Notes under the pieces: generated by a model
Seen by the model: the letters and a program-made list of their open reading frames with translations, nothing else
Databases searched by the model: none
What the model was told of the DNA's origin: nothing
From: Draconibacterium sediminis
GTDB taxonomy: Bacteria > Bacteroidota > Bacteroidia > Bacteroidales > Prolixibacteraceae
Direction: 5' to 3'
Length of the DNA: 64,000 nt
Assembly (NCBI RefSeq): GCF_000949475.1
Contig: NZ_JRHC01000006.1
Location: forward strand, 124,001 to 188,000
Translations under genes and position numbers: made by a program
In this document: one piece after another, positions 1-64,000 of the stretch
Numbering within the stretch: position 1 is the stretch's first letter
Layout of the letters: every line of letters begins with the position of its first letter

Positions 1-321
1 ATTATCAATTGTTTTCAATTCCATTAAGAAGATTAGGGCAAAAGAGGTTTCACGAGGAGAATTTACAATGTCGGCGATTTTTATCGTACATGATTTTTTG
101 AAAAGCTCATTGAATGCATTAATAAGTGTCACTTGCTCATTAATCTCATAATTAGCATAAAAAAAACGCAGATCAAGTAAAACCCTTATTATAGTTGAGT
201 TCTTGGCATATTCAGCCAAAATCTCTACCATTTCCAACAGATCAGAAATTCTTAAATCATCTCTTGCTTCATAAATTAACAGATCTTCCTGATTGAAATA
301 TTTATACTCAAACTTATTCAT
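1..321 (-). CDS. Partial hypothetical protein, possibly STAS/SpoIIAA-like
   Basis: The frame reads from an ATG at 321 and runs off the left edge, leaving 107 visible codons with no stop. The visible N-terminus begins MNKFEYKYFNQEDLLIYEA. It then shows an amphipathic helix, a 'VLLDLR' strand-like segment near residue 58, and later 'TIKIADIV'. This alternation resembles the small STAS/SpoIIAA-like fold used by single-domain bacterial proteins, but that assignment is a guess from pattern alone. There is no signal peptide or membrane segment, so it is probably cytoplasmic. The gene is the first of a third transcription unit carrying the same operator array as the two larger operons (397-431), so it belongs to the same regulon. 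The missing 3' end limits identification. Confidence 0.7.
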   Translation of the reverse strand, partial: MNKFEYKYFNQEDLLIYEARDDLRISDLLEMVEILAEYAKNSTIIRVLLDLRFFYANYEINEQVTLINAFNELFKKSCTIKIADIVNSPRETSFALIFLMELKTIDN

Positions 322-369
322 TGTAATTATTTCTGAGCTAGCAAATCTTTGCTTGGTTCTAATTTTGTT

Positions 370-377
370 CAAAGGTC
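370..377 (-). promoter_or_regulatory. -7-like promoter box of the leftmost unit
   Basis: Read on the minus strand the box is GACCTTTG, a 7 of 8 match to the Bacteroidota -7 element TAnnTTTG. It lies 19 bases downstream of the operator array and about 48 bases upstream of the ATG at 321. The identical octamer stands in the same place before the 70-residue protein at 7557-7769. No good -33 TTG element is visible; the proximal operator half-site covers that position. Confidence 0.6.
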
Positions 378-396
378 ATTATCATATTTTAGGAAA

Positions 397-431
397 GAAT
401 CACCCTTCGGGGTGATTCTTTAGGGTGATTC
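397..431 (-). promoter_or_regulatory. Three-half-site operator array, copy 1
   Basis: On the plus strand the half-sites are GAATCACCC (397-405), GGGTGATTC (410-418) and GGGTGATTC (423-431), each separated by 4 bases. In the direction of transcription they read as two direct copies followed by one inverted copy, on a strict 13-base period. The array sits about 75-110 bases upstream of the ATG at 321. Near-identical arrays precede the other two transcription units of the region. The proximal half-site would fall at about -33 to -41, as expected for an activator contacting RNA polymerase. The likely binders are the tandem LuxR-type regulators at 7880-13234; that link is inferred. Confidence 0.8.
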
Positions 432-479
432 AAAAGCTTTAAAGCCTACCCAAGAGAAGATTCGTCTCCCAAAAAGCGT

Positions 480-1523
480 TTACTCCTCATTCCATTCTGC
501 CCAATTATTCACTATTTCATGGGCAACAAACCCGCCTACCCGGTATGCATTTTCAACGGCAATTGGAAATCCAACCCATGTATCATTAATACAATCGCTT
601 GCATTTTCACCCGGGTATTGTTGATCAAAATCACTCGCAGTTCGAAGTGCCATCACCCTGTCAAAAGAAATAAGATTAGTCTCTGAAAGTCTTTTTAGTG
701 CTGTAACAATACCACTGTCTTCCATGTTGGTTACATAGTATGTTCCCTGTCCATTAGTCCATTTCTTAACCCACCAATCTGCCCACTCGCTATAAACTTT
801 CCCATAGAAAAAAGTATTGCCGGCAACATTATCTCCAATTGTAACAAAAGGCTCTCTTCGTGCAGCAGAATTAGCTGGAAACCTGTTTCTGATTTCTTGA
901 GCCTCCTGAATATCAAATAATTCAACGTTTTTTGTTATTTCATATGCTTTTTTCACCAGTGATGAATTTAACTGGGTAACTTCTGTTCCGATAGTCCAGC
1001 CATTTTCACACCAAACCTCTTTACAGCCAAGTCGGAATCTGGAAAAATCCCAATTATCAGGCAATTCTTTGGCATCAATAACATGACACAAATCAGCATC
1101 CAAAATCCATTCCGACCATACAGCTGAACCAAGTGTGCAAACTTGGGGTGAAGTGCCGGCAATACCGGCTACAATGAAATAGGTATTTGAAAGATCCAGT
1201 TTAGGATTTAATCCCAATGCCATAACAGACGCGGTAGCATTAGCCAATCCACCTCCGGTAATTATTAAACCTTCTCCATTATCGTTATAATACAAAGGAG
1301 AATAAGCTCCCGGTATTTCCATCTCATTTACAAGGCTGTCTCTCTGATACCAAAGTTGGGCTTCTCCTATACCATCATCAGTAAGATCTCCCATTTCCAT
1401 CATGGTAATTATTATGACTTTAAAAGAAGTCCTTTGGGCACTAGCTGTATTAAAATGAATTAGAGATAAGATGGTAAAAATGATCACAAATCTTTTGTAA
1501 GTTATGTAGTCAAACATATCCAT
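480..1523 (-). CDS. Purine nucleoside permease (NUP) family protein
   Basis: 347 residues. An N-terminal hydrophobic signal sequence (about residues 10-30, ending NTASAQ) suggests export to the periplasm. The body matches the NUP/COG5042 family, related in fold to nucleoside phosphorylases: 'VIIITMMEMGD' near residue 37, 'LIITGGGLANATASVMALGL' near residues 86-105, and 'YFIVAGIAG' near residue 115. Family members are reported to bind or transport purine nucleosides; the substrate here is unknown. It is the last gene of the eleven-gene operon starting at 7769, and follows the preceding gene by 27 bases. No hairpin terminator is clear after the stop. The array downstream at 397-431 belongs to the next unit. 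Confidence 0.75.
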   Translation of the reverse strand: MDMFDYITYKRFVIIFTILSLIHFNTASAQRTSFKVIIITMMEMGDLTDDGIGEAQLWYQRDSLVNEMEIPGAYSPLYYNDNGEGLIITGGGLANATASVMALGLNPKLDLSNTYFIVAGIAGTSPQVCTLGSAVWSEWILDADLCHVIDAKELPDNWDFSRFRLGCKEVWCENGWTIGTEVTQLNSSLVKKAYEITKNVELFDIQEAQEIRNRFPANSAARREPFVTIGDNVAGNTFFYGKVYSEWADWWVKKWTNGQGTYYVTNMEDSGIVTALKRLSETNLISFDRVMALRTASDFDQQYPGENASDCINDTWVGFPIAVENAYRVGGFVAHEIVNNWAEWNEE

Positions 1524-1550
1524 ATTGCTATTATTTATATTCGAAGGTCA

Positions 1551-2288
1551 TCACCAACTTGCACCTTTAAAGTAATTAGGATCAAAGATTTTGGCTTTCA
1601 ACTTTTGAGGGAAAGCAATATCGAAGTATTCTTCTTTCATTATGGGATTTCCATTTTTAAAAAATACCACCTCTGTTGCTATGTATTTACCATTTATCAT
1701 TCTGTAATTATCAAAAATGGCTTCATCATATCGACCATGATTGTTATTTATCATTTTTATAAAAACAAGCCTTTCTTTATCGACATAAAACCTTGGGCTA
1801 TCATCATTATCATCAGACGCACCTACACAGTACACTGATTTCCCATTTAACGAAGTTTCATACAACCGGGAAATATCATAACCTTTTTTCGTGAGCTTAT
1901 CAATGGTAAGTTTAACTGGTTGTACATACACATCGAAACCCAGTACCATTAGATCATGAATATCCTCTATTTTATTCTGAACCTGATTATTATTTATGAT
2001 GTAAATACTGTCATTTCGAAACACATAACCATCTCCACTGTCGAAACTGTCAAACTTAATTATCAATTGATTTGGAGATCGATAAGCCTCATGCCACACT
2101 GTTTTGTTAACGACAGAACCGTTTTGATATTCAAATACATATTGAGAAAAAGTTAGGTTCCTGACGAATGACTCAGCATACTTTTCTTTCATTAACACAA
2201 TTACATCTTCACCTGTTCTCACTGGTTTTTCGCCAAAGCTCAACATACTGATACAAATTAGTAGTATAATGGTAGATACTGTTTTCAT
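1551..2288 (-). CDS. Exported protein, possibly LolA/LolB-like
   Basis: 245 residues with a clear N-terminal signal peptide (MKTVSTIILLICISMLSFG). The mature part begins with 'TGEDVIVLMKEKYAESFVRNLTFSQ', the kind of opening seen in outer-membrane lipoprotein carrier-like proteins. It continues with beta-rich segments such as 'FRNDSIYIINNN' and 'RFYVDKERLVFIKMINNN', which would suit a half-barrel lipid-binding fold. I do not recognise the exact family; the LolA-like reading is inference from pattern. It is the tenth gene of the operon, 31 bases after the DUF2938 membrane protein and 27 bases before the NUP protein, so it may act in the periplasm with them. Confidence 0.65.
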   Translation of the reverse strand: MKTVSTIILLICISMLSFGEKPVRTGEDVIVLMKEKYAESFVRNLTFSQYVFEYQNGSVVNKTVWHEAYRSPNQLIIKFDSFDSGDGYVFRNDSIYIINNNQVQNKIEDIHDLMVLGFDVYVQPVKLTIDKLTKKGYDISRLYETSLNGKSVYCVGASDDNDDSPRFYVDKERLVFIKMINNNHGRYDEAIFDNYRMINGKYIATEVVFFKNGNPIMKEEYFDIAFPQKLKAKIFDPNYFKGASW

Positions 2289-2319
2289 TTTTAATTATTG
2301 GGTTAGAATTTAATAATAA

Positions 2320-2808
2320 TCAGGGGAATAGCGGTTTAATGAGGATCATCCACAACAAAATACCTAAGCCAAAAACAGTGTGGTTTGTTATGTTGGTACG
2401 AATAATCTTCGATCTCTGTTCAGATTTAGCCGCAACAAATCCCATGTTGATACTTGGCAAAAGCCAAAACCATGGAAAAATTACAGTTACAAAACCATAG
2501 AATATTGGCAACCAAAATTGGTTTTTCATCCAAGGGAATTTTAATTCCATCCCAAAATAGAATCCGGTTAAAACGATACCTATTAAATAATGCGATATAA
2601 AACACCATAATTTTTCATTTTTTAACGGAGGTGTTGTAGTAATATTCTGGTGAAAATATTTTCCCTTAAACAAATATAGAAACCATCGCCCAAGTTCATT
2701 TTGAGTAATAAATGGATGTATAATTTTTCTTTTAGCAAGGAAGCTGGCACATAAATCCATTATTATTGTTGCAAAAGTCCCTGAAAGTATTATTTGAGCT
2801 ATAAGCAT
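2320..2808 (-). CDS. DUF2938 family integral membrane protein
   Basis: 162 residues with about four transmembrane segments, near residues 3-24, 68-90, 97-125 and 143-160. It has the conserved features I associate with DUF2938: an N-terminal 'GTFATIIMDL', a 'GRWFLYLFKGKYFHQNI' loop near residue 40, a central 'HYLIGIVLTGFYF', and a C-terminal 'NHTVFGLGILLW'. The molecular function of the family is not established. It follows the methyltransferase gene by only 6 bases, so the two are very likely cotranscribed and perhaps translationally linked. Nothing in it looks truncated. Confidence 0.8.
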   Translation of the reverse strand: MLIAQIILSGTFATIIMDLCASFLAKRKIIHPFITQNELGRWFLYLFKGKYFHQNITTTPPLKNEKLWCFISHYLIGIVLTGFYFGMELKFPWMKNQFWLPIFYGFVTVIFPWFWLLPSINMGFVAAKSEQRSKIIRTNITNHTVFGLGILLWMILIKPLFP

Positions 2809-2814
2809 AACATT

Positions 2815-3654
2815 CTATTTCAATAGCTTACAAAAAGTTACATTTTCTCCACTCCACAAATTATCATCTGCAGGTAGTACATTTTCATTAAATTCAATAC
2901 CAGTAAAATCAAATGGTTTCAAAAGACGAATTAAATCTTCATGCGAAAAGTAGTGCGTCCAAAAACGGTAAACGCTGGTTTTTTCATCTTCAGCCACAAC
3001 ATGCTGGTTAAGTATTACTTTTTCCTTTTCATAAAAAAAGGATTCAGAAAGGGTTATATAAGGTTTATCGCGCCAGAATCCCTGTTCTGCAACTTCCCAG
3101 TTTTTCGGACTTACTTTTTTATCCAATTCTCTGTCATTTAAAACATCAAATATCAAAGTGCCACCGGGTTTTAGGGCTTTTTCTATTTTGCCAAGAAGTT
3201 TGTTTCGATCATCCGGCAACAGTACCCCTAAGTCGGTGTAAATCATTAATACCAAATCAAAATCATTTTCCGGCAATTCCAGATCCAGATAGTTTTTATT
3301 AATGTATTCAATATCCAGGTTCCTTGATTTAGCCTGTTCGATTGCATAGTCAATCGAATTTTTTGAGATATCAACTCCTGAAACCTTATGACCTTTTTGA
3401 GCAATCTGCTGTGTATATAATCCAGGACCACAACCTAAATCGAGGATTTTTAATTTTTTATCCTCTACCTGTTCAAAAATCCAATGAATAGTTTTTTCAA
3501 TGGTTGCCTTTTTTCTGCTTGCCAAATCAATATCGGGATGCAGGTGAATTTCGAGCAATTGTCTTGAAATATGCGGATCGGTCCACATAAATGCATTGCC
3601 AGGATTATAAATCTCGGGTTGTTGGCTATATTTTATAATATCTGTAATTTTCAT
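2815..3654 (-). CDS. Class I SAM-dependent methyltransferase
   Basis: 279 residues. The SAM-binding motif I is 'ILDLGCGPGLYTQQIAQKG' at about residues 70-88, followed by the acidic end of strand beta-2 in 'VSGVDISKNSIDYA'. Motif 'FDLVLMIYTDLGVLLPDDR' and post-motif 'LKPGGTLIFDVLN' follow in the normal order. An N-terminal region with 'FMWTDPHISRQLLEIHLHP' precedes the Rossmann core and may contribute to substrate binding. It is soluble and probably cytoplasmic. It is the eighth gene of the operon, separated by one base from the membrane protein before it and 6 bases from DUF2938 after it. The acceptor (small molecule or protein) cannot be told from sequence. It is not a close copy of the methyltransferase at 17928. 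Confidence 0.85.
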   Translation of the reverse strand: MKITDIIKYSQQPEIYNPGNAFMWTDPHISRQLLEIHLHPDIDLASRKKATIEKTIHWIFEQVEDKKLKILDLGCGPGLYTQQIAQKGHKVSGVDISKNSIDYAIEQAKSRNLDIEYINKNYLDLELPENDFDLVLMIYTDLGVLLPDDRNKLLGKIEKALKPGGTLIFDVLNDRELDKKVSPKNWEVAEQGFWRDKPYITLSESFFYEKEKVILNQHVVAEDEKTSVYRFWTHYFSHEDLIRLLKPFDFTGIEFNENVLPADDNLWSGENVTFCKLLK

Positions 3655-3655
3655 T

Positions 3656-4069
3656 TTATCTGTTATTTAATTTGTTTGATTTAATGAACGTGAATAGAAA
3701 ATAGGAACTTAACACAGTCAGGTGAATCCATATCGGAATCATATTATTTAATGCGATGTATCCACATGATACTGCGTAAATCTGAGCTAAAACAATACCT
3801 GAAATTACCGGGAAAACAGTGATCACTAAAATTCCTTTGCGTTCAAGCGGTTTTAAACTGCCCCAAATTAAGAGCACGGTCCAACCAACCATTAACCCAG
3901 CTCCCATACCAAGAGCGTATCTGTATTCGGGAGTTGAAACTACGTTTTCATGCTTAAAAAGATACGTTCCGAATTCCGGGAACATCATAATTATTGCAGC
4001 AAGCGCATCAGTAATGGCACCTAACCAAAATGCTATTTTTAATAGTGTTATCTTATTACTTTTTCTCAT
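3656..4069 (-). CDS. Small four-helix membrane protein
   Basis: 137 residues with four predicted transmembrane helices, near residues 8-28, 48-70, 78-102 and 108-130. The N-terminus 'KIAFWLGAITDALAAIIMMFP' and the following 'YRYALGMGAGLMVGWTVLLIW' recall small membrane proteins often annotated only as hypothetical in clusters with MalT-type LuxR regulators; this recollection is not a database match. No catalytic residues are evident. It lies 22 bases after the beta-barrel protein gene and 1 base before the methyltransferase gene in the operon. Confidence 0.7.
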   Translation of the reverse strand: MRKSNKITLLKIAFWLGAITDALAAIIMMFPEFGTYLFKHENVVSTPEYRYALGMGAGLMVGWTVLLIWGSLKPLERKGILVITVFPVISGIVLAQIYAVSCGYIALNNMIPIWIHLTVLSSYFLFTFIKSNKLNNR

Positions 4070-4091
4070 TTCTGTTCATCTTGTAAAAACG

Positions 4092-4763
4092 TTAGAATCT
4101 GTAGGCTATCCCTAAGTTTAAGTGCATTGGAGAACCTCTGTAACTATTAAGTTTTTCTGTAAATGGAAGTTTCAATTCCGAATAGACATCAATATCCTTT
4201 TTGATGGTGAATCCACCTTCCAGTCCAAATTGAAACCTTCCACCGGCACCTTTGTACCAGCCATCAACAGCATCCTCATAATAGGTTTCCTTATAAAAAT
4301 CAGAATGCTCAATTTTATTTAGAAAGATGTTTTCATATTCCGCAGTAAGTGCAACAAATCGCTTTACGCCGTAAATGCCAAATGCCACTTCATCAGCAGC
4401 GGCAAACCTTTTCGAATCGAAATTCTTTGCCGACATGCTTCCGGCAGAAACATTCAGGTTATTTACAATTTTGAATTTCCCTTTTTCAATCACGGGTAGA
4501 ATTCCACCTATTTTAAAATCGTTGTTACTGAAATTCGCCGTTGATGAACCAAATTCTGCAAAACCAACAATGTTTTGGTTTAAAAATCCAATATCAAATT
4601 TACGCTCATAGCCTAACGTAAGCATGGTTGCAGGTTCTATTCCCGTTCGTAAATACACCCTGTTGTTTACGTCAGGATCGCTATTTATTATGGTTTGCGC
4701 CGACAACTGATTTAAGGTAAAAAGCAGTGTCATTGCAATTACTATGGTTTTTATGTTGTTCAT
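4092..4763 (-). CDS. Outer-membrane beta-barrel-like protein
   Basis: 223 residues with a signal peptide ending 'LNQLSAQ'. The mature part is made of alternating strands with glycine and aromatic residues ('TLGYERKFDIG', 'GGRFQFGLEGGFTIKKDIDVYSELKLPF') and ends in 'LNLGIAYRF'. The terminal phenylalanine is the usual beta-signal of outer-membrane barrels. About eight to ten strands would fit. The specific family was not recognised. It stands between the periplasmic or lipoprotein hydrolase at 4785 and the small membrane protein at 3656, with about 21-base gaps on both sides, so it is part of the operon and may serve as a pore or structural partner in the envelope. Confidence 0.7.
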   Translation of the reverse strand: MNNIKTIVIAMTLLFTLNQLSAQTIINSDPDVNNRVYLRTGIEPATMLTLGYERKFDIGFLNQNIVGFAEFGSSTANFSNNDFKIGGILPVIEKGKFKIVNNLNVSAGSMSAKNFDSKRFAAADEVAFGIYGVKRFVALTAEYENIFLNKIEHSDFYKETYYEDAVDGWYKGAGGRFQFGLEGGFTIKKDIDVYSELKLPFTEKLNSYRGSPMHLNLGIAYRF

Positions 4764-4784
4764 TTTGTTTTCTGTTTAAAAAAT

Positions 4785-5855
4785 CTACTTAAAATAATTT
4801 CTGATTAATAATGCTATTTCGTCAGGCTTTTCCCAAGGACCCGTATGCCCAACTTCTGAAACTTCAATTAAACCAGATTGTGGATAATATTGCATTTGCA
4901 TATCGGCGTATTCTGGTAATTCATTCAGTACGTTTTCACTTCCGATAAATAAAAACCTACCCTGAAATGAATTGAGATTTGAAGTAATATCGAAATCTTC
5001 CGAATCAATAAAATCAAGGTTATCATCTAGAAGTAAAGCGCCTGCCCGCCAATATGGTGAGTTAGGATCTGCATGGAACTCGGGCTGCGATTTGTCGGAC
5101 TGGCTTACGTTCATCATGTATTGGTAATCGGCTCGTTCGTGCCCATCAGGAGTAAAATGATCGTGTGCAATTAAATACTCTTCCAGCCATTCTTTACCAA
5201 TTTCACTTAACACTGAAGTTGTATTATCCTTAACATAGTCCCAAACTTCTTTTGATAAAGGCCCCGGCTCATAGGAAACAATATCTTTTATTCTTTCAGG
5301 ATATGCATTTATTAAGCCGGTTGCTAATGTCCCGCCAAACGACCAGGCAAACAAATACACCTGTGAATCGGAAATACCTGTTTCATTTTCTTTTGCCTGC
5401 AGGTAATATTCAATAATGTCATTTAGATCTTCAACATACAAATCAAAGCTCAATTTACCCGGTTCAAAACGAGGCGAGAGCCCTCCTCCACGCTGGTCGT
5501 AGAATACGCAGAAATATTCATCCTGAAGTTGGCTTATTCCGCCATTGGTAACTGTCCTTTCTTCTGGATAACGTGAAGCATTTTCAACTCCTTTCTGACT
5601 AATCATTGGTCTATAATCGCTTCCCGGACCTCCATGCAGAAAAATAATAATCGGGTTTTCAATATTTCCCATCGTTTCGGCATGAAACAGTTTCCCGTTT
5701 ATTTCAAGCCGTGGAAGACGAAGATCTTCCGTTACAGTTTTCGGGAGCAAATTTCCCGGTTCATCAATATCATAAACTCCTTCATCGCATCCGAAGAAAA
5801 AAGCGGATACAAGAATAATTATGACAATATTTAATAATTGTTTCATTGTTTTCAT
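4785..5855 (-). CDS. Alpha/beta hydrolase lipoprotein, proline-iminopeptidase-like
   Basis: 356 residues. The N-terminus has a lipobox ('SAFFFGC', Cys at about 23), so it is probably membrane-anchored. The fold motifs are those of the S33 proline iminopeptidase group: oxyanion loop 'IIFLHGGPGSDYRP' near residue 70, 'VFYDQRGGGLSPR', nucleophile elbow 'FAWSFGGTLA' near residue 170, and the catalytic histidine in 'EVGHTGPW' close to the C-terminus. The elbow Ser, an acidic residue and the terminal His would make the triad. The substrate is unknown; proline iminopeptidase-like enzymes include esterases and amidases. It is the sixth gene of the operon, after the 63-residue membrane protein (30-base gap). 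Confidence 0.8.
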   Translation of the reverse strand: MKTMKQLLNIVIIILVSAFFFGCDEGVYDIDEPGNLLPKTVTEDLRLPRLEINGKLFHAETMGNIENPIIIFLHGGPGSDYRPMISQKGVENASRYPEERTVTNGGISQLQDEYFCVFYDQRGGGLSPRFEPGKLSFDLYVEDLNDIIEYYLQAKENETGISDSQVYLFAWSFGGTLATGLINAYPERIKDIVSYEPGPLSKEVWDYVKDNTTSVLSEIGKEWLEEYLIAHDHFTPDGHERADYQYMMNVSQSDKSQPEFHADPNSPYWRAGALLLDDNLDFIDSEDFDITSNLNSFQGRFLFIGSENVLNELPEYADMQMQYYPQSGLIEVSEVGHTGPWEKPDEIALLIRNYFK

Positions 5856-5885
5856 GTTTCTTGTTTTCGTTTTCCTAAAAATTTT

Positions 5886-6077
5886 TTAGTGATTTTTGTT
5901 GATAAGAGAGCTAATCACAAGCCCTATCCCAATTCCTACCATAATGCAGCCAACAAAGGCTTTTGCCGATGTGTGGAGCACAAAAAAACCAACGCCTAAT
6001 CCAAGCATCGTAGTTCCTCCTATAATCCACGAAGACGAATTGTCGTTTCTGCATTCTGTTTGTTTAATTGTTTCCAT
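5886..6077 (-). CDS. Small two-helix membrane protein
   Basis: 63 residues. Two glycine-rich hydrophobic segments, about residues 17-34 and 40-57 ('GCIMVGIGIGLVISSL'), are joined by a short loop, with a polar N-terminus and a basic C-terminal end. It has no recognisable family. Support for it being real comes from its tight fit in the operon: 18 bases after the Rossmann reductase gene and 30 bases before the hydrolase gene, in the same strand and direction. It may be a holin-like, regulatory or anchoring subunit, but nothing in the sequence decides this. Confidence 0.65.
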   Translation of the reverse strand: METIKQTECRNDNSSSWIIGGTTMLGLGVGFFVLHTSAKAFVGCIMVGIGIGLVISSLINKNH

Positions 6078-6095
6078 GGCTTAAATTTTAGTCGT

Positions 6096-6956
6096 TTAAT
6101 TGTTTTCTGTTTTTATGCCTTCAAAAAAGTTTTTAAGCTTATGATCTCCATACCAGGGGGCAACCATATCCATTGCAAGAACAGTGAAGAAAAATTCCAT
6201 CGGACCGTAAGTTTTCTGAGATGTGAATGTTCTGGCGAACCATAATATCGTTTTTCTCATCCATTCGGGCATGTAGCTAATTTTTGGTTTTTTCCCGAGC
6301 GTATCGAATGCCATATTTACAATTTCGTTATGCGTGAGAATTTCAGGACCACCGGCTTCAATTTCTATTTCATTCGTCTCAATGGCATCAACACATATTT
6401 TGGCCAAATCGGCACCGTGTATAGGATTCATTTTAAAATTTCCATCGCCAAAAAGTTCGGCTTTTCCTTTTTTTGCCATTTTTAGGAATTCGCTCATGTC
6501 TGAGAAAAAGCCATTTGGCCGCACAATACAATAGCCGATACCCGATTCCTTGAGCTTTTTAACAAACATTTCTTTAGCTTCACACATTTTCAGATGTGTT
6601 AATTTGTCGGCATTAAATGCTGACACATAAATGAACTTTTTTACTCCGCTTTCAATTGCTTCTTCCAATAAATTCAAATTGGCCCGGTAATCAACATCCA
6701 TATAGGTCAGTCCATCCTTTTGTTTGGTAATTCCGACAGTACTAATAACAACATCCGCATTTGGCATGCATTCAATAATACTCATCGGATTAGTTACCTC
6801 TGCTTCTATTACATCAAATTTATCCTGATCAAAACCGGCTTTCTCCTTGTTCCGGACAATTAAACAGGTGTTATATTCCCGGGCCGTTAATTCTTCGGCT
6901 ATGTATCTTCCCAAATACCCTGTAGCTCCTGCCAGTACTATATTTTTTGCTTTCAT
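6096..6956 (-). CDS. NAD(P)-binding NmrA/SDR-type oxidoreductase
   Basis: 286 residues of the atypical short-chain dehydrogenase group. The dinucleotide-binding motif 'VLAGATGYLGRYIAEEL' (GxxGxxG at residues 10-16) opens the protein. 'PNADVVISTVGITKQ' and 'VKKFIYVSAFNADKL' follow, as in NmrA-like proteins and NADH-ubiquinone A9-subunit relatives. The classical YxxxK active site is not obvious, which is common in this group. The C-terminal part contains 'WMRKTILWFARTF', possibly membrane-associating. It follows the nitroreductase gene by one base. With that enzyme it gives the operon two nicotinamide/flavin redox proteins, which suggests reduction of an organic substrate; this is inference. 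Confidence 0.85.
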   Translation of the reverse strand: MKAKNIVLAGATGYLGRYIAEELTAREYNTCLIVRNKEKAGFDQDKFDVIEAEVTNPMSIIECMPNADVVISTVGITKQKDGLTYMDVDYRANLNLLEEAIESGVKKFIYVSAFNADKLTHLKMCEAKEMFVKKLKESGIGYCIVRPNGFFSDMSEFLKMAKKGKAELFGDGNFKMNPIHGADLAKICVDAIETNEIEIEAGGPEILTHNEIVNMAFDTLGKKPKISYMPEWMRKTILWFARTFTSQKTYGPMEFFFTVLAMDMVAPWYGDHKLKNFFEGIKTENN

Positions 6957-6957
6957 T

Positions 6958-7557
6958 TTATTCGATTACATTCAAAATGTGAGGTTTTTTTCTTGGGTGA
7001 ATTGCGGGAATTTTTTTAGGATATCCCAATGCAAGAGGTGCAACTATTTTTAGGTTCGCTGGTATTCCTAGTTCATTTCGTAATTCAGGATTACTAATTG
7101 CCGTGGCAAAATTCACCCAGCATGTTCCTAATCCTTTCGATGTTGCTAAAAACATAAAATAGCAAGCAGCTAACGAACAGTCGGCAACCAGGTTTTTAAC
7201 ATTCGTTTCCCCCATAATAAAAACCACAGCAGGCGCGTGATAGAAAATATGGAAAGATTCATTTTGAAGCATCTTTTCATATTTTTTAGCAGGATCGCCA
7301 GGATTCGCAGCAATACGTTTGATGAAATTCTGCCTGCACTCATCAGATATCCGGTCGAGCATTGCTTTGTTGCTTACAACCAGATACTTCCATGGCTGCT
7401 CATTGCCGGCACTTGGCGCCAAAGTACTATCTTTTATTATGCTTCGTATTGTAACCAACGAAACAGGTTTATCCTGGTAGTTTCTAATAGATCTTCGGTT
7501 TTGTAATATTTCATCTAGCATCATTTGTCCGTGATTTTTTTTGATTTTTGAAATCAT
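6958..7557 (-). CDS. Nitroreductase family flavoprotein
   Basis: 199 residues. The FMN-binding N-terminal motif 'RRSIRNYQDKPV' (residues 21-32) and 'LAPSAGNEQPWKYLVV' near residue 46 are typical. The middle 'DCSLAACYFMFLATSKGLGTCWV' and the C-terminal 'VAPLALGYPKKIP' complete the family signature. Such enzymes reduce nitro groups, quinones, flavins or enoates with NAD(P)H. The start at 7557 overlaps the stop codon of the 70-residue protein by one base (TAATG), which supports this start and implies coupled translation. An internal Met-Met at residues 12-13 is an alternative start. It is the second gene of the operon. Confidence 0.9.
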   Translation of the reverse strand: MISKIKKNHGQMMLDEILQNRRSIRNYQDKPVSLVTIRSIIKDSTLAPSAGNEQPWKYLVVSNKAMLDRISDECRQNFIKRIAANPGDPAKKYEKMLQNESFHIFYHAPAVVFIMGETNVKNLVADCSLAACYFMFLATSKGLGTCWVNFATAISNPELRNELGIPANLKIVAPLALGYPKKIPAIHPRKKPHILNVIE

Positions 7558-7769
7558 TATTTGCCGGGACTCTCCGTTTTTTCTACTGAAATAAGTTTCA
7601 GATTTAAATCTCTGATCTTGTTCAGAATTCCGTAAATAAATGCTTCGTCTCGTGCATCTCCGCGCAAAATGGTGTAATCGCCTTTAGTTGTGATATCCAA
7701 ACCATCAAACCATTCTTTCCACGATGAATCGAGATGTCCTTTGATTTTTATTTTAATTGTACCATTCAT
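7557..7769 (-). CDS. Small conserved protein leading the eleven-gene operon
   Basis: 70 residues from the ATG at 7769. The open frame extends upstream to 7883, but that would run across the operator and the promoter, so the shorter start is chosen. The core reads 'IKGHLDSSWKEWFDG', then 'GDYTILRGDARDEAFIYGI' and 'LNKIRDLNLKLISVEK'. From memory this matches a widespread 70-80-residue unnamed family (GHL...W..WF.G ... D.A.L.G.L..IRDL.L.L.SV) often found beside MalT-like LuxR regulators. Its function is unknown; the size suggests a binding or regulatory role rather than catalysis. Its stop overlaps the nitroreductase start. It is the first gene after operator copy 2 and directly downstream of the regulator genes. 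Confidence 0.8.
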   Translation of the reverse strand: MNGTIKIKIKGHLDSSWKEWFDGLDITTKGDYTILRGDARDEAFIYGILNKIRDLNLKLISVEKTESPGK

Positions 7770-7794
7770 TTTAAATTGCTTTGAATCAACACAA

Positions 7795-7802
7795 CAAAGG
7801 TC
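7795..7802 (-). promoter_or_regulatory. -7-like promoter box of the eleven-gene operon
   Basis: The minus-strand octamer GACCTTTG lies 25 bases upstream of the ATG at 7769 and exactly 19 bases downstream of operator copy 2. It is identical to the box before the gene at 1-321 and differs from TAnnTTTG only in its first base. A start site about 7 bases further down would leave a leader of under 20 bases. Confidence 0.6.
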
Positions 7803-7821
7803 CGGATCATCCGCCAAAAAA

Positions 7822-7856
7822 AAATCACCCTTTTGGGTGATTTCAGAGGGTGATTT
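7822..7856 (-). promoter_or_regulatory. Three-half-site operator array, copy 2
   Basis: Half-sites on the plus strand are AAATCACCC (7822-7830), GGGTGATTT (7835-7843) and GGGTGATTT (7848-7856), separated by TTTT and CAGA, on the same 13-base period as copy 1. The spacers differ between copies while the half-sites are kept, which argues for protein binding rather than chance or a terminator. The array lies 23 bases after the stop of the second regulator gene and about 55-90 bases before the start of the operon's first gene. Confidence 0.85.
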
Positions 7857-7879
7857 TGAATGTTTTATGAAATTAAAAA

Positions 7880-10549
7880 TCACAGGATTCCCAATTTTTT
7901 CGCCTTTTCCACGGCTTTTATCCGGCTATCTACCTCAAGTTTGAGGTTGATGTTTTTCAGGTGGGTTTTTACAGTGTTCAACGAAATAAACAAATCGTCG
8001 GCAATTTGCTGGTTGGAGTATTCTTTGGCTAATAGTTTAAGTGTATCCCGCTCCCGGGCGCTTAAAACGTTTTCGGAAGAAGATTTTTCCGTATTCTTTT
8101 CATTTTCACATCCCTTTAGTAAAAGGTTAAGATAATCTGTTGAAATTGCATCTAAAGTTTCATCCGACTTAATTGCTTTTTCTTTTTTTACTTCCTTTAG
8201 AATCTTTTCAATTTCAATGCCTTCATTCAAATACAGTCTAACTAATCCTTCCCTCTGGGTTAGAATTAACAATTCTCTGATACTGTTAATGGCATCTTCA
8301 TTTTTCCCTGTCTTTATGAATACTAGTACTTTCATTATTTCCACTTCAGCAAACAACTCTACTATCTTGCTATTCTTTAGTTTCAATGATAGTTCATCAA
8401 GAATTGTATCCGCTTTTTGGTATTTATTAAAAGAAATGAAATAACGAGCACTTGCTATACCATATAGAATTTGTTCAATTGGATTATTATTTGTTGGGTT
8501 ACTTAGTTGTTTGTATAATGAATCAGCTTCATTTTTCATGCCTAATTGGGAAAACAACTTTAGCTTTAAGGCAAATGATAAAACAGCTAAATGATGTCTC
8601 GAATTATTCAAGAGTCTGGTCTTCTGCTTTTCAATAGTTTCCAGAGCTGTCTTTAATTTACCGGCTTTATAATAACTTTCAGCCAATAATAATAATCCAA
8701 CGCCTTTAAATGACATACTCACCAGATTCTGTGATAGTTCATAACCTTTGAATGCATTTTCGATACCTGATGTTATATTTCCCTGTTCGGTATATATAAA
8801 GCCAATTGTTGAATACAATATTGATGAATACAGATTAAATTTAAATCCTTCTGTATACTTTTTCTCTTTATACTTTTCAAGTAGTTCCAGGCATATTTTA
8901 ACTGATTCTTGATATTTCCCTCTATGCTTTGAGAAATATGCAAAATGGAATGTTTGTACAATTTCCAAATATGTGTTATCGATATTCTTTGCATGATCCA
9001 ATCCAGTAAAAAATGAAGATGTGCATTTTTCAAGGTCGAACTGCAATAATTCAGATAATCCCTTTCCATAGTATGCCCAGGAACTCCAAACATTGTCATT
9101 ATCATTTAAATGGTTGACAGATAAATTAGCAAAGTATGTAGCACTTTCTACATCACCCATGTAATCTTTAAGAAGGGTATTGGTTGTATAGAGTCTTCCT
9201 AACAGAACCTTGTTCTTATTTTTGACATTTTCATCATGAACCAAAACATTCAGTTTATCTAAAAACTCTTCAGCTTCATTCAATCTTCCTACAATTATTA
9301 AAGTCCATGCATGCATAACACCGAACTTTAAATTTGAGAAAACCTCTTTCTCAGGAAAAAGATCAGCAAATTTTAAAACTATACCGTATTGAGAAGTTGC
9401 TATCAGGTGATCAATAATTTCATCAATAAGTTCAAGACCTTTTTTAATATTTCCTGCTTTAAGCGTATGCTCAATTGCCAATAATGCAAAATCATTTTGT
9501 TCAAACCAGGTTCCGGCATTTTGATGCAAGCTTTGAATACGTTTTTTATAGTATTGGTTCAGCCTCTGCATTAATAAATCAGCAAATAGATGATGATATC
9601 TGTACCATTTTCTCTCATTATCCAAAGGAATTAGAAACATGTTTCCTTTTTCAAGTATTTCAAGTAATTGCTGACTATTATCTTTCCCGAGAACCGCATC
9701 ACAAAGCGATCCTGACAAACGATCAAATATAGATGTACAAAGAAGAAATTCCCGCATTTCATCATTTTGAATAATTAGAATCTCTTCCATAAGGTAATCC
9801 ATAATATACTTATTGTTACCTGCTAGCTGTTCTATGTATTCAGAAATATTATCTTGTCCTTTAAATGTCAAAGACACCAACTGTAATCCGGCAATCCATC
9901 CTTCCGTTTTTCTTTTAAGTAAGTCAATATCTTTATCGCTTAAACTCAATTTAAGTTTTCGGTTAAATAGCTCCCCAATATCGTTCTTCGTGAAACTTAA
10001 TTCTGCTGATCTTATTTCAACGATTTCATTCTGACTTCTGATTCTGGAAAGAGGTATTTGAGGATCTTGTCGGGTAATAATCACAAAATGAATGTTTTTA
10101 GGGCTATTTTCCAGCAAGAAAAGTAGAATATCTGAAATTTGCTGATTATTAATTAAATGAAAATCATCCAACACTATTAGAATATCTTCTTCGATTGGCA
10201 AGAGTTCATTAATAAATGACTCAACGATATAGCTTATTTTAATGGTGTCTGATGATTTAAGTAATTCCAAGGAGTTATCACCAATACTATTATTTAGGTT
10301 TCGAATACTATTAAATAAATATTTTAAAAATACTACTTGATCATTATCCCGCTCATCTAAGGAATACCATGCAGTTTGAAAGTTATGTTTATTAATCCAA
10401 TTACTAACAAGTGTTGTTTTTCCATAACCGGCTGTGGCGGAAACAAGAATGAGTCTTCGGGTTAATCCTTCATCTAGTTTTTCAAACAAGGCAGATCGGT
10501 GAACAACATTCTCTTTGGGTTGCGGAATATGTAGTTTAGTTAGTAGCAT
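7880..10549 (-). CDS. MalT-like STAND/LuxR transcriptional regulator B
   Basis: 889 residues, close to the roughly 900 usual for MalT-type regulators. The N-terminal NTPase domain has Walker A 'TAGYGKTT' (residues 39-46) and Walker B 'ILIVLDDFHLI' near residue 125. 'EGWIAGLQL' and 'YHHLFADLL' mark the STAND arm and winged-helix parts. Residues about 350-820 are helical TPR-like repeats forming the sensor region. The last 61 residues are a LuxR/GerE helix-turn-helix ('LSARERDTLKLLAKEYSN' followed by 'QQIADDLFISLNTVKTHL'). STAND regulators oligomerise on ATP and inducer binding and activate promoters. The gene follows its paralogue by 15 bases and precedes operator copy 2 by 23 bases. N- and C-termini are nearly identical to the paralogue, the middle diverged. 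Confidence 0.92.
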   Translation of the reverse strand: MLLTKLHIPQPKENVVHRSALFEKLDEGLTRRLILVSATAGYGKTTLVSNWINKHNFQTAWYSLDERDNDQVVFLKYLFNSIRNLNNSIGDNSLELLKSSDTIKISYIVESFINELLPIEEDILIVLDDFHLINNQQISDILLFLLENSPKNIHFVIITRQDPQIPLSRIRSQNEIVEIRSAELSFTKNDIGELFNRKLKLSLSDKDIDLLKRKTEGWIAGLQLVSLTFKGQDNISEYIEQLAGNNKYIMDYLMEEILIIQNDEMREFLLCTSIFDRLSGSLCDAVLGKDNSQQLLEILEKGNMFLIPLDNERKWYRYHHLFADLLMQRLNQYYKKRIQSLHQNAGTWFEQNDFALLAIEHTLKAGNIKKGLELIDEIIDHLIATSQYGIVLKFADLFPEKEVFSNLKFGVMHAWTLIIVGRLNEAEEFLDKLNVLVHDENVKNKNKVLLGRLYTTNTLLKDYMGDVESATYFANLSVNHLNDNDNVWSSWAYYGKGLSELLQFDLEKCTSSFFTGLDHAKNIDNTYLEIVQTFHFAYFSKHRGKYQESVKICLELLEKYKEKKYTEGFKFNLYSSILYSTIGFIYTEQGNITSGIENAFKGYELSQNLVSMSFKGVGLLLLAESYYKAGKLKTALETIEKQKTRLLNNSRHHLAVLSFALKLKLFSQLGMKNEADSLYKQLSNPTNNNPIEQILYGIASARYFISFNKYQKADTILDELSLKLKNSKIVELFAEVEIMKVLVFIKTGKNEDAINSIRELLILTQREGLVRLYLNEGIEIEKILKEVKKEKAIKSDETLDAISTDYLNLLLKGCENEKNTEKSSSENVLSARERDTLKLLAKEYSNQQIADDLFISLNTVKTHLKNINLKLEVDSRIKAVEKAKKLGIL

Positions 10550-10564
10550 ATTTGAATATCTGAA

Positions 10565-13234
10565 TTAGACAATCCCAAGTTCTTTCGCCTTTTCTACAGC
10601 TTTTGTTCTACTATCCACTTCGAGTTTGAGATTAATGTTTTTCAAGTGGCTTTTTACGGTATTCAAAGAAATAAACAAATCGTCGGCAATTTGCTGGTTG
10701 GAGTATTCTTTGGCTAATAGTTTAAGTGTATCTAATTCACGGGCACTTAAAACATTTTCCGTTGCAGCTTTACTTGTTTTCTTTTCATTTTCAAAAGCTT
10801 CAATAAGAACATTCAAATAGCTGGAAGACACTGCATCTAGTTTTTCTGTCGAACTAACTTTCTTTCTTTGTCCTATTTCCCTTAATAAGGACTCAATTTC
10901 TGCCCCTTCATTGATATAAATTCTATTAAAATGATCAGATTGGGTACATTTTAAACAATTCAAAACAGAAATTATAGCCTCTTCCCTTTTATTTGCAAGC
11001 AATAACGATTTTGCCATTAAGAGTTTTACTTCTGCTAATAATTCAAAAGCGTCATGACTTTTCAACCCCTTCTTTAGGTCGGTTAGCAACAAGATGGATT
11101 CGCTATAATTTTTCTGTGAGATACTATAACGAGCAATGGCTACATTATAAAAATAGTTCTCAAAATTGTGGTTTTTAGTTGTTTCCTTTCTACGGTTAAG
11201 GATTGTGAGAGCCTTTTCGTCTTCACCAAGCAAAATCAGCAAATTGCATTTTAAGGAATTGGCCAAAACATAAAGCCATTGCGCAATATCCTGATTAACG
11301 ATCTTTTCAAGCTCTTCAATTAACGACAAAGCTTTATTGAATTCTCCAGACTTGTAATATGTCTCTGCCAGCAATAAAGCATTGTAAGCTTGAAACGACA
11401 GACTTAAAACTCCTCTTGAAAGATTATAACCTTTACGGGCATTTTTAATTCCTTCCTCAGTTTTTCCCTGCTCGGCCTGAATATATCCAATTATGGAATA
11501 AAGTATTGACGATAACAGGCCAATCCGGTATTCTTCGATTTTTGAATCGGCATTAAATGTTTCAAGAAGATTATTACATAGTTCGAGTGATTTAGTATAC
11601 TCCCCTTTTACTTTTAATACATACGCAGTTTTAGAGGTTGCTATTAAATTCAGGTACAGGTTATCTACTTTTTGAGCCTTTTCTCTTGCAATTTTAAATG
11701 AGCTGATGCTTTTGTTCAATTCAAACCGAAGCAAATTCGATTCTCCGTATGAAATATGAGCCCACGAATTCCATAAAACATCATTTGTTTCAATATTTTC
11801 AATAGCAAGTTTTGAGTACCTGAATGCGGCTTCAACATCGCCCGAAAAGACTTTTAAAAGGTTATACGTTTCATACAATCTTCCCAACAGTTTATTCCTG
11901 GCGCCGTTAGATTTATCGGTTTTTATACTGGTTTGTAATTTATCCAGAAATACCTCGGCTACATCTAATTTACCCATTATAATGAGTACCCAGGCGTAGG
12001 CAATCCCAAATTTACCACTTGAGATAATTTCATTTTCATTCAGGTGCTGTGTAAATTTCAGAATAATTGTATACTGCGATGTTTCCCATAAACTATCAAC
12101 TTCGTTATCAATTAATTGCAGTGCCTTTTCAGAACTTCCGGCTTTTAGTGTATGCTCAATGGCAAATAAGGAAAATCCTTTTGCTTCATACCATAAGCCA
12201 GCTTTTTTATGCAATTCTGGTATTTGTTCTTTATGCTTGATTTGCAGTCGTTGTTTTAATAAATCGCCAAAAAGATGATGGTAACGAAACCACTTGCGTT
12301 CATCATCGAGCGGAACAATAAACATGTTACATTTTTCAAGCGATTCAAGTAATTGCTGGCTATTGTTTTTGTCGAGTATTGCATCGCATAGCGAGCCTGA
12401 GAATTGATCCAGTACCGAGGTTTTTAACAGAAAGTCTCGCGTCTCATTATCCAGTGTATTCAGGACTTCCTCAATCAGGTAATCCATAATATACCTGCTG
12501 TCTCCGGCAATACTTTTCAGGTATTCCGAAATATTATCTTTATTCTGAAGTGTAATTGCAGTTAATTGTAACCCGGCAATCCAACCTTCGGTTTTTAGTT
12601 CTACAAGGCTAATGTCATTCCGGGTAAGCCCGAGCTTTAATTTCCGGTTAAAAAAATCGGTAATATCGTGCTCGTTAAAGCTTAAATCAGCAGACCGAAT
12701 TTCCATAAGTTCATTCTGACTTCTCAGCCGTGCCAATGAAATTGGAGGATCAGAGCGAGTTAACAGCGCAATTTTAAAGTTTTGAGGTTTGTACTCAATG
12801 ATAAAACTTAAGGTCTTAAATATCTCTGAGCGGTTAATTAAATGTAAGTCGTCAATAACAAGCAGAAACTCTTTTTCAACAGAAAGTATGTCATTTATAA
12901 GCAGTTCGATAATATACTTTATTTCTGCAGTGCCCGGAGATTTTAATAAATTAAGTGATTTGCCCCCAATGTTTTCATTAACTGTTTGGATGCTGTTAAT
13001 CATTAAGCTCAGAAATTCAAAGGGATCATTATCGCGGCTATCCACCGAGTACCAGGCAGTTGGTATTTTGTTTTGAATTATCCAATCGCTAACAAGCGTA
13101 GTTTTTCCATAACCTGCTGTGGCGGAAACAAGAATTAATCTACGGTTCAATCCTTCATTTAATTTTTCAAATAAAGCTGATCGGTGAACCACATGCTCTT
13201 TGGGTTGCGGAATATGTAGTTTAGTTAGTAGCAT
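10565..13234 (-). CDS. MalT-like STAND/LuxR transcriptional regulator A
   Basis: 889 residues, exactly the length of its downstream paralogue. Walker A is 'TAGYGKTT' (39-46), Walker B 'EFLLVIDDLHLI' near residue 125, then 'EGWIAGLQL', a TPR-like middle, and a C-terminal GerE helix-turn-helix with recognition segment 'QQIADDLFISLNTVKSHL'. The first about 50 and last about 60 residues differ from the paralogue at only a few positions, whereas the sensor region is clearly diverged. The two proteins should therefore recognise the same DNA but different signals. The gene lies 106 bases downstream of the Ntn-hydrolase gene, and a weak promoter may lie in that gap. No operator array is present upstream of it. 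Confidence 0.92.
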   Translation of the reverse strand: MLLTKLHIPQPKEHVVHRSALFEKLNEGLNRRLILVSATAGYGKTTLVSDWIIQNKIPTAWYSVDSRDNDPFEFLSLMINSIQTVNENIGGKSLNLLKSPGTAEIKYIIELLINDILSVEKEFLLVIDDLHLINRSEIFKTLSFIIEYKPQNFKIALLTRSDPPISLARLRSQNELMEIRSADLSFNEHDITDFFNRKLKLGLTRNDISLVELKTEGWIAGLQLTAITLQNKDNISEYLKSIAGDSRYIMDYLIEEVLNTLDNETRDFLLKTSVLDQFSGSLCDAILDKNNSQQLLESLEKCNMFIVPLDDERKWFRYHHLFGDLLKQRLQIKHKEQIPELHKKAGLWYEAKGFSLFAIEHTLKAGSSEKALQLIDNEVDSLWETSQYTIILKFTQHLNENEIISSGKFGIAYAWVLIIMGKLDVAEVFLDKLQTSIKTDKSNGARNKLLGRLYETYNLLKVFSGDVEAAFRYSKLAIENIETNDVLWNSWAHISYGESNLLRFELNKSISSFKIAREKAQKVDNLYLNLIATSKTAYVLKVKGEYTKSLELCNNLLETFNADSKIEEYRIGLLSSILYSIIGYIQAEQGKTEEGIKNARKGYNLSRGVLSLSFQAYNALLLAETYYKSGEFNKALSLIEELEKIVNQDIAQWLYVLANSLKCNLLILLGEDEKALTILNRRKETTKNHNFENYFYNVAIARYSISQKNYSESILLLTDLKKGLKSHDAFELLAEVKLLMAKSLLLANKREEAIISVLNCLKCTQSDHFNRIYINEGAEIESLLREIGQRKKVSSTEKLDAVSSSYLNVLIEAFENEKKTSKAATENVLSARELDTLKLLAKEYSNQQIADDLFISLNTVKSHLKNINLKLEVDSRTKAVEKAKELGIV

Positions 13235-13272
13235 TCTTGATTAATATAAAATAAATACCGACTATTAAAAAT

Positions 13273-13280
13273 TAAAGATA
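13273..13280 (-). promoter_or_regulatory. Possible -7 box for the regulator pair
   Basis: On the minus strand the octamer TATCTTTA matches TAnnTTTG except in the last base. It lies about 40 bases upstream of the ATG at 13234, in the 106-base gap after the Ntn-hydrolase gene. No operator half-site is nearby and no well-spaced -33 element is seen, so this is only a candidate for independent expression of the regulators. Confidence 0.25.
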
Positions 13281-13340
13281 CTACTTCCATAAAAAAATTG
13301 AAAACTGATCAAAACTCACAATTGCAAATAATTAACACTA

Positions 13341-14333
13341 TTACGAATTCCATTTTTTTATGGAACTGTCATAACTGGCTATTTCCTCTTTTCCAAGAAT
13401 ACTATTAATGAACTCGGACTTATCACAGATTGAATTTATTATTTCGCTATTAATAGCGTGGTTATATATCACCCAATTATTTTTAACATTCGGGTTTTTA
13501 TTAATGTCAATCGTTCTACTTGTGTAATAAGTAAAATCATAATCTTTTACATTCATTGTTCTTACTTTTTTACTTGAGTTAGTTATGTAATAGATTTTCA
13601 TGTTTTTAATGTCATAAACTATCTTCCATTGCGTGTTATTACTCACTGCATCAAGAATCGAAAAACTATAGTCTATTTCATTCTGCCCTTCATATTTTTC
13701 AACTAATTCCTTGGCGATATTGTATCTCTCCAATGAATTCGCCACATCAGTTGGGTAATTATTTTTACCGATATCTTTAATATGCTCATTTTGATTCAAT
13801 GAATTTTCAATTGTGTTATTTGATAAGACTCCATCTAAGCGTGGATTATTTTTATACACAAGCATCTTTCCATTAATAAATTCAAATATAGCGCTGTCTC
13901 CATTTCTATCCATTGTATTAAAATGAATGGGGAATTTAAAATCTACATTAGAAATTCGCACCTCTGTGCAGGATTTTATTATTTCATTAACGGATTTACA
14001 CGAATCAAGCATATACTGAATCCACTGGTGAGAAATTAAAGCAGGTCTTTCATCAGGTTGCTCATAAACTGATTCTTCCAAAAACAGGTGTTCCACAACC
14101 AAGCCTTTTTCATTCATCCCGCCATGTGGAATATCCTTACTTATCTGATTAAAAGTAATACTTCCAAACTTTGACCTCCAAACCGCAGGAGTTTCGTTAC
14201 ATTTTCGACTAATATAAGCTGTCTTTTTTACCTCGCGAGGATTAATAAATACTGTCCCAATGTCAGTTTCTACATCCAAATTTCGGCCAAATATTAATTC
14301 TGAATCGGTTTTAATTGTGAAGCTTGTACACAT
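13341..14333 (-). CDS. Linear amide C-N hydrolase (choloylglycine hydrolase family)
   Basis: 330 residues starting Met-Cys, so removal of Met exposes Cys2 as the N-terminal nucleophile of an Ntn hydrolase. 'FGRNLD' gives Arg17 and Asp20, the positions expected near the nucleophile. 'HGGMNEKGLVVEHLFL', 'HFNTMDRNGDSAIFEF' and 'LSNNTIENSL' (a conserved Asn) follow in the family order. Relatives cleave conjugated bile salts, penicillin V or N-acyl homoserine lactones; the substrate here cannot be told. There is no signal peptide, so it would act in the cytoplasm. It is the last gene of the seven-gene operon, 42 bases after an exported alpha/beta hydrolase gene. Confidence 0.88.
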   Translation of the reverse strand: MCTSFTIKTDSELIFGRNLDVETDIGTVFINPREVKKTAYISRKCNETPAVWRSKFGSITFNQISKDIPHGGMNEKGLVVEHLFLEESVYEQPDERPALISHQWIQYMLDSCKSVNEIIKSCTEVRISNVDFKFPIHFNTMDRNGDSAIFEFINGKMLVYKNNPRLDGVLSNNTIENSLNQNEHIKDIGKNNYPTDVANSLERYNIAKELVEKYEGQNEIDYSFSILDAVSNNTQWKIVYDIKNMKIYYITNSSKKVRTMNVKDYDFTYYTSRTIDINKNPNVKNNWVIYNHAINSEIINSICDKSEFINSILGKEEIASYDSSIKKWNS

Positions 14334-14375
14334 ACATAAAGCATTTTTATTAATAAATATTGGTTGCTTTCAAAA

Positions 14376-15314
14376 CTACGAAGGGTTTGTTTTCCTTTTA
14401 TTTTTTATTAAAAATTGAATTATCTCCTGTTCAAACCTCTCTAGAATAGTACAATTGAAAAGAACGTGTCCCATTTTAGGAATAAGTACCAACTTAGAAT
14501 TGGGTATACACGCTGCAGTTTGAATTCCTCCGAATTTGTGCACAAGATAATCTTCTTCGCCATGAATAATTAGCGCCGGTATTTTTACCTCTTGTAGTTG
14601 TTCTGTTCTGTCGGTAAGATTTGCCTGTGCTTTAACATGCGAGTCACCAATAGCCCCAATAATATCCTGACGATCATACAGGTTTTTGGTGTATTCAACA
14701 GCCAGTTTTTTATCAAACTCGGCAGTTCCATTCAAGTATTTCCATACTTTCAGAAAACCTTGCAGGTCATTATTAAAATTATTGGTCGGATTGTTTTCCA
14801 TAAATATTTCCCAAGTTTTAGGTGGTGGCGGTGGGATATTACCGGAATTTGTTGAAGCTGAAGCTGAAGTCATGGAAATAATCCTGTCGGGATAATGAAT
14901 TGCCAATAGCTGAACTATAAAACCACCCATCGAATGACCTACAACATGTGCCTTTGTAACCGAAAGCGAATCCAATATTGTTATGGCATCTTTGGTAAGT
15001 TGCATAACGTCAAAGGGATTTTTTTCGTAATCAACTTTCGTTGAATAACCAAAATCGCGATGGTCGTATTTTATCACACAAAAGTTTCTGTTGGCGAGGT
15101 TTTTGCAAAGCTTATCCGACCAAAATGATGAATTAGCGCCGGCTCCTGAAATAAATAGAATGGCTTCGTTCGAGTCATCACCGTAGGTTTCCACCCATAA
15201 TCTCAGGTTTGGTTCAATTTGTATAAATCCCGTTTGCTTTTTCATCCCATAGCTATTTGAATAAAACGAAAATGTCAATATTAAAAATGCAATGATGCAA
15301 TTCGCTTGTTTCAC
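14376..15314 (-). CDS. Exported alpha/beta hydrolase
   Basis: 312 residues with a signal peptide (residues 1-23, ending 'SNSYG'). 'ILFISGAGANSSFW' is the oxyanion region, 'YDHRDFGYST' follows strand beta-4, 'VVGHSMGGF' holds the nucleophile Ser128, and 'PKMGHVLF' near residue 285 gives the catalytic His. The start codon is GTG at 15314, which overlaps the stop of the preceding hydrolase gene (GTGA). That overlap and the complete signal peptide favour GTG over the ATG at residue 24. It is probably periplasmic and could be an esterase, lactonase or haloperoxidase-like enzyme; the substrate is unknown. Confidence 0.85.
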   Translation of the reverse strand: MKQANCIIAFLILTFSFYSNSYGMKKQTGFIQIEPNLRLWVETYGDDSNEAILFISGAGANSSFWSDKLCKNLANRNFCVIKYDHRDFGYSTKVDYEKNPFDVMQLTKDAITILDSLSVTKAHVVGHSMGGFIVQLLAIHYPDRIISMTSASASTNSGNIPPPPPKTWEIFMENNPTNNFNNDLQGFLKVWKYLNGTAEFDKKLAVEYTKNLYDRQDIIGAIGDSHVKAQANLTDRTEQLQEVKIPALIIHGEEDYLVHKFGGIQTAACIPNSKLVLIPKMGHVLFNCTILERFEQEIIQFLIKNKRKTNPS

Positions 15315-16066
15315 ATTTTTTTAGCTATAAATTCACTTGCAATTTTGAAAAATTCTTCATGATTCGAGAACATAGCCGGATGATTGCCTTTCTCAAAAAT
15401 ATGAATCTTAAGAGCTGTATTTTTGTCCTTTAATCCCTCGAAAATCTTATCCAGATGATTACAATATTCATCTTCCAAACTTCCTGTGAGCAATGTTGGC
15501 ACATCAAGTTCCGAAATCGATTTATGGAAAAAAGAGTTACCGGTTTTTGCAAATTCGATGTTTACATTGGTGTCCATATCAACCACTTTTTCCCAATCCG
15601 TTCCGTGCATATCTTTCCAGAAAAACTGAGCTTCTTCAATCTTTTTGTCTCTTTCTCTGTCTTCTCTTATGGTTTTTACAAAGGTTTCTAAAGATGATTC
15701 TCCTTCAAAACTATCAGCTACCAAAAATTTGACTTTATCCGGATGTTCGAGCGCCAGGTTAATCCCAACCAATGCCCCGCCGCTGGTGCCAATTACATTT
15801 ACATTTTTTAGATTTAATTCCTCCAGCAAGGCGTTTGACACCTTTGAATTGTAATACCAGAAATCCGTTTCAAACTTCTCCAACCGGGAAGATTTACCGT
15901 GCCCCGGAAAATCAAAAAGTATTACTTTGTAATTATCAGCATATAGTTTTATTATGGGATGAAACATGCGGGATGAAACACTATTTCCATGAATCAATAA
16001 AAGTGGCTCACCTTCTCCAAAAATTTCATAAAAAACTTTACCATTTTCAAATTTATAGAAAGGCAT
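15311..16066 (-). CDS. Cytoplasmic alpha/beta hydrolase
   Basis: 251 residues without a signal peptide. 'PLLLIHGNSVSSRMF' (residues 21-35) is the oxyanion loop and 'FDFPGHGKSSR' follows. 'VIGTSGGALVG' places the nucleophile at Ser95. The conserved C-terminal His is in 'EKGNHPAMF'. The cap region is short. It overlaps the next gene by four bases, so the two hydrolases are translationally coupled and may act in sequence on either side of the inner membrane. It lies 45 bases after the LCM-type methyltransferase gene. The substrate is unknown. Confidence 0.87.
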   Translation of the reverse strand: MPFYKFENGKVFYEIFGEGEPLLLIHGNSVSSRMFHPIIKLYADNYKVILFDFPGHGKSSRLEKFETDFWYYNSKVSNALLEELNLKNVNVIGTSGGALVGINLALEHPDKVKFLVADSFEGESSLETFVKTIREDRERDKKIEEAQFFWKDMHGTDWEKVVDMDTNVNIEFAKTGNSFFHKSISELDVPTLLTGSLEDEYCNHLDKIFEGLKDKNTALKIHIFEKGNHPAMFSNHEEFFKIASEFIAKKM

Positions 16067-16111
16067 ACTTAGAATTATTTAATGAATTGATTTTTGAGTC
16101 AAGATTTAAAA

Positions 16112-16942
16112 TTAATTGCTTTTAAGTTTATAATGAACTGTCCATTGTATTTTCCTGAAAGCATCTTTATTTCTAAAAAAAATCCTAAATGGAATGTTGG
16201 CTTCTTCTTCATCAAGGTACGACCAGTCCTTAATATACTTGTAATTCGTATCCCATGTTTCAATTTCATTACTATCGGTAATCCCAAATTTGAATAACGT
16301 TTCTTCCCCAAGTTTGAGCTCTTTTTTCATTTTTATGGCCATCATTTTTCCGCGCCACCCAGCAAGCCATTTCGTGTTAAAGACTTCGAAAACAACTTCC
16401 GGATTGGTAAACTTTCTTTGAAGTTCGCCAAACAGAGCTTTCACATCAGCCAATTCACAATACATGAAAACTCCTTCTGCCATCAAAAAAACGTGTTCTC
16501 TGTCTATTTCGTTTATCCAGTCGAATTCGAAAACCGACTGAGAAAATTGGCTGTAACGTTTAGTTGGCGCAATAATATTTTCTTTGATGTTAATAATATC
16601 AGGGAGATCCAGGTCGTAAAAAAGGATTTTCCCATTATCGATTCTTTTGAACCGGTTATCCATTCCGCACCCAATATTTACAATCGCAGCATCAGGATGT
16701 TTTTCAATAAAACTTTTAGCAAATAAATCATACTGCCGGGCACGAAGTGCGATGTGAGTGACCAGACTCTTTTTAATTTGGTTTGAGTTAAATCCCGGAA
16801 GTCCGGTTATCTCCTTTAACGCCTCCAATGTGTCTAAAGAATTCCTGTCATTTAATATGGAATGCCTGGAGTTTGCATCTAAAGCATGACATTGCAATGT
16901 TAGAAATGCGGTTTGAGAAATTTGTCCGATTTTTGCAGTCAT
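16112..16942 (-). CDS. Leucine-carboxyl-methyltransferase-like O-methyltransferase
   Basis: 276 residues of the COG3315/LCM group of SAM methyltransferases. 'AAIVNIGCGMDNRFKRID' (about residues 85-102) is the unusual motif I with GCGMDNR, 'LFYDLDLPDII' is the acidic strand, and 'VFLMAEGVFMYCELADVKALF' is the family's post-motif. Relatives methylate carboxyl or hydroxyl groups, including in polyketide pathways. The acceptor here is unknown. It is soluble and cytoplasmic. It is the fourth gene of the seven-gene operon, 3 bases after the membrane-anchored hydrolase gene. Confidence 0.85.
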   Translation of the reverse strand: MTAKIGQISQTAFLTLQCHALDANSRHSILNDRNSLDTLEALKEITGLPGFNSNQIKKSLVTHIALRARQYDLFAKSFIEKHPDAAIVNIGCGMDNRFKRIDNGKILFYDLDLPDIINIKENIIAPTKRYSQFSQSVFEFDWINEIDREHVFLMAEGVFMYCELADVKALFGELQRKFTNPEVVFEVFNTKWLAGWRGKMMAIKMKKELKLGEETLFKFGITDSNEIETWDTNYKYIKDWSYLDEEEANIPFRIFFRNKDAFRKIQWTVHYKLKSN

Positions 16943-16945
16943 TTT

Positions 16946-17905
16946 TTAATCATTTTTCGGTAGCTCAGTCAACGTTTTGTTTGTGTTTACAAGAGGTAGC
17001 GGAATAAATGCAACCAAATCGTCTAGATATTCAGCGCTCACTTTATTTGTGACAGGATCGCTAATGGCATGACCACCCTTTGGATAAACCTTTACAAGGA
17101 AATTATTGAGATTGTTAACTTTTAGTTTCTCCTTGCATTTTTCAACAGGAACATTTCTGTCATCGCCTCCAAATCCAATAAATACAGGGACATGTATTTG
17201 TTGCCAATACGGAATAGGATCAAAACCAACCAATGCTTTCTGATGGGGCATTTTGCTGATCCTTTTGGAAGTAAGCGGAGCAAGAGCCTTTGCAATAAAT
17301 CGATAAGTATAAGGTTCGATATTATTAATTTCTTCGTATACCAATTGTTCGTCGGTTGTAACCGTTGCCCCTGACATGGTTGCCACAAAATCAATATTTG
17401 CGGATTTAGTTGCGGCAACCGGGGCGATCCATCCCCCCTGGCTCATCCCCAAAACTCCAATTTCAGAATAGTCAAAAGTATTCTGCCCTTTTACATATTC
17501 AACAGCTGCTAAAACATCACTTGCTAATTGGTTAAAATCAGCTCCAATCCATTCTCCTTCCGATTTCTCACATCCTCTTTTATCGGGAAGCACAACGGCA
17601 ATTCCATTATTTGTTAAATGCTTTGCCACCGATAAATACCAAACACTGTTTCTAAAACTAGGTCCTGATCCGTGGATAAAAACAACCACGGGAAATGACC
17701 CGTCGCCTTCAGGTAGCATCAGCATTCCGGCCAGTTTTAGACTATCTGCTTTGTTCTTGAATGTAATTTCGGAGTATTCTATTTCTGAAAGATCCGGTCC
17801 GGTTAACATCCTTTGCGGCTTGTTTTTAAATGCCAGCGGTAAAATTAGAAATACTATTAATCCCAGGGTTACAATTAGTAAAGTTCGTCTCTTTTTTAGT
17901 TTCAT
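16946..17905 (-). CDS. Membrane-anchored alpha/beta hydrolase (BAAT/dienelactone type)
   Basis: 319 residues. A basic N-terminus followed by a hydrophobic stretch (residues 8-25) anchors it in the inner membrane or acts as an uncleaved signal. 'FPVVVFIHGSGPSFRN' gives the oxyanion loop near residue 75 and 'VVLPDKRGCEKSEGEW' follows. 'GVLGMSQGGWIAPV' carries the nucleophile Ser155, and 'YPKGGHAI' the catalytic His. Such proteins are usually acyl or ester hydrolases. It is the third gene in its operon, 22 bases after the methyltransferase gene and 3 bases before the next methyltransferase gene. Confidence 0.85.
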   Translation of the reverse strand: MKLKKRRTLLIVTLGLIVFLILPLAFKNKPQRMLTGPDLSEIEYSEITFKNKADSLKLAGMLMLPEGDGSFPVVVFIHGSGPSFRNSVWYLSVAKHLTNNGIAVVLPDKRGCEKSEGEWIGADFNQLASDVLAAVEYVKGQNTFDYSEIGVLGMSQGGWIAPVAATKSANIDFVATMSGATVTTDEQLVYEEINNIEPYTYRFIAKALAPLTSKRISKMPHQKALVGFDPIPYWQQIHVPVFIGFGGDDRNVPVEKCKEKLKVNNLNNFLVKVYPKGGHAISDPVTNKVSAEYLDDLVAFIPLPLVNTNKTLTELPKND

Positions 17906-17927
17906 GTTTTCTGTTGTTTTTATTCTT

Positions 17928-18572
17928 CTAATCTTTTATCGATGTGATATAAAATGCTTTGGACTTCTTGCCCAACATCACACTTTTGGAAATTTCAAAA
18001 CCATTCTTCACAAGCAGACTCTCAATACTTTTTTTGGTGGTTTTTTCTTTTAATGCTTCATCAGATGGTTTCCCAAAAGTTTTTATGTAGCGAATTCCTA
18101 CGGCCATCCGGCTAAAGAAATTCATATCATCTATAGCAAAAGAGGTTATTATCAGATATCCACCGCTTTTTAATACCCGCTTACTTTCCTGAATCACCTT
18201 TTCTGCATTCCCAATTATGTGAATCAGGTTAGCCATAAAAACCGTGTCAAAGCTTTCATTTTCAAAATCAAGATTCAAGGCATTGGCTCTTTTGAATTCC
18301 ACTTTTTGCAGGTTTCCTCTTTTTTGCTTTGCAGTGGCAACCATGTCATCGGAGAAATCCGTGGCAACAACAATCTTTGAATTTTTCAAAAGGATTTCGG
18401 TATACAATCCGGTTCCGCAACCCAGTTCCAGAGCTTTTCCTAAATCAGATTCTTTCAGCATTTCTTGCCTGGTGAGAGAAAGCAACTCTTTGCCAACTAC
18501 CTTTTGCTGTTTTTCTTCGTAATCTTCCGAAAACCGGCTCCAGTATGTTTCTTTGATTTTCTGTTTCATCAC
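17928..18572 (-). CDS. Class I SAM-dependent methyltransferase (UbiE-like)
   Basis: 214 residues. Motif I 'KALELGCGTGLYTEILLKN' (about residues 46-64), the acidic strand 'VVATDFSDDMVATAK', motif 'FDTVFMANLIHIIGN' and the post-motif 'LKSGGYLIITSF' are in the standard order for methyltransferase domain 11/25 proteins. The N-terminal 'YWSRFSEDYEEKQQKVVG' resembles the lid of UbiE- and BioC-type enzymes. It is cytoplasmic. It is the second gene of the operon, 3 bases after the amidohydrolase gene. The operon thus encodes two methyltransferases of different families, which points to modification of a small molecule. Confidence 0.87.
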   Translation of the reverse strand: MMKQKIKETYWSRFSEDYEEKQQKVVGKELLSLTRQEMLKESDLGKALELGCGTGLYTEILLKNSKIVVATDFSDDMVATAKQKRGNLQKVEFKRANALNLDFENESFDTVFMANLIHIIGNAEKVIQESKRVLKSGGYLIITSFAIDDMNFFSRMAVGIRYIKTFGKPSDEALKEKTTKKSIESLLVKNGFEISKSVMLGKKSKAFYITSIKD

Positions 18573-18575
18573 TCG

Positions 18576-19583
18576 TCATTTATAGTATTTTTCAAGCTCA
18601 GGAAATAATTTCAGGCAGTTTGTAAATGCCATTTTCTCTAATTGGTTATCGTTAAAGTCTCCCTGTTTTAGTAGGTTTTTAGTTACAATTGGTGCCAGTT
18701 TCGAAATGCAAACATCAGTTCCAAAAACGATATGGTCCGGACCGGCAAAATCCTGTAACGTTTTTATGGCATAGTTACCAGAAACATTAGCCGTATCGTA
18801 ATACATTCTTTTCAGGTGTTGAAGTCCTTTGGATGGTTCGCCATTTACTAGAAAATCGTAAAAAGTTCTTATAATTGGTGGCTTTTTATCTTTTTGTCCA
18901 TACTCAATTCCTGCCAATCGCCATGCTATATAGGGAATTGTGCCACCTCCGTGCGATAAAATATACCGAATTTCAGGATACCTGTCAAGCACTCCGCTGT
19001 ACATCATGTTGGCTACAGCACGTGTGGTATCAAAAGGTGCCTCTATTAATGCATTGGGCATACCTAATCCAGAATCGAATTCTACTCCCGGGTCGGTAGG
19101 ATGAATATAAACCACAGCTTTTCGTTTATTCAACTCATTAAAAAATGGTTCAAAAATTTCATCACCCAAATATTTGCCTAAATAATTGGTCATCAAACAA
19201 ACTCCATTTAAATGAAGAGTGTCTAAGGCATAGTTCAATTCAGTTAAAGCCGCGTCTGGATTTAACATAGGGATTGTGGCAAAACCACCAAATTGATCAG
19301 GATAAATGTCTTTCGTTTCTGCTATAATTTCGTTGGTTAAGCGTGCCAAAACTTCAGGAAAATCATCAGGCACTTTTACGTCGGGAAAGTAAACACCCGG
19401 TGTTGAAATGGACAACATGGCAATTTTAACCCCATTTTCTTTCATCTTTTTAAATGAAGTTTCCACTGTCCATTTCGGCAATTTTACACCAATAGATTTT
19501 TCAATTCCTACTTCCTTTAGCGCCTCAACATATTCTTTTGGAAAAATATGGTGATGTACATCAATTTTGTTAGTTGTTTTCAT
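18576..19583 (-). CDS. Metal-dependent amidohydrolase, ACMSD-like
   Basis: 335 residues from the ATG at 19583; the longer frame to 19643 would enter the promoter and operator and lacks family similarity. 'KIDVHHHIFP' gives the metal-binding His10 and His12. 'RYILSHGGGTIPYIAWRL' holds a further metal ligand, and 'HIVFGTDVC' the conserved Asp near the C-terminus. This is the COG2159 group, which includes aminocarboxymuconate-semialdehyde decarboxylase and aromatic-acid decarboxylases. It may therefore decarboxylate or hydrolyse a cyclic acid; the substrate is unknown. It is the first gene of the seven-gene operon and is directly preceded by operator copy 3. Confidence 0.87.
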   Translation of the reverse strand: MKTTNKIDVHHHIFPKEYVEALKEVGIEKSIGVKLPKWTVETSFKKMKENGVKIAMLSISTPGVYFPDVKVPDDFPEVLARLTNEIIAETKDIYPDQFGGFATIPMLNPDAALTELNYALDTLHLNGVCLMTNYLGKYLGDEIFEPFFNELNKRKAVVYIHPTDPGVEFDSGLGMPNALIEAPFDTTRAVANMMYSGVLDRYPEIRYILSHGGGTIPYIAWRLAGIEYGQKDKKPPIIRTFYDFLVNGEPSKGLQHLKRMYYDTANVSGNYAIKTLQDFAGPDHIVFGTDVCISKLAPIVTKNLLKQGDFNDNQLEKMAFTNCLKLFPELEKYYK

Positions 19584-19617
19584 GGTATTGTATCTGTTTT
19601 CCTTAAAAATACTCTTA

Positions 19618-19625
19618 CAAAGTTT
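19618..19625 (-). promoter_or_regulatory. -7-like promoter box of the seven-gene operon
   Basis: The minus-strand octamer AAACTTTG differs from TAnnTTTG in its first base only. It lies 34 bases upstream of the ATG at 19583 and exactly 19 bases downstream of operator copy 3, the same spacing as at the other two promoters. Confidence 0.6.
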
Positions 19626-19644
19626 AAAGAAAAACGGCATCAAA

Positions 19645-19678
19645 GAATCACCCGCATGGGTGATTTTAGGGGTGAATT
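19645..19678 (-). promoter_or_regulatory. Operator array, copy 3, with degenerate third half-site
   Basis: GAATCACCC (19645-19653) and GGGTGATTT (19658-19666) form the inverted pair with spacer GCAT. The third site is GGGTGAATT (19670-19678), one base off consensus in sequence and set at a 3-base rather than 4-base spacing. The inverted pair nearest the promoter is fully kept, which suggests it is the essential part while the distal site adjusts strength. It lies about 60-95 bases upstream of the amidohydrolase start. Confidence 0.8.
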
Positions 19679-20146
19679 GATAATTGAATTCTTGTATTGA
19701 TTGTTTGGTTAAATTTCTTTGTGAAAGAAAAATGCTTTGTGGCAGTTTAAAACAATGTTATATTCTTATTTGTAATTAACTGGCTATCATAAAGAAGTTG
19801 CGCTAACATAACAATATCAGATACGAAATAGTCAGTTAAAACATAAAGACAGCAGATGTATGTGTTTTTTATAATAAATGAAAAATTTATCTATCAAAAG
19901 ACAAATTAAGAAAGTGTCAAAGTTAAATAAATCAATTTTTAAGAATTTATACTAATTTAGGATAATTAAACAAAATTCAGTACTTTTTAGAAACCAAAGT
20001 AAATAAATAAAAATCTAAATATCAGGCAGTTGAGCTACCAGACTGTTTCTTATCTGTACACCAGAATCCTTAATTCTTTAGATATAAAAGATTTAAATCT
20101 TCTGTATCGGAAAATAATTAGAACAAATCATTCAAAATTCACCAAT
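19679..20146. other. AT-rich intergenic region upstream of the operator
   Basis: About 470 bases lie between operator copy 3 and the terminator of the oxidoreductase gene. The stretch is AT-rich. I see no reading frame with family similarity, no tRNA-like fold and no further GGGTGATT half-site. Confidence 0.5.
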
Positions 20147-20181
20147 AAAAAAGTGCATTTCATTCACGAAATGCACTTTTT
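20147..20181 (-). terminator. Rho-independent terminator of the Gfo/Idh/MocA gene
   Basis: A 9-bp perfect stem, GTGCATTTC (20153-20161) and GAAATGCAC (20168-20176), is flanked by A6 and T5 runs. It works in either direction, and follows the stop codon at 20207 on the minus strand by about 25 bases. Confidence 0.85.
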
Positions 20182-20206
20182 CGTAGTCGGTATTTCTTAA
20201 AATTTA

Positions 20207-21607
20207 CTATTTCAATTTCATCGTATCCGGATTCCAAAGTACCGGTTTTGCCTGGTAATAGCTTTCATTGGCCAGCAAAGCAGCTCCGGCAGCACGTAGC
20301 CCGTAAACCGGATCTTCAACGATTTTCTTTTGTCCGCGAACACCCTGAAAGAAATTATAGAAATGATCGTAATGAGCACCTTCGTAATCGTGCGGAGCCT
20401 CGTAAACGGTTTCGCCAATATTCAGATCCGCCTTTCTTTCGTTCAGGTATTTCATATCATACTCTTCCTTAATTTTCTTCTGCATCTCTTCCGTATAAGC
20501 AATTAAGGAATAACCTTGAGGCTTCATATTCAGTTTCGAACGATTGAGTTTTACACTATTCGAGCCGATTTCCATTTCGCCTTCAGTACCAACTAACCTG
20601 AAACCACCTCCGCCACCGCTTCCGGCTATGAAATTCACGCGGAAAGCAGCATTAAAAGCAGCATGTGTATTCGTTTGCGGAAAATCGTAAAGTGTTATAG
20701 AAACATCAGGAACGTCACGTCCATCATCCCAGTACCGTAATCCTCCGGTTGCCTGAGCACGCTCCGGACCATTTGAACTAATTACATAATGCAGGGTAGA
20801 AAAAGCATGTACAAACAAATCGCCTGCTACTCCGGTACCATAATCCCTGTAATTTCTCCAACGGAAAAAACGTTTCAGTTCAAATGGAACTTTAGGAGCA
20901 CGCCCTAAGAATGTATCAAAATCCACCGTGTCGGGGTTGGCGTCCGGCGGTATCGGATATTGCCAGGCCCCTTCTGCCGAATAACGGTCGTTATACATAT
21001 CAAGCATTACAATCTCGCCAATGGCTCCATCTTCATACAATTGTTTGGCTTTCTCGTTACCCAGCGACGACATTCCCTGACTTCCAATTTGCATAACCTT
21101 CCCCGACTGTTTCCAGGCTTGAATCAGCGGGTGACCTTCATCGAAATTTTGTACCATTGGTTTTTCACAATAAACGGCTTTTCCGGCGTTTAACGCTTCG
21201 GTACTGATTTTTATATGCCAGTGATCCGGTGTGGCAATAATTACGGCATCAATATCCTCGCGGTTGAGGATTTCACGGTAATCACGGGTTACAAAAATAT
21301 CGTCGCCCCATAATTCTTTTGCACGTTGCAAACGGCCGGTATACAAATCACAGGCAGCAACCAGTTTCACCCCCGGCACGCGAAGAGCCGAAGACGTATC
21401 GTAAATACCCTGAATTCCGGCTCCTATCAGTGCCAACTGTACCTGGTCGTTGGCTGAATACTGGGTCGGTTCAAATTCACGTGGGTTCAACATTATCCGC
21501 TGGCTGTAGGAATTCGCTAAAATTGTTGGAGCCGAGGAAACAAGGGCTGTGCCGAGAACCGTGTTTTTTATAAACGATCGTCGGGATGAATGACTTTTAC
21601 TTTTCAT
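20207..21607 (-). CDS. Tat-exported Gfo/Idh/MocA family oxidoreductase
   Basis: 466 residues. The N-terminus has a twin-arginine signal ('SSRRSFIKNTVLGTALVSSA'), so the folded protein is probably exported with its cofactor. The Rossmann motif is 'LALIGAGIQGIYDTSSAL' near residue 53. 'DHWHIKISTEALNAGKAVYCEKPM' near residue 125 carries the family's EKP motif. The C-terminal alpha/beta domain follows, with glycine-rich 'GSGGGGGFRLVG'. Relatives oxidise or epimerise sugars with NAD(P); some exported ones are glycoside hydrolases working by a redox mechanism. The gene stands alone, with its own terminator, between the regulon and the DUF349 gene. Confidence 0.88.
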   Translation of the reverse strand: MKSKSHSSRRSFIKNTVLGTALVSSAPTILANSYSQRIMLNPREFEPTQYSANDQVQLALIGAGIQGIYDTSSALRVPGVKLVAACDLYTGRLQRAKELWGDDIFVTRDYREILNREDIDAVIIATPDHWHIKISTEALNAGKAVYCEKPMVQNFDEGHPLIQAWKQSGKVMQIGSQGMSSLGNEKAKQLYEDGAIGEIVMLDMYNDRYSAEGAWQYPIPPDANPDTVDFDTFLGRAPKVPFELKRFFRWRNYRDYGTGVAGDLFVHAFSTLHYVISSNGPERAQATGGLRYWDDGRDVPDVSITLYDFPQTNTHAAFNAAFRVNFIAGSGGGGGFRLVGTEGEMEIGSNSVKLNRSKLNMKPQGYSLIAYTEEMQKKIKEEYDMKYLNERKADLNIGETVYEAPHDYEGAHYDHFYNFFQGVRGQKKIVEDPVYGLRAAGAALLANESYYQAKPVLWNPDTMKLK

Positions 21608-21831
21608 TACTCAGATTATTAGTTTTAGTTAGTTTTAAGTGCCACATACCTGTTTGTACAAATAATGGCTATACTCACTACCAAAGTTATAAAAGATTAT
21701 GATAGAAGAAAATACCAAGATGTAAGGATATCTTAAGCTATTTTAAGAATTATTGTACACCTTAATTTTTGGGGCCTCACATTTTTACTGAGCTTAACTT
21801 GCAAGTTTAAAAATAACCTGTGGAAATAAAA

Positions 21832-21853
21832 AAAGCCGGTAAAAACCGGCTTT
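21832..21853 (-). terminator. Rho-independent terminator of the DUF349 gene
   Basis: The stem AAAGCCGG (21832-21839) and CCGGCTTT (21846-21853) encloses a six-base loop. On the minus strand it is followed by a run of seven T. It lies 24 bases after the stop codon at 21878. Confidence 0.85.
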
Positions 21854-21877
21854 AAATATTGGAATAGATTTTATTCT

Positions 21878-24049
21878 TTAGTCATTATCCATTTCATCGA
21901 TAACGCGAATCTTGTCTTTCAGCAACTCAATTTTTTGCTTGGTTACTTCAATTTTCTTTTTCACATCCTTAATCAGCGATTCTGCATTTTTCGATTTGGC
22001 AAAGAACCCAACATTATTATCCAGCAATACCAGGTCGTTTTCCAGCTGTTTCATTTTGTTCATGTACTTATCGCGTTCCATGCGCATTTTGTTTTGCCCA
22101 CGCGATGACTCAGAGAACGACGACATCTTATTTCTGAATTTCAACAGATTGCGTTTTTCATCGTCCAAATTTAGTTCATCGAACAATTTGTTAATGGCAT
22201 CTCTGAACTGTACTTTAATTTCATCTTTCTTTTTAAACGGGACGTGACCAATTTCTGTCCATCGGCGCTGGAAATTTTTAAGCGATTCCAGATTTTTGTC
22301 AACGCTGTCAACCGGTTTAAAGTTTTCCACCTCTTTAATCAGGTCTTCTTTCAGTTTCAGATTATCATCCTGCTCGGTATCCACATCCGTGAAGTGCTCC
22401 GATTTTTTATCAAAGAAAAAGTCGCATGCTGCGCGGAAACGTTTCCACAAAATATCAGAATGTTTACGAGGCACTGGACCAATTTCTTTCCATTTTTTCT
22501 GGATATTTATAAAGTCCTGTGTTGTTTTTTTCCAGTCTTCACTGTCTTTCAACGACTCTGCCTGAACACACAAATCAGTTTTCAACTGCAGATTATTCTG
22601 TTGCTCTTCTTTGTTTTTGGCATAGAATGCGCGCTTGGCATTAAAAAAGGCATCACAGGCAGTGCGGAAACGCTCGTAAATTTTGTTGTTGTCCTTTCGT
22701 GGCGCAAACCCAATTGTACGCCAAACTTTTTGTAATTCAACAAGTTGTTTTGATCTTTCATCCCACTCTTTGTGGTTCAAAATTTCTTCCTGAATAATCT
22801 CTTCAGCTTTTTCGCACAGTGCTGTTTTGGCTTCCAGATTTTTCTTTTGCTCAACTTTTCTATTCTCAAAAAAGTCTTGATGCTTTTTATTGATTTTGGT
22901 TGTTGCCGCTTTAAAACGTTCCCAAATATCGTCTTTTTGCTCGCGAGGCACCGGGCCAATTTCGCGCCATTGTTCGTGGTATTTCTGAAGGGTGTTAAAA
23001 GCTTTCAGAATTGATGGTTCTTCAACCAGCAGCTCTTCCGCCCTTTCGCAAAGTTTGATTTTTGCTTCCAGGTTCTTTTTCAGATCCAGATCGCGCAGCT
23101 CGCGGTTGATTTTTATATAATCGTAGAAATTTTCAACATGGAAATGATAAGTATCCCAAAGATTTTTCATTTTTGATTGCGGAACCAAACCAATCTCACG
23201 CCATTCTCTTTGAAGATCACGAAATTCGTTAAAGGTTTTATTGATCGATTCTTCGTTATTGATCAATCCTTTAATTTTTTCGATAACCTCATATTTTTTC
23301 TGCAGATTTTCCTCCTTTTCGGCTTCCATCTGCTTGTTGTGCTCAATACGAATGTGGCGGTATTTTTTTAGCAGATCTTTAATGTCTTTTTCGTACGGAT
23401 CTTCTTCGGGTTCAAACTCTTCTTCAGCACCGCCATCGGCAATAAATTGCTTTTTGTCGTCTTCTATGCTTTCGTTCAGAATCTTATAAAAAGCTGCTTT
23501 AATAGTGTCTATTTCTTCTTTTACGTTGATATCACTTTCACCTTCAAGTACGTCGCGAAGAGCATTTACAAGCTCAACCTTTGAGTGATTGGAATAATCG
23601 ACCGGCTCTCTTTTTTCCGGTTTTTCTTCTTTAACAGGCTCTGCTTTTTCTGCTGTACTTTCCGTTGTTGGCTGCTCTTTTTCTGTGGCTACAGTTTCCG
23701 GTTCAACTTGTACTTCTTCTGCTTCTTTTTCTTCAGTAGTGTCTTCCTCTACTTCAGCTGAATCTGTTGTGCTTTCTTCTTCTGATTTTGATTCGGTCTC
23801 CGAGTCCGTTTGTGGTTCTTCTGCCACTTCTGTTTCAGGCTCTTCTGTCGCAGTTTCTTCAACGGCTTCTACCGGAGGTTGTTCGGGTATTTTTTCCTCG
23901 GTGGGTTCAACACTTTTTTCATCCTCAACAGTATTCGGGTCTTCCGATTTCGCAGCTTCTTCCGAAGTTGGTTTAACTTCAGAATTCTCAAGGTCAGTAT
24001 TCTCCGTACGCTTTAACTCTTCCGAGTTTTTTAGATCTTTAGGTTCCAT
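21878..24049 (-). CDS. DUF349 domain-containing protein with acidic N-terminus
   Basis: 723 residues. The first about 150 are a low-complexity stretch dominated by Glu, Thr, Ser, Val and Pro. Residues about 160-640 carry five DUF349 repeats, each marked by a variant of 'WREIGPVPR' ('WREIGLVPQ', 'WREIGPVPR', 'WRTIGFAPR', 'WKEIGPVPR', 'WTEIGHVPF'). The C-terminus is a coiled coil ('MNKMKQLENDLVLLDNN' and 'KKIEVTKQKIELLKDKIR'). The protein is soluble, mostly helical, and common as a single gene in Bacteroidota. Its biochemical role is not settled. It has a terminator right after it and no obvious operon partner. Confidence 0.88.
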   Translation of the reverse strand: MEPKDLKNSEELKRTENTDLENSEVKPTSEEAAKSEDPNTVEDEKSVEPTEEKIPEQPPVEAVEETATEEPETEVAEEPQTDSETESKSEEESTTDSAEVEEDTTEEKEAEEVQVEPETVATEKEQPTTESTAEKAEPVKEEKPEKREPVDYSNHSKVELVNALRDVLEGESDINVKEEIDTIKAAFYKILNESIEDDKKQFIADGGAEEEFEPEEDPYEKDIKDLLKKYRHIRIEHNKQMEAEKEENLQKKYEVIEKIKGLINNEESINKTFNEFRDLQREWREIGLVPQSKMKNLWDTYHFHVENFYDYIKINRELRDLDLKKNLEAKIKLCERAEELLVEEPSILKAFNTLQKYHEQWREIGPVPREQKDDIWERFKAATTKINKKHQDFFENRKVEQKKNLEAKTALCEKAEEIIQEEILNHKEWDERSKQLVELQKVWRTIGFAPRKDNNKIYERFRTACDAFFNAKRAFYAKNKEEQQNNLQLKTDLCVQAESLKDSEDWKKTTQDFINIQKKWKEIGPVPRKHSDILWKRFRAACDFFFDKKSEHFTDVDTEQDDNLKLKEDLIKEVENFKPVDSVDKNLESLKNFQRRWTEIGHVPFKKKDEIKVQFRDAINKLFDELNLDDEKRNLLKFRNKMSSFSESSRGQNKMRMERDKYMNKMKQLENDLVLLDNNVGFFAKSKNAESLIKDVKKKIEVTKQKIELLKDKIRVIDEMDND

Positions 24050-24454
24050 TTACATTATTTTTTACATCGTATTGCAACGATTTTCATGATATCATTCACC
24101 TACGAAAATAGGGAAATCCCCATTAATACTCAATTAATAAGAGAAAATAATATTTTATGAATTTTATAGCAATTGGTTTTCAATTGGTTAGCGAATGTTA
24201 TTTTGCACCATTCATGCGCTAAAATCTTCTGTACGAGCCTTTTTTAGCAGGTTTAATGCATGTTTACTTTACATTTATCGATAAGGGCTGTATCCACTAC
24301 TTAATTCAATATGATTGGTTAAAAATATGTTCTGGAACCATGTTTCTAAACATTGTTAAAAGTTTAATTATCAAAACATAAGACATTTTTATTGTGAAAG
24401 AATTATAGTAAATTACTATTCCAATTTTTGAACAGACACCAACTTAAATCTAAA
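24050..24454. other. Intergenic region without recognisable genes
   Basis: About 400 AT-rich bases separate the DUF349 gene (minus) from the phosphatase-like relic (plus). It must hold the DUF349 promoter, but no convincing TAnnTTTG box with a -33 partner is visible. No RNA gene or repeat was recognised. Confidence 0.4.
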
Positions 24455-24900
24455 ATGATGGGATAAGTATTTTATTCTTAAGCAACCGCAACTCTTGCCG
24501 AAGTCAAATGGCCGAAGCCATACTACGAAACTACAACGATGACAATCTACAAATTTATTCTGCCGGATTAGATCCTGTGGATCATGTTAGTTCTATTGCT
24601 ATGGATGTGATGAGCGAAGCCGGCATAAATTTGCAACAAAGCGTGCCTCACAGTTATACAGAATATGCTGATATGGATTTTGATTACCTGATAACGGTGG
24701 GCGAAGGAACAAGCGAGGAGTTAACAATTCCGAAAGTAAACTATAAACGGAAACTGCATTTGGGCTTTAAAAGCCCGTATAAAGGAGCTAAATCGCAAGA
24801 AGAAATTCGGGAAAGGTGTTGTGCCGTGCGCGATGAGCTTCTGTCGGAAATGGATTATTTTTACCACCGGATATTAAAAAAAAGGCATCCACAATTATGA
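24455..24900 (+). pseudogene. Damaged low-molecular-weight phosphatase/ArsC-like gene
   Basis: The frame open from 24454 reads 'ISILFLSNRNSCRSQMAEA', clearly the P-loop region of the LMW-PTP/arsenate reductase family. The first possible ATG in that frame is at 24508, inside the motif. The ATG-ATG at 24455 reaches a TAA after three codons; a one-base indel in the GGG at 24460-24462 would join it to the P-loop frame. The canonical nucleophile Cys of CxxNSCRS is Ser. The usual acid loop (F-P-D-P) reads 'FKSP', so the Asp is also lost. The rest, to 'RDELLSEMDYFY', keeps family form (130 residues from 24508). It may be a relic or a catalytically dead protein with a non-ATG start. Confidence 0.6.
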
Positions 24901-24908
24901 ATGCCTTT
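24881..24908. terminator. Shared hairpin between convergent genes
   Basis: The stem AAAGGCAT (24881-24888) and ATGCCTTT (24901-24908) overlaps the end of the phosphatase-like frame and lies just after the aminopeptidase stop (24916). On the minus strand it leads into a T-rich run, so it most likely ends the aminopeptidase transcript. Confidence 0.6.
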
Positions 24909-24915
24909 GTATGAT

Positions 24916-26307
24916 TTATCCTTGTTGAACGATCTTTTCAACTTCATCGGGTTCTATAGGAACCCGCTCTCCTATTATTTGGCTACCTGTTTCGGTAACA
25001 AGAATATCGTCTTCAAGACGGATTCCGCCAAATCCACGGTATTCATTCACCTTATCAAAGTTTATAAAGTCTTTGTTTATGCCTTCGGCCTGCCATTTGT
25101 CAATCAGCGCCGGAATAAAATAACAGCCCGGTTCGTTGGTGATTACAAAGCCCGGTTTCAGACGTTTTCCCAAACGCAAAGCTGCTGTTCCAAACTGATT
25201 GGCGGGCCTAATCTCATCATCGTAACCCACATAAATTTGTCCGAGATCTTCCATATCGTGTACATCCAGTCCCATCATATGTCCCAAACCGTGTGGGAAA
25301 AACAGAGCGTGAGCTCCGGCGGCCACTGCTTCTTTTACATCGCCTTTTATCAGCCCCAGCTCTTTTAATCCGGCAGCAATTACTTCGGCAGCAGCCAAAT
25401 GAACCGATAAATAGGTAACACCCGGCTTGGTAAGCTCTGTAGCCTTATTATTGGCAGCCAAAACCACCTCATAAATCTCACGCTGTTTACTGGTAAATTT
25501 TCCACCTACCGGAGTAGTACGCGTAAAATCGGATGCATAATGAAGCAATGATTCAGCACCGGCATCGCATAACATCAACCGACCTTTTTCAAGAATTTGC
25601 GAATGATCGTGGTTATGCAGCGTTTCGCCGTTTTGCGAAAGGATAATCGGAAATGAAGCCATTCCTCCACCGGCAAATGAAATTCCTTCCATAGTTCCGG
25701 CAATTTTTTGCTCCCAAGTCCCGGGGTGCGCCATACGCATTGCCGCTACATGCATTTGATAACCGGTTGCACAGGCTTTTTTTATCTCTTCCACTTCCTG
25801 CGCTTCCTTAATTTCACGAATCGAGATAATGGCTTTAATAAACTCCAGCGATGCATGACTTTGAATTGATAAGGCAGAAAGTCCGGTTAATTTTTCCAGT
25901 AAAATCTTGTTCTCGCCACGGTACGGAGGCAGGAAATGAACTACTCGGTTGGCATTCATCGCTTTCTTAACAATGTCGAATAGTTTTGCAAACGGCGCTG
26001 TTTGGGTAATTCCCACTTTGGCGGCATTATCTTTTAAAGGAACCTGTGGCCCCATCCAAATAATGTCGTCAATCTCCACATCATCACCAAAAATGTATTC
26101 GTCACCACTTTCAAAGTCAATTACTCCGGCCAGCCCGGGAAAATCAAGACCGAAGAAATACAGGAAGGAACTATCCTGACGAAAATGATAAGTATTATCC
26201 AAACAGTTCATTGGTGACTCACCATTTCCGAAGAATAATCCGATACCTTTTAAATCCTTGGATTTCAATTTATTTCTACGATCGATGTAAGTATTTTTGT
26301 CAAACAT
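24916..26307 (-). CDS. pepP: Xaa-Pro aminopeptidase (M24B family)
   Basis: 463 residues, the usual length for aminopeptidase P. The N-terminal domain includes 'NTYIDRRNKLKSK' and 'SSFLYFFGLDFPGLAGVID'. The C-terminal pita-bread domain shows all five metal ligands in order: Asp in 'LCDAGAES', Asp in 'SDFTRTTPV', His in 'PHGLGHMMGLDVHD', Glu in 'TNEPGCYF' and Glu in 'GIRLEDDIL'. It removes N-terminal residues that precede proline, using two metal ions (usually Mn), in the cytoplasm. It is a single gene, convergent with the phosphatase-like relic. Confidence 0.93.
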   Translation of the reverse strand: MFDKNTYIDRRNKLKSKDLKGIGLFFGNGESPMNCLDNTYHFRQDSSFLYFFGLDFPGLAGVIDFESGDEYIFGDDVEIDDIIWMGPQVPLKDNAAKVGITQTAPFAKLFDIVKKAMNANRVVHFLPPYRGENKILLEKLTGLSALSIQSHASLEFIKAIISIREIKEAQEVEEIKKACATGYQMHVAAMRMAHPGTWEQKIAGTMEGISFAGGGMASFPIILSQNGETLHNHDHSQILEKGRLMLCDAGAESLLHYASDFTRTTPVGGKFTSKQREIYEVVLAANNKATELTKPGVTYLSVHLAAAEVIAAGLKELGLIKGDVKEAVAAGAHALFFPHGLGHMMGLDVHDMEDLGQIYVGYDDEIRPANQFGTAALRLGKRLKPGFVITNEPGCYFIPALIDKWQAEGINKDFINFDKVNEYRGFGGIRLEDDILVTETGSQIIGERVPIEPDEVEKIVQQG

Positions 26308-26596
26308 ATTGTGCAGTTTTATAAAAATTTCACGAAGATACTGTTTCTGTAATTATTTAGAATGTATTAAGATTTAATAGAAGTTAAAGATAGCGCTTCG
26401 TGTTCAGAATTGAACTGACTGTTGTCACCACCAAGAACAACAACCAACCAAAACACAGACATTCTGATAGTTATAATTGGCACAAATGCGGTTAATATTC
26501 ATAAAAATTGAAAGTGCAGTATAATCTCACACCAAAATCATGGGCAAAAACATAACATGATCACCAGAATTAGCGTAATCTAGAATGTAACAAAGC

Positions 26597-27328
26597 TTGG
26601 AAATTATGGGAAATTCATTGATGAACTATCTGAACAGCCGCCTGAAAGAGGCAAAAGCTCGTGAATATGGCAACATGCATGAGGCCGGACCGGTGATTAC
26701 CATATCTCGCGAAGTGGGTTGTAATGGCCTGGTTTTAGCACGGCTAGTAGCTGAACGACTCAATAAAAACCTCGCAAAAGGCTCGTGGAATGTACTGAGT
26801 AAGGAAATATTTTATGAAAGCGCCAAGGAGCTGGATCTGGATCCGGAAATGGTACGGCAAACCTTTAAAAAGACCGACCGCTATGTTTTTGAAGAGATTT
26901 TAAAAGCCTTTCGTGATAAGCGATACAAAAGTGAAGAGCGGATTATAAAAACGGTTAAAGAAGTGGTTCGAACGCTTGCAATTGACGGTCATTGTATAAT
27001 TGTGGGACGTGCCAGCCATATTATTGCCAGCGATATTAAAAATGCCTTACACATACGGTTAACGGCACCGCTTGGGTACCGGATAAATACCATTATGACG
27101 AATAATAAACTCAACCGGAACGAGGCAATTGCTTTTATCGAAAAGGTTGAGAAAGAACGGGCAACATTTCGAAAGGCTTTAAAAGAAAACAACCTTCATG
27201 AAGATGTATTTGATATTACAATTAACCGCGGATCATTTACGAATGAACAGGCAGTTGACCTGATTGAATTTGCGGTAGAGAAAAAAGGCATTTTGCATGA
27301 ATTCAGCCCAAGGATAGAGTTTCATTGA
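26597..27328 (+). CDS. Cytidylate kinase-like family protein
   Basis: 243 residues. After a helical N-terminus, 'VITISREVGCNGLVLARLVAERL' occupies the P-loop position but lacks the classical GxxGxGK(S/T), as is usual for this 'cytidylate kinase-like' family. 'HCIIVGRASHII' near residue 135, 'ALHIRLTAPLGYRI' and 'RATFRKALKEN' match its later parts. It is distinct from true CMP kinase (Cmk), and its substrate is not established. The annotated ATG is 26597; an ATG three codons in (MGNSLMNY) is possible. It is divergent from pepP, and a strong terminator follows. Confidence 0.8.
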   Translation: MEIMGNSLMNYLNSRLKEAKAREYGNMHEAGPVITISREVGCNGLVLARLVAERLNKNLAKGSWNVLSKEIFYESAKELDLDPEMVRQTFKKTDRYVFEEILKAFRDKRYKSEERIIKTVKEVVRTLAIDGHCIIVGRASHIIASDIKNALHIRLTAPLGYRINTIMTNNKLNRNEAIAFIEKVEKERATFRKALKENNLHEDVFDITINRGSFTNEQAVDLIEFAVEKKGILHEFSPRIEFH

Positions 27329-27346
27329 CCGATGGTTATTTCCCAT

Positions 27347-27386
27347 AAAAAACGGGTAAGATCTATTTGGTCTTACCCGTTTTTTT
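27347..27386. terminator. Bidirectional terminator between convergent genes
   Basis: A long stem joins AAAAAACGGGTAAGA (27347-27361) to TCTTACCCGTTTTTT (27371-27385) around a nine-base loop, with T runs on both strands. It ends the kinase-like gene (plus) and the DUF1080-PHP gene (minus). Confidence 0.93.
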
Positions 27387-27392
27387 ATTTTT

Positions 27393-28862
27393 CTATCCCG
27401 TAATTTTATCGGGTAATCCTTTTACGTTTACCGGTTTTTCAGCATCGGGTTTGGGCTCAAACATATCGTTTGGCGTTAATTCGCACTCTTCCAGCATTTG
27501 AAGACAATACTCCAACTCGCCATGGTTTTTGGTTACGTTGTTTGTTCCGAACGAAAACTTTACACCGGCTTCTTTAGCCATTTTTATCATTTCTGCACTT
27601 GGTGTTTTATAACGGGCATTTATTTCCAATGCAATTCCGTTATCAGCCAAAACTTTTACCACACGTTGCATGCGCTCTTTTGTCCAGAGCTGCTCGTATT
27701 CCGGCATCAACTCATTTGGTAAAACTGTTGGATTCACATAAATATCAACCGGTTCCTGTGAGAAAATTGCTTCGATCTTTTCTACCAGGTCGTCCATAAA
27801 CTGCTGCTTATCGTCCACCCACACTTCTTCCGGAATCCAAATACGGTTACGTCGTCCTTTTCTATCGGTAAAAGTCATGGCATCGGTAAAAATATAATCG
27901 AATTTAGCCACCGCTTCCTCCGAGAACAGCGTGATCCATTCGCGTCCTTCAGCCTGCATACCTTTAAACGTTGGGCTTCCTTTTACTTCATCCATGTATG
28001 CATACAAGGATTCATCGTCGGTTACAGGGAAATGAAGGCCACAGTTTGGCGCAACACCATAGTTTATTCCCAAACGTTGCGAATTCTCCACCAAATCATC
28101 GAGCGTTAAACCGCCTTTTAAGTGTACGTGGTAATCTACCAACGGAAAACCTGCAAACATCAGTTTGGTAACTTTTGTATCCCACTCTTCATCCACTTCC
28201 GGAGTTACCGGTTCTGCCTCAGGAACTGCTTTTACGCGGATATTACGGTAATAAGTTGTGCTGCCCGGGTCATGTGCCTGCAAAGCAAATGTCCCATGAC
28301 TTAATTTGGTATTTTCGCCACCATTCCACCGCCACGGATTTTCCGGTTCGATGTATTCGTTCACCTTAACATCGTTCACAAAAACTTCAACAACATTTTC
28401 CACTACTTTAATTCGCATGGTAAACCACTCGTTATCGCCAGCCAGCGGATAATAAACGTTACGTACGTTGTATATACTTCCGGTTTTTCGTCGCTCGGGA
28501 AATTTAACAGAGCCACGATAAGAATTATTCACCTGAATTTCGTAGCCTTTTGCCGGCCATCCTTCTTCCTGGTATTCGGTATGAATAAATACGCCCGAAT
28601 TTGAATGTTCCTGTGCATTTATTTCGGCTTCAAATTCAAAGTTTTTAAAATCGCCTTCATAAAACAGGTGCGACCGTTCTCCTGCACATTTTATCATTCC
28701 ATCTTCAACGCTAATACTCTCCGGATTTTCGCCGGCTTTTTTCCAGCCATCCAGTGTTTCGCCATCAAAAATGGTTTGCCACTCTCCCACCGGAACTTTA
28801 TTCTGGCAAGCAGTAAGCGCAATAAATAACAGGATAACAAATGGAAATACTACTTTTCTCAT
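27393..28862 (-). CDS. Lipoprotein with DUF1080 and PHP-like domains
   Basis: 489 residues with a lipobox ('FIALTAC', Cys19). Residues about 28-215 are a DUF1080 (3-keto-disaccharide hydrolase, LamG-like) domain: 'WQTIFDGETLDGWKKAG', 'NSGVFIHTEYQ', 'KGYEIQVNN' and 'YYRNIRVKAV'. After a short linker, about residues 240-470 form a PHP-like metal-dependent domain starting 'LVDYHVHLKGGLTLDD' and ending with 'VKFSFGTNNVTKNHGEL'. The first could bind or cleave a sugar, the second act as a phosphoesterase or hydrolase. The joining of the two in one exported protein is unusual. The stop lies just after a strong shared terminator. Confidence 0.82.
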   Translation of the reverse strand: MRKVVFPFVILLFIALTACQNKVPVGEWQTIFDGETLDGWKKAGENPESISVEDGMIKCAGERSHLFYEGDFKNFEFEAEINAQEHSNSGVFIHTEYQEEGWPAKGYEIQVNNSYRGSVKFPERRKTGSIYNVRNVYYPLAGDNEWFTMRIKVVENVVEVFVNDVKVNEYIEPENPWRWNGGENTKLSHGTFALQAHDPGSTTYYRNIRVKAVPEAEPVTPEVDEEWDTKVTKLMFAGFPLVDYHVHLKGGLTLDDLVENSQRLGINYGVAPNCGLHFPVTDDESLYAYMDEVKGSPTFKGMQAEGREWITLFSEEAVAKFDYIFTDAMTFTDRKGRRNRIWIPEEVWVDDKQQFMDDLVEKIEAIFSQEPVDIYVNPTVLPNELMPEYEQLWTKERMQRVVKVLADNGIALEINARYKTPSAEMIKMAKEAGVKFSFGTNNVTKNHGELEYCLQMLEECELTPNDMFEPKPDAEKPVNVKGLPDKITG

Positions 28863-28940
28863 GTTTATTGGTTTAGATTATTATTGGATTTTAAAACTAA
28901 AGAAAAAATCGTTAGCAGAATAAGGATTGACTATTTGTTT

Positions 28941-28985
28941 AAAAATAAAGGCGCTTGCACCATTTGCACAAACGCCTTTATTTTT
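28941..28985 (-). terminator. Terminator overlapping the stop of the MlrC-like gene
   Basis: AAAAATAAAGGCG (28941-28953) pairs perfectly with CGCCTTTATTTTT (28973-28985) around a 19-base loop that contains its own short TTGCA/TGCAA pair. The stem overlaps the stop codon of the gene at 28984. It lies upstream of the DUF1080-PHP gene and separates the two transcripts. Confidence 0.8.
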
Positions 28986-30543
28986 ACTCGTCAGCCAGTG
29001 GAATCAGTCGTGCTGAAAGATCAGGATCGGCCATGTCCTTATCAAGCGGGAACATTGGGCGATGGATACGTTTGTACCCCAGTCGCTCCAAATCCTGATC
29101 AACGCCTCCCGGAGTAAGTGCCATTAACCAACCGGCGCGCATATTGTAAAGCTCCGGAACCAGGTAACCAATTTTAACAACAACAATATCCGCTTCTCGC
29201 GGATACAGGCTCAAATCGGTAAAATCAGTTTCGTGGTGATAGGGCTTCCGCTTTTTAGTCACGATAACATCAACACTTCCGATATTAATTACCACTTCGG
29301 TTTCGGCATAACGATCGCCCTCTTTGATGGCTTCCACCCTGCCCGTTAATTCAAGTGGTCCGCAATAACGATCATCAACCAGGGCACCAACCATGCCGGT
29401 AACTGTTTCGCCTATACCGGCTTCAACAGCTTTGGCAACAAGATCGGGGCCGGGAATGGATGCATAAATTAACGATGGTCCGTTTTCCTTTTTGAATTCT
29501 TTTCGTTGAAGGATTTCGTTTAATGTCCAGGTAACGTCTCCGGCCCCACCGGCTGTAGGATTATCGCCCATATCGCTGATGATAAAGGGCTTTTCTTTAA
29601 AGGCAATTGCCCTGTCGAGACATTCATCCAGTGTAGCCACCGGAGCCACAAATTCAAACTGTTCGCGTACATCCCAAAAGGCCTGCGCCAGTTCTTCGGC
29701 CGATTTTGTTACTGCTTCTTCATCGTCGCCATACGCCATAACCACCGCACGGTTGCGCGGCTCGTCTGCCCATGCGTAGCCCACCCAAATAGCTGCATCA
29801 ATCACGCCTTCGCGCGCTGCTGCCGGGGCAACTTTAGCATAAAGGCTTTTCCCCGGTTCGATGCGGGTACTTGTCTTTTCGCCGGGTAATAATATCGGAA
29901 CCGGGATCCAGGCTTTGTATTTTGGTTTGCCCAAACCGCTCTCCAAACGGTCGAGCAGATTGGTCAACGCACGTTTTTTCGATTCTATTGCATCTTCGTG
30001 CGGTGCCATGCGGTAACAGGTAATCATATCGCTGTAATGTGCCAGTCGTTCAGTTACATTTCCGTGCAAATCCATCGATGTAGAAATAAGCACATCATCG
30101 CCGATTACTTTACGAATGCGTTCGATAAAATCGCCTTCCGGATCATCCAAACCAACCACACTCATGGCGCCGTGAATATCAAAAAACAATCCATCATAAG
30201 GCATATTTTCTTTTAAACGGTCAAGCGTTTCACCAACCAGCGTTTCGTATGCCTCGCGGGTTACAATTCCTCCGGGCAGCGCATGACCACGCAAAGTCGG
30301 GAACCACTCGGCCCGCTGACGCGTAGCTGCCGTATCGTCCATAAACGGGTAATAACTGAATATCTCGTCTCCGCGGCGTGCATGAAAGGCCTCAATACCC
30401 GACTGTGCAGGCGAAAAGGTGCTCGATTCAATGGCCAAACCGGCAATGGCAACACGCGGAAGTTTGTCCTCCTTTTTTTTCTCTTTGCAGCCAAAAGTAA
30501 ACACCATGGCCGCAATCAATAATCCAAAAAGAATTCGTCTCAT
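28984..30543 (-). CDS. MlrC/M81-like metallopeptidase lipoprotein
   Basis: 519 residues. A lipobox ('MVFTFGC', Cys19) followed by a lysine-rich linker marks it as a lipoprotein. The body matches DUF1485/MlrC: 'VAIAGLAIESSTFSPAQ', 'YDGLFFDIHGAM', 'STSMDLHGNVTERLAHY', 'ITCYRMAPHEDAIES' and 'FIISDMGDNPTAGGAGDVT', with conserved His and Asp residues that would bind zinc. MlrC is known from linearised microcystin breakdown, but most relatives have unknown peptide or amide substrates. The annotated gene is single, with its own terminator. Base composition is more GC-rich than its neighbours to the left. Confidence 0.87.
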   Translation of the reverse strand: MRRILFGLLIAAMVFTFGCKEKKKEDKLPRVAIAGLAIESSTFSPAQSGIEAFHARRGDEIFSYYPFMDDTAATRQRAEWFPTLRGHALPGGIVTREAYETLVGETLDRLKENMPYDGLFFDIHGAMSVVGLDDPEGDFIERIRKVIGDDVLISTSMDLHGNVTERLAHYSDMITCYRMAPHEDAIESKKRALTNLLDRLESGLGKPKYKAWIPVPILLPGEKTSTRIEPGKSLYAKVAPAAAREGVIDAAIWVGYAWADEPRNRAVVMAYGDDEEAVTKSAEELAQAFWDVREQFEFVAPVATLDECLDRAIAFKEKPFIISDMGDNPTAGGAGDVTWTLNEILQRKEFKKENGPSLIYASIPGPDLVAKAVEAGIGETVTGMVGALVDDRYCGPLELTGRVEAIKEGDRYAETEVVINIGSVDVIVTKKRKPYHHETDFTDLSLYPREADIVVVKIGYLVPELYNMRAGWLMALTPGGVDQDLERLGYKRIHRPMFPLDKDMADPDLSARLIPLADE

Positions 30544-30894
30544 ATCTTTCTAAAATTTTTAAATAACAATACAATTAAAGCAAATTTACGGAGAATTGCA
30601 GGAATGCAAATGAGATTATTCAGAATTTTTAGGAAGCAGGTTTCAGGAGAATCAGAAATCTGCTCAATTATATTTTTTGTGGTTTACATTTCTATTTTGA
30701 AATTGTCTATTTTTACTGCATCTATTCGTGATAAATGAAAACAGACATCAAAATACAATCGAACAAAACGGTAAATGACGACCGGAAAAAGATGCTCCTG
30801 TTTTTATACATATTTTCCGAGCTATAAAATTTTCATTTCATATCGCCCCCATATTTTAATTCAATAACTATTCATTTGATCGTTCTTTTTTGAA
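30544..30894. other. Divergent intergenic region
   Basis: About 350 bases lie between the MlrC-like gene (minus) and the radical SAM gene (plus). It must contain both promoters, but I find no perfect TAnnTTTG element and no RNA gene, repeat or reading frame. Confidence 0.4.
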
Positions 30895-32136
30895 ATGGAA
30901 ACGTATTATAACTGGCAGAATCAGCTGGTTAACAACAATAAGTCTGCTTTTTCGGAGTGGACAAACCTTAAATGGTTAAACACCTATTCAGCCCACGAAG
31001 CGCAGGAGAAAAAAGTTGTTTTACTGGAAAAGGCGGAGAATATTTTATTTAAAGGCACCAAACCGTATTACAAACAACTATCAAACGGGTGCAAGCTTTG
31101 CGGCCTTGGGCAATGGAGCTGTTTGTTTATTACCGGTAAATGTAATGCCTCGTGTTTTTACTGCCCGGCATCGCAGCAGGAAGACCATTTGCCCACCACC
31201 CAAAATCTGAGTTTCGCCGATCCGGCGGCCTTTGCCGAATACGTAGATCATTTCCGGTTTAAAGGCGTGAGTTTTAGTGGTGGCGAACCCTTGCTGCAGT
31301 ACGACCGCACATTGAGTTACCTGAAACAGGTGCGACGAAAATGTAACCCGGACACCTATATCTGGATGTATACCAACGGAATTCTGGCCGAAACGCAAAA
31401 GTTCAGAAAACTGGCGGCAGCCGGAATTAACGAAGTTCGTTTTGATATTGGTGCCACAGCGTTCCGGCTCGATAAAATTGCAGCGGCTAAAGGTATCATA
31501 CCGGTTATCACCATCGAAATTCCAGCGGTACCCGAAGAATTGGAGCGTTTAAAAAAGCTCTTGCCCGAAATGGTAAAAGCAGGTGTTTCGAACCTGAATT
31601 TGCATCAACTTCGCCTTACGCAACACAACGTAAAACAATTGTCGAAACACAACTACACTTACATTCATGCCGAGCAGCCGGTGGTTTTAGAGTCGGAACT
31701 GGCAGCATTGGAACTTATTGCTTATGCCCACGACCATTCCATCGACATTGGCATAAACTACTGTTCCTTTCATTTTAAAAACCGATTTCAGAAAGCAGGA
31801 TTTCGCAATAAGGTCGCTACCGCACTGGCCAACGATGAAGATGTGCTTACATCAAACGGTTATATCCGGCGCTATAACGGCACAGGAATTGGCTACGATT
31901 CGATACGTATTTTTGATGTAAAGCCCGATCGAATGGCGTTTCAAGAATTTCAGCTAAAGAACAAAACCTACTATTATTCGCGCCAAGCGGTGATGAATAC
32001 GGTAGCGATTAATTCAGCAATGAAAGACAAAATAGACAGGCTGCTTGCTGCCGAACCGACGGAAATACCCGACGATCCGTTGCTTTTCAGGATATGGCAA
32101 CTGGAATATATTGAGTCGGGGTTGCGGGAGTATTAA
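30895..32136 (+). CDS. Radical SAM protein
   Basis: 413 residues. The radical SAM cluster motif is Cys83-x3-Cys87-x2-Cys90 in 'GKCNASCFYCPAS'. It is preceded by an extra cysteine group (Cys66, Cys69, Cys76), which may bind a second cluster or metal. 'VSFSGGEPLL' is the SAM-contacting GGE motif, followed by 'IWMYTNGILA' and 'INEVRFDIGA'. The layout is that of PflA-like activases or radical SAM enzymes with auxiliary sites, but the substrate is unknown and no glycyl radical enzyme is nearby. It converges with DUF6261 and appears monocistronic. Confidence 0.87.
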   Translation: METYYNWQNQLVNNNKSAFSEWTNLKWLNTYSAHEAQEKKVVLLEKAENILFKGTKPYYKQLSNGCKLCGLGQWSCLFITGKCNASCFYCPASQQEDHLPTTQNLSFADPAAFAEYVDHFRFKGVSFSGGEPLLQYDRTLSYLKQVRRKCNPDTYIWMYTNGILAETQKFRKLAAAGINEVRFDIGATAFRLDKIAAAKGIIPVITIEIPAVPEELERLKKLLPEMVKAGVSNLNLHQLRLTQHNVKQLSKHNYTYIHAEQPVVLESELAALELIAYAHDHSIDIGINYCSFHFKNRFQKAGFRNKVATALANDEDVLTSNGYIRRYNGTGIGYDSIRIFDVKPDRMAFQEFQLKNKTYYYSRQAVMNTVAINSAMKDKIDRLLAAEPTEIPDDPLLFRIWQLEYIESGLREY

Positions 32137-32138
32137 AA

Positions 32139-32166
32139 AAAATGACACCCCTTTGGATGCCATTTT
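32139..32166 (-). terminator. Terminator of the DUF6261 gene
   Basis: On the minus strand AAAATGGCATCC pairs with GGGTGTCATTTT through two G-T wobbles around a four-base loop and runs into eight T. On the plus strand the same positions give two A-C mismatches, so the hairpin is suited to the minus strand, 27 bases after the stop at 32193. Confidence 0.7.
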
Positions 32167-32192
32167 CACAAATGTGTGCCCGAATTTATCTG

Positions 32193-32936
32193 TTACGATT
32201 CGGGTACTACACTGTCCACTTCCTTCTCGTTACGTCCCTGGCGAATAGCCAGTAAATCGTTATAGCGTTTAATTTTTTCGTTCATTACAATTACAAAATT
32301 TTCCATTTCGGGGGTTGCCATTCCAATGGATATAAACGAATTCACCAGGTTTATAATTTCGCGGTACAGCGGGTCCATTTTTAAACGCACTGCTTTTACA
32401 TTTCCGCTCGATTTGTACCCCGATTCCACATCGCGCTCGTTTTGCAAGGCCTCGAAAGAGCTTTGCTGCGTTTTATATATCGGCACCCACGGGCTAAGTT
32501 TTACCCGTTTTACATGCTCCTCGTTTTTTTGTTTTTCCAAATCCTGAATCAGATTTTTGGCATCGCCCGATTCGGCTACATAGGTTTTTCTTCTGAAATC
32601 GCCATAAACATCAAAAACACGGCGCAATACTTTGGCGCTCTCCACTTCTTCGGGTATAGGACTGAGCAGATGGGCATCAATCATTAAGTCCATGGCTTTC
32701 CAGGTATTGCCCCTGTCGGTATCGGCAGCCTGCACTTTTTCAGTTAAAATACTTCCCTGATCAACATTGCTAACGGTGTCGAGTTCGGTATAAAGTTCTT
32801 CAAAATCGGCCAACACTTCGTCGGTTTTAGTGTTCGATGGAATAACCCCGGGCAACAAACTTTTCAGGTCGAAAATAAGGTTAAAATATTCGCTGTTGCG
32901 CAAGTCGGTTAAGGATACATGATTAACAGTATTCAT
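32193..32936 (-). CDS. DUF6261 family protein
   Basis: 247 residues, soluble and mostly helical. 'HVSLTDLRNSEYFNLIFDL' at the N-terminus, 'NTWKAMDLMIDAHL' in the middle and 'LSPWVPIYKTQQSSFEALQNERDVE' are features I associate with DUF6261, a family seen almost only in Bacteroidota with no established function. The C-terminal part ends in a charged tail. A seven-unit 42-bp tandem repeat lies about 190 bases upstream of the start (33124-33417), so the two may be linked. No operon partner is visible. Confidence 0.75.
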   Translation of the reverse strand: MNTVNHVSLTDLRNSEYFNLIFDLKSLLPGVIPSNTKTDEVLADFEELYTELDTVSNVDQGSILTEKVQAADTDRGNTWKAMDLMIDAHLLSPIPEEVESAKVLRRVFDVYGDFRRKTYVAESGDAKNLIQDLEKQKNEEHVKRVKLSPWVPIYKTQQSSFEALQNERDVESGYKSSGNVKAVRLKMDPLYREIINLVNSFISIGMATPEMENFVIVMNEKIKRYNDLLAIRQGRNEKEVDSVVPES

Positions 32937-33123
32937 AGTAATGTTATTAAAGGTTAATAATTAAAATGGTGATGTTTGAATTGTTATTTAATTGATTTTT
33001 ATTTTGTGTGTTATCTCAGATCGGATTGATTAATAGAAGTATAAAAATAAAACATATGATTACTTAAGTCAACCCCCGCAAACATGTTGTGCGACATTAT
33101 ATACCTGAACATGAGCAACATGA

Positions 33124-33417
33124 TTACAGCTGAGTAATGTTAGTTCAGCCAATGTTGCTAGCATTTGACAACGCTGCAAAGTAAGTTCGGCATGGGCTGA
33201 AAGGCTTTTTCACGATTGAAAAGTTAGTTCAGCAGCGGCTGATTACGGATTACACAAATGAAATGGCTTAGCAGATGATGCGGAAAATACATTACAGCTA
33301 TGAAATGTGCTTTCAGCACTAGCTGCTTTTATTTTACACGCGTGTAAAATGGTTTCCGGCGTGGCTGCTTTTATTTTACAAAGCTGCGGGAACACAGTAT
33401 TTCAAGCAGTTAGGCAT
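33124..33417. repeat. Tandem array of seven degenerate 42-bp repeats
   Basis: Units begin at 33124, 33166, 33208, 33250, 33292, 33334 and 33376 with an exact 42-bp period and no insertions. Six of seven start TTACA, TGACA or TTTCA. Position 11 is G in all seven units, and the AA at 13-14, C23 and G25 are kept in the first six. Units five and six share 29 of 42 bases. Forty-two is 14 codons: on the minus strand one frame reads a 14-residue repeat of the type xxSAxAELTLHSCN, broken by stops in the third and seventh units. It may be a decayed repeat protein or an intergenic repeat family. It lies between the MFS terminator and the DUF6261 gene. Confidence 0.85.
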
Positions 33418-33428
33418 TGACACAAAAA

Positions 33429-33462
33429 AGGGATTCCATCTCTATAAAAAGATGGAATCCCT
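33429..33462 (-). terminator. Strong terminator downstream of the MFS gene
   Basis: A 13-bp perfect stem, AGGGATTCCATCT (33429-33441) and AGATGGAATCCCT (33450-33462), with an eight-base loop, is followed on the minus strand by six T. It lies about 230 bases after the MFS stop codon, leaving an unusually long 3' region. Confidence 0.85.
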
Positions 33463-33693
33463 GTCGGATTATTGCCTGTCGCCCCTTTTGGGGCTCTTAG
33501 CTGAACTCCTAATATTTTTTATCGGCACACTTTGAATAAGTGTTATTCTTATTTTTTCAATTCATTTGCTTTTTGTATAAATGGATGACCATCAGTAAGT
33601 GTTGGTTTTTATGGTTTAGGCCTTCTGAAGAACAGGACCAATAATTTTTCTATTCAACACGTATTACTTGCTATTTACGATTTCTGCCGGATA
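33463..33693. other. Long 3' untranslated region with a CCCC/GGGG hairpin
   Basis: Between the MFS stop and its terminator are about 230 bases without a gene. The palindrome CCCCTTTTGGGG occurs at 33483-33494, near the terminator. The stretch may be a repeat remnant or carry a 3'-derived small RNA; neither is shown. Confidence 0.45.
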
Positions 33694-35022
33694 TTACTTC
33701 TCGTACTTATCCTGTGGATTATGCGCTTTAAAGCTAATAGCCGAAATAATCAATATAATTCCGAGCAAGGTATAAATGGCATACGAATAGCTGCCCAGGT
33801 GCGAATGCGATAAGCTGAAAAAGATTGGCCCCAGAGCGCTAAAGAAAACGATAATGGCCATTACAAAGCCGGTGATTTTCCCCAGGTGATCGCGGCCGTA
33901 AAAACGTGGCCAGGTTACACTTAACAGCACGTTATACATGCCGCTTGGGATAGCGCTGCCAATTATAAAAGCGTAGTAATAAAAGCCGGTGTTAATATTT
34001 GCCAGTGCGATTAAAGCCACTACCATTCCGGCCAGCATAAAGTAAAGCAGGTACTGAAGTTTTATGCGGTCGCTAATCCATCCGCCAACAAAAGCAAGTA
34101 CCACCGAAATCATCGACATGGGAATAAACACCGATAGTGCTTGCTCTTTGTCGATGCCGGCCTCGCCAAAAACCGACACCAAGTGGAATACATAACCCGT
34201 AATAAACATGGCGTAAATGGCCGAGGGCAGTACGAATAACCAAAATGTCAGTCCACTACGTGCCTCCTTAAGCGTGAATTGTTTAAACGGTTTAATGATT
34301 ACATCGTGCTCCTTGTTTCCGTGTATTTCTCCGTCGGGAATCTGGTCACAATCTTCAGGATTATCGCGGAAGAAAATAAACACAAACAGGAAGAAGCCAA
34401 CACCGATTCCCATTGCCATAAGCAACCAGGCCCAGCGCCACGTAGTTCCAACGATTAACAAATCGAAGCTTAGCGGAGCAATGGAAAAACCAAGTGATAC
34501 AAATACCGAGGAAATACCGTTTACCAATCCCCTGCGGGCAATAAACCACTTCATCAGCATATTTCTCGAAACCATGGTAATTACGCCCTGCCCCGAAAAA
34601 CGCAGCATAAAAAAGAACACGATACAAGTAGCTACTGCCACGCCAACATAAATGTTTGAACTCTGCGGAACGATGGCTTTGATAATTCGGTCGGACTGGC
34701 TGAACAGAACCAAAACAAAACCCAGCGTAAGTGCTGCGGCCATGCCCACCCAACGTGCGCCGTATTTATCGTACAATTTCCCGGCATAAGTTAGAATAAA
34801 CGAACTGGCTATGGTTCCAAACATATAGGCGGTGCTGATCTGGTCGCGACTAATTCCAATGTTCTCGATCAGATAATCGGTAAACGTTGAAACCCCTGTT
34901 GTTTGTCCGGGCGCACTGCACAACACACCAATGGTGGCGGCAAATAAAATCACCCAGCCATAAAAGAAGGGCACTTTTGATGGATTGAACGGGAAGTTGT
35001 TGTATTTCTGTTTGAGCTCCAT
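33694..35022 (-). CDS. MFS transporter, oxalate/formate antiporter-like
   Basis: 442 residues with 12 predicted transmembrane helices and a central cytoplasmic loop near residue 235 ('DNPEDCDQIPDGEIHGN'). The first helix begins 'FFYGWVILFAATIGVLCSAP', typical of the OFA/monocarboxylate branch. The A-like motif between helices 2 and 3 reads 'GKLYDKYGARWV', and 'GWISDRIKLQYLL' is the equivalent loop in the second half. Substrates in this branch are usually small organic acids; the exact one is unknown. The gene stands alone, with a strong terminator. Two 8-bp tandem repeat arrays lie 80-180 bases upstream of its start. Confidence 0.88.
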   Translation of the reverse strand: MELKQKYNNFPFNPSKVPFFYGWVILFAATIGVLCSAPGQTTGVSTFTDYLIENIGISRDQISTAYMFGTIASSFILTYAGKLYDKYGARWVGMAAALTLGFVLVLFSQSDRIIKAIVPQSSNIYVGVAVATCIVFFFMLRFSGQGVITMVSRNMLMKWFIARRGLVNGISSVFVSLGFSIAPLSFDLLIVGTTWRWAWLLMAMGIGVGFFLFVFIFFRDNPEDCDQIPDGEIHGNKEHDVIIKPFKQFTLKEARSGLTFWLFVLPSAIYAMFITGYVFHLVSVFGEAGIDKEQALSVFIPMSMISVVLAFVGGWISDRIKLQYLLYFMLAGMVVALIALANINTGFYYYAFIIGSAIPSGMYNVLLSVTWPRFYGRDHLGKITGFVMAIIVFFSALGPIFFSLSHSHLGSYSYAIYTLLGIILIISAISFKAHNPQDKYEK

Positions 35023-35100
35023 TTTTACAAAGCTACTTATTGATTAATAGCAATTCGTACAATATGGTATTTATTTTTGAATGGTAATGATTTGTTATTG

Positions 35101-35140
35101 GAGGTTGAGGAACTGAAGGACTGAGGGACTGAGGGATTGT
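35101..35140. repeat. Five-unit 8-bp tandem repeat
   Basis: The units GAGGTTGA, GGAACTGA, AGGACTGA, GGGACTGA and GGGATTGT follow each other without gaps. They lie about 80 bases upstream of the MFS start codon. The degeneracy suggests an old array, but the two central units are nearly identical. Confidence 0.7.
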
Positions 35141-35166
35141 GGTTTTGAGATATGCGTTAATTTGTG

Positions 35167-35198
35167 AATGCTTTAATGCTAAAATGCTTCAATGCTTT
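35167..35198. repeat. Four-unit 8-bp tandem repeat
   Basis: The units AATGCTTT, AATGCTAA, AATGCTTC and AATGCTTT are contiguous. The array has the same period as the array 26 bases away but an unrelated sequence. It is upstream of the MFS gene and downstream of the serine hydrolase stop codon at 35295. Confidence 0.75.
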
Positions 35199-35294
35199 AA
35201 TAGTGGGAGTTTAGCGGCATTATTAGAGATAATTGTAAAATTGTCGCACAACTCGGAGCACGCAACTTTTTCCTTTTTCCTTTTGCCTTGACAT

Positions 35295-36680
35295 TTATTT
35301 CAATAAATGTAGATACGTCTCAATTCCTGAAGTTATGGCCCATGAGTCGAATTCGTAGTTGTGCCCGGTGGTAACAATTACGGCATTTAGCGTTGGGAAA
35401 ATATAAACAAACTGACTGCCAAATCCGTTCGCCCAAATACAGGGATACTCCTCTCCTGCTGATTTTAGCATGAGATTCCACCACTGAAAGGCATAATCAT
35501 CGCCCGGAATATGCGTGTGCGTTTTAAAGCTTGTCGACTTTTCTATCCATTCTTTAGAAACAACTTGTTGGCCGTTGAATCTCCCTTTATTCAGCAACAT
35601 CAACCCTATTTTTGCCATTTCTCGCGGCGTTATTTCCAGCGAACCGGCCATACAAGGATATCTGTTTTGTTTTTCGATATCCCAATTGTAATGCGTAATA
35701 TGCAAAGGTTCAAACAAATATTCTTTGGCAAACTCGTCGCCATACAAACCTGTTTTCTTTTTGAGAATGGCACCCAGCAACTCCGTATTTCCACCATCGT
35801 ACTGAAATTTGATTCCCGGTTCATTATTCAATTCACGCAACAGAATTGTGGCTATCCGGTCATTACTAAAATAAAGTTCCTCGTCGTTGGGTGTTAAGCC
35901 CGAAGTCATGGTAAGCAAATGTTTTAGCGTGATTCGCTTATCAAAATCCGGAACTTCCAGAATTGTTGCCACCGGCTCATTTAATCCGGTGATAAATCCT
36001 TTGTCCATTGCAATTCCAATCAGCAACGAGGTAATACTTTTTGTTGTTGACTCAGCCTGATGAAGCGTATTTTGTCCGTAGCCATAAAAGTATTCCTCGC
36101 ATACCAGTTGATTATTTCTGATTAGTAGAAAAGAGTTGAGGCGGCCAAAATCGCCGTTTATAATTTGCGGTAGTAGTGAATAGATAAACAGCGAATCGCC
36201 TTCATTTCGAGTATGCGAGGTAGGTAAAAGATCTTCAAGCTGTTTAGGACTTTTGCAGTGATATTTATAATCAGTATTGTGGCAACCCGGTAGCGCATCG
36301 GTTAGAAATCGTGCTATTCCATCCTTTTTCACAAGCATCACGGAATCAAAAGGTTCGCCATCGCAGGCAAAACCTCCACGAATTGTATTTCCGGTTCGTT
36401 CACCCAAATATGTGCAATTCCAGTTTGGCACAAAAAAGCGGATGGAATTATCGCTAATCATCAAACTGTCGATTTGAAATCCTGAATCATAAAATCTATG
36501 ATCAGTCCAGTAGCCTTTTGCGAAAGAACTATCTGCATCAATCAACTGCACATAAAATTTTTTGTTGGGATCTTCGGGATGTGGACCTTCCCAAAAGCCT
36601 GAAAAAGAAGTGTTGCCGCTATCTGCTGAGCATGCAGCGCAAAGCGCAACAAAAACAAATAAACGAACAAAGCGGAACAT
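35295..36680 (-). CDS. Class C beta-lactamase-like serine hydrolase lipoprotein
   Basis: 461 residues. The N-terminus has a signal with a lipobox-like 'LCAAC' (Cys17). Residues about 25-140 form an extra N-terminal domain ('GFWEGPHPEDPNKKFYVQL'). The serine hydrolase domain carries SxxK at Ser211-Lys214 ('STTKSITSLLIGIAMDKG') and 'YDGGNTELLG' in the tyrosine-motif position. The C-terminal 'FQWWNLM' and 'WANGFGSQFVYIFPTLNAVIV' are typical of the group. These are usually esterases, D-aminopeptidases or transacylases rather than true lactamases. It is exported, and single. Confidence 0.87.
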   Translation of the reverse strand: MFRFVRLFVFVALCAACSADSGNTSFSGFWEGPHPEDPNKKFYVQLIDADSSFAKGYWTDHRFYDSGFQIDSLMISDNSIRFFVPNWNCTYLGERTGNTIRGGFACDGEPFDSVMLVKKDGIARFLTDALPGCHNTDYKYHCKSPKQLEDLLPTSHTRNEGDSLFIYSLLPQIINGDFGRLNSFLLIRNNQLVCEEYFYGYGQNTLHQAESTTKSITSLLIGIAMDKGFITGLNEPVATILEVPDFDKRITLKHLLTMTSGLTPNDEELYFSNDRIATILLRELNNEPGIKFQYDGGNTELLGAILKKKTGLYGDEFAKEYLFEPLHITHYNWDIEKQNRYPCMAGSLEITPREMAKIGLMLLNKGRFNGQQVVSKEWIEKSTSFKTHTHIPGDDYAFQWWNLMLKSAGEEYPCIWANGFGSQFVYIFPTLNAVIVTTGHNYEFDSWAITSGIETYLHLLK

Positions 36681-36801
36681 GGCTGTAGAATTTGATTTTA
36701 TTCAAATTTAGCCCTGTTTTTGCAAGAAAACAACATTGGTTGATGAACTACACAAAAAGATGTATAAAGGACTAAAAACCTTCGATAAGCGATAGTTGAG
36801 C

Positions 36802-37230
36802 TTATTCTGCTTCCTGACAAACCACCTCAAACTTGATCCCGTCAGGAGCTTTAAAGAAAACGGCATAATAGTTCTCGTGATACTCGGGATATAAACGTGG
36901 TGTGCTTACAATATCAGCATTTATTTCCAGCAATTTTGAATATACATAATCAACTTCTTTGCGCGATTCAGCTTTAAAAGCCAGGTGATGGAGTGCTCCC
37001 GGCCGGCGGCGGTGAACAGCTTCATCTTTTAACGATTCACGCGGAGAAGTAAGTGCGATACAAAGATTGGGATGCGAATATTCAACCACGTGTTTGTCGT
37101 GCGAAGCAATATAAGCTGCTGTTTTCTTTTCAAGACTAAAACCCAGTAAGGGCAAAAACTGATCATAAAACGAAACGGTTTGTTCAAGGTCTTTTACCGT
37201 AATTTCAATGTGGTCGATTATGGGTTGCAT
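36802..37230 (-). CDS. VOC (glyoxalase/bleomycin resistance) family protein
   Basis: 142 residues, one VOC module pair. 'PIIDHIEITVKDLEQTVSFYDQFLPLLGF' opens the first beta-alpha-beta-beta-beta unit with the metal-type His at residue 7. 'ALHHLAFKAESRKEVDYVYSKL' opens the second, and 'YYAVFFKAPDGIKFEVVCQ' ends with the conserved Glu. It is a soluble metalloenzyme or binding protein; the substrate is unknown. The gene stands alone. The 145-bp repeat copy lies just upstream. Confidence 0.88.
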   Translation of the reverse strand: MQPIIDHIEITVKDLEQTVSFYDQFLPLLGFSLEKKTAAYIASHDKHVVEYSHPNLCIALTSPRESLKDEAVHRRRPGALHHLAFKAESRKEVDYVYSKLLEINADIVSTPRLYPEYHENYYAVFFKAPDGIKFEVVCQEAE

Positions 37231-37318
37231 GATTTTTATTTACAAAGATTACAATAAAACCTAAACCATGGCAAAGCCTATTCAAAAAAAACAATGCTTC
37301 CCGGGTATCAACAACACG

Positions 37319-37463
37319 AATGAAAAGCTGTCAATATTGTTTCACGCAAAGAAAAGAAGAAGCGCAAAATTCGCAAAGGTATAGAATCTGTTTTGCGTGC
37401 TTTGCGAGAACTTAGAGATCTCTGCGTGAACTTTTTGTTTTACCAAAGTGACTTTCAGAAAAA
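37319..37463. repeat. 145-bp palindromic intergenic repeat, copy 1
   Basis: This stretch reappears in inverted orientation at 44036-44180, with near identity over about 130 bases. Internally TTCACGCA (37341-37348) pairs with TGCGTGAA (37423-37430), and further CGCAAAG/CTTTGCG pairs lie inside, so the element folds into a long imperfect hairpin. It carries no open frame. It lies between the VOC gene and the HMA gene's terminator. Confidence 0.85.
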
Positions 37464-37489
37464 AGCCACCTGAATACAGGCAGCTTTTT
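37460..37489 (-). terminator. Terminator of the HMA protein operon
   Basis: AAAAAGC and GCTTTTT (37460-37466 and 37483-37489) form the outer stem and CCTG/CAGG (37469-37472 and 37477-37480) the inner stem, with a CA/CA internal loop and a four-base terminal loop. It lies about 40 bases after the stop codon at 37531. Confidence 0.75.
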
Positions 37490-37530
37490 ACATCTTAATC
37501 AGGCGATTTTTTTCTTTCCTTATGAACTTC

Positions 37531-37878
37531 TTACTCCTCTTTTTTATTCTTTGCTACAATTTCTTCGTATTCTTTTTTGGTAATCTTATCTGCCTTGTAG
37601 CCTTTTTTTTCGATAGCCGCAGCCAGTTCTTCATCCGAATTTTTTCCGTCTTTGTATTCCACCAAAATGGTATTTGAAACGTGATCAATTTTCAGGTCCT
37701 TCACCCCTTTTTCAAATTTCAGGTATTCGGTAACTGTTTTCTCACAGTCGGCGCAGTCCATGTTGCTTTTAAAGCAAACCACTTTGTTCTCTTTTTTCTG
37801 TGCAAATGTTTCGTTACCGGCAAAACCAATAAACACTGCCATTGTAAATAATAAAATCAGCTTTTTCATCTTGTTCAT
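37531..37878 (-). CDS. Exported heavy-metal-associated (HMA) domain protein
   Basis: 115 residues with a signal peptide (about residues 1-26, ending 'ETFAQ'). The HMA fold follows: 'VVCFKSNMDCADCEKTVTEY' has the CxxC metal site (Cys42, Cys45), then 'GVKDLKIDHVSNTILVEY' and 'LAAAIEKKGYKADKI'. The C-terminus is lysine-rich. It would bind a soft metal such as Cu(I) in the periplasm. It follows the TonB receptor gene by 32 bases, and the HYC_CC_PP gene lies upstream, so the three likely form a metal-handling operon. Confidence 0.87.
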   Translation of the reverse strand: MNKMKKLILLFTMAVFIGFAGNETFAQKKENKVVCFKSNMDCADCEKTVTEYLKFEKGVKDLKIDHVSNTILVEYKDGKNSDEELAAAIEKKGYKADKITKKEYEEIVAKNKKEE

Positions 37879-37910
37879 TTTTATGCGTCAAGCATTTCGC
37901 TTTTAGCTGG

Positions 37911-40133
37911 TTATTCATAATTCAAATTAAACCGTAATCCGAGGTAGATTTTTCTCCCCATTGTTGGCCCCCAAATATTGGTAGCACTGAAATTTTCGCC
38001 AAACGGATCGTCGGTGCCTTCAATCGGATTACTTTGTGTAAAATCAGTAAGGTTTTCCACCCCGAGGTAAATATTCCAGTAGCGGAAATATTTCGTTACC
38101 TGTGCATTCATAATTGTGTAGGGCGAGAACTCAAAAATGTCTCCCGCAATATCTGCCCGATTCATCCACTCTTCATAAACACGCGGGATGCGTCCGCCAC
38201 CATTAAACTGAATGGTGTAATCGAACATCCACTTCTTCAGATTGGTGGTGTAGTTTAAATTGATCAACCCCTTGTAATCGCTGGTTAAAGGCGCATCTTT
38301 TAATTCGCCACCGATGGTTTCTTTAATATCATTAACACGGTAAGCCAGCAACATATCCAGGCGCTTTACAGGTTGCCAGCGCACATCAAACTGAAGACTA
38401 TTAGCATACGCCTTTTCGGTTGAAGGCAACAGATATATAAATTCAGAAGACGTTTCCCTGTCAACCACCAATTTTTGCTGAAACTCGGTACGGAAGAATT
38501 CGGCATTGATACTCAGGTCGCGATCCAGTAATTTGTAATTCTGAATAAATGCAAAACCAAAGTTCCAGGCTTCTTCCTGAACCGCATCTTCCGTCCAGCT
38601 AATTGGGCGAGAGTTGGCCAGCAAAAATGTATTTTCTGAAATTACATTTGCAGTTCGGTAGCCTTTTCCGGCGCTTGTACGAATGGTATAATGGTCGGCA
38701 AACTGATAACGGAAATGCATACGGGGCGTAACAAAATTCCCAAAAATATTGTGGAAATCGGCACGAATACCGGCCATCAGGGTTAGCCTATCGCTGGGTT
38801 TAAAGGTGTATTCCGTAAATATTCCCGGAACTTTTTCGGTGCGCTGTACATCCTGATTGTAAAGCATTTCGTTAAAATCGTCGTAAATAAAACTGGCGCC
38901 ACTATTTAGTACATGAATTGCTGCTAAATCCAGATCCTGTGTGTAAACCAGGTTGCCGTAAAAACGTGTTTCATCGGCATCGTAACGCGATAAGCCGTAA
39001 TACGATTTGGTTTCATGACGGGCAAAATTGGTCAAAATTGCCAGGGCACGGTGATTATCTTGCGATACGATTCCCGATTTAAAAAATGCATCTACCCGGT
39101 TGGTTTCAATATTAACACCGTACGGATTGTCTACGGAAGGAATCATATCACTATTAGCACCAACCTGACCTCCCATTCTGTCGTTCCACAGCAAAGTAAA
39201 TCCGGCCTGAGCCATACCGCCTCTGTGGTTATTGTATTTCCAGCGGTTGGCCACCTCAAAAGTACTCGAAAGCGGCGAATCAAGAAAGCCATCATGATTG
39301 TGGTCATTTTCTTTCGACACATCGCTGGCATGTACAAAAATACCGGTGGTAAGTGTATCGCCTTTTACTTTAATATTTGTGTTTCCGTTAAATTCATAAC
39401 GGCCTTCGTCGTTGCCAAAAACATTCAGAAAAAGTTTTTCCTCGCTGTCCGGCTTTTTCAATTCTGCATTGATTTGCCCGGCAATCGACTCGTAACCGTT
39501 CAACACAGAAGCCGCTCCTTTCGAAACCTGAATCGATTCCAGCCACGGGCCGGGTATATAAGTTAATCCAAAGGTGGTTGCCAGACCACGCAATGCAGGC
39601 ATATTTTCCACCTGAAGTTGCGAATAGGTACCGTCGAGCCCCAACAGCTTTATTTGTTTGGCTCCGGTAACGGCATCGCTGTAACTAACATCCACCGAAG
39701 GATTGGTTTCAAAACTTTCGGCCAGGTTACAGCAGGCCGCCTTGTGCAACTCTGCTCCGCTAATATTTTCGGTTTGTATGGGATTAATCACCGACAAATA
39801 AGTTCCCCGATCCTTTTGAATCACTGTAACTTCTTCCAATTCAAGATTGGGTTGAAGCACCACTTCTAAAGGATCGTTATCGCTCACACGAACGGTTTGC
39901 GATTCGTAACCAACAAAACTAAAAACCAGCTTGTTTCGTCCCGGTTTGTTCTTTAATGTAAAACTTCCGTCGGGCATTGAGGCAGTACCTTCGCTGGTGC
40001 CTTCCCAAACCACATTCACCCCCGGAAGTGGTTGTTTCCCATTCGCCTCGTGGCTAAAAACCACACCTGAAACAGACTGTGCTTTCGAGAGAAACGGAAA
40101 CAGGATAAATAAAAGTATTATGTATTTCTTCAT
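37911..40133 (-). CDS. TonB-dependent outer-membrane receptor, probably metal-linked
   Basis: 740 residues. Signal peptide 'KYIILLFILFPFLSKAQ', then a carboxypeptidase-like regulatory domain ('SGVVFSHEANGKQPLPGVNV', about residues 20-95), plug domain ('LAESFETNPSVDVSYSDAVT' and 'IQVSKGAASVLNGYESIAGQIN'), and a beta-barrel ending 'RKIYLGLRFNLNYE'. It imports a ligand through the outer membrane using TonB energy. The neighbouring HMA protein and Cys/His-rich HYC_CC_PP protein suggest copper or another metal complex; that is inference from context. The conserved 'AACCNLAESFE' in the plug carries a Cys-Cys pair. Confidence 0.9.
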   Translation of the reverse strand: MKKYIILLFILFPFLSKAQSVSGVVFSHEANGKQPLPGVNVVWEGTSEGTASMPDGSFTLKNKPGRNKLVFSFVGYESQTVRVSDNDPLEVVLQPNLELEEVTVIQKDRGTYLSVINPIQTENISGAELHKAACCNLAESFETNPSVDVSYSDAVTGAKQIKLLGLDGTYSQLQVENMPALRGLATTFGLTYIPGPWLESIQVSKGAASVLNGYESIAGQINAELKKPDSEEKLFLNVFGNDEGRYEFNGNTNIKVKGDTLTTGIFVHASDVSKENDHNHDGFLDSPLSSTFEVANRWKYNNHRGGMAQAGFTLLWNDRMGGQVGANSDMIPSVDNPYGVNIETNRVDAFFKSGIVSQDNHRALAILTNFARHETKSYYGLSRYDADETRFYGNLVYTQDLDLAAIHVLNSGASFIYDDFNEMLYNQDVQRTEKVPGIFTEYTFKPSDRLTLMAGIRADFHNIFGNFVTPRMHFRYQFADHYTIRTSAGKGYRTANVISENTFLLANSRPISWTEDAVQEEAWNFGFAFIQNYKLLDRDLSINAEFFRTEFQQKLVVDRETSSEFIYLLPSTEKAYANSLQFDVRWQPVKRLDMLLAYRVNDIKETIGGELKDAPLTSDYKGLINLNYTTNLKKWMFDYTIQFNGGGRIPRVYEEWMNRADIAGDIFEFSPYTIMNAQVTKYFRYWNIYLGVENLTDFTQSNPIEGTDDPFGENFSATNIWGPTMGRKIYLGLRFNLNYE

Positions 40134-40237
40134 TATTCTTAAGATTATAAATCAAAGCGTGCAATCTCCATTGGATACAGAAATGCACAATTATATTGCT
40201 GCAAAAACTGCAGTGTTCTGTGTACACAGAACCAATC

Positions 40238-40735
40238 TTAAGCTAACGAAGGGATTTTAAGTTGTTGAATATGGATAAGATAGTCGAGAGAGGATTTTAT
40301 CCTGGGCGGAGGATCAGCATAATAACGTTTATTGAGGTTGTCCTCCGTATTCGTTTTCAGTTCCCAAAGAATTTCGGCGCTGAACACTTTTAATTCAACC
40401 GGCTGAACGGCGACGAACTTTACTTCATCATTAACCGCCTTATCCATCAATTTCATAAAAATCGATTCAGGCGCTTCACATCCGCACGTATCTGAATGTT
40501 CAGCTATTGGTTGGCATTCATGACATTCGCCTTCAGAACAGCTTATTTCGTTGTTCGACAAATCGTGTTTGTGATGTTGATGAAATTCGGTTTCACAGGT
40601 TGCAGGTTTTACGATAATGCTGGTGTAATCCTCGCCTGAACATGCACAATAGCTTTTGTACAAAACGAATCCGGAAGTTGACAACAGAAATATCATTCCC
40701 AGAAATAAAACCGCTATGTTCTTTATCTGATTCAC
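40238..40735 (-). CDS. HYC_CC_PP family Cys/His-rich membrane protein
   Basis: 165 residues. A hydrophobic N-terminal segment (residues 7-27) is followed by 'YKSYCACSG', a His cluster ('EFHQHHKH'), repeated cysteines ('CSEGECHEC', 'CGCEAPE') and a C-terminal 'YYADPPPR'. These are the features that give the HYC_CC_PP family its name. The residues suggest metal binding in the periplasm. It is the first gene of the set HYC_CC_PP, TonB receptor and HMA protein; the gap to the receptor gene is 104 bases, so a separate receptor promoter is possible. Function is not established. Confidence 0.8.
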   Translation of the reverse strand: MNQIKNIAVLFLGMIFLLSTSGFVLYKSYCACSGEDYTSIIVKPATCETEFHQHHKHDLSNNEISCSEGECHECQPIAEHSDTCGCEAPESIFMKLMDKAVNDEVKFVAVQPVELKVFSAEILWELKTNTEDNLNKRYYADPPPRIKSSLDYLIHIQQLKIPSLA

Positions 40736-40819
40736 ATTACAAATATAACCTTGAATGCACCGAATTTGTTGTTAACGGGGAGTTAAATACGACGAAGAAT
40801 AATTTTGGAGAAAAAAGAA

Positions 40820-40842
40820 CCGGGAAGTTTAATTCTTCCCGG
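40820..40842 (-). terminator. Terminator downstream of the M49-like gene
   Basis: CCGGGAAG (40820-40827) and CTTCCCGG (40835-40842) form a GC-rich stem with a seven-base loop, followed on the minus strand by TTCTTTTTT. It lies about 190 bases after the stop at 41035. Confidence 0.7.
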
Positions 40843-40858
40843 CTTGTATTTTTAACCT

Positions 40859-40884
40859 AATTAATTCATAGAAATGAATTAATT
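40859..40884. repeat. 11-bp perfect AT-rich palindrome
   Basis: AATTAATTCAT and ATGAATTAATT face each other around AGAA, between the M49-like gene and its terminator. It has no T run and could be a binding site or a second hairpin protecting the 3' end. Confidence 0.5.
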
Positions 40885-41034
40885 ACCCGAAGGGCTGACG
40901 AAATAATTAAAAAACAATTATTTGTCAGGGTTAACCTTGACATTGAAAATCGTAAAATATACATTACCAAAGCACGTAAGGTGCAGATTTTCAATCGTCA
41001 ACACTTTTTGTGAAAAATTCATGAATTTTTCAGG

Positions 41035-42687
41035 TTAGAGTCCTAAAACCTCTGCTCCCTGTTCAAAAACGATATCACGCGGGATGCCGGCTTCTCCTAT
41101 CCGGTCGAGGTCTTTTTGAAGTGCTTCGCGAATAAAACCTTTCTCTTCAAGGATTTGTTTGGCCTTCTCATAATCGCCATCACCCTGAATTTTAAGAACA
41201 ATTTCCGACAGGTTCATCATGGCGTCTTTCATTTTTTCGTAATCAACACGATAGGTTCCAGTGGCCTCGTCGCGTGTAAAAGCTCCCATTTCCTGAAAGT
41301 AGTAAAACCGCATCATGTTGGCCTTACCGTGTGCACTGGCAGCGCCAAAACGTACCGAGCGGAAAATGCCGGCCATAAATGTTACGAAGTTGTCCATCAT
41401 TTCTTTTTCGCCCAACTCGCCCATTTCGTTTAGCTGGTAAACACACCACAAGCCAAGAATGTCGGCTTTACTTTCTTCAATTGATGTGTAGGCATCTTTT
41501 AAAGCTTCACGAACCGTAGTACTCTGATCAACCGTATTTCCTAATCCCAAACCGTGCGCCACTTCATGAAACATGGTATTCTCGAAAAATGCATCGAATT
41601 TCACATGTTGGCGCTGATCTTCTGCAATTAACAGATCGGCAATTGGTACTAGTATTTTATCGAACTTAGCCTGCATCGAATTTTTCAACTGCAGTTTACG
41701 GCTACCTTTTGTTTCGCGAACCTCTTCGTCGTTTGGAAGATTAATGGCAATGGTTTTACTCCCAGCATTACAATCGCCGGCGTAATAAATGGCATCGTAA
41801 ACATTCATATCCGAATCAACACCCGGCGTTTCATTTTTATATGGTTGTTCGCAAGGCAATGCTTTTTGCAAGCCCGGTAACAATGCTGCATATTTTTCCA
41901 GTCGCTTACTCCATTCTTTATCTTTTATCAGGATAAACGATTCGTGGGCGGCTTTATATCCATAAAGCTGATCCTCGTAATTTTCGATGGGGCCAATAAT
42001 AAATTCGATGGTGTTGTTTTTCATCTCCATCCATGCCACATCACTGGCATAATATTCATCGCTGAGCAATGCTTGTGATCTTTCTTCCAGGTATTTTTTC
42101 AGTCCGGCATCTTGGGCCAGTTCTGCTGCCTGAAGCAAAAGATCGGCAGCCTTTCTAATTTCCTTTCCGAATGCGATGTGGTATGGTACAGATTTTAAAG
42201 CACCGTCTTCGTCGCGTCGTATCAGGGTATACAGGCTTGTTTTTGTTTCGTCGTCCCAGGCTTCAAATTCTTCCTTTGTCATATCGGTCGGATAGAAATT
42301 AGCACCTGCAGGTTTCTGATTATATCCGGGTAAAAAGGGTTTGTTGGCATTTAAACGCTCCCACGGACCATAATTCAGCTTTATAAATTTCAGGGTGTAT
42401 TCATCCCAGTTCTGACTCAACAATTCGTCTTTATCGCCGTACGCTTCCTGCCAGTAAATGTCGTTCATTAATTTGGCGGCTTCGAGCAGAATCGGCAACA
42501 TTTGCTTTTCATTTTCGGTAAGTACGCTTAAATCGGTAGTTAATTTAAACGATACAAATTCGTCAGCTTTCTTTTTTATTTCCGGATTCACTTCCATTTT
42601 TGTGTTTTCTTTTACTTCTTTTTTAGTGTTTGTAGAACAACTAAAGAATAGAGTTGTTGCTATAAACAGCATGAATATTCGTTTCAT
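41035..42687 (-). CDS. Dipeptidyl-peptidase III-like (M49-related) lipoprotein
   Basis: 550 residues with a lipobox ('TTLFFSC', Cys17). The zinc motif is HEVAH at residues 374-378 and the second motif 'EESKAD' begins at residue 404, parallel to HExxGH and EEC(R/K)AD of dipeptidyl-peptidase III. 'YYAGDCNAGSKTIAINLPND' near residue 311 matches the M49-like group. The spacing HExxH, rather than the HExxGH of classical M49, is notable. It probably cleaves oligopeptides in the periplasm. It is divergent from fabI, with a perfect TAGCTTTG promoter box upstream. Confidence 0.83.
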   Translation of the reverse strand: MKRIFMLFIATTLFFSCSTNTKKEVKENTKMEVNPEIKKKADEFVSFKLTTDLSVLTENEKQMLPILLEAAKLMNDIYWQEAYGDKDELLSQNWDEYTLKFIKLNYGPWERLNANKPFLPGYNQKPAGANFYPTDMTKEEFEAWDDETKTSLYTLIRRDEDGALKSVPYHIAFGKEIRKAADLLLQAAELAQDAGLKKYLEERSQALLSDEYYASDVAWMEMKNNTIEFIIGPIENYEDQLYGYKAAHESFILIKDKEWSKRLEKYAALLPGLQKALPCEQPYKNETPGVDSDMNVYDAIYYAGDCNAGSKTIAINLPNDEEVRETKGSRKLQLKNSMQAKFDKILVPIADLLIAEDQRQHVKFDAFFENTMFHEVAHGLGLGNTVDQSTTVREALKDAYTSIEESKADILGLWCVYQLNEMGELGEKEMMDNFVTFMAGIFRSVRFGAASAHGKANMMRFYYFQEMGAFTRDEATGTYRVDYEKMKDAMMNLSEIVLKIQGDGDYEKAKQILEEKGFIREALQKDLDRIGEAGIPRDIVFEQGAEVLGL

Positions 42688-42710
42688 AGGTAACAGTTTT
42701 TATTTGATTT

Positions 42711-42718
42711 CAAAGCTA
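42711..42718 (-). promoter_or_regulatory. -7 promoter box of the M49-like gene
   Basis: The minus-strand octamer TAGCTTTG is a perfect TAnnTTTG element 23 bases upstream of the ATG at 42687. A start site about 7 bases downstream gives a short leader. A clear -33 TTG is not seen. Confidence 0.6.
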
Positions 42719-42833
42719 AAAAAAGCAGTTGCTATTTGAAAGATTATAACACAGCTTTTCGCTATTATTACCGATGGCTTCAAAATTGTCATCCCAAGCC
42801 CGGGATTTCTATTTCAGTCTATCGGCATTAACC

Positions 42834-42905
42834 ATTGTAAAATGTAAAATTTGCTTTGCGGCATTTTACATTACAATTGGTATAACATTCATATTTTCGA
42901 ATGTT
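42834..42905. promoter_or_regulatory. Two hairpins between divergent promoters
   Basis: ATTGTAAAATGTAAAAT (42834-42850) pairs with ATTTTACATTACAAT (42863-42877) with a two-base bulge, and AACATTC (42884-42890) pairs with GAATGTT (42899-42905). Both lie between the M49-like and fabI promoters, outside either leader, so a protein-binding role is more likely than attenuation. The rest of the 419-base gap holds no gene. Confidence 0.45.
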
Positions 42906-42992
42906 ATTGAACAAAATTCGATGAGAAAAGTTAAAAAAGCAGACTTAACAGCTGAAAAATGATCATTCGTGAATAATTTATTTAAACTGAAT

Positions 42993-43000
42993 TAACTTTG
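42993..43000 (+). promoter_or_regulatory. -7 promoter box of fabI
   Basis: TAACTTTG is a perfect TAnnTTTG element. It lies 106 bases before the fabI ATG, implying a leader of about 100 bases. Confidence 0.6.
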
Positions 43001-43106
43001 CAGGCGAATTTTTATCTGCATATATTTTATAGTAACAGATGAATTTCGCTTGTTTATAATCATTGTCGTGTATGCAAATGGCATACTCGTTTCATAAAAA
43101 CAAATT

Positions 43107-43982
43107 ATGAGTAACAATTTACTAAAAGGAAAAAGGGGAATTATATTCGGGGCACTAAATCCCGATTCAATTGCCTGGAAAGTGGCAGTAAGAGCACATG
43201 AAGAAGGAGCCACAGTGACATTATCAAATACCCCGGTTGCCATTCGTATGGGCGAAACAAATCAATTGGGAGAGCAAATTAATGCCGAAGTTATTGGTGC
43301 CGATGCAACCAATGTTGAGGATCTGGAAAACCTGATCAAAAAATCAATGGAGGTTTTAGGTGGCAAAATCGACTTCATTTTACACTCTATTGGCATGTCG
43401 CCAAACGTAAGAAAGGGCCGCCACTACAGTGATTTGGATTATAACTACCTGGACAAAACCCTCGATGTGTCTGCAGTATCTTTTCATAAAGTACTTCAGG
43501 TGGCACGTAAACTGGATGCTATTAACGAATGGGGATCGGTAGTTGCCTTGTCGTATGTAGCCGCACAGCGTTCGTTCTTTGGTTACAACGATATGGCCGA
43601 TGCAAAAGCATTGTTGGAATCGATTGCCCGTAGTTTCGGTTATATTTATGGCCGTGAACGTAACGTTAGGGTAAATACCATTTCGCAGTCGCCAACCATT
43701 ACCACTGCCGGAAACGGAGTAAAAGGTTTCGACCGCTTGCTGGACTTCTCGGAAAGAATGTCGCCACTTGGTAATGCAACCGGTGATGAATGTGCTGATT
43801 ACTGTATCACACTTTTCTCTGATTTGACGAAAAAAGTAACCATGCAAAACCTTTTCCACGACGGTGGATTCTCGAACATGGGAATGAGCCTGCGTGCGTT
43901 GGAGCAATACGAAAAAGGATTGGATAAAATATGTGCGTGCGATAGTGATAGGCCTAGTGCAGATGAACATCGCTACGACTAA
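43107..43982 (+). CDS. fabI: Enoyl-[acyl-carrier-protein] reductase, NADH type
   Basis: 291 residues. The nucleotide-binding start 'GIIFGALNPDSIAWKVAVRA' has the FabI-type variation of the Rossmann glycine motif. 'FILHSIGMSP' and 'SVVALSYVAAQRSFFGYNDMADAKALL' give the catalytic Tyr150/Tyr160 and Lys167 (Y-x6-K), as in known FabI enzymes. 'VRVNTISQSPTITTAGNGV' is the substrate-loop region. It completes the last reduction of each fatty-acid elongation cycle in the cytoplasm. A tail of about 25 residues after 'SLRALEQYEKGL' extends beyond the E. coli length. It has its own promoter and terminator. Confidence 0.95.
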   Translation: MSNNLLKGKRGIIFGALNPDSIAWKVAVRAHEEGATVTLSNTPVAIRMGETNQLGEQINAEVIGADATNVEDLENLIKKSMEVLGGKIDFILHSIGMSPNVRKGRHYSDLDYNYLDKTLDVSAVSFHKVLQVARKLDAINEWGSVVALSYVAAQRSFFGYNDMADAKALLESIARSFGYIYGRERNVRVNTISQSPTITTAGNGVKGFDRLLDFSERMSPLGNATGDECADYCITLFSDLTKKVTMQNLFHDGGFSNMGMSLRALEQYEKGLDKICACDSDRPSADEHRYD

Positions 43983-44004
43983 GTAGAACAAAAAGATATT
44001 ATAG

Positions 44005-44037
44005 AAAAGACCGTTTCGTTTGAGACGGTCTTTTTTT
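44005..44037 (+). terminator. Terminator of fabI
   Basis: AAAAGACCGTTTC (44005-44017) and GAGACGGTCTTTT (44022-44034) form a stem with one mismatch and a four-base loop, and a T7 run follows. It starts 23 bases after the stop codon. Confidence 0.88.
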
Positions 44038-44180
44038 CTGAAAGTCACTTTGGTAAAAACAATAAAGTTCACGTAGAGATCACTAAGTTTTCGCAAAGCA
44101 CGCAAAACAGATTCTATACCTTCGCGAATTTTGCGCTTCTTCTTTTCTTTGCGTGAAACAATATTGATATCCTTTCATCC
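44036..44180. repeat. 145-bp palindromic intergenic repeat, copy 2
   Basis: This is the inverse of the element at 37319-37463. It starts right at the fabI terminator, just as copy 1 starts at the HMA operon terminator, so both copies sit at the same position relative to a gene end. Differences from copy 1 are scattered single bases and small indels. Confidence 0.85.
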
Positions 44181-44248
44181 CTGTTGGTGATTCCATAAAT
44201 CATGAATGTTTTTTGTGTCCTAAGTTCAAATATTCTTTATTAAATAAA

Positions 44249-44322
44249 TTCAGCAGGAGACCTCTAGTCACCTGCTGAATAGCTAAAAACAAAAAGCCGC
44301 TTCAACTTAATGAAGCGGCTTT
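44249..44322 (-). terminator. Two hairpins ending the SusCD operon
   Basis: AAAGCCGCTTCA (44293-44304) and TGAAGCGGCTTT (44311-44322) form a 12-bp perfect stem, followed by a run of A on the plus strand (T on the minus), 20 bases after the stop at 44342. A second stem, TTCAGCAGG (44249-44257) and CCTGCTGAA (44271-44279), lies further down. Confidence 0.85.
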
Positions 44323-44341
44323 CGTTTTATTTTATCCAATT

Positions 44342-45091
44342 CTAATTTGCAGGAGCAAAATCATGAACTGTTCCAGCAACATCACCACTATATTCCATAT
44401 GGAATGTTCCGGCACAAGCGTTATAAGTTCCGGTACCTATACACTCGTAAGTATTACCATCTCCCATAACAATAGGTTGAGAAGGCATAGTTACAGTGCC
44501 GCTTTCAGGATCGAAATCATAATAGGCCAAATCATTAGTCCAATCCCAAAAGTTTGTTATCCAAATACGATTTGGTACGTCGGGGTCTTTAGTAATGGTA
44601 GTACCATAAGTACCATACCCCTCTTCTGTAATTAAATAATCACCGATAAAATCGTCGATATTTAGAGGACAATACTTGGTAATTTCAAATGTTAGATTTT
44701 CGCCGGTAAGCACACCATCCTCTGCAACAATTGCTACAACAGCCTCAACTCCTTCAGATGGAATATTTACGTCAGATATAGTAACAGTAAATTCTCCAAC
44801 ATTTAAGTTAGCAGGAACAGTTACTGTTTCAGGTATTGAGTATGCACCTGCTGCCGCAGTTGTTAATTCCTCGCGGACCACTAAATCAAAAGTTCTGCTT
44901 GAACCTTGAATTTGCGTGGTATAAACTTTTATGGTTACATCGGCCGAACTGTTCTTATTCACAACAACAGACACTGATTCTCCTTCAAAACCAATGTAAT
45001 CAAGATCTTCTGTTCCTGGCATATCATCACCGCAACTGTTTAATAAGAAAACAGAAGCGACAAACAGGAATAAATATTTTATGTTTTTCAT
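44342..45091 (-). CDS. SusCD-associated surface lipoprotein
   Basis: 249 residues with a lipobox ('SVFLLNSC', Cys20) followed by 'GDDMPG', an acidic stretch like the surface-export signals of Bacteroidota lipoproteins. Residues about 35-135 look like an immunoglobulin or Calx-beta-type domain ('GESVSVVVNKNSSADVTIKV' and 'EFTVTISDVNIPSEGVEAVV'). The C-terminal half ('IGDYLITEEGYGTYGTTI' to 'CAGTFHMEYSG') is a beta-rich domain of the kind seen in SusE/F-like or DUF1735-type accessory proteins. It is the last gene of the operon, 49 bases after susD, and probably binds the same ligand at the cell surface. Confidence 0.8.
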   Translation of the reverse strand: MKNIKYLFLFVASVFLLNSCGDDMPGTEDLDYIGFEGESVSVVVNKNSSADVTIKVYTTQIQGSSRTFDLVVREELTTAAAGAYSIPETVTVPANLNVGEFTVTISDVNIPSEGVEAVVAIVAEDGVLTGENLTFEITKYCPLNIDDFIGDYLITEEGYGTYGTTITKDPDVPNRIWITNFWDWTNDLAYYDFDPESGTVTMPSQPIVMGDGNTYECIGTGTYNACAGTFHMEYSGDVAGTVHDFAPAN

Positions 45092-45140
45092 ATTCTTTTA
45101 ATTTTTCTGATTAATATAATCTGCTAAGCAGAAATACTTC

Positions 45141-46646
45141 TTACTTATTACCAGAATCAAGATTTGGGTTGTTCTGAATTTCTTCAATCGGAATTTCAAA
45201 AGTCAACCTTGGATCATTGTAAGGAATTGATTCTCCTACCAACGATAAGTGGTTCGATCCTCTTACAATAGTTGCTTTATTACGTTTCATAGCCAAATAG
45301 CTCTTGCCTTCACCCCACAATTCAATACGCGTTTGCAGGTAAATTTCATCTTGTAAAGCCTGACCTGAAAGACCGTCGATATAACTTGCATCAGCCATAC
45401 GATGACTTACCAAAGCTTTTAAACTTGTTCTCGCTGCATCTTCCTGACCAAGTTTAGAAGATACTTCAGCATGTAATAAATACATTTCAGCCACACGCAT
45501 GTAAACATAGTCTGTTTCAACGTTACGTTGTGCTCCAATAGTTCTATTAGCAGGATAAAACTTGTTCAAAGGAATCAGGTAGTTTGAAGAAGCTGCATCC
45601 GCATAAAACTGACCTTTTCTTACATCATCAGCAGGAATAGCATCGTACAGACCCTGGTCGATTGCTTTTTTATCTCCTGCCCACTGGTAGCTATAAGTAA
45701 ATAAATCCATTTGTCCCCACCATGAAACCAGGTCAAGGCCATTATCCAAAGTAATATCAACACCCCAAATCCATCCGGGAGTATTAACATCTCTAAAACC
45801 ACCAATCGAAGCATCACCTGTGTAAACCACTTCAGTTGAATCCATTAGGGTGAAACCACCATTGTTGATGATATCTTCTGTTAAAGATTTTGCTTCAGCA
45901 AGCTTTTCGGTACCCATCGATGCGTAAACATAGGCCAACAATCCTTCAGCAACGTATTTATTAACCTGGTGTTTTCCATCACGGGTAAAGGTCTCCAGCA
46001 GAGAAATGGCCGCCGTAAGGTCGCTTTCCATCAGTGCAAAAACTTCAGCTGTTGTACTCTTTGGCTGATTAGGCTGCGTTGGATCGGTATATATTGGAAG
46101 AATTTCTTTTGATGGCTCATAATCCAATGCATAGAATTGAGTTAAATAGAAATAACAGTATGCACGTAATGCTTTGGCCTGCCCCATCAAATGTTGATTT
46201 TCTTCATTCTCTGGTGTAACATCGTTACCACCAAGCGTTGCAATAACAGTGTTAGCCGAACGAATTAAACGGTAATAATACCTCCATGGCATGTAATTCG
46301 TATTATTGGTATAGTCAACTGTTTCAGTTAATTCACAAGTTCTACGATACCATCCGTAAGTACTTATTGATAGTGCCATATCGCTAGATAAGAAGTCACT
46401 GAAAATATCGTAACCTTTCTGTCCGAAATCATCGTGCCCGGTTGTTCCACCAGTACCAGTATTGAACATGAGCGTATAAATACCAGCAACACTACCAGCA
46501 ATTACATCCGGATTGTTTTCAGCTGCTTCAGCTACCTGTTCTGCTGATAAGAACTGGGTTGGCTGAACCTCGAGGAAATCGTCTCCACAGCCGGTTATTC
46601 CCAAGAATAACACCGCTATGAGTGATAATATATATATTCTTTTCAT
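45141..46646 (-). CDS. RagB/SusD family nutrient-binding lipoprotein
   Basis: 501 residues from the ATG at 46646 (MKRIYILSL), chosen because it gives a normal signal; an ATG at 46658 is an alternative. The lipobox is 'FLGITGC', then 'GDDFLEVQPTQFLSAEQV'. 'ANTVIATLGGND', 'HLMGQAKALRAYCYFYLTQFYAL' and the C-terminal 'YVYMRVAEMYLLHAEVSSKLG' are the helical TPR-like signatures of SusD. It caps the SusC channel at the outer membrane and binds the substrate. No glycoside hydrolase gene is near, so the substrate class cannot be deduced. It is 36 bases after susC. Confidence 0.93.
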   Translation of the reverse strand: MKRIYILSLIAVLFLGITGCGDDFLEVQPTQFLSAEQVAEAAENNPDVIAGSVAGIYTLMFNTGTGGTTGHDDFGQKGYDIFSDFLSSDMALSISTYGWYRRTCELTETVDYTNNTNYMPWRYYYRLIRSANTVIATLGGNDVTPENEENQHLMGQAKALRAYCYFYLTQFYALDYEPSKEILPIYTDPTQPNQPKSTTAEVFALMESDLTAAISLLETFTRDGKHQVNKYVAEGLLAYVYASMGTEKLAEAKSLTEDIINNGGFTLMDSTEVVYTGDASIGGFRDVNTPGWIWGVDITLDNGLDLVSWWGQMDLFTYSYQWAGDKKAIDQGLYDAIPADDVRKGQFYADAASSNYLIPLNKFYPANRTIGAQRNVETDYVYMRVAEMYLLHAEVSSKLGQEDAARTSLKALVSHRMADASYIDGLSGQALQDEIYLQTRIELWGEGKSYLAMKRNKATIVRGSNHLSLVGESIPYNDPRLTFEIPIEEIQNNPNLDSGNK

Positions 46647-46682
46647 AATACTTTTCATTTTATCTAATTTCAAAATCACTTC

Positions 46683-49600
46683 TTAGAATTTTACGTTTAA
46701 TCCCATAGTATACGTAGTCAACGGATTGTAAGTATACCAGTCAGAAGTTCCTGTTTCCGATGTTGCAGGGTTAAAACCGTCACGAGCACTTAATAGGAAC
46801 AGGTTGTCACCTGAAACAAATAAAGTTAATCCGGTTATGCCCCATTGTTTAACCAGGTTAGAGAAATCGTATCCCAAACGTACGTTGTTTAAGCTTAGAT
46901 AGTCAGCCTTAGTAATAAAACGAGTTGATGAGCTGGAAACATTTGTATCATATCCGCTCGACAAACGTGGAACATTAGTTATGTCGCCAGGTTTTTGCCA
47001 TCTGTCATAAATATCTGTAGACCAATTATTTCCACCCACTTGATCATTATCCATTAATTGAGCATATACAAAGTCGTATGAATAACCACCGAGGCTATAC
47101 AGGAATTGAGCGCTTAAAGAGAATTTCTTAACCATTGCATTAATACGGAATGCTCCACGTACTTTAGGGATAGAAGATTTTCCCACATATTTAGTGGTTG
47201 CAGAAGAATAAGCTTTTGTTGTAGTGGCACTTATTTCATGATCAGGATTTTCATGTTGGTATTCATACAATGAAGTAATTCCTTCTCCTGCATCCAACAT
47301 ACCGTTACCATTTTCATCGTAATAGTTCTGAATCCACATTCCTACACCATCGGCCGGATCAACACCCGCCCATTCTCTCGTGTAGAAATCAAATAATGAA
47401 TGTCCTTCTGCACGTCCAAAACGACCTGCAATATCTAATACTTTAGGTTCTCCTGTTGCCGGGTCGAGTGGCATATCGATGATCTCGTTGTTCAACATTT
47501 CACCGTTAAGTGTGATATCTAAAGTATAATCAGACTGACGAATGATATGACCGGTAAAATCAAACTCGATACCACTATTACGTAAACGACCATCGTTTAC
47601 AGTAAGCAAAGCATATCCGGCTGAAGGCCCAACCCTTCTGTCGAATACCAGGTTATCGGTATTTTTCATGTAATAATCGATCGAACCATCAACATACTCG
47701 CCAAGTGCAAATTCAATACCGGTTTGGAACATTTTTGATGTTTCCCAAGTTAATTCAGAATTACCTACTTCTCTTTCTGAAATTGAAATTTGATCATCCA
47801 GATTACTTACGTCAAATGAAATAATAGCCGGATAAAATCCTACACCTTGCTGCTCTCCAATTACACCATAACTGGCCTTAACTTTCAGGTAATCAACAAT
47901 AGGCGCATTAGACATAAACGACTCTTCTGAAACTACCCATGACGCACCAACCGAACCAAAGTTATCCCATTTGTTATCACCGATAAAACGTGAAGTTCCA
48001 TCGCGACGAACAGATGCTGACAAGTAGTAGCGGTTCATGTAGTTATAGTTAACCTGACCGAAATAACTTTCAAGGTTTACTTTATCAGTGTACGAAGTTG
48101 GAGGTGAAGAAACAATAATAAAGTTGTTCAAGTCATCAATATCAGGGTGAACTGCTTTTGATTTACTTGCTGTATTTCTTTTTCTTTCCCAGAAGTTGGC
48201 TTCGTGTGCAGCCATCGCTTCAACTGAGTGCTCACCAAATTCGGTTTTATAACGCAGTAGGTTTAACACATTATAAGTAAACATCTGCTCATCCAATTTA
48301 TAGATAGAACCACCTTGACCGGCTGCTGATCCGTAAAATGGGTTATTAAGGCTGTTATACTTACTCATGTAATACTGAGCACCAAAAGTATTCTCGAAGG
48401 TTAATCCCTTCATAATTTTAATGTTGGCAGAGAAATTTCCTGTTGCCTGATGACGATCGGTACGAGATCTATCGTAATGTGCATCTGCAATTGAGTTGGT
48501 TAATGCTCCAAATCCACGGTCGTTACCGTAATCGTATTGATTACCTCCAAAAATAGGATCTTCAACATAAGCTCCATTTTCATCACGCAAAAACAGCGGG
48601 TAAATCGATGGAATGTTATCGGTAAACCAGAAAATACTTCCGGAGTCTTCCGACTGACCATTGTTATTAGTTTCAGTTAACGCATAAGTCATTCGGGCAG
48701 TTGTTGTTAACCATGGTTTAACTTTTGTTTCCAGGTTAATAGCAGCATTGATCCGCTCGAAGTCTGAGTTGATGATATAACCAACATCTTTCAAATAACC
48801 TACTGATGTAAAATATTTGGTTTTTTCGCTACCTCCACGGAATGTAATATTAGCCTCAGTGCGGTTTGAATTTTGGAAACCATAATCTTCCCAATCTTCT
48901 GGATCATACAATCGTGATACTCCTGAACGAACCTGACCAGTGGCAGGGTCAATAAGATCAGCAACACTTGCAACATCCCACATATTGTATTTTGGATTGA
49001 TACCACTACCTGAAAACAGGTTGGCATTTGCAAAGGCAGCCGGATCAGCTTGTCCTGTTGCTACACCTCTGTTATACATTGACTCCCATGAAAGAGCAAT
49101 ATATTCTTCAGGCGATTGAATTACCTGGTGACGAGCAATACCACTTACGTTTACACCGTATTTAACATCGGCTTCGATAATACTTTCGCCATCCATACCT
49201 TTTTTGGTTGTAATTAAGATTACACCGTTTGCTCCGCGCGAACCATAAATAGCAGTTGCAGTTGCATCTTTCAGAATGGTAGTTGACTCAATATCGTTAG
49301 GGTTAAGAGCATTTAACGATCCGGAGTAAGGCACACCATCCACAACATATAAAGGATCGCGGTTACCGTTAACAGAACCAAATCCCCTGATACGAATGGT
49401 GGCGGTTGAACCAGGTTGACCTGAAGTATTGATAACACTTACACCAGCTACCTCACCAGACAATGACTGAGAAACGTTTGAGATTGACTTACTCTTAATG
49501 TTCTCACTTGAAACCGTTTTGGCACTACCAACAAACGACTGACGTGTAGCAGTACCATAACCAACTACCACCACTTCATCTAAACCAACAAGGTCAGCAT

Positions 49601-49886
49601 CCATTACCACGTCAATTGTTGAGCCAGTAATCTCAACTTCCTGCGTTTTCATTCCCACAAACGAGAAAATCAACGCAGTAGCATCAGTTGGAACGTCCAG
49701 CTGATATACCCCGTCAAGATTTGTAACTGTACCAATAGTGGTACCTTTAACACTTACTGAAACACCTGGTATCCCCATATCATCATCGACACTGGTTACA
49801 GTACCTGTGATACTTTTTACCTGTGCTTCAGCAACAAGCACGCCAAACAAGGCAATGCCCAATAGCATTAGCGCAATTTTTTTCAT
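46683..49886 (-). CDS. SusC/RagA family TonB-linked outer-membrane protein
   Basis: 1067 residues from the ATG at 49886 (MKKIALMLLGIALFG), preferred over an upstream ATG because it gives a clean signal peptide. A carboxypeptidase-like domain ('ITGTVTSVDDDMGIPGVSVS') is followed by the plug with 'LDEVVVVGYGTATRQSFVGS' and 'RIRGFGSVNGNRDPLYVVDG'. 'ATAIYGSRGANGVILITTKKG' ends the plug, and a large barrel ends in 'YTMGLNVKF'. It imports oligomeric nutrients together with the SusD protein. An upstream gap of about 375 bases holds the promoter; no anti-sigma/ECF pair is adjacent. Confidence 0.94.
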   Translation of the reverse strand: MKKIALMLLGIALFGVLVAEAQVKSITGTVTSVDDDMGIPGVSVSVKGTTIGTVTNLDGVYQLDVPTDATALIFSFVGMKTQEVEITGSTIDVVMDADLVGLDEVVVVGYGTATRQSFVGSAKTVSSENIKSKSISNVSQSLSGEVAGVSVINTSGQPGSTATIRIRGFGSVNGNRDPLYVVDGVPYSGSLNALNPNDIESTTILKDATATAIYGSRGANGVILITTKKGMDGESIIEADVKYGVNVSGIARHQVIQSPEEYIALSWESMYNRGVATGQADPAAFANANLFSGSGINPKYNMWDVASVADLIDPATGQVRSGVSRLYDPEDWEDYGFQNSNRTEANITFRGGSEKTKYFTSVGYLKDVGYIINSDFERINAAINLETKVKPWLTTTARMTYALTETNNNGQSEDSGSIFWFTDNIPSIYPLFLRDENGAYVEDPIFGGNQYDYGNDRGFGALTNSIADAHYDRSRTDRHQATGNFSANIKIMKGLTFENTFGAQYYMSKYNSLNNPFYGSAAGQGGSIYKLDEQMFTYNVLNLLRYKTEFGEHSVEAMAAHEANFWERKRNTASKSKAVHPDIDDLNNFIIVSSPPTSYTDKVNLESYFGQVNYNYMNRYYLSASVRRDGTSRFIGDNKWDNFGSVGASWVVSEESFMSNAPIVDYLKVKASYGVIGEQQGVGFYPAIISFDVSNLDDQISISEREVGNSELTWETSKMFQTGIEFALGEYVDGSIDYYMKNTDNLVFDRRVGPSAGYALLTVNDGRLRNSGIEFDFTGHIIRQSDYTLDITLNGEMLNNEIIDMPLDPATGEPKVLDIAGRFGRAEGHSLFDFYTREWAGVDPADGVGMWIQNYYDENGNGMLDAGEGITSLYEYQHENPDHEISATTTKAYSSATTKYVGKSSIPKVRGAFRINAMVKKFSLSAQFLYSLGGYSYDFVYAQLMDNDQVGGNNWSTDIYDRWQKPGDITNVPRLSSGYDTNVSSSSTRFITKADYLSLNNVRLGYDFSNLVKQWGITGLTLFVSGDNLFLLSARDGFNPATSETGTSDWYTYNPLTTYTMGLNVKF

Positions 49887-50262
49887 AGAATAAAAATTTA
49901 TAAATATTAGTAAATAACTCACTCACCTTTAATACTCAGCAACAAATTAGATAAAAAAAAATGCATTTAACAAATTTTTACAAAAAAATGCACCTGAGTA
50001 AAAATGCCTCTATCTTTTACGTTTTTTGAACTAAGTATTTATTAATTAACTATTAACGACTTTTTTGTCTTTTAATAATCTTGTCAAAATTAACTAATAG
50101 TTGATAAAATTAAGTGACTTTTGTCAATTATAATAGTTCAAAACACATTTTTTGACAAAAAATATTAATGTTATTTAACAATTATTGAAAGAGAAAATCA
50201 AATTCGAAATTCTCCATGTTTTGAATCATTTATTTTTATTGAACTATGTGTTGACAAACTCA
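49887..50262. other. AT-rich leader region of the SusCD operon
   Basis: This gap of about 375 bases is strongly AT-rich and has no gene. On the minus strand TAATTTTG (50085-50092) matches TAnnTTTG and could be the susC promoter, leaving a leader of about 190 bases. The -33 element is not clear. No riboswitch or binding palindrome was recognised. Confidence 0.4.
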
Positions 50263-51159
50263 CTAAGAATCTATATTACTTTTTTGAAGGATTTTCCTTT
50301 TTTCCCGTTTAGTCATTTCAATTCCTAAAATTGTCTCCGGATGATAAACTTTGTAAAGTTTTACAGCATTTAGGATTTCGGTTTTACCTTTATCGTTTAC
50401 CACAAACTGAGGAATAACAAACGATAACTTTTTGGTAAATAACGAATCGTGGTAGATAAGCACTATCAATTCGCCGTTTTTATTGGCCAACTCCCCTATT
50501 TTTTGCCCGGCAAATACTTTTTGCCCAACTACAAGTTGTTCAGGATTGTACTTCACCCCATGGTAACAGATTAAAGTTCCGTCGGGTTGCAAAAAAGTAA
50601 TACTGTTGGTCCATGTATGATACCAATAGCGCGATTCTCCGCTTCTTGATTCACCAACAACTTCGGCAACAACACCGTTTCTGCTGGCAAAAACAGCGTC
50701 CCCCGGTGCGGCTTTAAAACCTGTTGCAAACCACGAATCAGGTGTATCATTTCCCCAAAAACCATCTATGCTTTTTACATCGAAAAACGATACACTTTTA
50801 CCTTCTTCTAAAGGAATTAAATAAGGAAAATCAAGATCTACATCAGCCGTTGGATTTGATCGAAAGGTTTCAATATCATAATTAAACCGCGGGATATCTG
50901 CATCCAAATCACGTTGAAGTGTAAAAAGGCTGTTAAATCCCGGTGCGACTTTCTTAATGTAAGGCAAGGGTTCGTTAAATGTGGTATTCTCCAGGTCGGC
51001 AAAGTTAATATGCAGGAACATAGGCACTTTAGCATTGTTCGTCGCCGTAAACATACAATCGCCAACCGAATTATAATTTGCCTGAACTTCAACATACTGA
51101 GCCTTTGTAATACCGGCAATCAATGTCAACGTTAAAAACAGAAGTAGTTTGCGAATCAT
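50263..51159 (-). CDS. Degenerate M23-like peptidase-fold protein
   Basis: 298 residues with a signal peptide ending 'LIAGITKAQ'. The C-terminal half follows the M23/LytM order: 'GDAVFASRNGVVAEVVG', 'NSITFLQPDGTLICYHGV', 'LVVGQKVFAGQKIGELANKNG'. The catalytic zinc residues seem lost: no HxxxD motif precedes 'GDAVFAS', and the final HxH is replaced by 'ELIVLIYHD'. It is exported and may be a scaffold or activator of other cell-wall enzymes, as known for EnvC/NlpD-like LytM proteins; that comparison is inference. It is a single gene, divergent from DUF4268. Confidence 0.78.
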   Translation of the reverse strand: MIRKLLLFLTLTLIAGITKAQYVEVQANYNSVGDCMFTATNNAKVPMFLHINFADLENTTFNEPLPYIKKVAPGFNSLFTLQRDLDADIPRFNYDIETFRSNPTADVDLDFPYLIPLEEGKSVSFFDVKSIDGFWGNDTPDSWFATGFKAAPGDAVFASRNGVVAEVVGESRSGESRYWYHTWTNSITFLQPDGTLICYHGVKYNPEQLVVGQKVFAGQKIGELANKNGELIVLIYHDSLFTKKLSFVIPQFVVNDKGKTEILNAVKLYKVYHPETILGIEMTKREKRKILQKSNIDS

Positions 51160-51205
51160 AAATAGCGTGTTTTACGAATTATAAAAGTAAAAATTAAATT
51201 TAGTT

Positions 51206-51213
51206 TACCTTTG
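51206..51213 (+). promoter_or_regulatory. -7 box almost touching the DUF4268 start
   Basis: TACCTTTG is a perfect TAnnTTTG element that ends only 4 bases before the ATG at 51218. If used, transcription would start at or very near the A of the ATG, giving a leaderless message. Confidence 0.45.
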
Positions 51214-51217
51214 GCGC

Positions 51218-51685
51218 ATGTATTCAAAAGAGGAATTGCGACAATTAAAAATTGATTTCTGGCAACTGTTTGACAAACGCTGCAGTGTACATCCGGAATT
51301 AAAATACAGGAAACGGAAATGGGTGCTGCACAAAACAAAAATCAAGGGGGTGGCACTACGTTTTGATGTCAGTCGCAAGGATGCAATGGTAATTCTCGAA
51401 CTTGGCAACAAAAGTGAAAACAAAAGATTAAAAGCTTACGAATTTCTGGAAAGATACAAGCCGGTAATTGAAGACGGGTTTGAAGATGGGTTGCAATGGG
51501 AATTTTTCCATGAGCGCGAAGACAGTGGCGCCGAAGTGTGCCGGATCTTCGTTCGAATGGAAGGTGTTGATTTCCATCGCCAGAACCAATGGCCCGACAT
51601 CTACAACTTTTTTATTGAAAACATGCTAAAACTGGAACGTAACTTCCTCGAGATAAGAGACCTTTTACAGGAGGAAGTAAAGTAG
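51218..51685 (+). CDS. DUF4268 family protein
   Basis: 155 residues, soluble. 'LRQLKIDFWQLFDKRC' at the N-terminus, 'GVALRFDVSRKDAMVILELG' and 'IYNFFIENMLKLERNFLEI' near the C-terminus match the DUF4268 pattern, a family distantly related to PD-(D/E)XK-like proteins and often found in restriction or plasmid contexts, though free-standing copies like this one are common in Bacteroidota. Function is unknown. It may be translated from a leaderless transcript. It converges with the AHSA1 gene at 52103. Confidence 0.82.
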   Translation: MYSKEELRQLKIDFWQLFDKRCSVHPELKYRKRKWVLHKTKIKGVALRFDVSRKDAMVILELGNKSENKRLKAYEFLERYKPVIEDGFEDGLQWEFFHEREDSGAEVCRIFVRMEGVDFHRQNQWPDIYNFFIENMLKLERNFLEIRDLLQEEVK

Positions 51686-51725
51686 AGTAAAGCATGTAAC
51701 GCCCGAACAGACAATTACTGACTGA

Positions 51726-52103
51726 CTAGATAAACAGTTCGTTTAATGCTCCAAAATAATCTTCATCCCAGCCTTCCGAAATGTTATCAAAAGCTTCGTC
51801 AGGAATATTGGTGTGCCGCAATTCAATGCTTGTGCCCTTTTTATGCGGATGTAGTTTTATGGTCACCAGCGACTCCTCTTCTTCTTCACCAAAGAACCAC
51901 TTCTGAACGATCTTTTTATCCTGCTCAAATTCCACATTCACCCCAGAAATACTACCGCCCCACAACGAAAATTCGGTGTTTGGCTCCAGTGGCATAACAG
52001 CTGTCTCACCCGTCCATATTTCAAGCATATTTTGGTTGGTTAAAGCATTGTAAACGTCTTTCGGATCGGCAGTCAATATATAGTAGCGTTTTAAATCTTT
52101 CAT
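51726..52103 (-). CDS. AHSA1/START-like SRPBCC domain protein
   Basis: 125 residues forming one SRPBCC domain. 'YYILTADPKDVYNALTNQNMLEIWTG' opens the fold, 'TEFSLWGGSISGVNVEFEQDKKIVQKW' is the central sheet, and 'TSIELRHTNIPDEAFDNISEGWDE' is the C-terminal helix signature of the AHSA1 (Hsp90 activator-like) group. It probably binds a hydrophobic ligand or client; the partner is unknown. It is cytoplasmic, single, 78 bases downstream of the DUF3078 gene on the same strand. Confidence 0.88.
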   Translation of the reverse strand: MKDLKRYYILTADPKDVYNALTNQNMLEIWTGETAVMPLEPNTEFSLWGGSISGVNVEFEQDKKIVQKWFFGEEEEESLVTIKLHPHKKGTSIELRHTNIPDEAFDNISEGWDEDYFGALNELFI

Positions 52104-52181
52104 GAGCTAGTCTTTTTATCAAAAGTAACCTTTCTTTTCTTAACTGATTTATTGTGTCATCAAAAAAAGCAAGAAAAGCGT

Positions 52182-54173
52182 TTAGCGAATTCGGTGTGTG
52201 CGCATCACTTTCTTGTTGATTTTATACGAGAACCCAATGGTAAAGAACTCTTTTATCTGCAGTTTGGCTTCTTTTCGGCCGGTGTCGTTGCCATCAGCAT
52301 CGAAAACCGGAAACTTCACATCGTCATCGTAAATAAAATGAAACATTAAACGCATATCAATGTACGAATTTAACTGCATTTTAAAGTTGTTTTCCCAGTT
52401 CAGGTCAAATTTTTTGAATGGGTCTTTGTAGTTAAAAAACATCTTGTATTTCGTCTCATACGAAATGTCTTCAGTTATTTTCGTTTTGTAGCCCAGATCG
52501 GCGTTTAAACCAGGCTCCCAAAACGCTTTTCTCCCCTCGCTAATACCAAAACTAGTCGGATTAACCAAGGCAGTATCCCGCACATAAACGTTTTTCATGG
52601 TTAAAGGCGACAAGAATAATGACAGTTTTTTGTTTGGCTTGTAGTCCAAACCTATTTTTAGATAGGTTGTTGATGGGGCAAGAAATGCAGAAAGTACATC
52701 AGGGTTTTTAGCTTTCGGGTATTTGTACCCCCTAAATATCTGCGTGTTAAAATTAAGCTCGGCACTGTAGTACCATTTTTTAAATGCACTTAAACCGTAA
52801 CGCGATGTGATTTCAAACTTATCATCATTCTTTTGCAGCTCCGACTCATCGCCACCGGGCCTGATCCAACCGTTTCGGAATTCCGCAGAGTTTTCCCATT
52901 TAACTTTGCCGTCTTTGCGCGAATAATTTGCAAAACCTTTTAAAACCATGAGCGTTGCCAAAGCACTTTTTCCCCCTTTTTTCCAGTTTTCAAGATAGGT
53001 TTGAGTAAGTCCTATACTTCCGTCGCCACCAATATTCCAGGGGGTTTCAAGCTCGTAACTTTTCCCTACACCCCTAAATTTATTGTTGTTGGGCTTCAGG
53101 CTTTCAAAATCAAAATCTTTGGTTTGTTTTTCTTTAAATCTTGAGAAGGTAACGCCATCGTCGATCAACATCTGCACTGTACGTTTATCAGTATTTTTTA
53201 CCATCACTGCCAACGAATCATTTTGCTCGTTTTTTAGCCAGATTCGCGAATAACGTTCGGAACCGTTTTGCAACAGTATATCCTCCTTTTCTCCATATAA
53301 ATTTATTAACGACAAACGTGTGGTATCAATGTGGTCGGCATAATCCATCAACACATTTAAAACAGCTTTTATCGAATCGTTTACCTGTGCCACTACTTCA
53401 TCGTTGTAAGCTTTTAAAACGAAGTAGTTATTCAGTTTAACCTCGTCTTTATAGCGTTTTATGCGATATTGCAGGTTTTCATTGTATTTTTCTGCCCGGT
53501 AAACACTAACTATTCTCGCAATGTAGTCGGCTTTAACCGAGTCGTTGTAAAATACTCGTTTCGCTTCAATATAATCCCTGCGGAGACTATCGCGTCGGAT
53601 AAGTTCATTAAACATGTCGGGCGAATTTAAAACCGAGTCGGGAATCACTTCCGGAATATAAAGTTCTTCCGGAAAAGTATAAACCGAATCGGTAAAAAGG
53701 CGCATGCCTTCTCCTTCAGGTACTTGTCGTACTTCATTTTCGGCTTCGCGAATAATTGCAGGTGGTACGGTAATATCCTCGGGCTTAACGTTTGCTATGT
53801 AATCCGTTTCAATATTCTGAATTTCCTTCTGCTGCTCGGTATAAGACACAAAACCCGGAACACTCAGACTGTCCTCCACATTTTCGGGCAAACGCATCAC
53901 ATAATTTTCACCAATACGCTGTGTGTCATTCAGATTTTTAATGATCTCATCCAACGATTCGTCCTCGATAAAATGCAGTAGTGCATCAACATCGCTACCC
54001 ACTTCTTTTTTAACAACATGCCAGTTGTTATTTTCAATAAAATAGCTTCTTAAAACCTCAATATTTTTGCGCAAAAGTTCCTCTTCAGTTACAGAGTTTT
54101 GCGCGAATAAAAGTTTTGAGAAGCCGGTAAATAATAGAATAAATAAAAAAACTTTCCCTTTCCCTGAGAACAT
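52182..54173 (-). CDS. DUF3078 domain outer-membrane-type protein
   Basis: 663 residues from the ATG at 54173 (MFSGKGKVFLFILLFTG), chosen because it gives a normal signal peptide. Residues about 20-370 are a long charged helical region ('RRDSLRRDYIEAKRVFYNDSV'). The C-terminal about 290 residues are the DUF3078 domain, opening 'WNIGGDGSIGLTQTYLENWKKGGKSALA', with alternating strands such as 'YYSAELNFNTQIFRG' and 'FFTIGFSYKINKKVM'. This is typical of an outer-membrane barrel with a periplasmic extension. Function is not established. The stop lies 78 bases upstream of the AHSA1 gene. Confidence 0.83.
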   Translation of the reverse strand: MFSGKGKVFLFILLFTGFSKLLFAQNSVTEEELLRKNIEVLRSYFIENNNWHVVKKEVGSDVDALLHFIEDESLDEIIKNLNDTQRIGENYVMRLPENVEDSLSVPGFVSYTEQQKEIQNIETDYIANVKPEDITVPPAIIREAENEVRQVPEGEGMRLFTDSVYTFPEELYIPEVIPDSVLNSPDMFNELIRRDSLRRDYIEAKRVFYNDSVKADYIARIVSVYRAEKYNENLQYRIKRYKDEVKLNNYFVLKAYNDEVVAQVNDSIKAVLNVLMDYADHIDTTRLSLINLYGEKEDILLQNGSERYSRIWLKNEQNDSLAVMVKNTDKRTVQMLIDDGVTFSRFKEKQTKDFDFESLKPNNNKFRGVGKSYELETPWNIGGDGSIGLTQTYLENWKKGGKSALATLMVLKGFANYSRKDGKVKWENSAEFRNGWIRPGGDESELQKNDDKFEITSRYGLSAFKKWYYSAELNFNTQIFRGYKYPKAKNPDVLSAFLAPSTTYLKIGLDYKPNKKLSLFLSPLTMKNVYVRDTALVNPTSFGISEGRKAFWEPGLNADLGYKTKITEDISYETKYKMFFNYKDPFKKFDLNWENNFKMQLNSYIDMRLMFHFIYDDDVKFPVFDADGNDTGRKEAKLQIKEFFTIGFSYKINKKVMRTHRIR

Positions 54174-54298
54174 ATACACTGTTTTTAGCTTTCGGATTAA
54201 ACGCAAAAATAATACCATTGTTATGTTGTCCTTTATTATAAATACCTAAACAATTAACACCTTTCTTTTAATTTACTCAACATCAAAACCTTAGTATT

Positions 54299-54757
54299 TT
54301 ACCATGTTGAATAAGGATGCTCCGACAACCAGGCATTAAAATACCGATGATCGGTACTCACCTCATGAGTTACCCAGTTTGGCAGCTCAATTTCTTCATT
54401 CTCATTACTCAGTTCAACCTCTGCCAAAACAAGACCCGCATTCATATCTTCAAATACATCTATTTCCCATGTCATTCCATGTATCTGCTCCACGAAGCGC
54501 TTCTTCCGAACAGGATGATCATGGCACAATTGCATTAAAATTTCCGCTTCTTTTACCGGAATTTCATATTCCATTTCAATACGCGAAATTCCCTGTGTTT
54601 TGCCTTTAATCGTCAACCAAGCTTTATCTCCTTTTATGCGTACCCGCACCACCCGTTCCTTATCGGTTGACAAGTAGCCCTGAACAATAGGATTTCCCGA
54701 ATCCTTTGGGCACCATAAATTAGTATCAACAAGAAATTTCCGCTCAATTTCAATCAT
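54299..54757 (-). CDS. CYTH domain (triphosphate tunnel) protein
   Basis: 152 residues. The signature ExExK is at residues 3-7 ('MIEIERKFLV'). Following strands carry alternating charged residues: 'ERVVRVRIKGDKAWLTIKGK', 'RIEMEYEIP', 'WEIDVFEDMNAGLVLAEVELS'. The family includes inorganic triphosphatases and class IV adenylate cyclases; short bacterial members of this size are usually tripolyphosphatases. It is cytoplasmic, and the gene is single. Confidence 0.92.
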   Translation of the reverse strand: MIEIERKFLVDTNLWCPKDSGNPIVQGYLSTDKERVVRVRIKGDKAWLTIKGKTQGISRIEMEYEIPVKEAEILMQLCHDHPVRKKRFVEQIHGMTWEIDVFEDMNAGLVLAEVELSNENEEIELPNWVTHEVSTDHRYFNAWLSEHPYSTW

Positions 54758-54969
54758 GATATTAAGTTTAGTTGTTTTAACCCCGAATATACACCACGAA
54801 ATTTTATTACAAACAAAAACTGCTTCAAAACAAAGCTCTTAATTTACAAGTACTTGTTTTATGGCATTTTTGCTCTCAATACAACCTCCGAACGCATAAG
54901 CCGGCTTAAATATATTGCAACGGCGAATTTATCACTATTTTTAATGCGGCGAACATTATTATTCTGAAT

Positions 54970-55524
54970 ATGATTACGAGAGACGAAGCGCTTGAAATGC
55001 TAAAATCGAATGTGCAGGCAGAAAACATGCTAAAACACAGCCTGGCATCGGAAGCAGTAATGCGTGCAATAGCGAAGCACCTTGAAAGAAATGAAGATGA
55101 ATGGGGCATCGCAGGCTTGTTGCATGATATTGACGTGGAAATTACAAACGCCGATCCGCATACACATGGCCCCTACGCAGAAAAGCTGTTAAAAGGAAAA
55201 GTTACCGATGAAATGCTCGACGCCATTGTTATGCACAACGAGGTGGCAACCGGGAAAGACCGCTGCACCGAATTTCAGCATGCACTGGCAGCCGGCGAAA
55301 CAATTACCGGTTTAATTACGGCTACAACTTTAGTTTATCCGGATAAAAAACTAGCCAGCGTAAAAACAAAATCGGTAACCAAACGAATGAAACAAAAAGC
55401 CTTTGCAGCATCGGTAAAACGCGAGAACATTCTGGAGTGTGAGAAAATTGGTATTCCGTTACCTGAGTTTGCCGATCTGGCAGTTAATGCAATGCGCTCG
55501 GTAAGTGATGATTTGGGATTATAG
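54970..55524 (+). CDS. HD domain phosphohydrolase-like protein
   Basis: 184 residues. Metal-binding residues of the HD fold are visible: His23 ('MLKHSLASE'), His52-Asp53 ('GLLHDIDVE'), and a later His ('AIVMHNE'). 'AAGETITGLITATTLVYPDKKL' is a conserved C-terminal segment. The group (HDIG-type, COG2316-like) is annotated as predicted hydrolases of nucleotides or similar phosphates; the substrate is unknown. It is cytoplasmic and precedes the DUF5686 gene on the same strand by 78 bases. Confidence 0.88.
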   Translation: MITRDEALEMLKSNVQAENMLKHSLASEAVMRAIAKHLERNEDEWGIAGLLHDIDVEITNADPHTHGPYAEKLLKGKVTDEMLDAIVMHNEVATGKDRCTEFQHALAAGETITGLITATTLVYPDKKLASVKTKSVTKRMKQKAFAASVKRENILECEKIGIPLPEFADLAVNAMRSVSDDLGL

Positions 55525-55602
55525 CAATAATACTTTTTAACAATAAATATTTCTACACTATCGTTTTTTTCATTTTCTTGCACATGAAAACAGAATTAAA
55601 CC

Positions 55603-58263
55603 ATGTATACCCAAAAATTCAATCTATTAACCGGCAGAAAACTGTCAGTTTGTTTAACCTTATTAGTAATTTTTACCCACTTTTTTGCCAACAGTCAGGT
55701 GCTCTCCGGACGAATTCTGGATGAACAAAAACAACCTGTGCCCTATGCAACTATTTATATTTCCGAATCGCGGCAAGGCACCACATCAAACACCAACGGA
55801 GATTTTAGTTTTAATTTACCAACTGGCACTTTTCACCTTACTGTACGATCGATGGGCTACGAAAAGCTGGAGAAAACAATTAGTCTGCAAACCGACAGTT
55901 TGTTTCTCCCAATTACCTTGCAAACTCAGAATTTTGAGCTCGCCGAGATAAAAGTGTTTCCCGGAGATGAAGACCCGGCCTATTTTATTATGCGGAAAGC
56001 CATTGCCAAAGCACCTTATTACCGCAAGAATATTAAACATTACGATGCTGACCTTTACATCAAAGCCAATTTTGCCTTTAGCAATATTCCGAACCTGATT
56101 AAAAAGCAGGAAGTGGAAGACGGCCGGAAATTCAAGGATTACTTTAAGGAGAATGTAACCTATGTTATGGAGTCGCAAAACCGGATTACCTACGATTATC
56201 CCAACCAGTATAACCAGCAGGTGATAAGTAAAAAAAGTTCGATAACGGGTTTTGACGAACCGCCGGTAATGGGCCTGATGACAGCCAGTTTTTACGATGA
56301 ACGTCCCAACGAAGTGGTTTCTCCGCTTTCGGTTCTGGCGCTAAAACATTATAACTTTGTTTACGAGGGATTTATCACGTCTGGCGATTATGATGTGTTT
56401 AAAATACGCGTTACCCCCAAACGAAAAAGCGATGAACTGGTTGAAGGTTTTATTTATATCGTAGACCGGCTTTGGTGCATTTACAACCTCGATTTTAGTT
56501 CCAGCTTTGAGTTTTTTAACTACCGCATAAAACAACAATTCGAAAATCTGGACAACGAGAACTGGCTGCCGGTTTCGCACAATATTACAGGCGATTTTGG
56601 CATGCTGGGACTGCGGGGCAACTTTTATTATGGTGCATCGGTGAAGTACGATTCCATCGTAAACAACTATTCTAACATTCAGTACGAAAGCACTGAAATA
56701 GCTGCACAAACAACTGCAGATCAAGATGTGCGGGAACCCGGTGAAAAAGAAGAACAACTGGTTAGCGAACTAAATAGTTTGAATGCCAAAGAAGAACTAA
56801 GCGATGCAGATGTAAAAAAAGTAGCCCGCCTGAACCGTAAAATTTTAAAAGAACAATACAAGGACTCAACTATTGTGGCACCGGATTACGGCAGTTACCG
56901 AATTTCGGAAAATAAAGACTCGCTGCAAACAGCTATCGCCTGGGATACCGTTAGGAGCATCCCCCTAACGCAGGCCGAAATTGAAAGCTACCAAATGGCC
57001 GACTCGTTAAAACTGATGGAAAAAGCGGCTTCAACCGATTCAGTCTCTGATAATGAAAGTACCAAACGTTTTTTTAGCCGGCTATTGGCCGGAGCATATG
57101 ATATATCAAAAGATTCGACAATTCGTGTTAGTTACGACGGACTGCTTTCGCCCGTGAATTTTGATTTTAACGCCGTCGACGGGTATAAATACCGCCAGGA
57201 ATTTCGAATTCGCTTTTTGGTGGATTCCACAAAACGAATTTATCTTACACCTCAGCTGGGGTATGCGTTTAACCGCGAAGCCTTATTTGGCAGTTTGAAC
57301 GCGCAGTTTGTAAATTTTCTGGCAAAAGGAAACCAGATAAGCCTGTACGCAGGAAAACAAAGCAGCGATTTTAAAAGTGGTCTCCTGGGAATTAGCCCGG
57401 TGGTAAACTCCTTAAGTTCGTGGTTTTTTGGCGAAAACTATACGCGATTTTACGAGAGCGAATTTGTGCACCTGAGTTTTTCTCAGCGTTTTAAAAAGAA
57501 TTTCAGGTATTATGCCATTGTCAACATGGATCATTTTTACCCGCTGGAAAACAACATTTCGTTTCCGCTTTCGGATTATAAAGATTTTGAGCCAAACATC
57601 CCCGGAAACTTAACGGCTGATAATCCTACTCTTGCCGAACAAAAAAGTTTTAGTTACGGCCTTGGTTTAAATTTCCTCAAATCGCAACGCAAACCGTGGC
57701 TCGAAGAATCACCCTTTCTGTTTGTAAATGATTTTTATGAATTTAACCTGACCTACAAACAGGGCGTGCCTGATCTTTTTGATTCCGATTCAGAATTTCG
57801 CCGGGTTGATTTTTCCGTTCATCAGCAGGCCAATATTTCGCCAAGTTCAGGTATTGACTGGCAGATAAATGCCGGCCACTATTTTTCGAATGAGCAAATG
57901 CATTTTTCGCAATACAAACATTTTAGCACCGCTGAAATCCCGGTAATGATGCGGCCTTTTACGCACCGCTTTCAACTCATAAACGACTATGCTTTAAGCA
58001 CTAACAAAAGTTACCTAAACGTAATGACGGAGTACAGGTCGGAATACCTGCTTCTAAGATACCTTTCAATTTTCAATAAAAGAACCTGGAGCGAAAGCCT
58101 TCATTTAAATTACCTTACTACGCCCGAATACAATAATTACTGGGAAGTTGGTTACAGTTTGAATAACCTGTTTTTTGCAGGCAACGTAGGCGTGTTTGCA
58201 GGTTTTAGCGAAAGTGATTTTGAAAGTGTTCAGGTAAAACTCAGCATCTCTGCTTTTGATTAA
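55603..58263 (+). CDS. DUF5686 outer-membrane protein with carboxypeptidase-like domain
   Basis: 886 residues. A signal peptide ends 'FFANSQ'. Residues about 33-115 are a carboxypeptidase-regulatory-like domain ('LSGRILDEQKQPVPYATIYI'). The rest is the DUF5686 region: 'DPAYFIMRKAIAKAPYYRKN' near residue 125, 'GFIYIVDRLWCIYNLDFSSS', a linker with Glu-rich helices (about 370-420), and C-terminal beta-strands ending 'SVQVKLSISAFD'. It belongs to a family related to outer-membrane barrels, widespread in Bacteroidota, without proven function. A long perfect terminator follows. Confidence 0.88.
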   Translation: MYTQKFNLLTGRKLSVCLTLLVIFTHFFANSQVLSGRILDEQKQPVPYATIYISESRQGTTSNTNGDFSFNLPTGTFHLTVRSMGYEKLEKTISLQTDSLFLPITLQTQNFELAEIKVFPGDEDPAYFIMRKAIAKAPYYRKNIKHYDADLYIKANFAFSNIPNLIKKQEVEDGRKFKDYFKENVTYVMESQNRITYDYPNQYNQQVISKKSSITGFDEPPVMGLMTASFYDERPNEVVSPLSVLALKHYNFVYEGFITSGDYDVFKIRVTPKRKSDELVEGFIYIVDRLWCIYNLDFSSSFEFFNYRIKQQFENLDNENWLPVSHNITGDFGMLGLRGNFYYGASVKYDSIVNNYSNIQYESTEIAAQTTADQDVREPGEKEEQLVSELNSLNAKEELSDADVKKVARLNRKILKEQYKDSTIVAPDYGSYRISENKDSLQTAIAWDTVRSIPLTQAEIESYQMADSLKLMEKAASTDSVSDNESTKRFFSRLLAGAYDISKDSTIRVSYDGLLSPVNFDFNAVDGYKYRQEFRIRFLVDSTKRIYLTPQLGYAFNREALFGSLNAQFVNFLAKGNQISLYAGKQSSDFKSGLLGISPVVNSLSSWFFGENYTRFYESEFVHLSFSQRFKKNFRYYAIVNMDHFYPLENNISFPLSDYKDFEPNIPGNLTADNPTLAEQKSFSYGLGLNFLKSQRKPWLEESPFLFVNDFYEFNLTYKQGVPDLFDSDSEFRRVDFSVHQQANISPSSGIDWQINAGHYFSNEQMHFSQYKHFSTAEIPVMMRPFTHRFQLINDYALSTNKSYLNVMTEYRSEYLLLRYLSIFNKRTWSESLHLNYLTTPEYNNYWEVGYSLNNLFFAGNVGVFAGFSESDFESVQVKLSISAFD

Positions 58264-58266
58264 CAG

Positions 58267-58312
58267 AAAGAAATAGTAGCTTTTTATTGAATAGAAAAGC
58301 TACTATTTCTTT
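58267..58312. terminator. 18-bp bidirectional terminator
   Basis: AAAGAAATAGTAGCTTTT (58267-58284) and AAAAGCTACTATTTCTTT (58295-58312) pair perfectly around a ten-base loop. It serves the convergent DUF5686 (plus) and acyltransferase (minus) genes. Confidence 0.92.
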
Positions 58313-58318
58313 ATTCGG

Positions 58319-58870
58319 TTAATAGTCTGTTGTAAAAAGCTCCGGGAATTTTCCTTTAATTCCTTTTTCACGGTAAAAATCCTTCATGCGTTTGATGTCG
58401 TCCTGCGCATTGTCTGAAAGTTCAAAGGGCTCACCAACCGAAATTTCTTTTCGTCCCCAATCAAAATAGCCCAAATACACGGGAATACCAGTTTCTTTAG
58501 AAATAATATGAAAGCCGGCTTTCCAGCGTTTATTCAAACTTCGCGTTCCTTCAGGCGTTAATGCCAAATGAATACGTTCTCTTTTATTAATGAGTTGAAT
58601 GGTTTGACGAATCACGTTAGCTCCTTTTGAGCGATCGATGGGCAAACCTCCCATTTTTCGAATAAAATATCCGATGGGCCAAAAGAAAAATTCCTTTTTT
58701 ATAAGAATGTTGGCAACTGCACCTTTCGAAGTATAAAACAACCACGAAATAACAAAATCCCATGCGCTGGTATGTGGCACTCCGATAATGATACATTTAT
58801 TTACCGGTGCCGGCTCTCCAACAACGGTCCAGCCCATCAATTTGAGCAAAAATCTACAAAATCCTTTCAT
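58319..58870 (-). CDS. 1-acyl-glycerol-3-phosphate acyltransferase-like protein
   Basis: 183 residues of the PlsC group, shorter than typical PlsC. 'IGVPHTSAWDFVI' has the catalytic HX4D (His33, Asp38). 'GGLPIDRSKG' and 'LALTPEGTRSLNKRWKAGF' are the following acyltransferase blocks, with the PEGT(R) motif. It likely transfers an acyl chain to a lysophospholipid or related acceptor at the inner membrane. Its start overlaps the stop of the B3/B4 gene by one base (TAATG), so the two are cotranslated, a pairing with no obvious functional reason. Confidence 0.9.
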   Translation of the reverse strand: MKGFCRFLLKLMGWTVVGEPAPVNKCIIIGVPHTSAWDFVISWLFYTSKGAVANILIKKEFFFWPIGYFIRKMGGLPIDRSKGANVIRQTIQLINKRERIHLALTPEGTRSLNKRWKAGFHIISKETGIPVYLGYFDWGRKEISVGEPFELSDNAQDDIKRMKDFYREKGIKGKFPELFTTDY

Positions 58871-59538
58871 TATATTGCTTGAATAGTTTTTAATTCAAAG
58901 TTAGTGGCTCCAACATACTTTTTTAAAAGTTCCTGAGCCTGATTTGTGGCAATTTCAATATCTACTGTGCGTTCGTAGGCTATAATTATCATTAAGAACC
59001 GTTTTGTCTGTTCGGTAACACAAGTCCTCACCGAATCACTTGTGGGCGTTCCAAAAGCACCTTTTGCATCTCTGAACACCGGCATAAATTCAATATTCAG
59101 TTCCCCCCGCCCAATTCCTTCATACGGTTCGTCTTTTTTGCCAATGCCAAAGTTAACAGCTCCGCCAATCCTGTCGGCATCATAACCACCAATTGAAAAT
59201 CCGCTCGAAATGGAAACCAAATTCAGCTGATCGACCACATTATTGACCTGGTAAATTTCTCCACGCTTTAAAACCCGCCGAAGCAGTGCTTCAGCCGACA
59301 AACGGTAGCGAGCAGGATCTTTCCCACATTTTTTGTAAGCTCTTCGCGATGCAGCAACAGCTGGCATTTTGCTTATTTCTTCCACACGCAGACTTTTGTT
59401 TAGCTCTTCGATTTTCGATTGAATCTCGTCCCAAAGTTCGCTGTTTAGATTCTGAAATTGCACATCGCATTCAATGCACGACAAAACCACATCAGGTACT
59501 TTTTCGGCCAGTTCCTCGCTAATAGTTATGTTTTGCAT
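58870..59538 (-). CDS. B3/B4 (PheT-like) tRNA-binding domain protein
   Basis: 222 residues. 'SRRAYKKCGKDPARYRLSAEALLRRVLKRGEIY' followed by 'NNVVDQLNLVSISSGFSIGGYD' is the B3/B4 fold of the phenylalanyl-tRNA synthetase beta chain in free-standing form. 'GIGRGELNIEFMPVFRDAKGAFG' and 'DSVRTCVTEQTKRFLMII' continue it. In the synthetase this domain edits mischarged tRNA; free-standing copies may be editing or binding proteins, but no activity is proven for this group. It is cytoplasmic, and the first gene of a two-gene operon. Confidence 0.9.
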   Translation of the reverse strand: MQNITISEELAEKVPDVVLSCIECDVQFQNLNSELWDEIQSKIEELNKSLRVEEISKMPAVAASRRAYKKCGKDPARYRLSAEALLRRVLKRGEIYQVNNVVDQLNLVSISSGFSIGGYDADRIGGAVNFGIGKKDEPYEGIGRGELNIEFMPVFRDAKGAFGTPTSDSVRTCVTEQTKRFLMIIIAYERTVDIEIATNQAQELLKKYVGATNFELKTIQAI

Positions 59539-59604
59539 GACTTTTATCAGTAATTATATTTTTTATTATTCGGTTTTACTCTTTTTAATTTTTTACAAAA
59601 GCCA

Positions 59605-59612
59605 TACTTTTG
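59605..59612 (+). promoter_or_regulatory. -7 box of a possible small RNA
   Basis: TACTTTTG is a perfect TAnnTTTG on the plus strand, 270 bases before the DUF4251 ATG. A strong terminator stands between it and that gene, so it would make a separate short transcript. Confidence 0.45.
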
Positions 59613-59617
59613 TATAA

Positions 59618-59820
59618 AATGAATAAACCGAAATAATTGTACCATTTAAAAAGAATCGTTGCAAAGAAAAGAACTTTTGTTTTCGATGCCAACTGTTTCT
59701 AAAAATACAGTGTTCAATTCGCAACGAATAAGCATTAAAGCGAAATTTTTCAGAAATCATATAAAATGATTTTATTTAGTTAAACTGCACGAAAAGGGAT
59801 ATGTATTGTATCCCTTTTTT
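59618..59820 (+). ncRNA. Candidate small RNA of about 200 bases
   Basis: A perfect -7 box (59605-59612) and a rho-independent terminator (59792-59820) frame a gene-free stretch. Within it CGTTGC (59659-59664) can pair with GCAACG (59722-59727), and AACTGT with ACAGTGTT inside, giving a nested hairpin. Size and layout would suit a 6S-like or other structured RNA, but I cannot match it to a known family and conservation is untested. Confidence 0.3.
59792..59820 (+). terminator. Terminator inside the divergent 59.5-59.9 kb gap
   Basis: AAAAGGGATA (59792-59801) and TATCCCTTTT (59809-59818) form a 10-bp perfect stem with a seven-base loop, and the T run continues. No annotated gene ends here, which is what points to a short non-coding transcript. 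Confidence 0.75.
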
Positions 59821-59883
59821 CTTTCGTATAATAGGTTGACTTTATGGTATACTTTTTGTATTTTGTAAGGAAAATATGATAGT

Positions 59884-60405
59884 ATGAAAAGGATAATTTT
59901 GTTAAGTTTTCTGATTTTTTCAATCGTAGCTGTAAATGCACAAGAGAAAAAACTAACAAGAAAAGAGAAAAAAGCACAGCGCGAAGCAATGCTTACCGAA
60001 CAAACAAAAAAACTTATTGAAGCCAATACCTGGCAATTTAATGCTACACAAATGCTTCCGTCAGGCGGCCGAACCCGTACATTAACTACTCCATATAATG
60101 TTGTATTAAAGGATGGTGAGGTAGATTCGTATCTTCCATATTTTGGCCGTGCTTATTCCGTTGACTACGGATCGACAGACTCGCCAATGATTTTTAAGGC
60201 ACCTGTTGCCGATTATAATGTTGAGGATGCAAAGAAAGGTGGTTACACCGTTAAGTTTAGCGCAAAAAATAAAAACGACAACGTGGAATTTACTTTTTCA
60301 ATAGGCGCAACCGGATCGGCAAGTTTAAAAGTAAACAGCACCAATCGTCAGTTTATTTCCTATAACGGCGACTTGGTTCCGATTGAAGAAAAAGAGAAAA
60401 AATAG
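59884..60405 (+). CDS. DUF4251 family exported protein
   Basis: 173 residues with a signal peptide ending 'IVAVNAQ'. A short lysine-rich coiled segment ('KKLTRKEKKAQREAML') leads into the DUF4251 domain: 'NTWQFNATQMLPSGGRTRTL', 'VDSYLPYFGRAYSVDYG', 'YTVKFSAKNKNDNVEFTFSI'. The family is specific to Bacteroidota and its role is unknown. It is periplasmic or surface, and single, with a terminator right after the stop. Confidence 0.9.
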   Translation: MKRIILLSFLIFSIVAVNAQEKKLTRKEKKAQREAMLTEQTKKLIEANTWQFNATQMLPSGGRTRTLTTPYNVVLKDGEVDSYLPYFGRAYSVDYGSTDSPMIFKAPVADYNVEDAKKGGYTVKFSAKNKNDNVEFTFSIGATGSASLKVNSTNRQFISYNGDLVPIEEKEKK

Positions 60406-60426
60406 TATTGAATTATGACTATTCAC

Positions 60427-60457
60427 AGCCGGGATAATTAAATATTCCGGCTTTTTT
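60427..60457 (+). terminator. Terminator of the DUF4251 gene
   Basis: AGCCGGGATA (60427-60436) and TATTCCGGCT (60443-60452) form a stem with one G-T pair, followed by a run of T. It overlaps the stop codon of the convergent sfsA gene. Confidence 0.85.
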
Positions 60458-61148
60458 ATAGCTCAAAAGGTAGTTTCTTGCTCAATGTAATTTCCGAAGG
60501 CGATACTTTTGCCTGCATCGGAAAAATCTCAACACCGGCCGAGTGAGCCTGTTTTAACAAGCGGGCATACGCCGGATCGATTTCTTTGGCAGGGGCAAAT
60601 AGCTGCACATCGCTGCGCTGAATAATATAAAGCATAACAGCGCGCATTCCCTGATTCTTAACATCGATTAGTGTCTTCAAATGTTTTTGCCCACGTGTGG
60701 TAACCGCATCCGGAAACAGGGCGTATTCATTCAGTTTCATCGAAACGTTTTTTACTTCCACAAAACATTTCTCTTGGTCATTCTCCGCATAAACATCAAA
60801 ACGCGAATCGCCAAATTTGACTTCGCGCTTAACAGTCGTGTATCCGTCAAGTCCCGGGATTTCTCCGTTTAAAAGGGCTTCGTACGCCAACTTATTTGGG
60901 TTGCCGGTATTAATACCTACCCAGTCGCCGTTTATTTTGATCATTTCCCAGGTAAACTTTGTTTTACGTTTTGGGTCGTCAACCGGAGTTAAGTACACCT
61001 CTGCCCCATTTTCAAGGCAACTTTTCATCGACCCGGAATTGGTGCAATGCGCCACAACAATTTCACCTGTATCCAACTCAATATCAGCTAAAAATCGTTT
61101 ATAACGTTTTATCAGCTTTCCATGAACCAGTTCTTTTTCAAATTTCAA
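60456..61148 (-). CDS. sfsA: SfsA family protein
   Basis: 230 residues, the usual length for SfsA. An OB-fold-like N-terminus ('HGKLIKRYKRFLADIELDTG' and 'AHCTNSGSMKSCLENGAEVYL') is followed by a nuclease-like domain: 'FGDSRFDVYAENDQEKCFVEVKNVSMKLN' with the PD-(D/E)xK-type D...ExK arrangement, and 'FPDAVTTRGQKHLKTLIDV'. It was named for sugar fermentation stimulation in E. coli and later found to have DNA-binding or nuclease-like features; the physiological role is unclear. It lies 27 bases downstream of tsaD, probably cotranscribed. Confidence 0.93.
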   Translation of the reverse strand: MKFEKELVHGKLIKRYKRFLADIELDTGEIVVAHCTNSGSMKSCLENGAEVYLTPVDDPKRKTKFTWEMIKINGDWVGINTGNPNKLAYEALLNGEIPGLDGYTTVKREVKFGDSRFDVYAENDQEKCFVEVKNVSMKLNEYALFPDAVTTRGQKHLKTLIDVKNQGMRAVMLYIIQRSDVQLFAPAKEIDPAYARLLKQAHSAGVEIFPMQAKVSPSEITLSKKLPFEL

Positions 61149-61175
61149 AACGAGTATTTTCTTTAGAAATGGAGT

Positions 61176-62204
61176 TTACAATTGAGTTCGTGCAAAAGGA
61201 ACGGCATCCTGCCCCGCAAATTCTTTATTCAGGTATTTGTAATAGCCGGTAATGGCAATCATGGCAGCATTATCCATGGTGTATTCAAACTTTGGAATAA
61301 TCAGGTTCCAGCGGTGCTTTTTGGCATTGTCCTGCAAAGCATTGCGAAGCCCTGAATTAGCTGATACACCACCGGCAACCGTAATTTCGTTAACTCCTGT
61401 TTCACGGGCAGCACGTTTCAATTTGCTCAGCAGAATCTCAATAATGGTATGCTGCAACGACGCACAAAGATCGGCCAGGTTTTCTTCCACAAAGTTTTCA
61501 TTCACTTTCAGGTTGTCGCGCAAAAAGTAAAGGAAGTTGGTTTTTAAACCACTAAAACTGTAGTCCAGGCCCGGAATCCGCGGACGCGAAAACTCAAAAC
61601 GGTGCGGATCGCCATCCTTCGCCAAACGATCCACATGCGGACCTCCCGGATAAGGCAAGCCCATAACTTTTGCACATTTATCAAAAGCTTCGCCGGCCGC
61701 ATCATCTATGGTTTGCCCAATCACTTCCATATCCAGATAATCGCGAACAAGAATAATTTGCGAATTACCACCGGAAACCAACAAACACAGAAACGGAAAT
61801 TTCGGCGGGTTAAATTCTACTCCATTTTCTTTGATAAACAGAGCCAGCACATGTCCTTGCAGGTGGTTCACCTCTATCAACGGAATTTTCGATGCCAGCG
61901 AAAAACCCTTTGCAAACGAAGTACCTACCAGCAACGATCCCAACAAGCCCGGGCCACGGGTAAAAGCCACAGCCGAAATTTCTTCACGGTTAATTTCTGC
62001 ACGCTTCATGGCCAGGTCAACCACCGGGATGATATTTTGCTGATGTGCACGCGAGGCCAACTCGGGTACTACCCCGCCATACTCTTCATGTACTTTCTGT
62101 GAAGCCACCACATTCGACAGTATTTCTCCATCGCGAATGATGGCAGCAGAAGTATCGTCGCACGACGATTCGATACCCATTATTATAATTCCTTTCTCAG
62201 CCAT
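61176..62204 (-). CDS. tsaD: tRNA N6-adenosine threonylcarbamoyltransferase
   Basis: 342 residues, the full length of TsaD. 'IIIMGIESSCDDTSAAIIRDG' is the ASKHA phosphate loop. 'EVNHLQGHVLALF' gives the metal-binding HxxxH (His115, His119). 'TRGPGLLGSLLVGTSFAKGF', 'LLVSGGNSQIILV', 'GLPYPGGPHVDRL' and 'VAGGVSANSGLRNAL' are in the canonical order, and 'YTMDNAAMIAITGY' holds the third metal ligand. It makes the t6A37 modification on tRNAs reading ANN codons, with TsaB, TsaC and TsaE. It is essential in most bacteria. It is divergent from the TamB-like gene. Confidence 0.97.
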   Translation of the reverse strand: MAEKGIIIMGIESSCDDTSAAIIRDGEILSNVVASQKVHEEYGGVVPELASRAHQQNIIPVVDLAMKRAEINREEISAVAFTRGPGLLGSLLVGTSFAKGFSLASKIPLIEVNHLQGHVLALFIKENGVEFNPPKFPFLCLLVSGGNSQIILVRDYLDMEVIGQTIDDAAGEAFDKCAKVMGLPYPGGPHVDRLAKDGDPHRFEFSRPRIPGLDYSFSGLKTNFLYFLRDNLKVNENFVEENLADLCASLQHTIIEILLSKLKRAARETGVNEITVAGGVSANSGLRNALQDNAKKHRWNLIIPKFEYTMDNAAMIAITGYYKYLNKEFAGQDAVPFARTQL

Positions 62205-62257
62205 AAAAATCTTCCCTTTTTTACCTTATTAAAACACGATAAACGGTGCCGGGTTTA

Positions 62258-62265
62258 TATCTTTG
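62258..62265 (+). promoter_or_regulatory. -7 promoter box of the TamB-like gene
   Basis: TATCTTTG is a perfect TAnnTTTG element 60 bases upstream of the ATG at 62326. It supports 62326 as the true start, rather than an internal Met after the frame break. Confidence 0.6.
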
Positions 62266-62325
62266 CACTTATTAAAAATAAATAGTTAACAAAACGCGCT
62301 ATCCTTTTCATTTTTATTGATTGAA

Positions 62326-64000
62326 ATGGATTATGTTCGTTCTAAATTTGCAAAACTATTAAAAAAGGCTGGAAAATACTCATTGTTTTGCTGGCAGCAT
62401 TTATAATGTTGTTGGGTGGTGCTTTTGTGCTTATTCAAAACAGTTGGGTGCAAACACAGATCACTCGAAAAATAGCCAAAAATCTTTCGAAAGATTTACA
62501 TACCAACATTACGATTGGCAAAGTTGATATCGGCTTTTTTAAACGCTTAACACTAAAAGATGTTTTAATTGAAGACCAGCATGGTGATACGCTGATTTAC
62601 AGCGAGCAAATTAAAGCGCGGATTGATACCTTAAAAATTAAACACAAACAGGTTGTTTTAAAAGATCTTGATTTTGAAAATAACCGAATATACGTTGCGA
62701 AAGACACTGCCGATGTTTTCAATTTTGGTTTTCTGATAGAAGAATTTGGGGCCAATCCTGAAAAGGACACCCTAAATCCATGGACCTTTGCATGCAGTGC
62801 GTTTAATTTTAAGGACATGCAAATTAGGTATGTAGTAAACGAAAACGTAAGCCACCCGATTATAGATACTCGTAATTTAAACCTGAAAGTTTCTAACTTT
62901 TACTCATTCCGTGATTCGATTGCATTTCGGATTGAAGATTTAAGCGTTGATGCCGGCCCCAACTTACATTTAAAGCAGGCTGCTGCCAACATTACAAACG
63001 TAGGAAAAGTACTCACCGTTGAAAATTTTAACATGGTTAGTAACCATTCGTCGCTTACCAACACCAACATGCGTTTTCAGTTTTACAGCGCCAGAGACTC
63101 AATGAACCGTAGCTTCGACATGGACATTCAAATTGCCGACTCAGAAATTGGCATGCAGGAAATCGGAGCTCTTATTCCTTCGCTTAAAGGAATGCGCGAA
63201 AGAATAAAACTTTCGGGAATTATTTATGGCAGCCTTAACGACCTGAAGGGGAAGAACCTTTACCTGCAAACGGCTAATGAAACCAATGCCTTGCTCGACT
63301 TTTATGTGAACGATCTGCTTGATCCGGCCAATATGTACCTGTTTCTCGATTTAAAAAATTCAAATACAACGTTTGAGGATATCAGCAGTATACGCCTCCC
63401 CAATAGTGCGGCAAATAGTTACATTCGTTTTCCTGAAAGTTTTTACGAGGCTGGCCAACTGCGGTTTAAAGGTAACTTTAGTGGGTTCTTATCCGATTTT
63501 GTAACCTTCGGTACGCTCGAAAGCGAAATGGGCACATTAACAACCGATATATTGGTTATGCCCGAAAAAGAAGGACAGATTTATTATCGGGGAAATCTTT
63601 CAACGGTAAACTTCCATCTCGGAGAACTTTTTAAACTCGAACAGCTGGGAGAAATTACCTTACAAGGATCGGCCGACGGACAATTCAACAAAACCACCGA
63701 GGCTGTTTCGGGTATTTTTAAAGGTACTATCGACAGTATTGAATACAACAACTATAACTACCGGCATCTGTCGATTGATGGAATTTTGCGCGAAAAGATG
63801 TTTGATGGTTTGCTCGAAATTCAGGATCCGAACCTCGATTTCACCTTTATTGGAGAACTTGATTTAAATAATAAAATTCCGCGTTTCGATTTCAACATGA
63901 ATCTGCGACACGCATACACCGGTAACCTGAACTTTACACAAAACTTTCCGGCAACAAACATGTCATTTCAGATGGAAGCCAACTTTACAGGTGATAGAAT
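62326..64000 (+). CDS. TamB/DUF490-like translocation protein, partial, with frame break
   Basis: The ATG at 62326 opens a frame that reads 'MDYVRSKFAKLLKK' and then stops after 26 codons. From the A6 run at 62361-62366 the -1 frame continues openly to the window end: 'GWKILIVLLAAFIMLLGGA' (signal anchor), 'TRKIAKNLSKDLHTNITIGK', 'VDIGFFKRLTLKDVLIEDQ', then long beta-rich AsmA/TamB-type sequence. The join is at A AAA AAG, a classic slippery heptamer in the right phase; a seventh A would also repair the frame. TamB homologues bridge the inner and outer membranes and move lipids or help barrel assembly. About 545 codons are visible; the C-terminal DUF490 domain lies beyond the edge. Confidence 0.8.

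What the first reader, a model, noticed from the sequence alone, without database searches (positions are those of the whole stretch)
397..19678. Three copies of a three-half-site operator define a local regulon
Arrays at 397-431, 7822-7856 and 19645-19678 share the pattern AATCACCC-N4-AATCACCC-N4-GGGTGATT in the direction of transcription, with different spacers. Each stands before a different transcription unit, and I saw no fourth copy within 20 kb. The half-sites are kept while spacers vary, as expected for a protein-binding array. Together they group about 19 genes into one regulon, apparently around the tandem MalT-like regulators. I know of no published description of this operator; that is not a literature search.
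Basis: partly seen in the sequence, partly recalled or inferred. Interest (0 to 1): 0.88.

Follow-up and report, generated by a model that had tools for sequence, protein, structure and literature searches.

The report
MalT-type activator sites before gene clusters
Three matching DNA sites in front of three gene groups look like docking sites for two neighbouring MalT-like switch proteins, a variant of a known kind of gene control that recurs, with matched changes in protein and site, in other bacteria.

Summary
The three arrays are real; their exact core occurs nowhere else in the 6.0 Mb genome. On the transcribed strand they read AATCACCC-N5-AATCACCC-N4-GGGTGATT (array 3: N4, one mismatch), each followed at one fixed distance by a Bacteroidota-like -7 element. 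Best explanation: MalT-box-type activator sites of the tandem MalT-like (LAL) regulators. A paralogous LAL elsewhere in the genome has three arrays of the same geometry but with half-site GGATGA. The promoter distance recurs in 24 of 26 Bacteroidota arrays. Half-site class follows the recognition helix in 25 of 25 classed LALs, but the rule is post hoc and rests on 4 class changes. Corrections: a fourth array precedes a polysaccharide-export operon on another contig, so the regulon is not purely local, and a close published precedent exists (Actinoplanes MalT, PMC7567727). Against: 3 of 5 more distant phylum LAL genomes showed no such array. Array 2 also resembles a terminator. No binding or expression was tested.

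The parts
398..430 (-). Array 1: AATCACCC-N5-AATCACCC-N4-GGGTGATT on the - strand
370..377 (-). -7-like element GACCTTTG of array 1 (TTTG at base 26 after GGGTGAT)
1..321 (-). Start of a 125-aa gene without Pfam match, the first gene behind array 1; it runs out of the window to the left
7823..7855 (-). Array 2, same layout; its inverted repeat plus T-run (7844-7821) is also terminator-like
7795..7802 (-). -7-like element GACCTTTG of array 2
7557..7769 (-). 70-aa protein P0003, member of a small-protein family that recurs behind LAL-adjacent arrays
6096..7557 (-). Nitroreductase (6958-7557) and NmrA-like (6096-6956) genes, likely in the same unit as P0003
480..5855 (-). Seven further head-to-tail genes (hydrolase, methyltransferase, DUF2938, purine nucleoside permease and others); read-through from array 2 is not shown
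7880..10549 (-). MalT-like LAL regulator P0001 (TPR_MalT + GerE; helix NTVK)
10565..13234 (-). MalT-like LAL regulator P0002 (TPR_MalT + GerE; helix NTVK)
13341..19583 (-). Seven-gene operon behind array 3: amidohydrolase, methyltransferase, alpha/beta hydrolases, LCM-type methyltransferase, choloylglycine-hydrolase-like; first gene probably starts at the ATG ending at 19583
19646..19677 (-). Array 3: ATTCACCC-N4-AATCACCC-N4-GGGTGATT on the - strand
19618..19625 (-). -7-like element AAACTTTG of array 3

Best explanation
The arrays are activator-binding sites of MalT type: two direct half-sites and one inverted half-site with core GGGTGA, a one-base variant of the MalT-box core GGATGA. The tandem LAL regulators P0001 and/or P0002 (MalT-like, with a C-terminal LuxR-type HTH) would bind them as an oligomer when an unknown ligand turns them on. 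The promoter-proximal half-site then lies over the -33/-35 region, one fixed step from a weak -7 element, where the regulator can recruit RNA polymerase. Targets: the operon behind array 3, which may run into the regulator genes themselves; the small-protein/nitroreductase unit behind array 2; the unit left of the window behind array 1; and, in trans, a polysaccharide-export operon behind a fourth array on contig C12. Shown here: array geometry, fixed promoter spacing, association with LAL genes, helix/half-site covariation. Inferred: binding, activation rather than repression, ligand control, operon extents, and which LAL acts where.
For: Three exact cores in 6.0 Mb against 0.0015 expected, all within 20 kb. 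TTTG at base 26 after the array in 24 of 26 Bacteroidota arrays, with 10 spacers mutually under 60% identical; TAnnnT at base 22 in 5 of 7 LAL-adjacent arrays of other phyla. Of 9 close LALs in the genus, 6 have an array directly 3', 1 divergently 5', and 2 lie downstream of array 3 or its G067 ortholog. The C1 paralog (42% identical) has three arrays of the same geometry with GGATGA. Helix class matches half-site class in 25 of 25 classed LALs. In G069 the array stays with its operon although no LAL was found in the 19 kb around it. Distance and box core fit published MalT sites.
Against: No binding, start-site or expression data. Three of five other phylum LAL genomes (G224, G244, G322; 30-36% identity over the matched part) showed no such array in 16-18 kb. 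The helix rule was formed after seeing the data; only 4 independent class changes (sign test p 0.125), quick tree with long branches; L069, counted as GGGTGA, has two TCATCC half-sites. A response-regulator-like gene (L055) sits beside one such array, so the operator is not exclusive to LALs. The composite pattern was drawn partly from arrays already seen in five of the seven small-protein genomes beyond the window's own, and 6 of 133 other genomes match it once each. 2 of 26 Bacteroidota arrays lack the spacing; 4 of 29 non-LAL-adjacent arrays of other phyla also have TAnnnT at 22.
Confidence: 0.85

Rival explanations
1. The inverted repeats are intrinsic terminators or RNA hairpins at the 3' ends of upstream genes.
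For: Array 2 has a 10-pair stem followed by a T-run and is called terminator-like; it lies just 3' of the P0001 stop codon. Many relatives also have the T-run behind the inverted repeat.
Against: Arrays 1 and 3 are not called. It explains neither the third half-site, nor the fixed -7 distance, nor the half-site classes that follow the regulator, nor the array that heads an operon far from any close LAL in G069. A dual role for array 2 remains possible.
Confidence: 0.06
2. The arrays are bound by a regulator of another type (for example a NarL-like response regulator, or an unseen repressor) and the LAL genes are only neighbours.
For: A response-regulator-like gene with helix NTVK stands beside one GGGTGA array (L055). 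All three window arrays would also suit a repressor that overlaps the promoter.
Against: At least 18 of 54 collection stretches have a LAL-type gene ending within 350 nt before the array; half-site and LAL helix change together; two array classes in one genome sit beside two LAL groups.
Confidence: 0.07
3. The arrays are copies of a mobile or REP-like repeat.
For: Palindromic, intergenic, and near-identical in the half-sites.
Against: Only 3 exact cores in 6.0 Mb; spacers differ while half-sites and promoter distance are kept; exact cores in the family only in 3 of 140 genomes, all of which have a close LAL.
Confidence: 0.02

Closest known systems
MalT-regulated large genomic region of Actinoplanes sp. 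SE50/110 (PMC7567727; passages and the Discussion section seen)
   Same: Palindromic site TCATCC-5nt-GGATGA over -35 in 17 promoters; local region of 51 genes unrelated to maltose use; two MalT-like LuxR regulators inside it; motif end 34.4 +/- 1.0 nt from the start site, close to what the -7 spacing implies here.
   Different: Half-site core GGGTGA instead of GGATGA, N4 instead of 5 nt between the inverted half-sites, a third direct half-site, Bacteroidota promoter; there the effect of malT was shown by deletion and overexpression, here nothing was tested.
E. coli / Klebsiella MalT regulon (as described in PMC7567727; title of Vidal-Ingigliardi 1991 seen in the reference list of PMC8265627)
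   Same: LAL regulator (P0002 residues 4-412 match E. coli MalT chain 8bob_C, E 2e-64); repeated boxes, box core GGA(T/G)GA, box over -35.
   Different: One base differs in the window's box; no maltose gene was recognised by Pfam in the window's target units; ligand unknown.
Paralogous LAL and arrays on contig C1 of the same genome (G000:C1:239013-246047)
   Same: Tripartite geometry and TTTG at 26; NmrA-like target gene 67% identical; small protein of the same family.
   Different: Half-site GGATGA, helix TTVK.

Membership tests
MalT-like LAL regulators | N-terminal MalT-like ATPase region, TPR_MalT region and C-terminal LuxR-type HTH | tested here: met
   Pfam TPR_MalT and GerE above cut-off in both proteins; the AAA matches are below cut-off; residues 4-412 of P0002 match E. 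coli MalT, E 2e-64
MalT-type operator | Box core GGA(T/G)GA | tested here: not met
   Window core is GGGTGA, one base off; the C1 paralog's arrays have GGATGA. So 'works like' a MalT site, not a classical MalT box
MalT-type operator | Repeated boxes, including direct repeats | tested here: met
   Two direct and one inverted half-site in each array
MalT-type operator | Box over the -35 region at fixed distance from the start site | tested here: inconclusive
   Fixed distance to the -7-like element in 24 of 26 Bacteroidota arrays; no start site was mapped
E. coli-type MalT regulon | Maltotriose as inducer, ATP-dependent oligomer, activation | not testable with these tools
   needs biochemistry
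E. coli-type MalT regulon | Targets are maltose genes | tested here: not met
   Pfam of the target units shows hydrolases, methyltransferases, nitroreductase and others, none named for maltose use
Intrinsic terminator | GC-rich stem followed by a T-run | tested here: inconclusive
   Called for array 2 only, not for arrays 1 and 3

The most novel reading that the evidence does not exclude
The LAL regulator, its own tripartite array and a 66-89 aa ACT/ferredoxin-like protein form a portable three-part signalling module found in several phyla. Its operator alphabet (GGGTGA, GGATGA, GAGTGA) is set by three residues of the recognition helix, so that two insulated regulons coexist in one genome, and the small protein is a dedicated partner that senses a metabolite for the LAL or feeds back on it.
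Probability: 0.35. Interest if true: 0.7.

Novelty: new variant of a known kind. Interest (0 to 1): 0.52.

Why it matters
LAL regulators occur in many bacteria, yet few have known targets (from general knowledge, not a search). A box-and-promoter geometry that recurs in several phyla gives a way to predict their targets from sequence. The natural GGGTGA, GGATGA and GAGTGA classes with matching helix residues make LuxR-type HTH specificity directly testable. The small protein that often follows the array is a candidate partner of this regulator family without a Pfam or NCBIfam name above cut-off in the searches made.

Tried and rejected
Rfam on the window: no family. Viral contigs: no array. 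Small protein: NCBIfam none; Pfam for P0003 only bDLD3 far below cut-off (E 0.088), and among the 18 members one YscD BON-like hit at E 0.00097 whose cut-off was not displayed; PDB by sequence best E 0.18; Foldseek best E 0.0045 and none at 0.001 or better, generic ferredoxin/ACT-like folds, so fold only and no function. Sigma70 consensus promoters: 66 found against 77 expected, uninformative. The HTH of E. coli MalT was not in the PDB match (420-residue chain), so its helix residue is recalled only and not counted. A first tally of the TTTG offset (22 of 24) mislabelled two Bacteroidota arrays; the corrected count is 24 of 26. The one-residue helix rule (N gives GGGTGA) was rejected because L062 (NTAK) and Thermogemmatispora (NTVR) break it; the three-residue rule was then formed post hoc. 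For the tree I left out three rows (a second piece of P0002 in L017, the response-regulator-like L055, the 102-aa fragment L073), set six LALs without an adjacent array as unclassed, and L110 (G244) gave no helix match and so no row. L015's class came first from an array seen by eye, later matched. Relaxed scan of the own genome: 12 places at up to 2 mismatches, of which 7 are the arrays discussed, 1 is array 3 on the other strand, and 4 look like chance; the control gave 3. Papers: listings only; passages of PMC10427625, PMC8265627 and PMC7366714; passages and the Discussion of PMC7567727.
Full report
Observation. AATCACCC occurs 10 times in the window against 1.9 expected, 8 of them in the arrays. 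The core AATCACCC-N4-GGGTGATT occurs exactly three times in the 5,992,231-base genome, all here, and the backwards-read control gives none; a first-order Markov estimate expects 0.0015. Read on the transcribed - strand, arrays 1 and 2 are AATCACCC-N5-AATCACCC-N4-GGGTGATT (period 13). Array 3 has N4 (period 12) and ATTCACCC as its first half-site.

Genes. The two 889-residue proteins at 7880-10549 and 10565-13234 carry the MalT-like TPR region and a LuxR-type HTH; P0002 residues 4-412 match E. coli MalT (8bob_C, E 2e-64). Array 3 stands before seven head-to-tail genes, mostly hydrolases and methyltransferases, which are followed after about 106 nt, with no called terminator, by the two regulators. 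Array 2 lies between the second regulator and a 70-aa gene followed by nitroreductase and NmrA-like genes. Array 1 stands before a 125-aa gene that ends outside the window.

Promoter geometry. After GGGTGAT, TTTG begins at base 26 in all three arrays, within GACCTTTG, GACCTTTG and AAACTTTG. This resembles the Bacteroidota -7 element TAnnTTTG (PMC7366714, passages only). A scan of the genome collection for ATCAYCC-N4..6-ATCAYCC-N4-GGRTGAT gave 54 stretches; by my own rough arithmetic, not a control scan, about 3 would be expected by chance. Together with the loci of the 140-genome search there are 62 distinct arrays after 7 duplicates were dropped. TTTG starts at exactly base 26 in 24 of 26 Bacteroidota arrays (exceptions L089, L092) and in 0 of 36 others. 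Ten of the spacers are mutually under 60% identical, so this is not only recent copying. Of 7 LAL-adjacent arrays outside Bacteroidota, TAnnnT begins at base 22 in 5 (three of them Thermogemmatispora) and at 23 in 1; among the other 29 arrays it begins at 22 in 4. Base 22 is also where TAnnTTTG would begin. The distance fits the 34.4 +/- 1.0 nt from motif to start site reported for Actinoplanes MalT.

Link to the regulators. At E <= 1e-8 this genome has three full-length matches to P0002 and one HTH-only match: the window pair and one on C1, 42% identical to P0002. The C1 gene has three arrays within about 4.5 kb, of the same geometry but with GGATGA, the MalT-box core. In the genus, 9 LALs in 6 of 37 genomes pass E 1e-150. 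Six have an array directly 3' (P0001, the C1 paralog, one LAL each of G067, G069, G063 and G043; the last three with imperfect or different half-sites, and G063's without TTTG at 26). G035 has one divergently upstream. P0002 and its G067 ortholog have none adjacent but lie downstream of array 3 or its ortholog. Of the 54 stretches, 26 hold a tblastn match to P0001 at E <= 1e-4, and at least 19 have the array within 350 nt 3' of a gene with a LuxR-type HTH, one of them response-regulator-like.

Against. In 395 phylum genomes, 6 have a LAL at E <= 1e-60: the window's own and G224, G244, G311, G322, G358. Arrays were found near G311 and G358 (the latter without TTTG at 26), not near the other three. 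G224 and G322 have helix ATVK. Two collection hits (L053, L091) stand beside what looks like an RNA polymerase gene and are probably coding coincidences.

Family-wide test. The exact core is in 3 of 140 family genomes, and all three have a close LAL. The tripartite GGRTGA pattern is in 4 of 140, including G099, not seen before, which later proved to have the LAL and small protein too. A composite pattern (TCAYYC-N4-GRRTGA-N26-TTTG) is in 13 of 140: all 7 that carry the small protein (18 of 24 places) and 6 of the 133 others, one place each; the backwards-read control found 2 places. The Fisher p of 1e-8 overstates this, because the pattern was drawn partly from arrays already seen in those genomes; the scarcity elsewhere is the informative part. 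A close LAL and the small protein are found in the same 6 of 37 genus genomes (p 4e-7). In the phylum sample the overlap is looser: LAL in 6, small protein in 5, both in 4.

Covariation. Of 25 LALs with a classed array, 16 of 16 with helix NT[V/I]K have GGGTGA, and 9 of 9 with other helices (TTVK, NTAK, NTVR, QTVK, HTIK) have GGATGA or GAGTGA. The tree needs four class changes and four of four independent pairs agree, but four pairs cannot reach significance (p 0.125), the tree is a quick one with long branches, and the rule was made after seeing the data. L069, counted as GGGTGA by its inverted half-site, has two TCATCC direct half-sites.

Not purely local. Adding the -7 element and relaxing the flanks revealed a fourth array, ATCACCC-N5-ATCACCC-N4-GGGTGA with GACCTTTG at the same distance, on contig C12. 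It lies about 400 nt before a polysaccharide-export gene followed by chain-length-type genes, downstream of a NusG-like gene. In G069, array 3 heads the same operon, whose last gene is shortened; no LAL was found within the 19 kb fetched, and the one LAL passing E 1e-150 is 3.5 Mb away. In G067 a different LAL (35% identical to P0001) stands before an identical array 2, beside a remnant of a P0001-like gene; and the ortholog of the gene behind array 1 follows the DUF2938 gene directly, without an array. Arrays thus seem to go with transcription units rather than with regulator 3' ends.

Rivals. Array 2 resembles a terminator and may act as one for the regulator gene; arrays 1 and 3 are not called. 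A pure terminator explains neither the third half-site, nor the fixed -7 distance, nor the half-site classes. A response-regulator-like gene beside one array (L055) shows that the operator may not be exclusive to LALs.

The small protein. Behind many LAL-adjacent arrays lies a 65-89 aa protein (18 aligned; found by inspection). It has no NCBIfam match, no Pfam match above cut-off for P0003, and is predicted with mean pLDDT 86 as a ferredoxin/ACT-like fold. Its function is unknown; that it is a partner of the LAL is a guess from co-occurrence.

Verdict. These are most likely MalT-box-type activator arrays with a variant core and a third half-site, in a Bacteroidota promoter setting. The host family is inferred to be Prolixibacteraceae because contig C65 of G063 and the named record CAJXZG010000065.1 have the same length and arrays (contig length). 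The closest publication seen is PMC7567727. In the searches made (open-licence papers, listings apart from the four opened) I saw no description of the GGGTGA class or of the small protein; that is a limited search.

Noticed in passing
L118 / L130 (G000:C12:455001-472000), array at G000:C12:462338: Fourth tripartite GGGTGA array with GACCTTTG at the same distance, before a polysaccharide-export operon and behind a NusG-like gene; similar short stretches flank it on both sides.
   Followed up: partly
window 7557-7769 and loci of A1: Small protein family (65-89 aa, ferredoxin/ACT-like model) behind LAL-adjacent arrays in Bacteroidota, Neomarinimicrobiota and KSB1 records.
   Followed up: partly
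L055 (Saprospiraceae record), array at 3300-3271: A response-regulator-like gene, not a LAL, stands before a GGGTGA array with TTTG at 26.
   Followed up: no
L009 (G067), 3-599 and 2788-5472: Remnant of a P0001-like gene behind the P0002 ortholog, and a different LAL before the identical array 2; the relative of window gene 2815-3654 matches in two frames there.
   Followed up: no
L058, L087 (Gammaproteobacteria records): Tripartite arrays before similar large membrane-protein-like genes, TAnnnT at base 22, no LAL match in the stretch at E 1e-4.
   Followed up: no
L053, L091 (Synechococcus records): Pattern matches beside what looks like the start of an RNA polymerase beta-prime-type gene; probably coding coincidence.
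   Followed up: no
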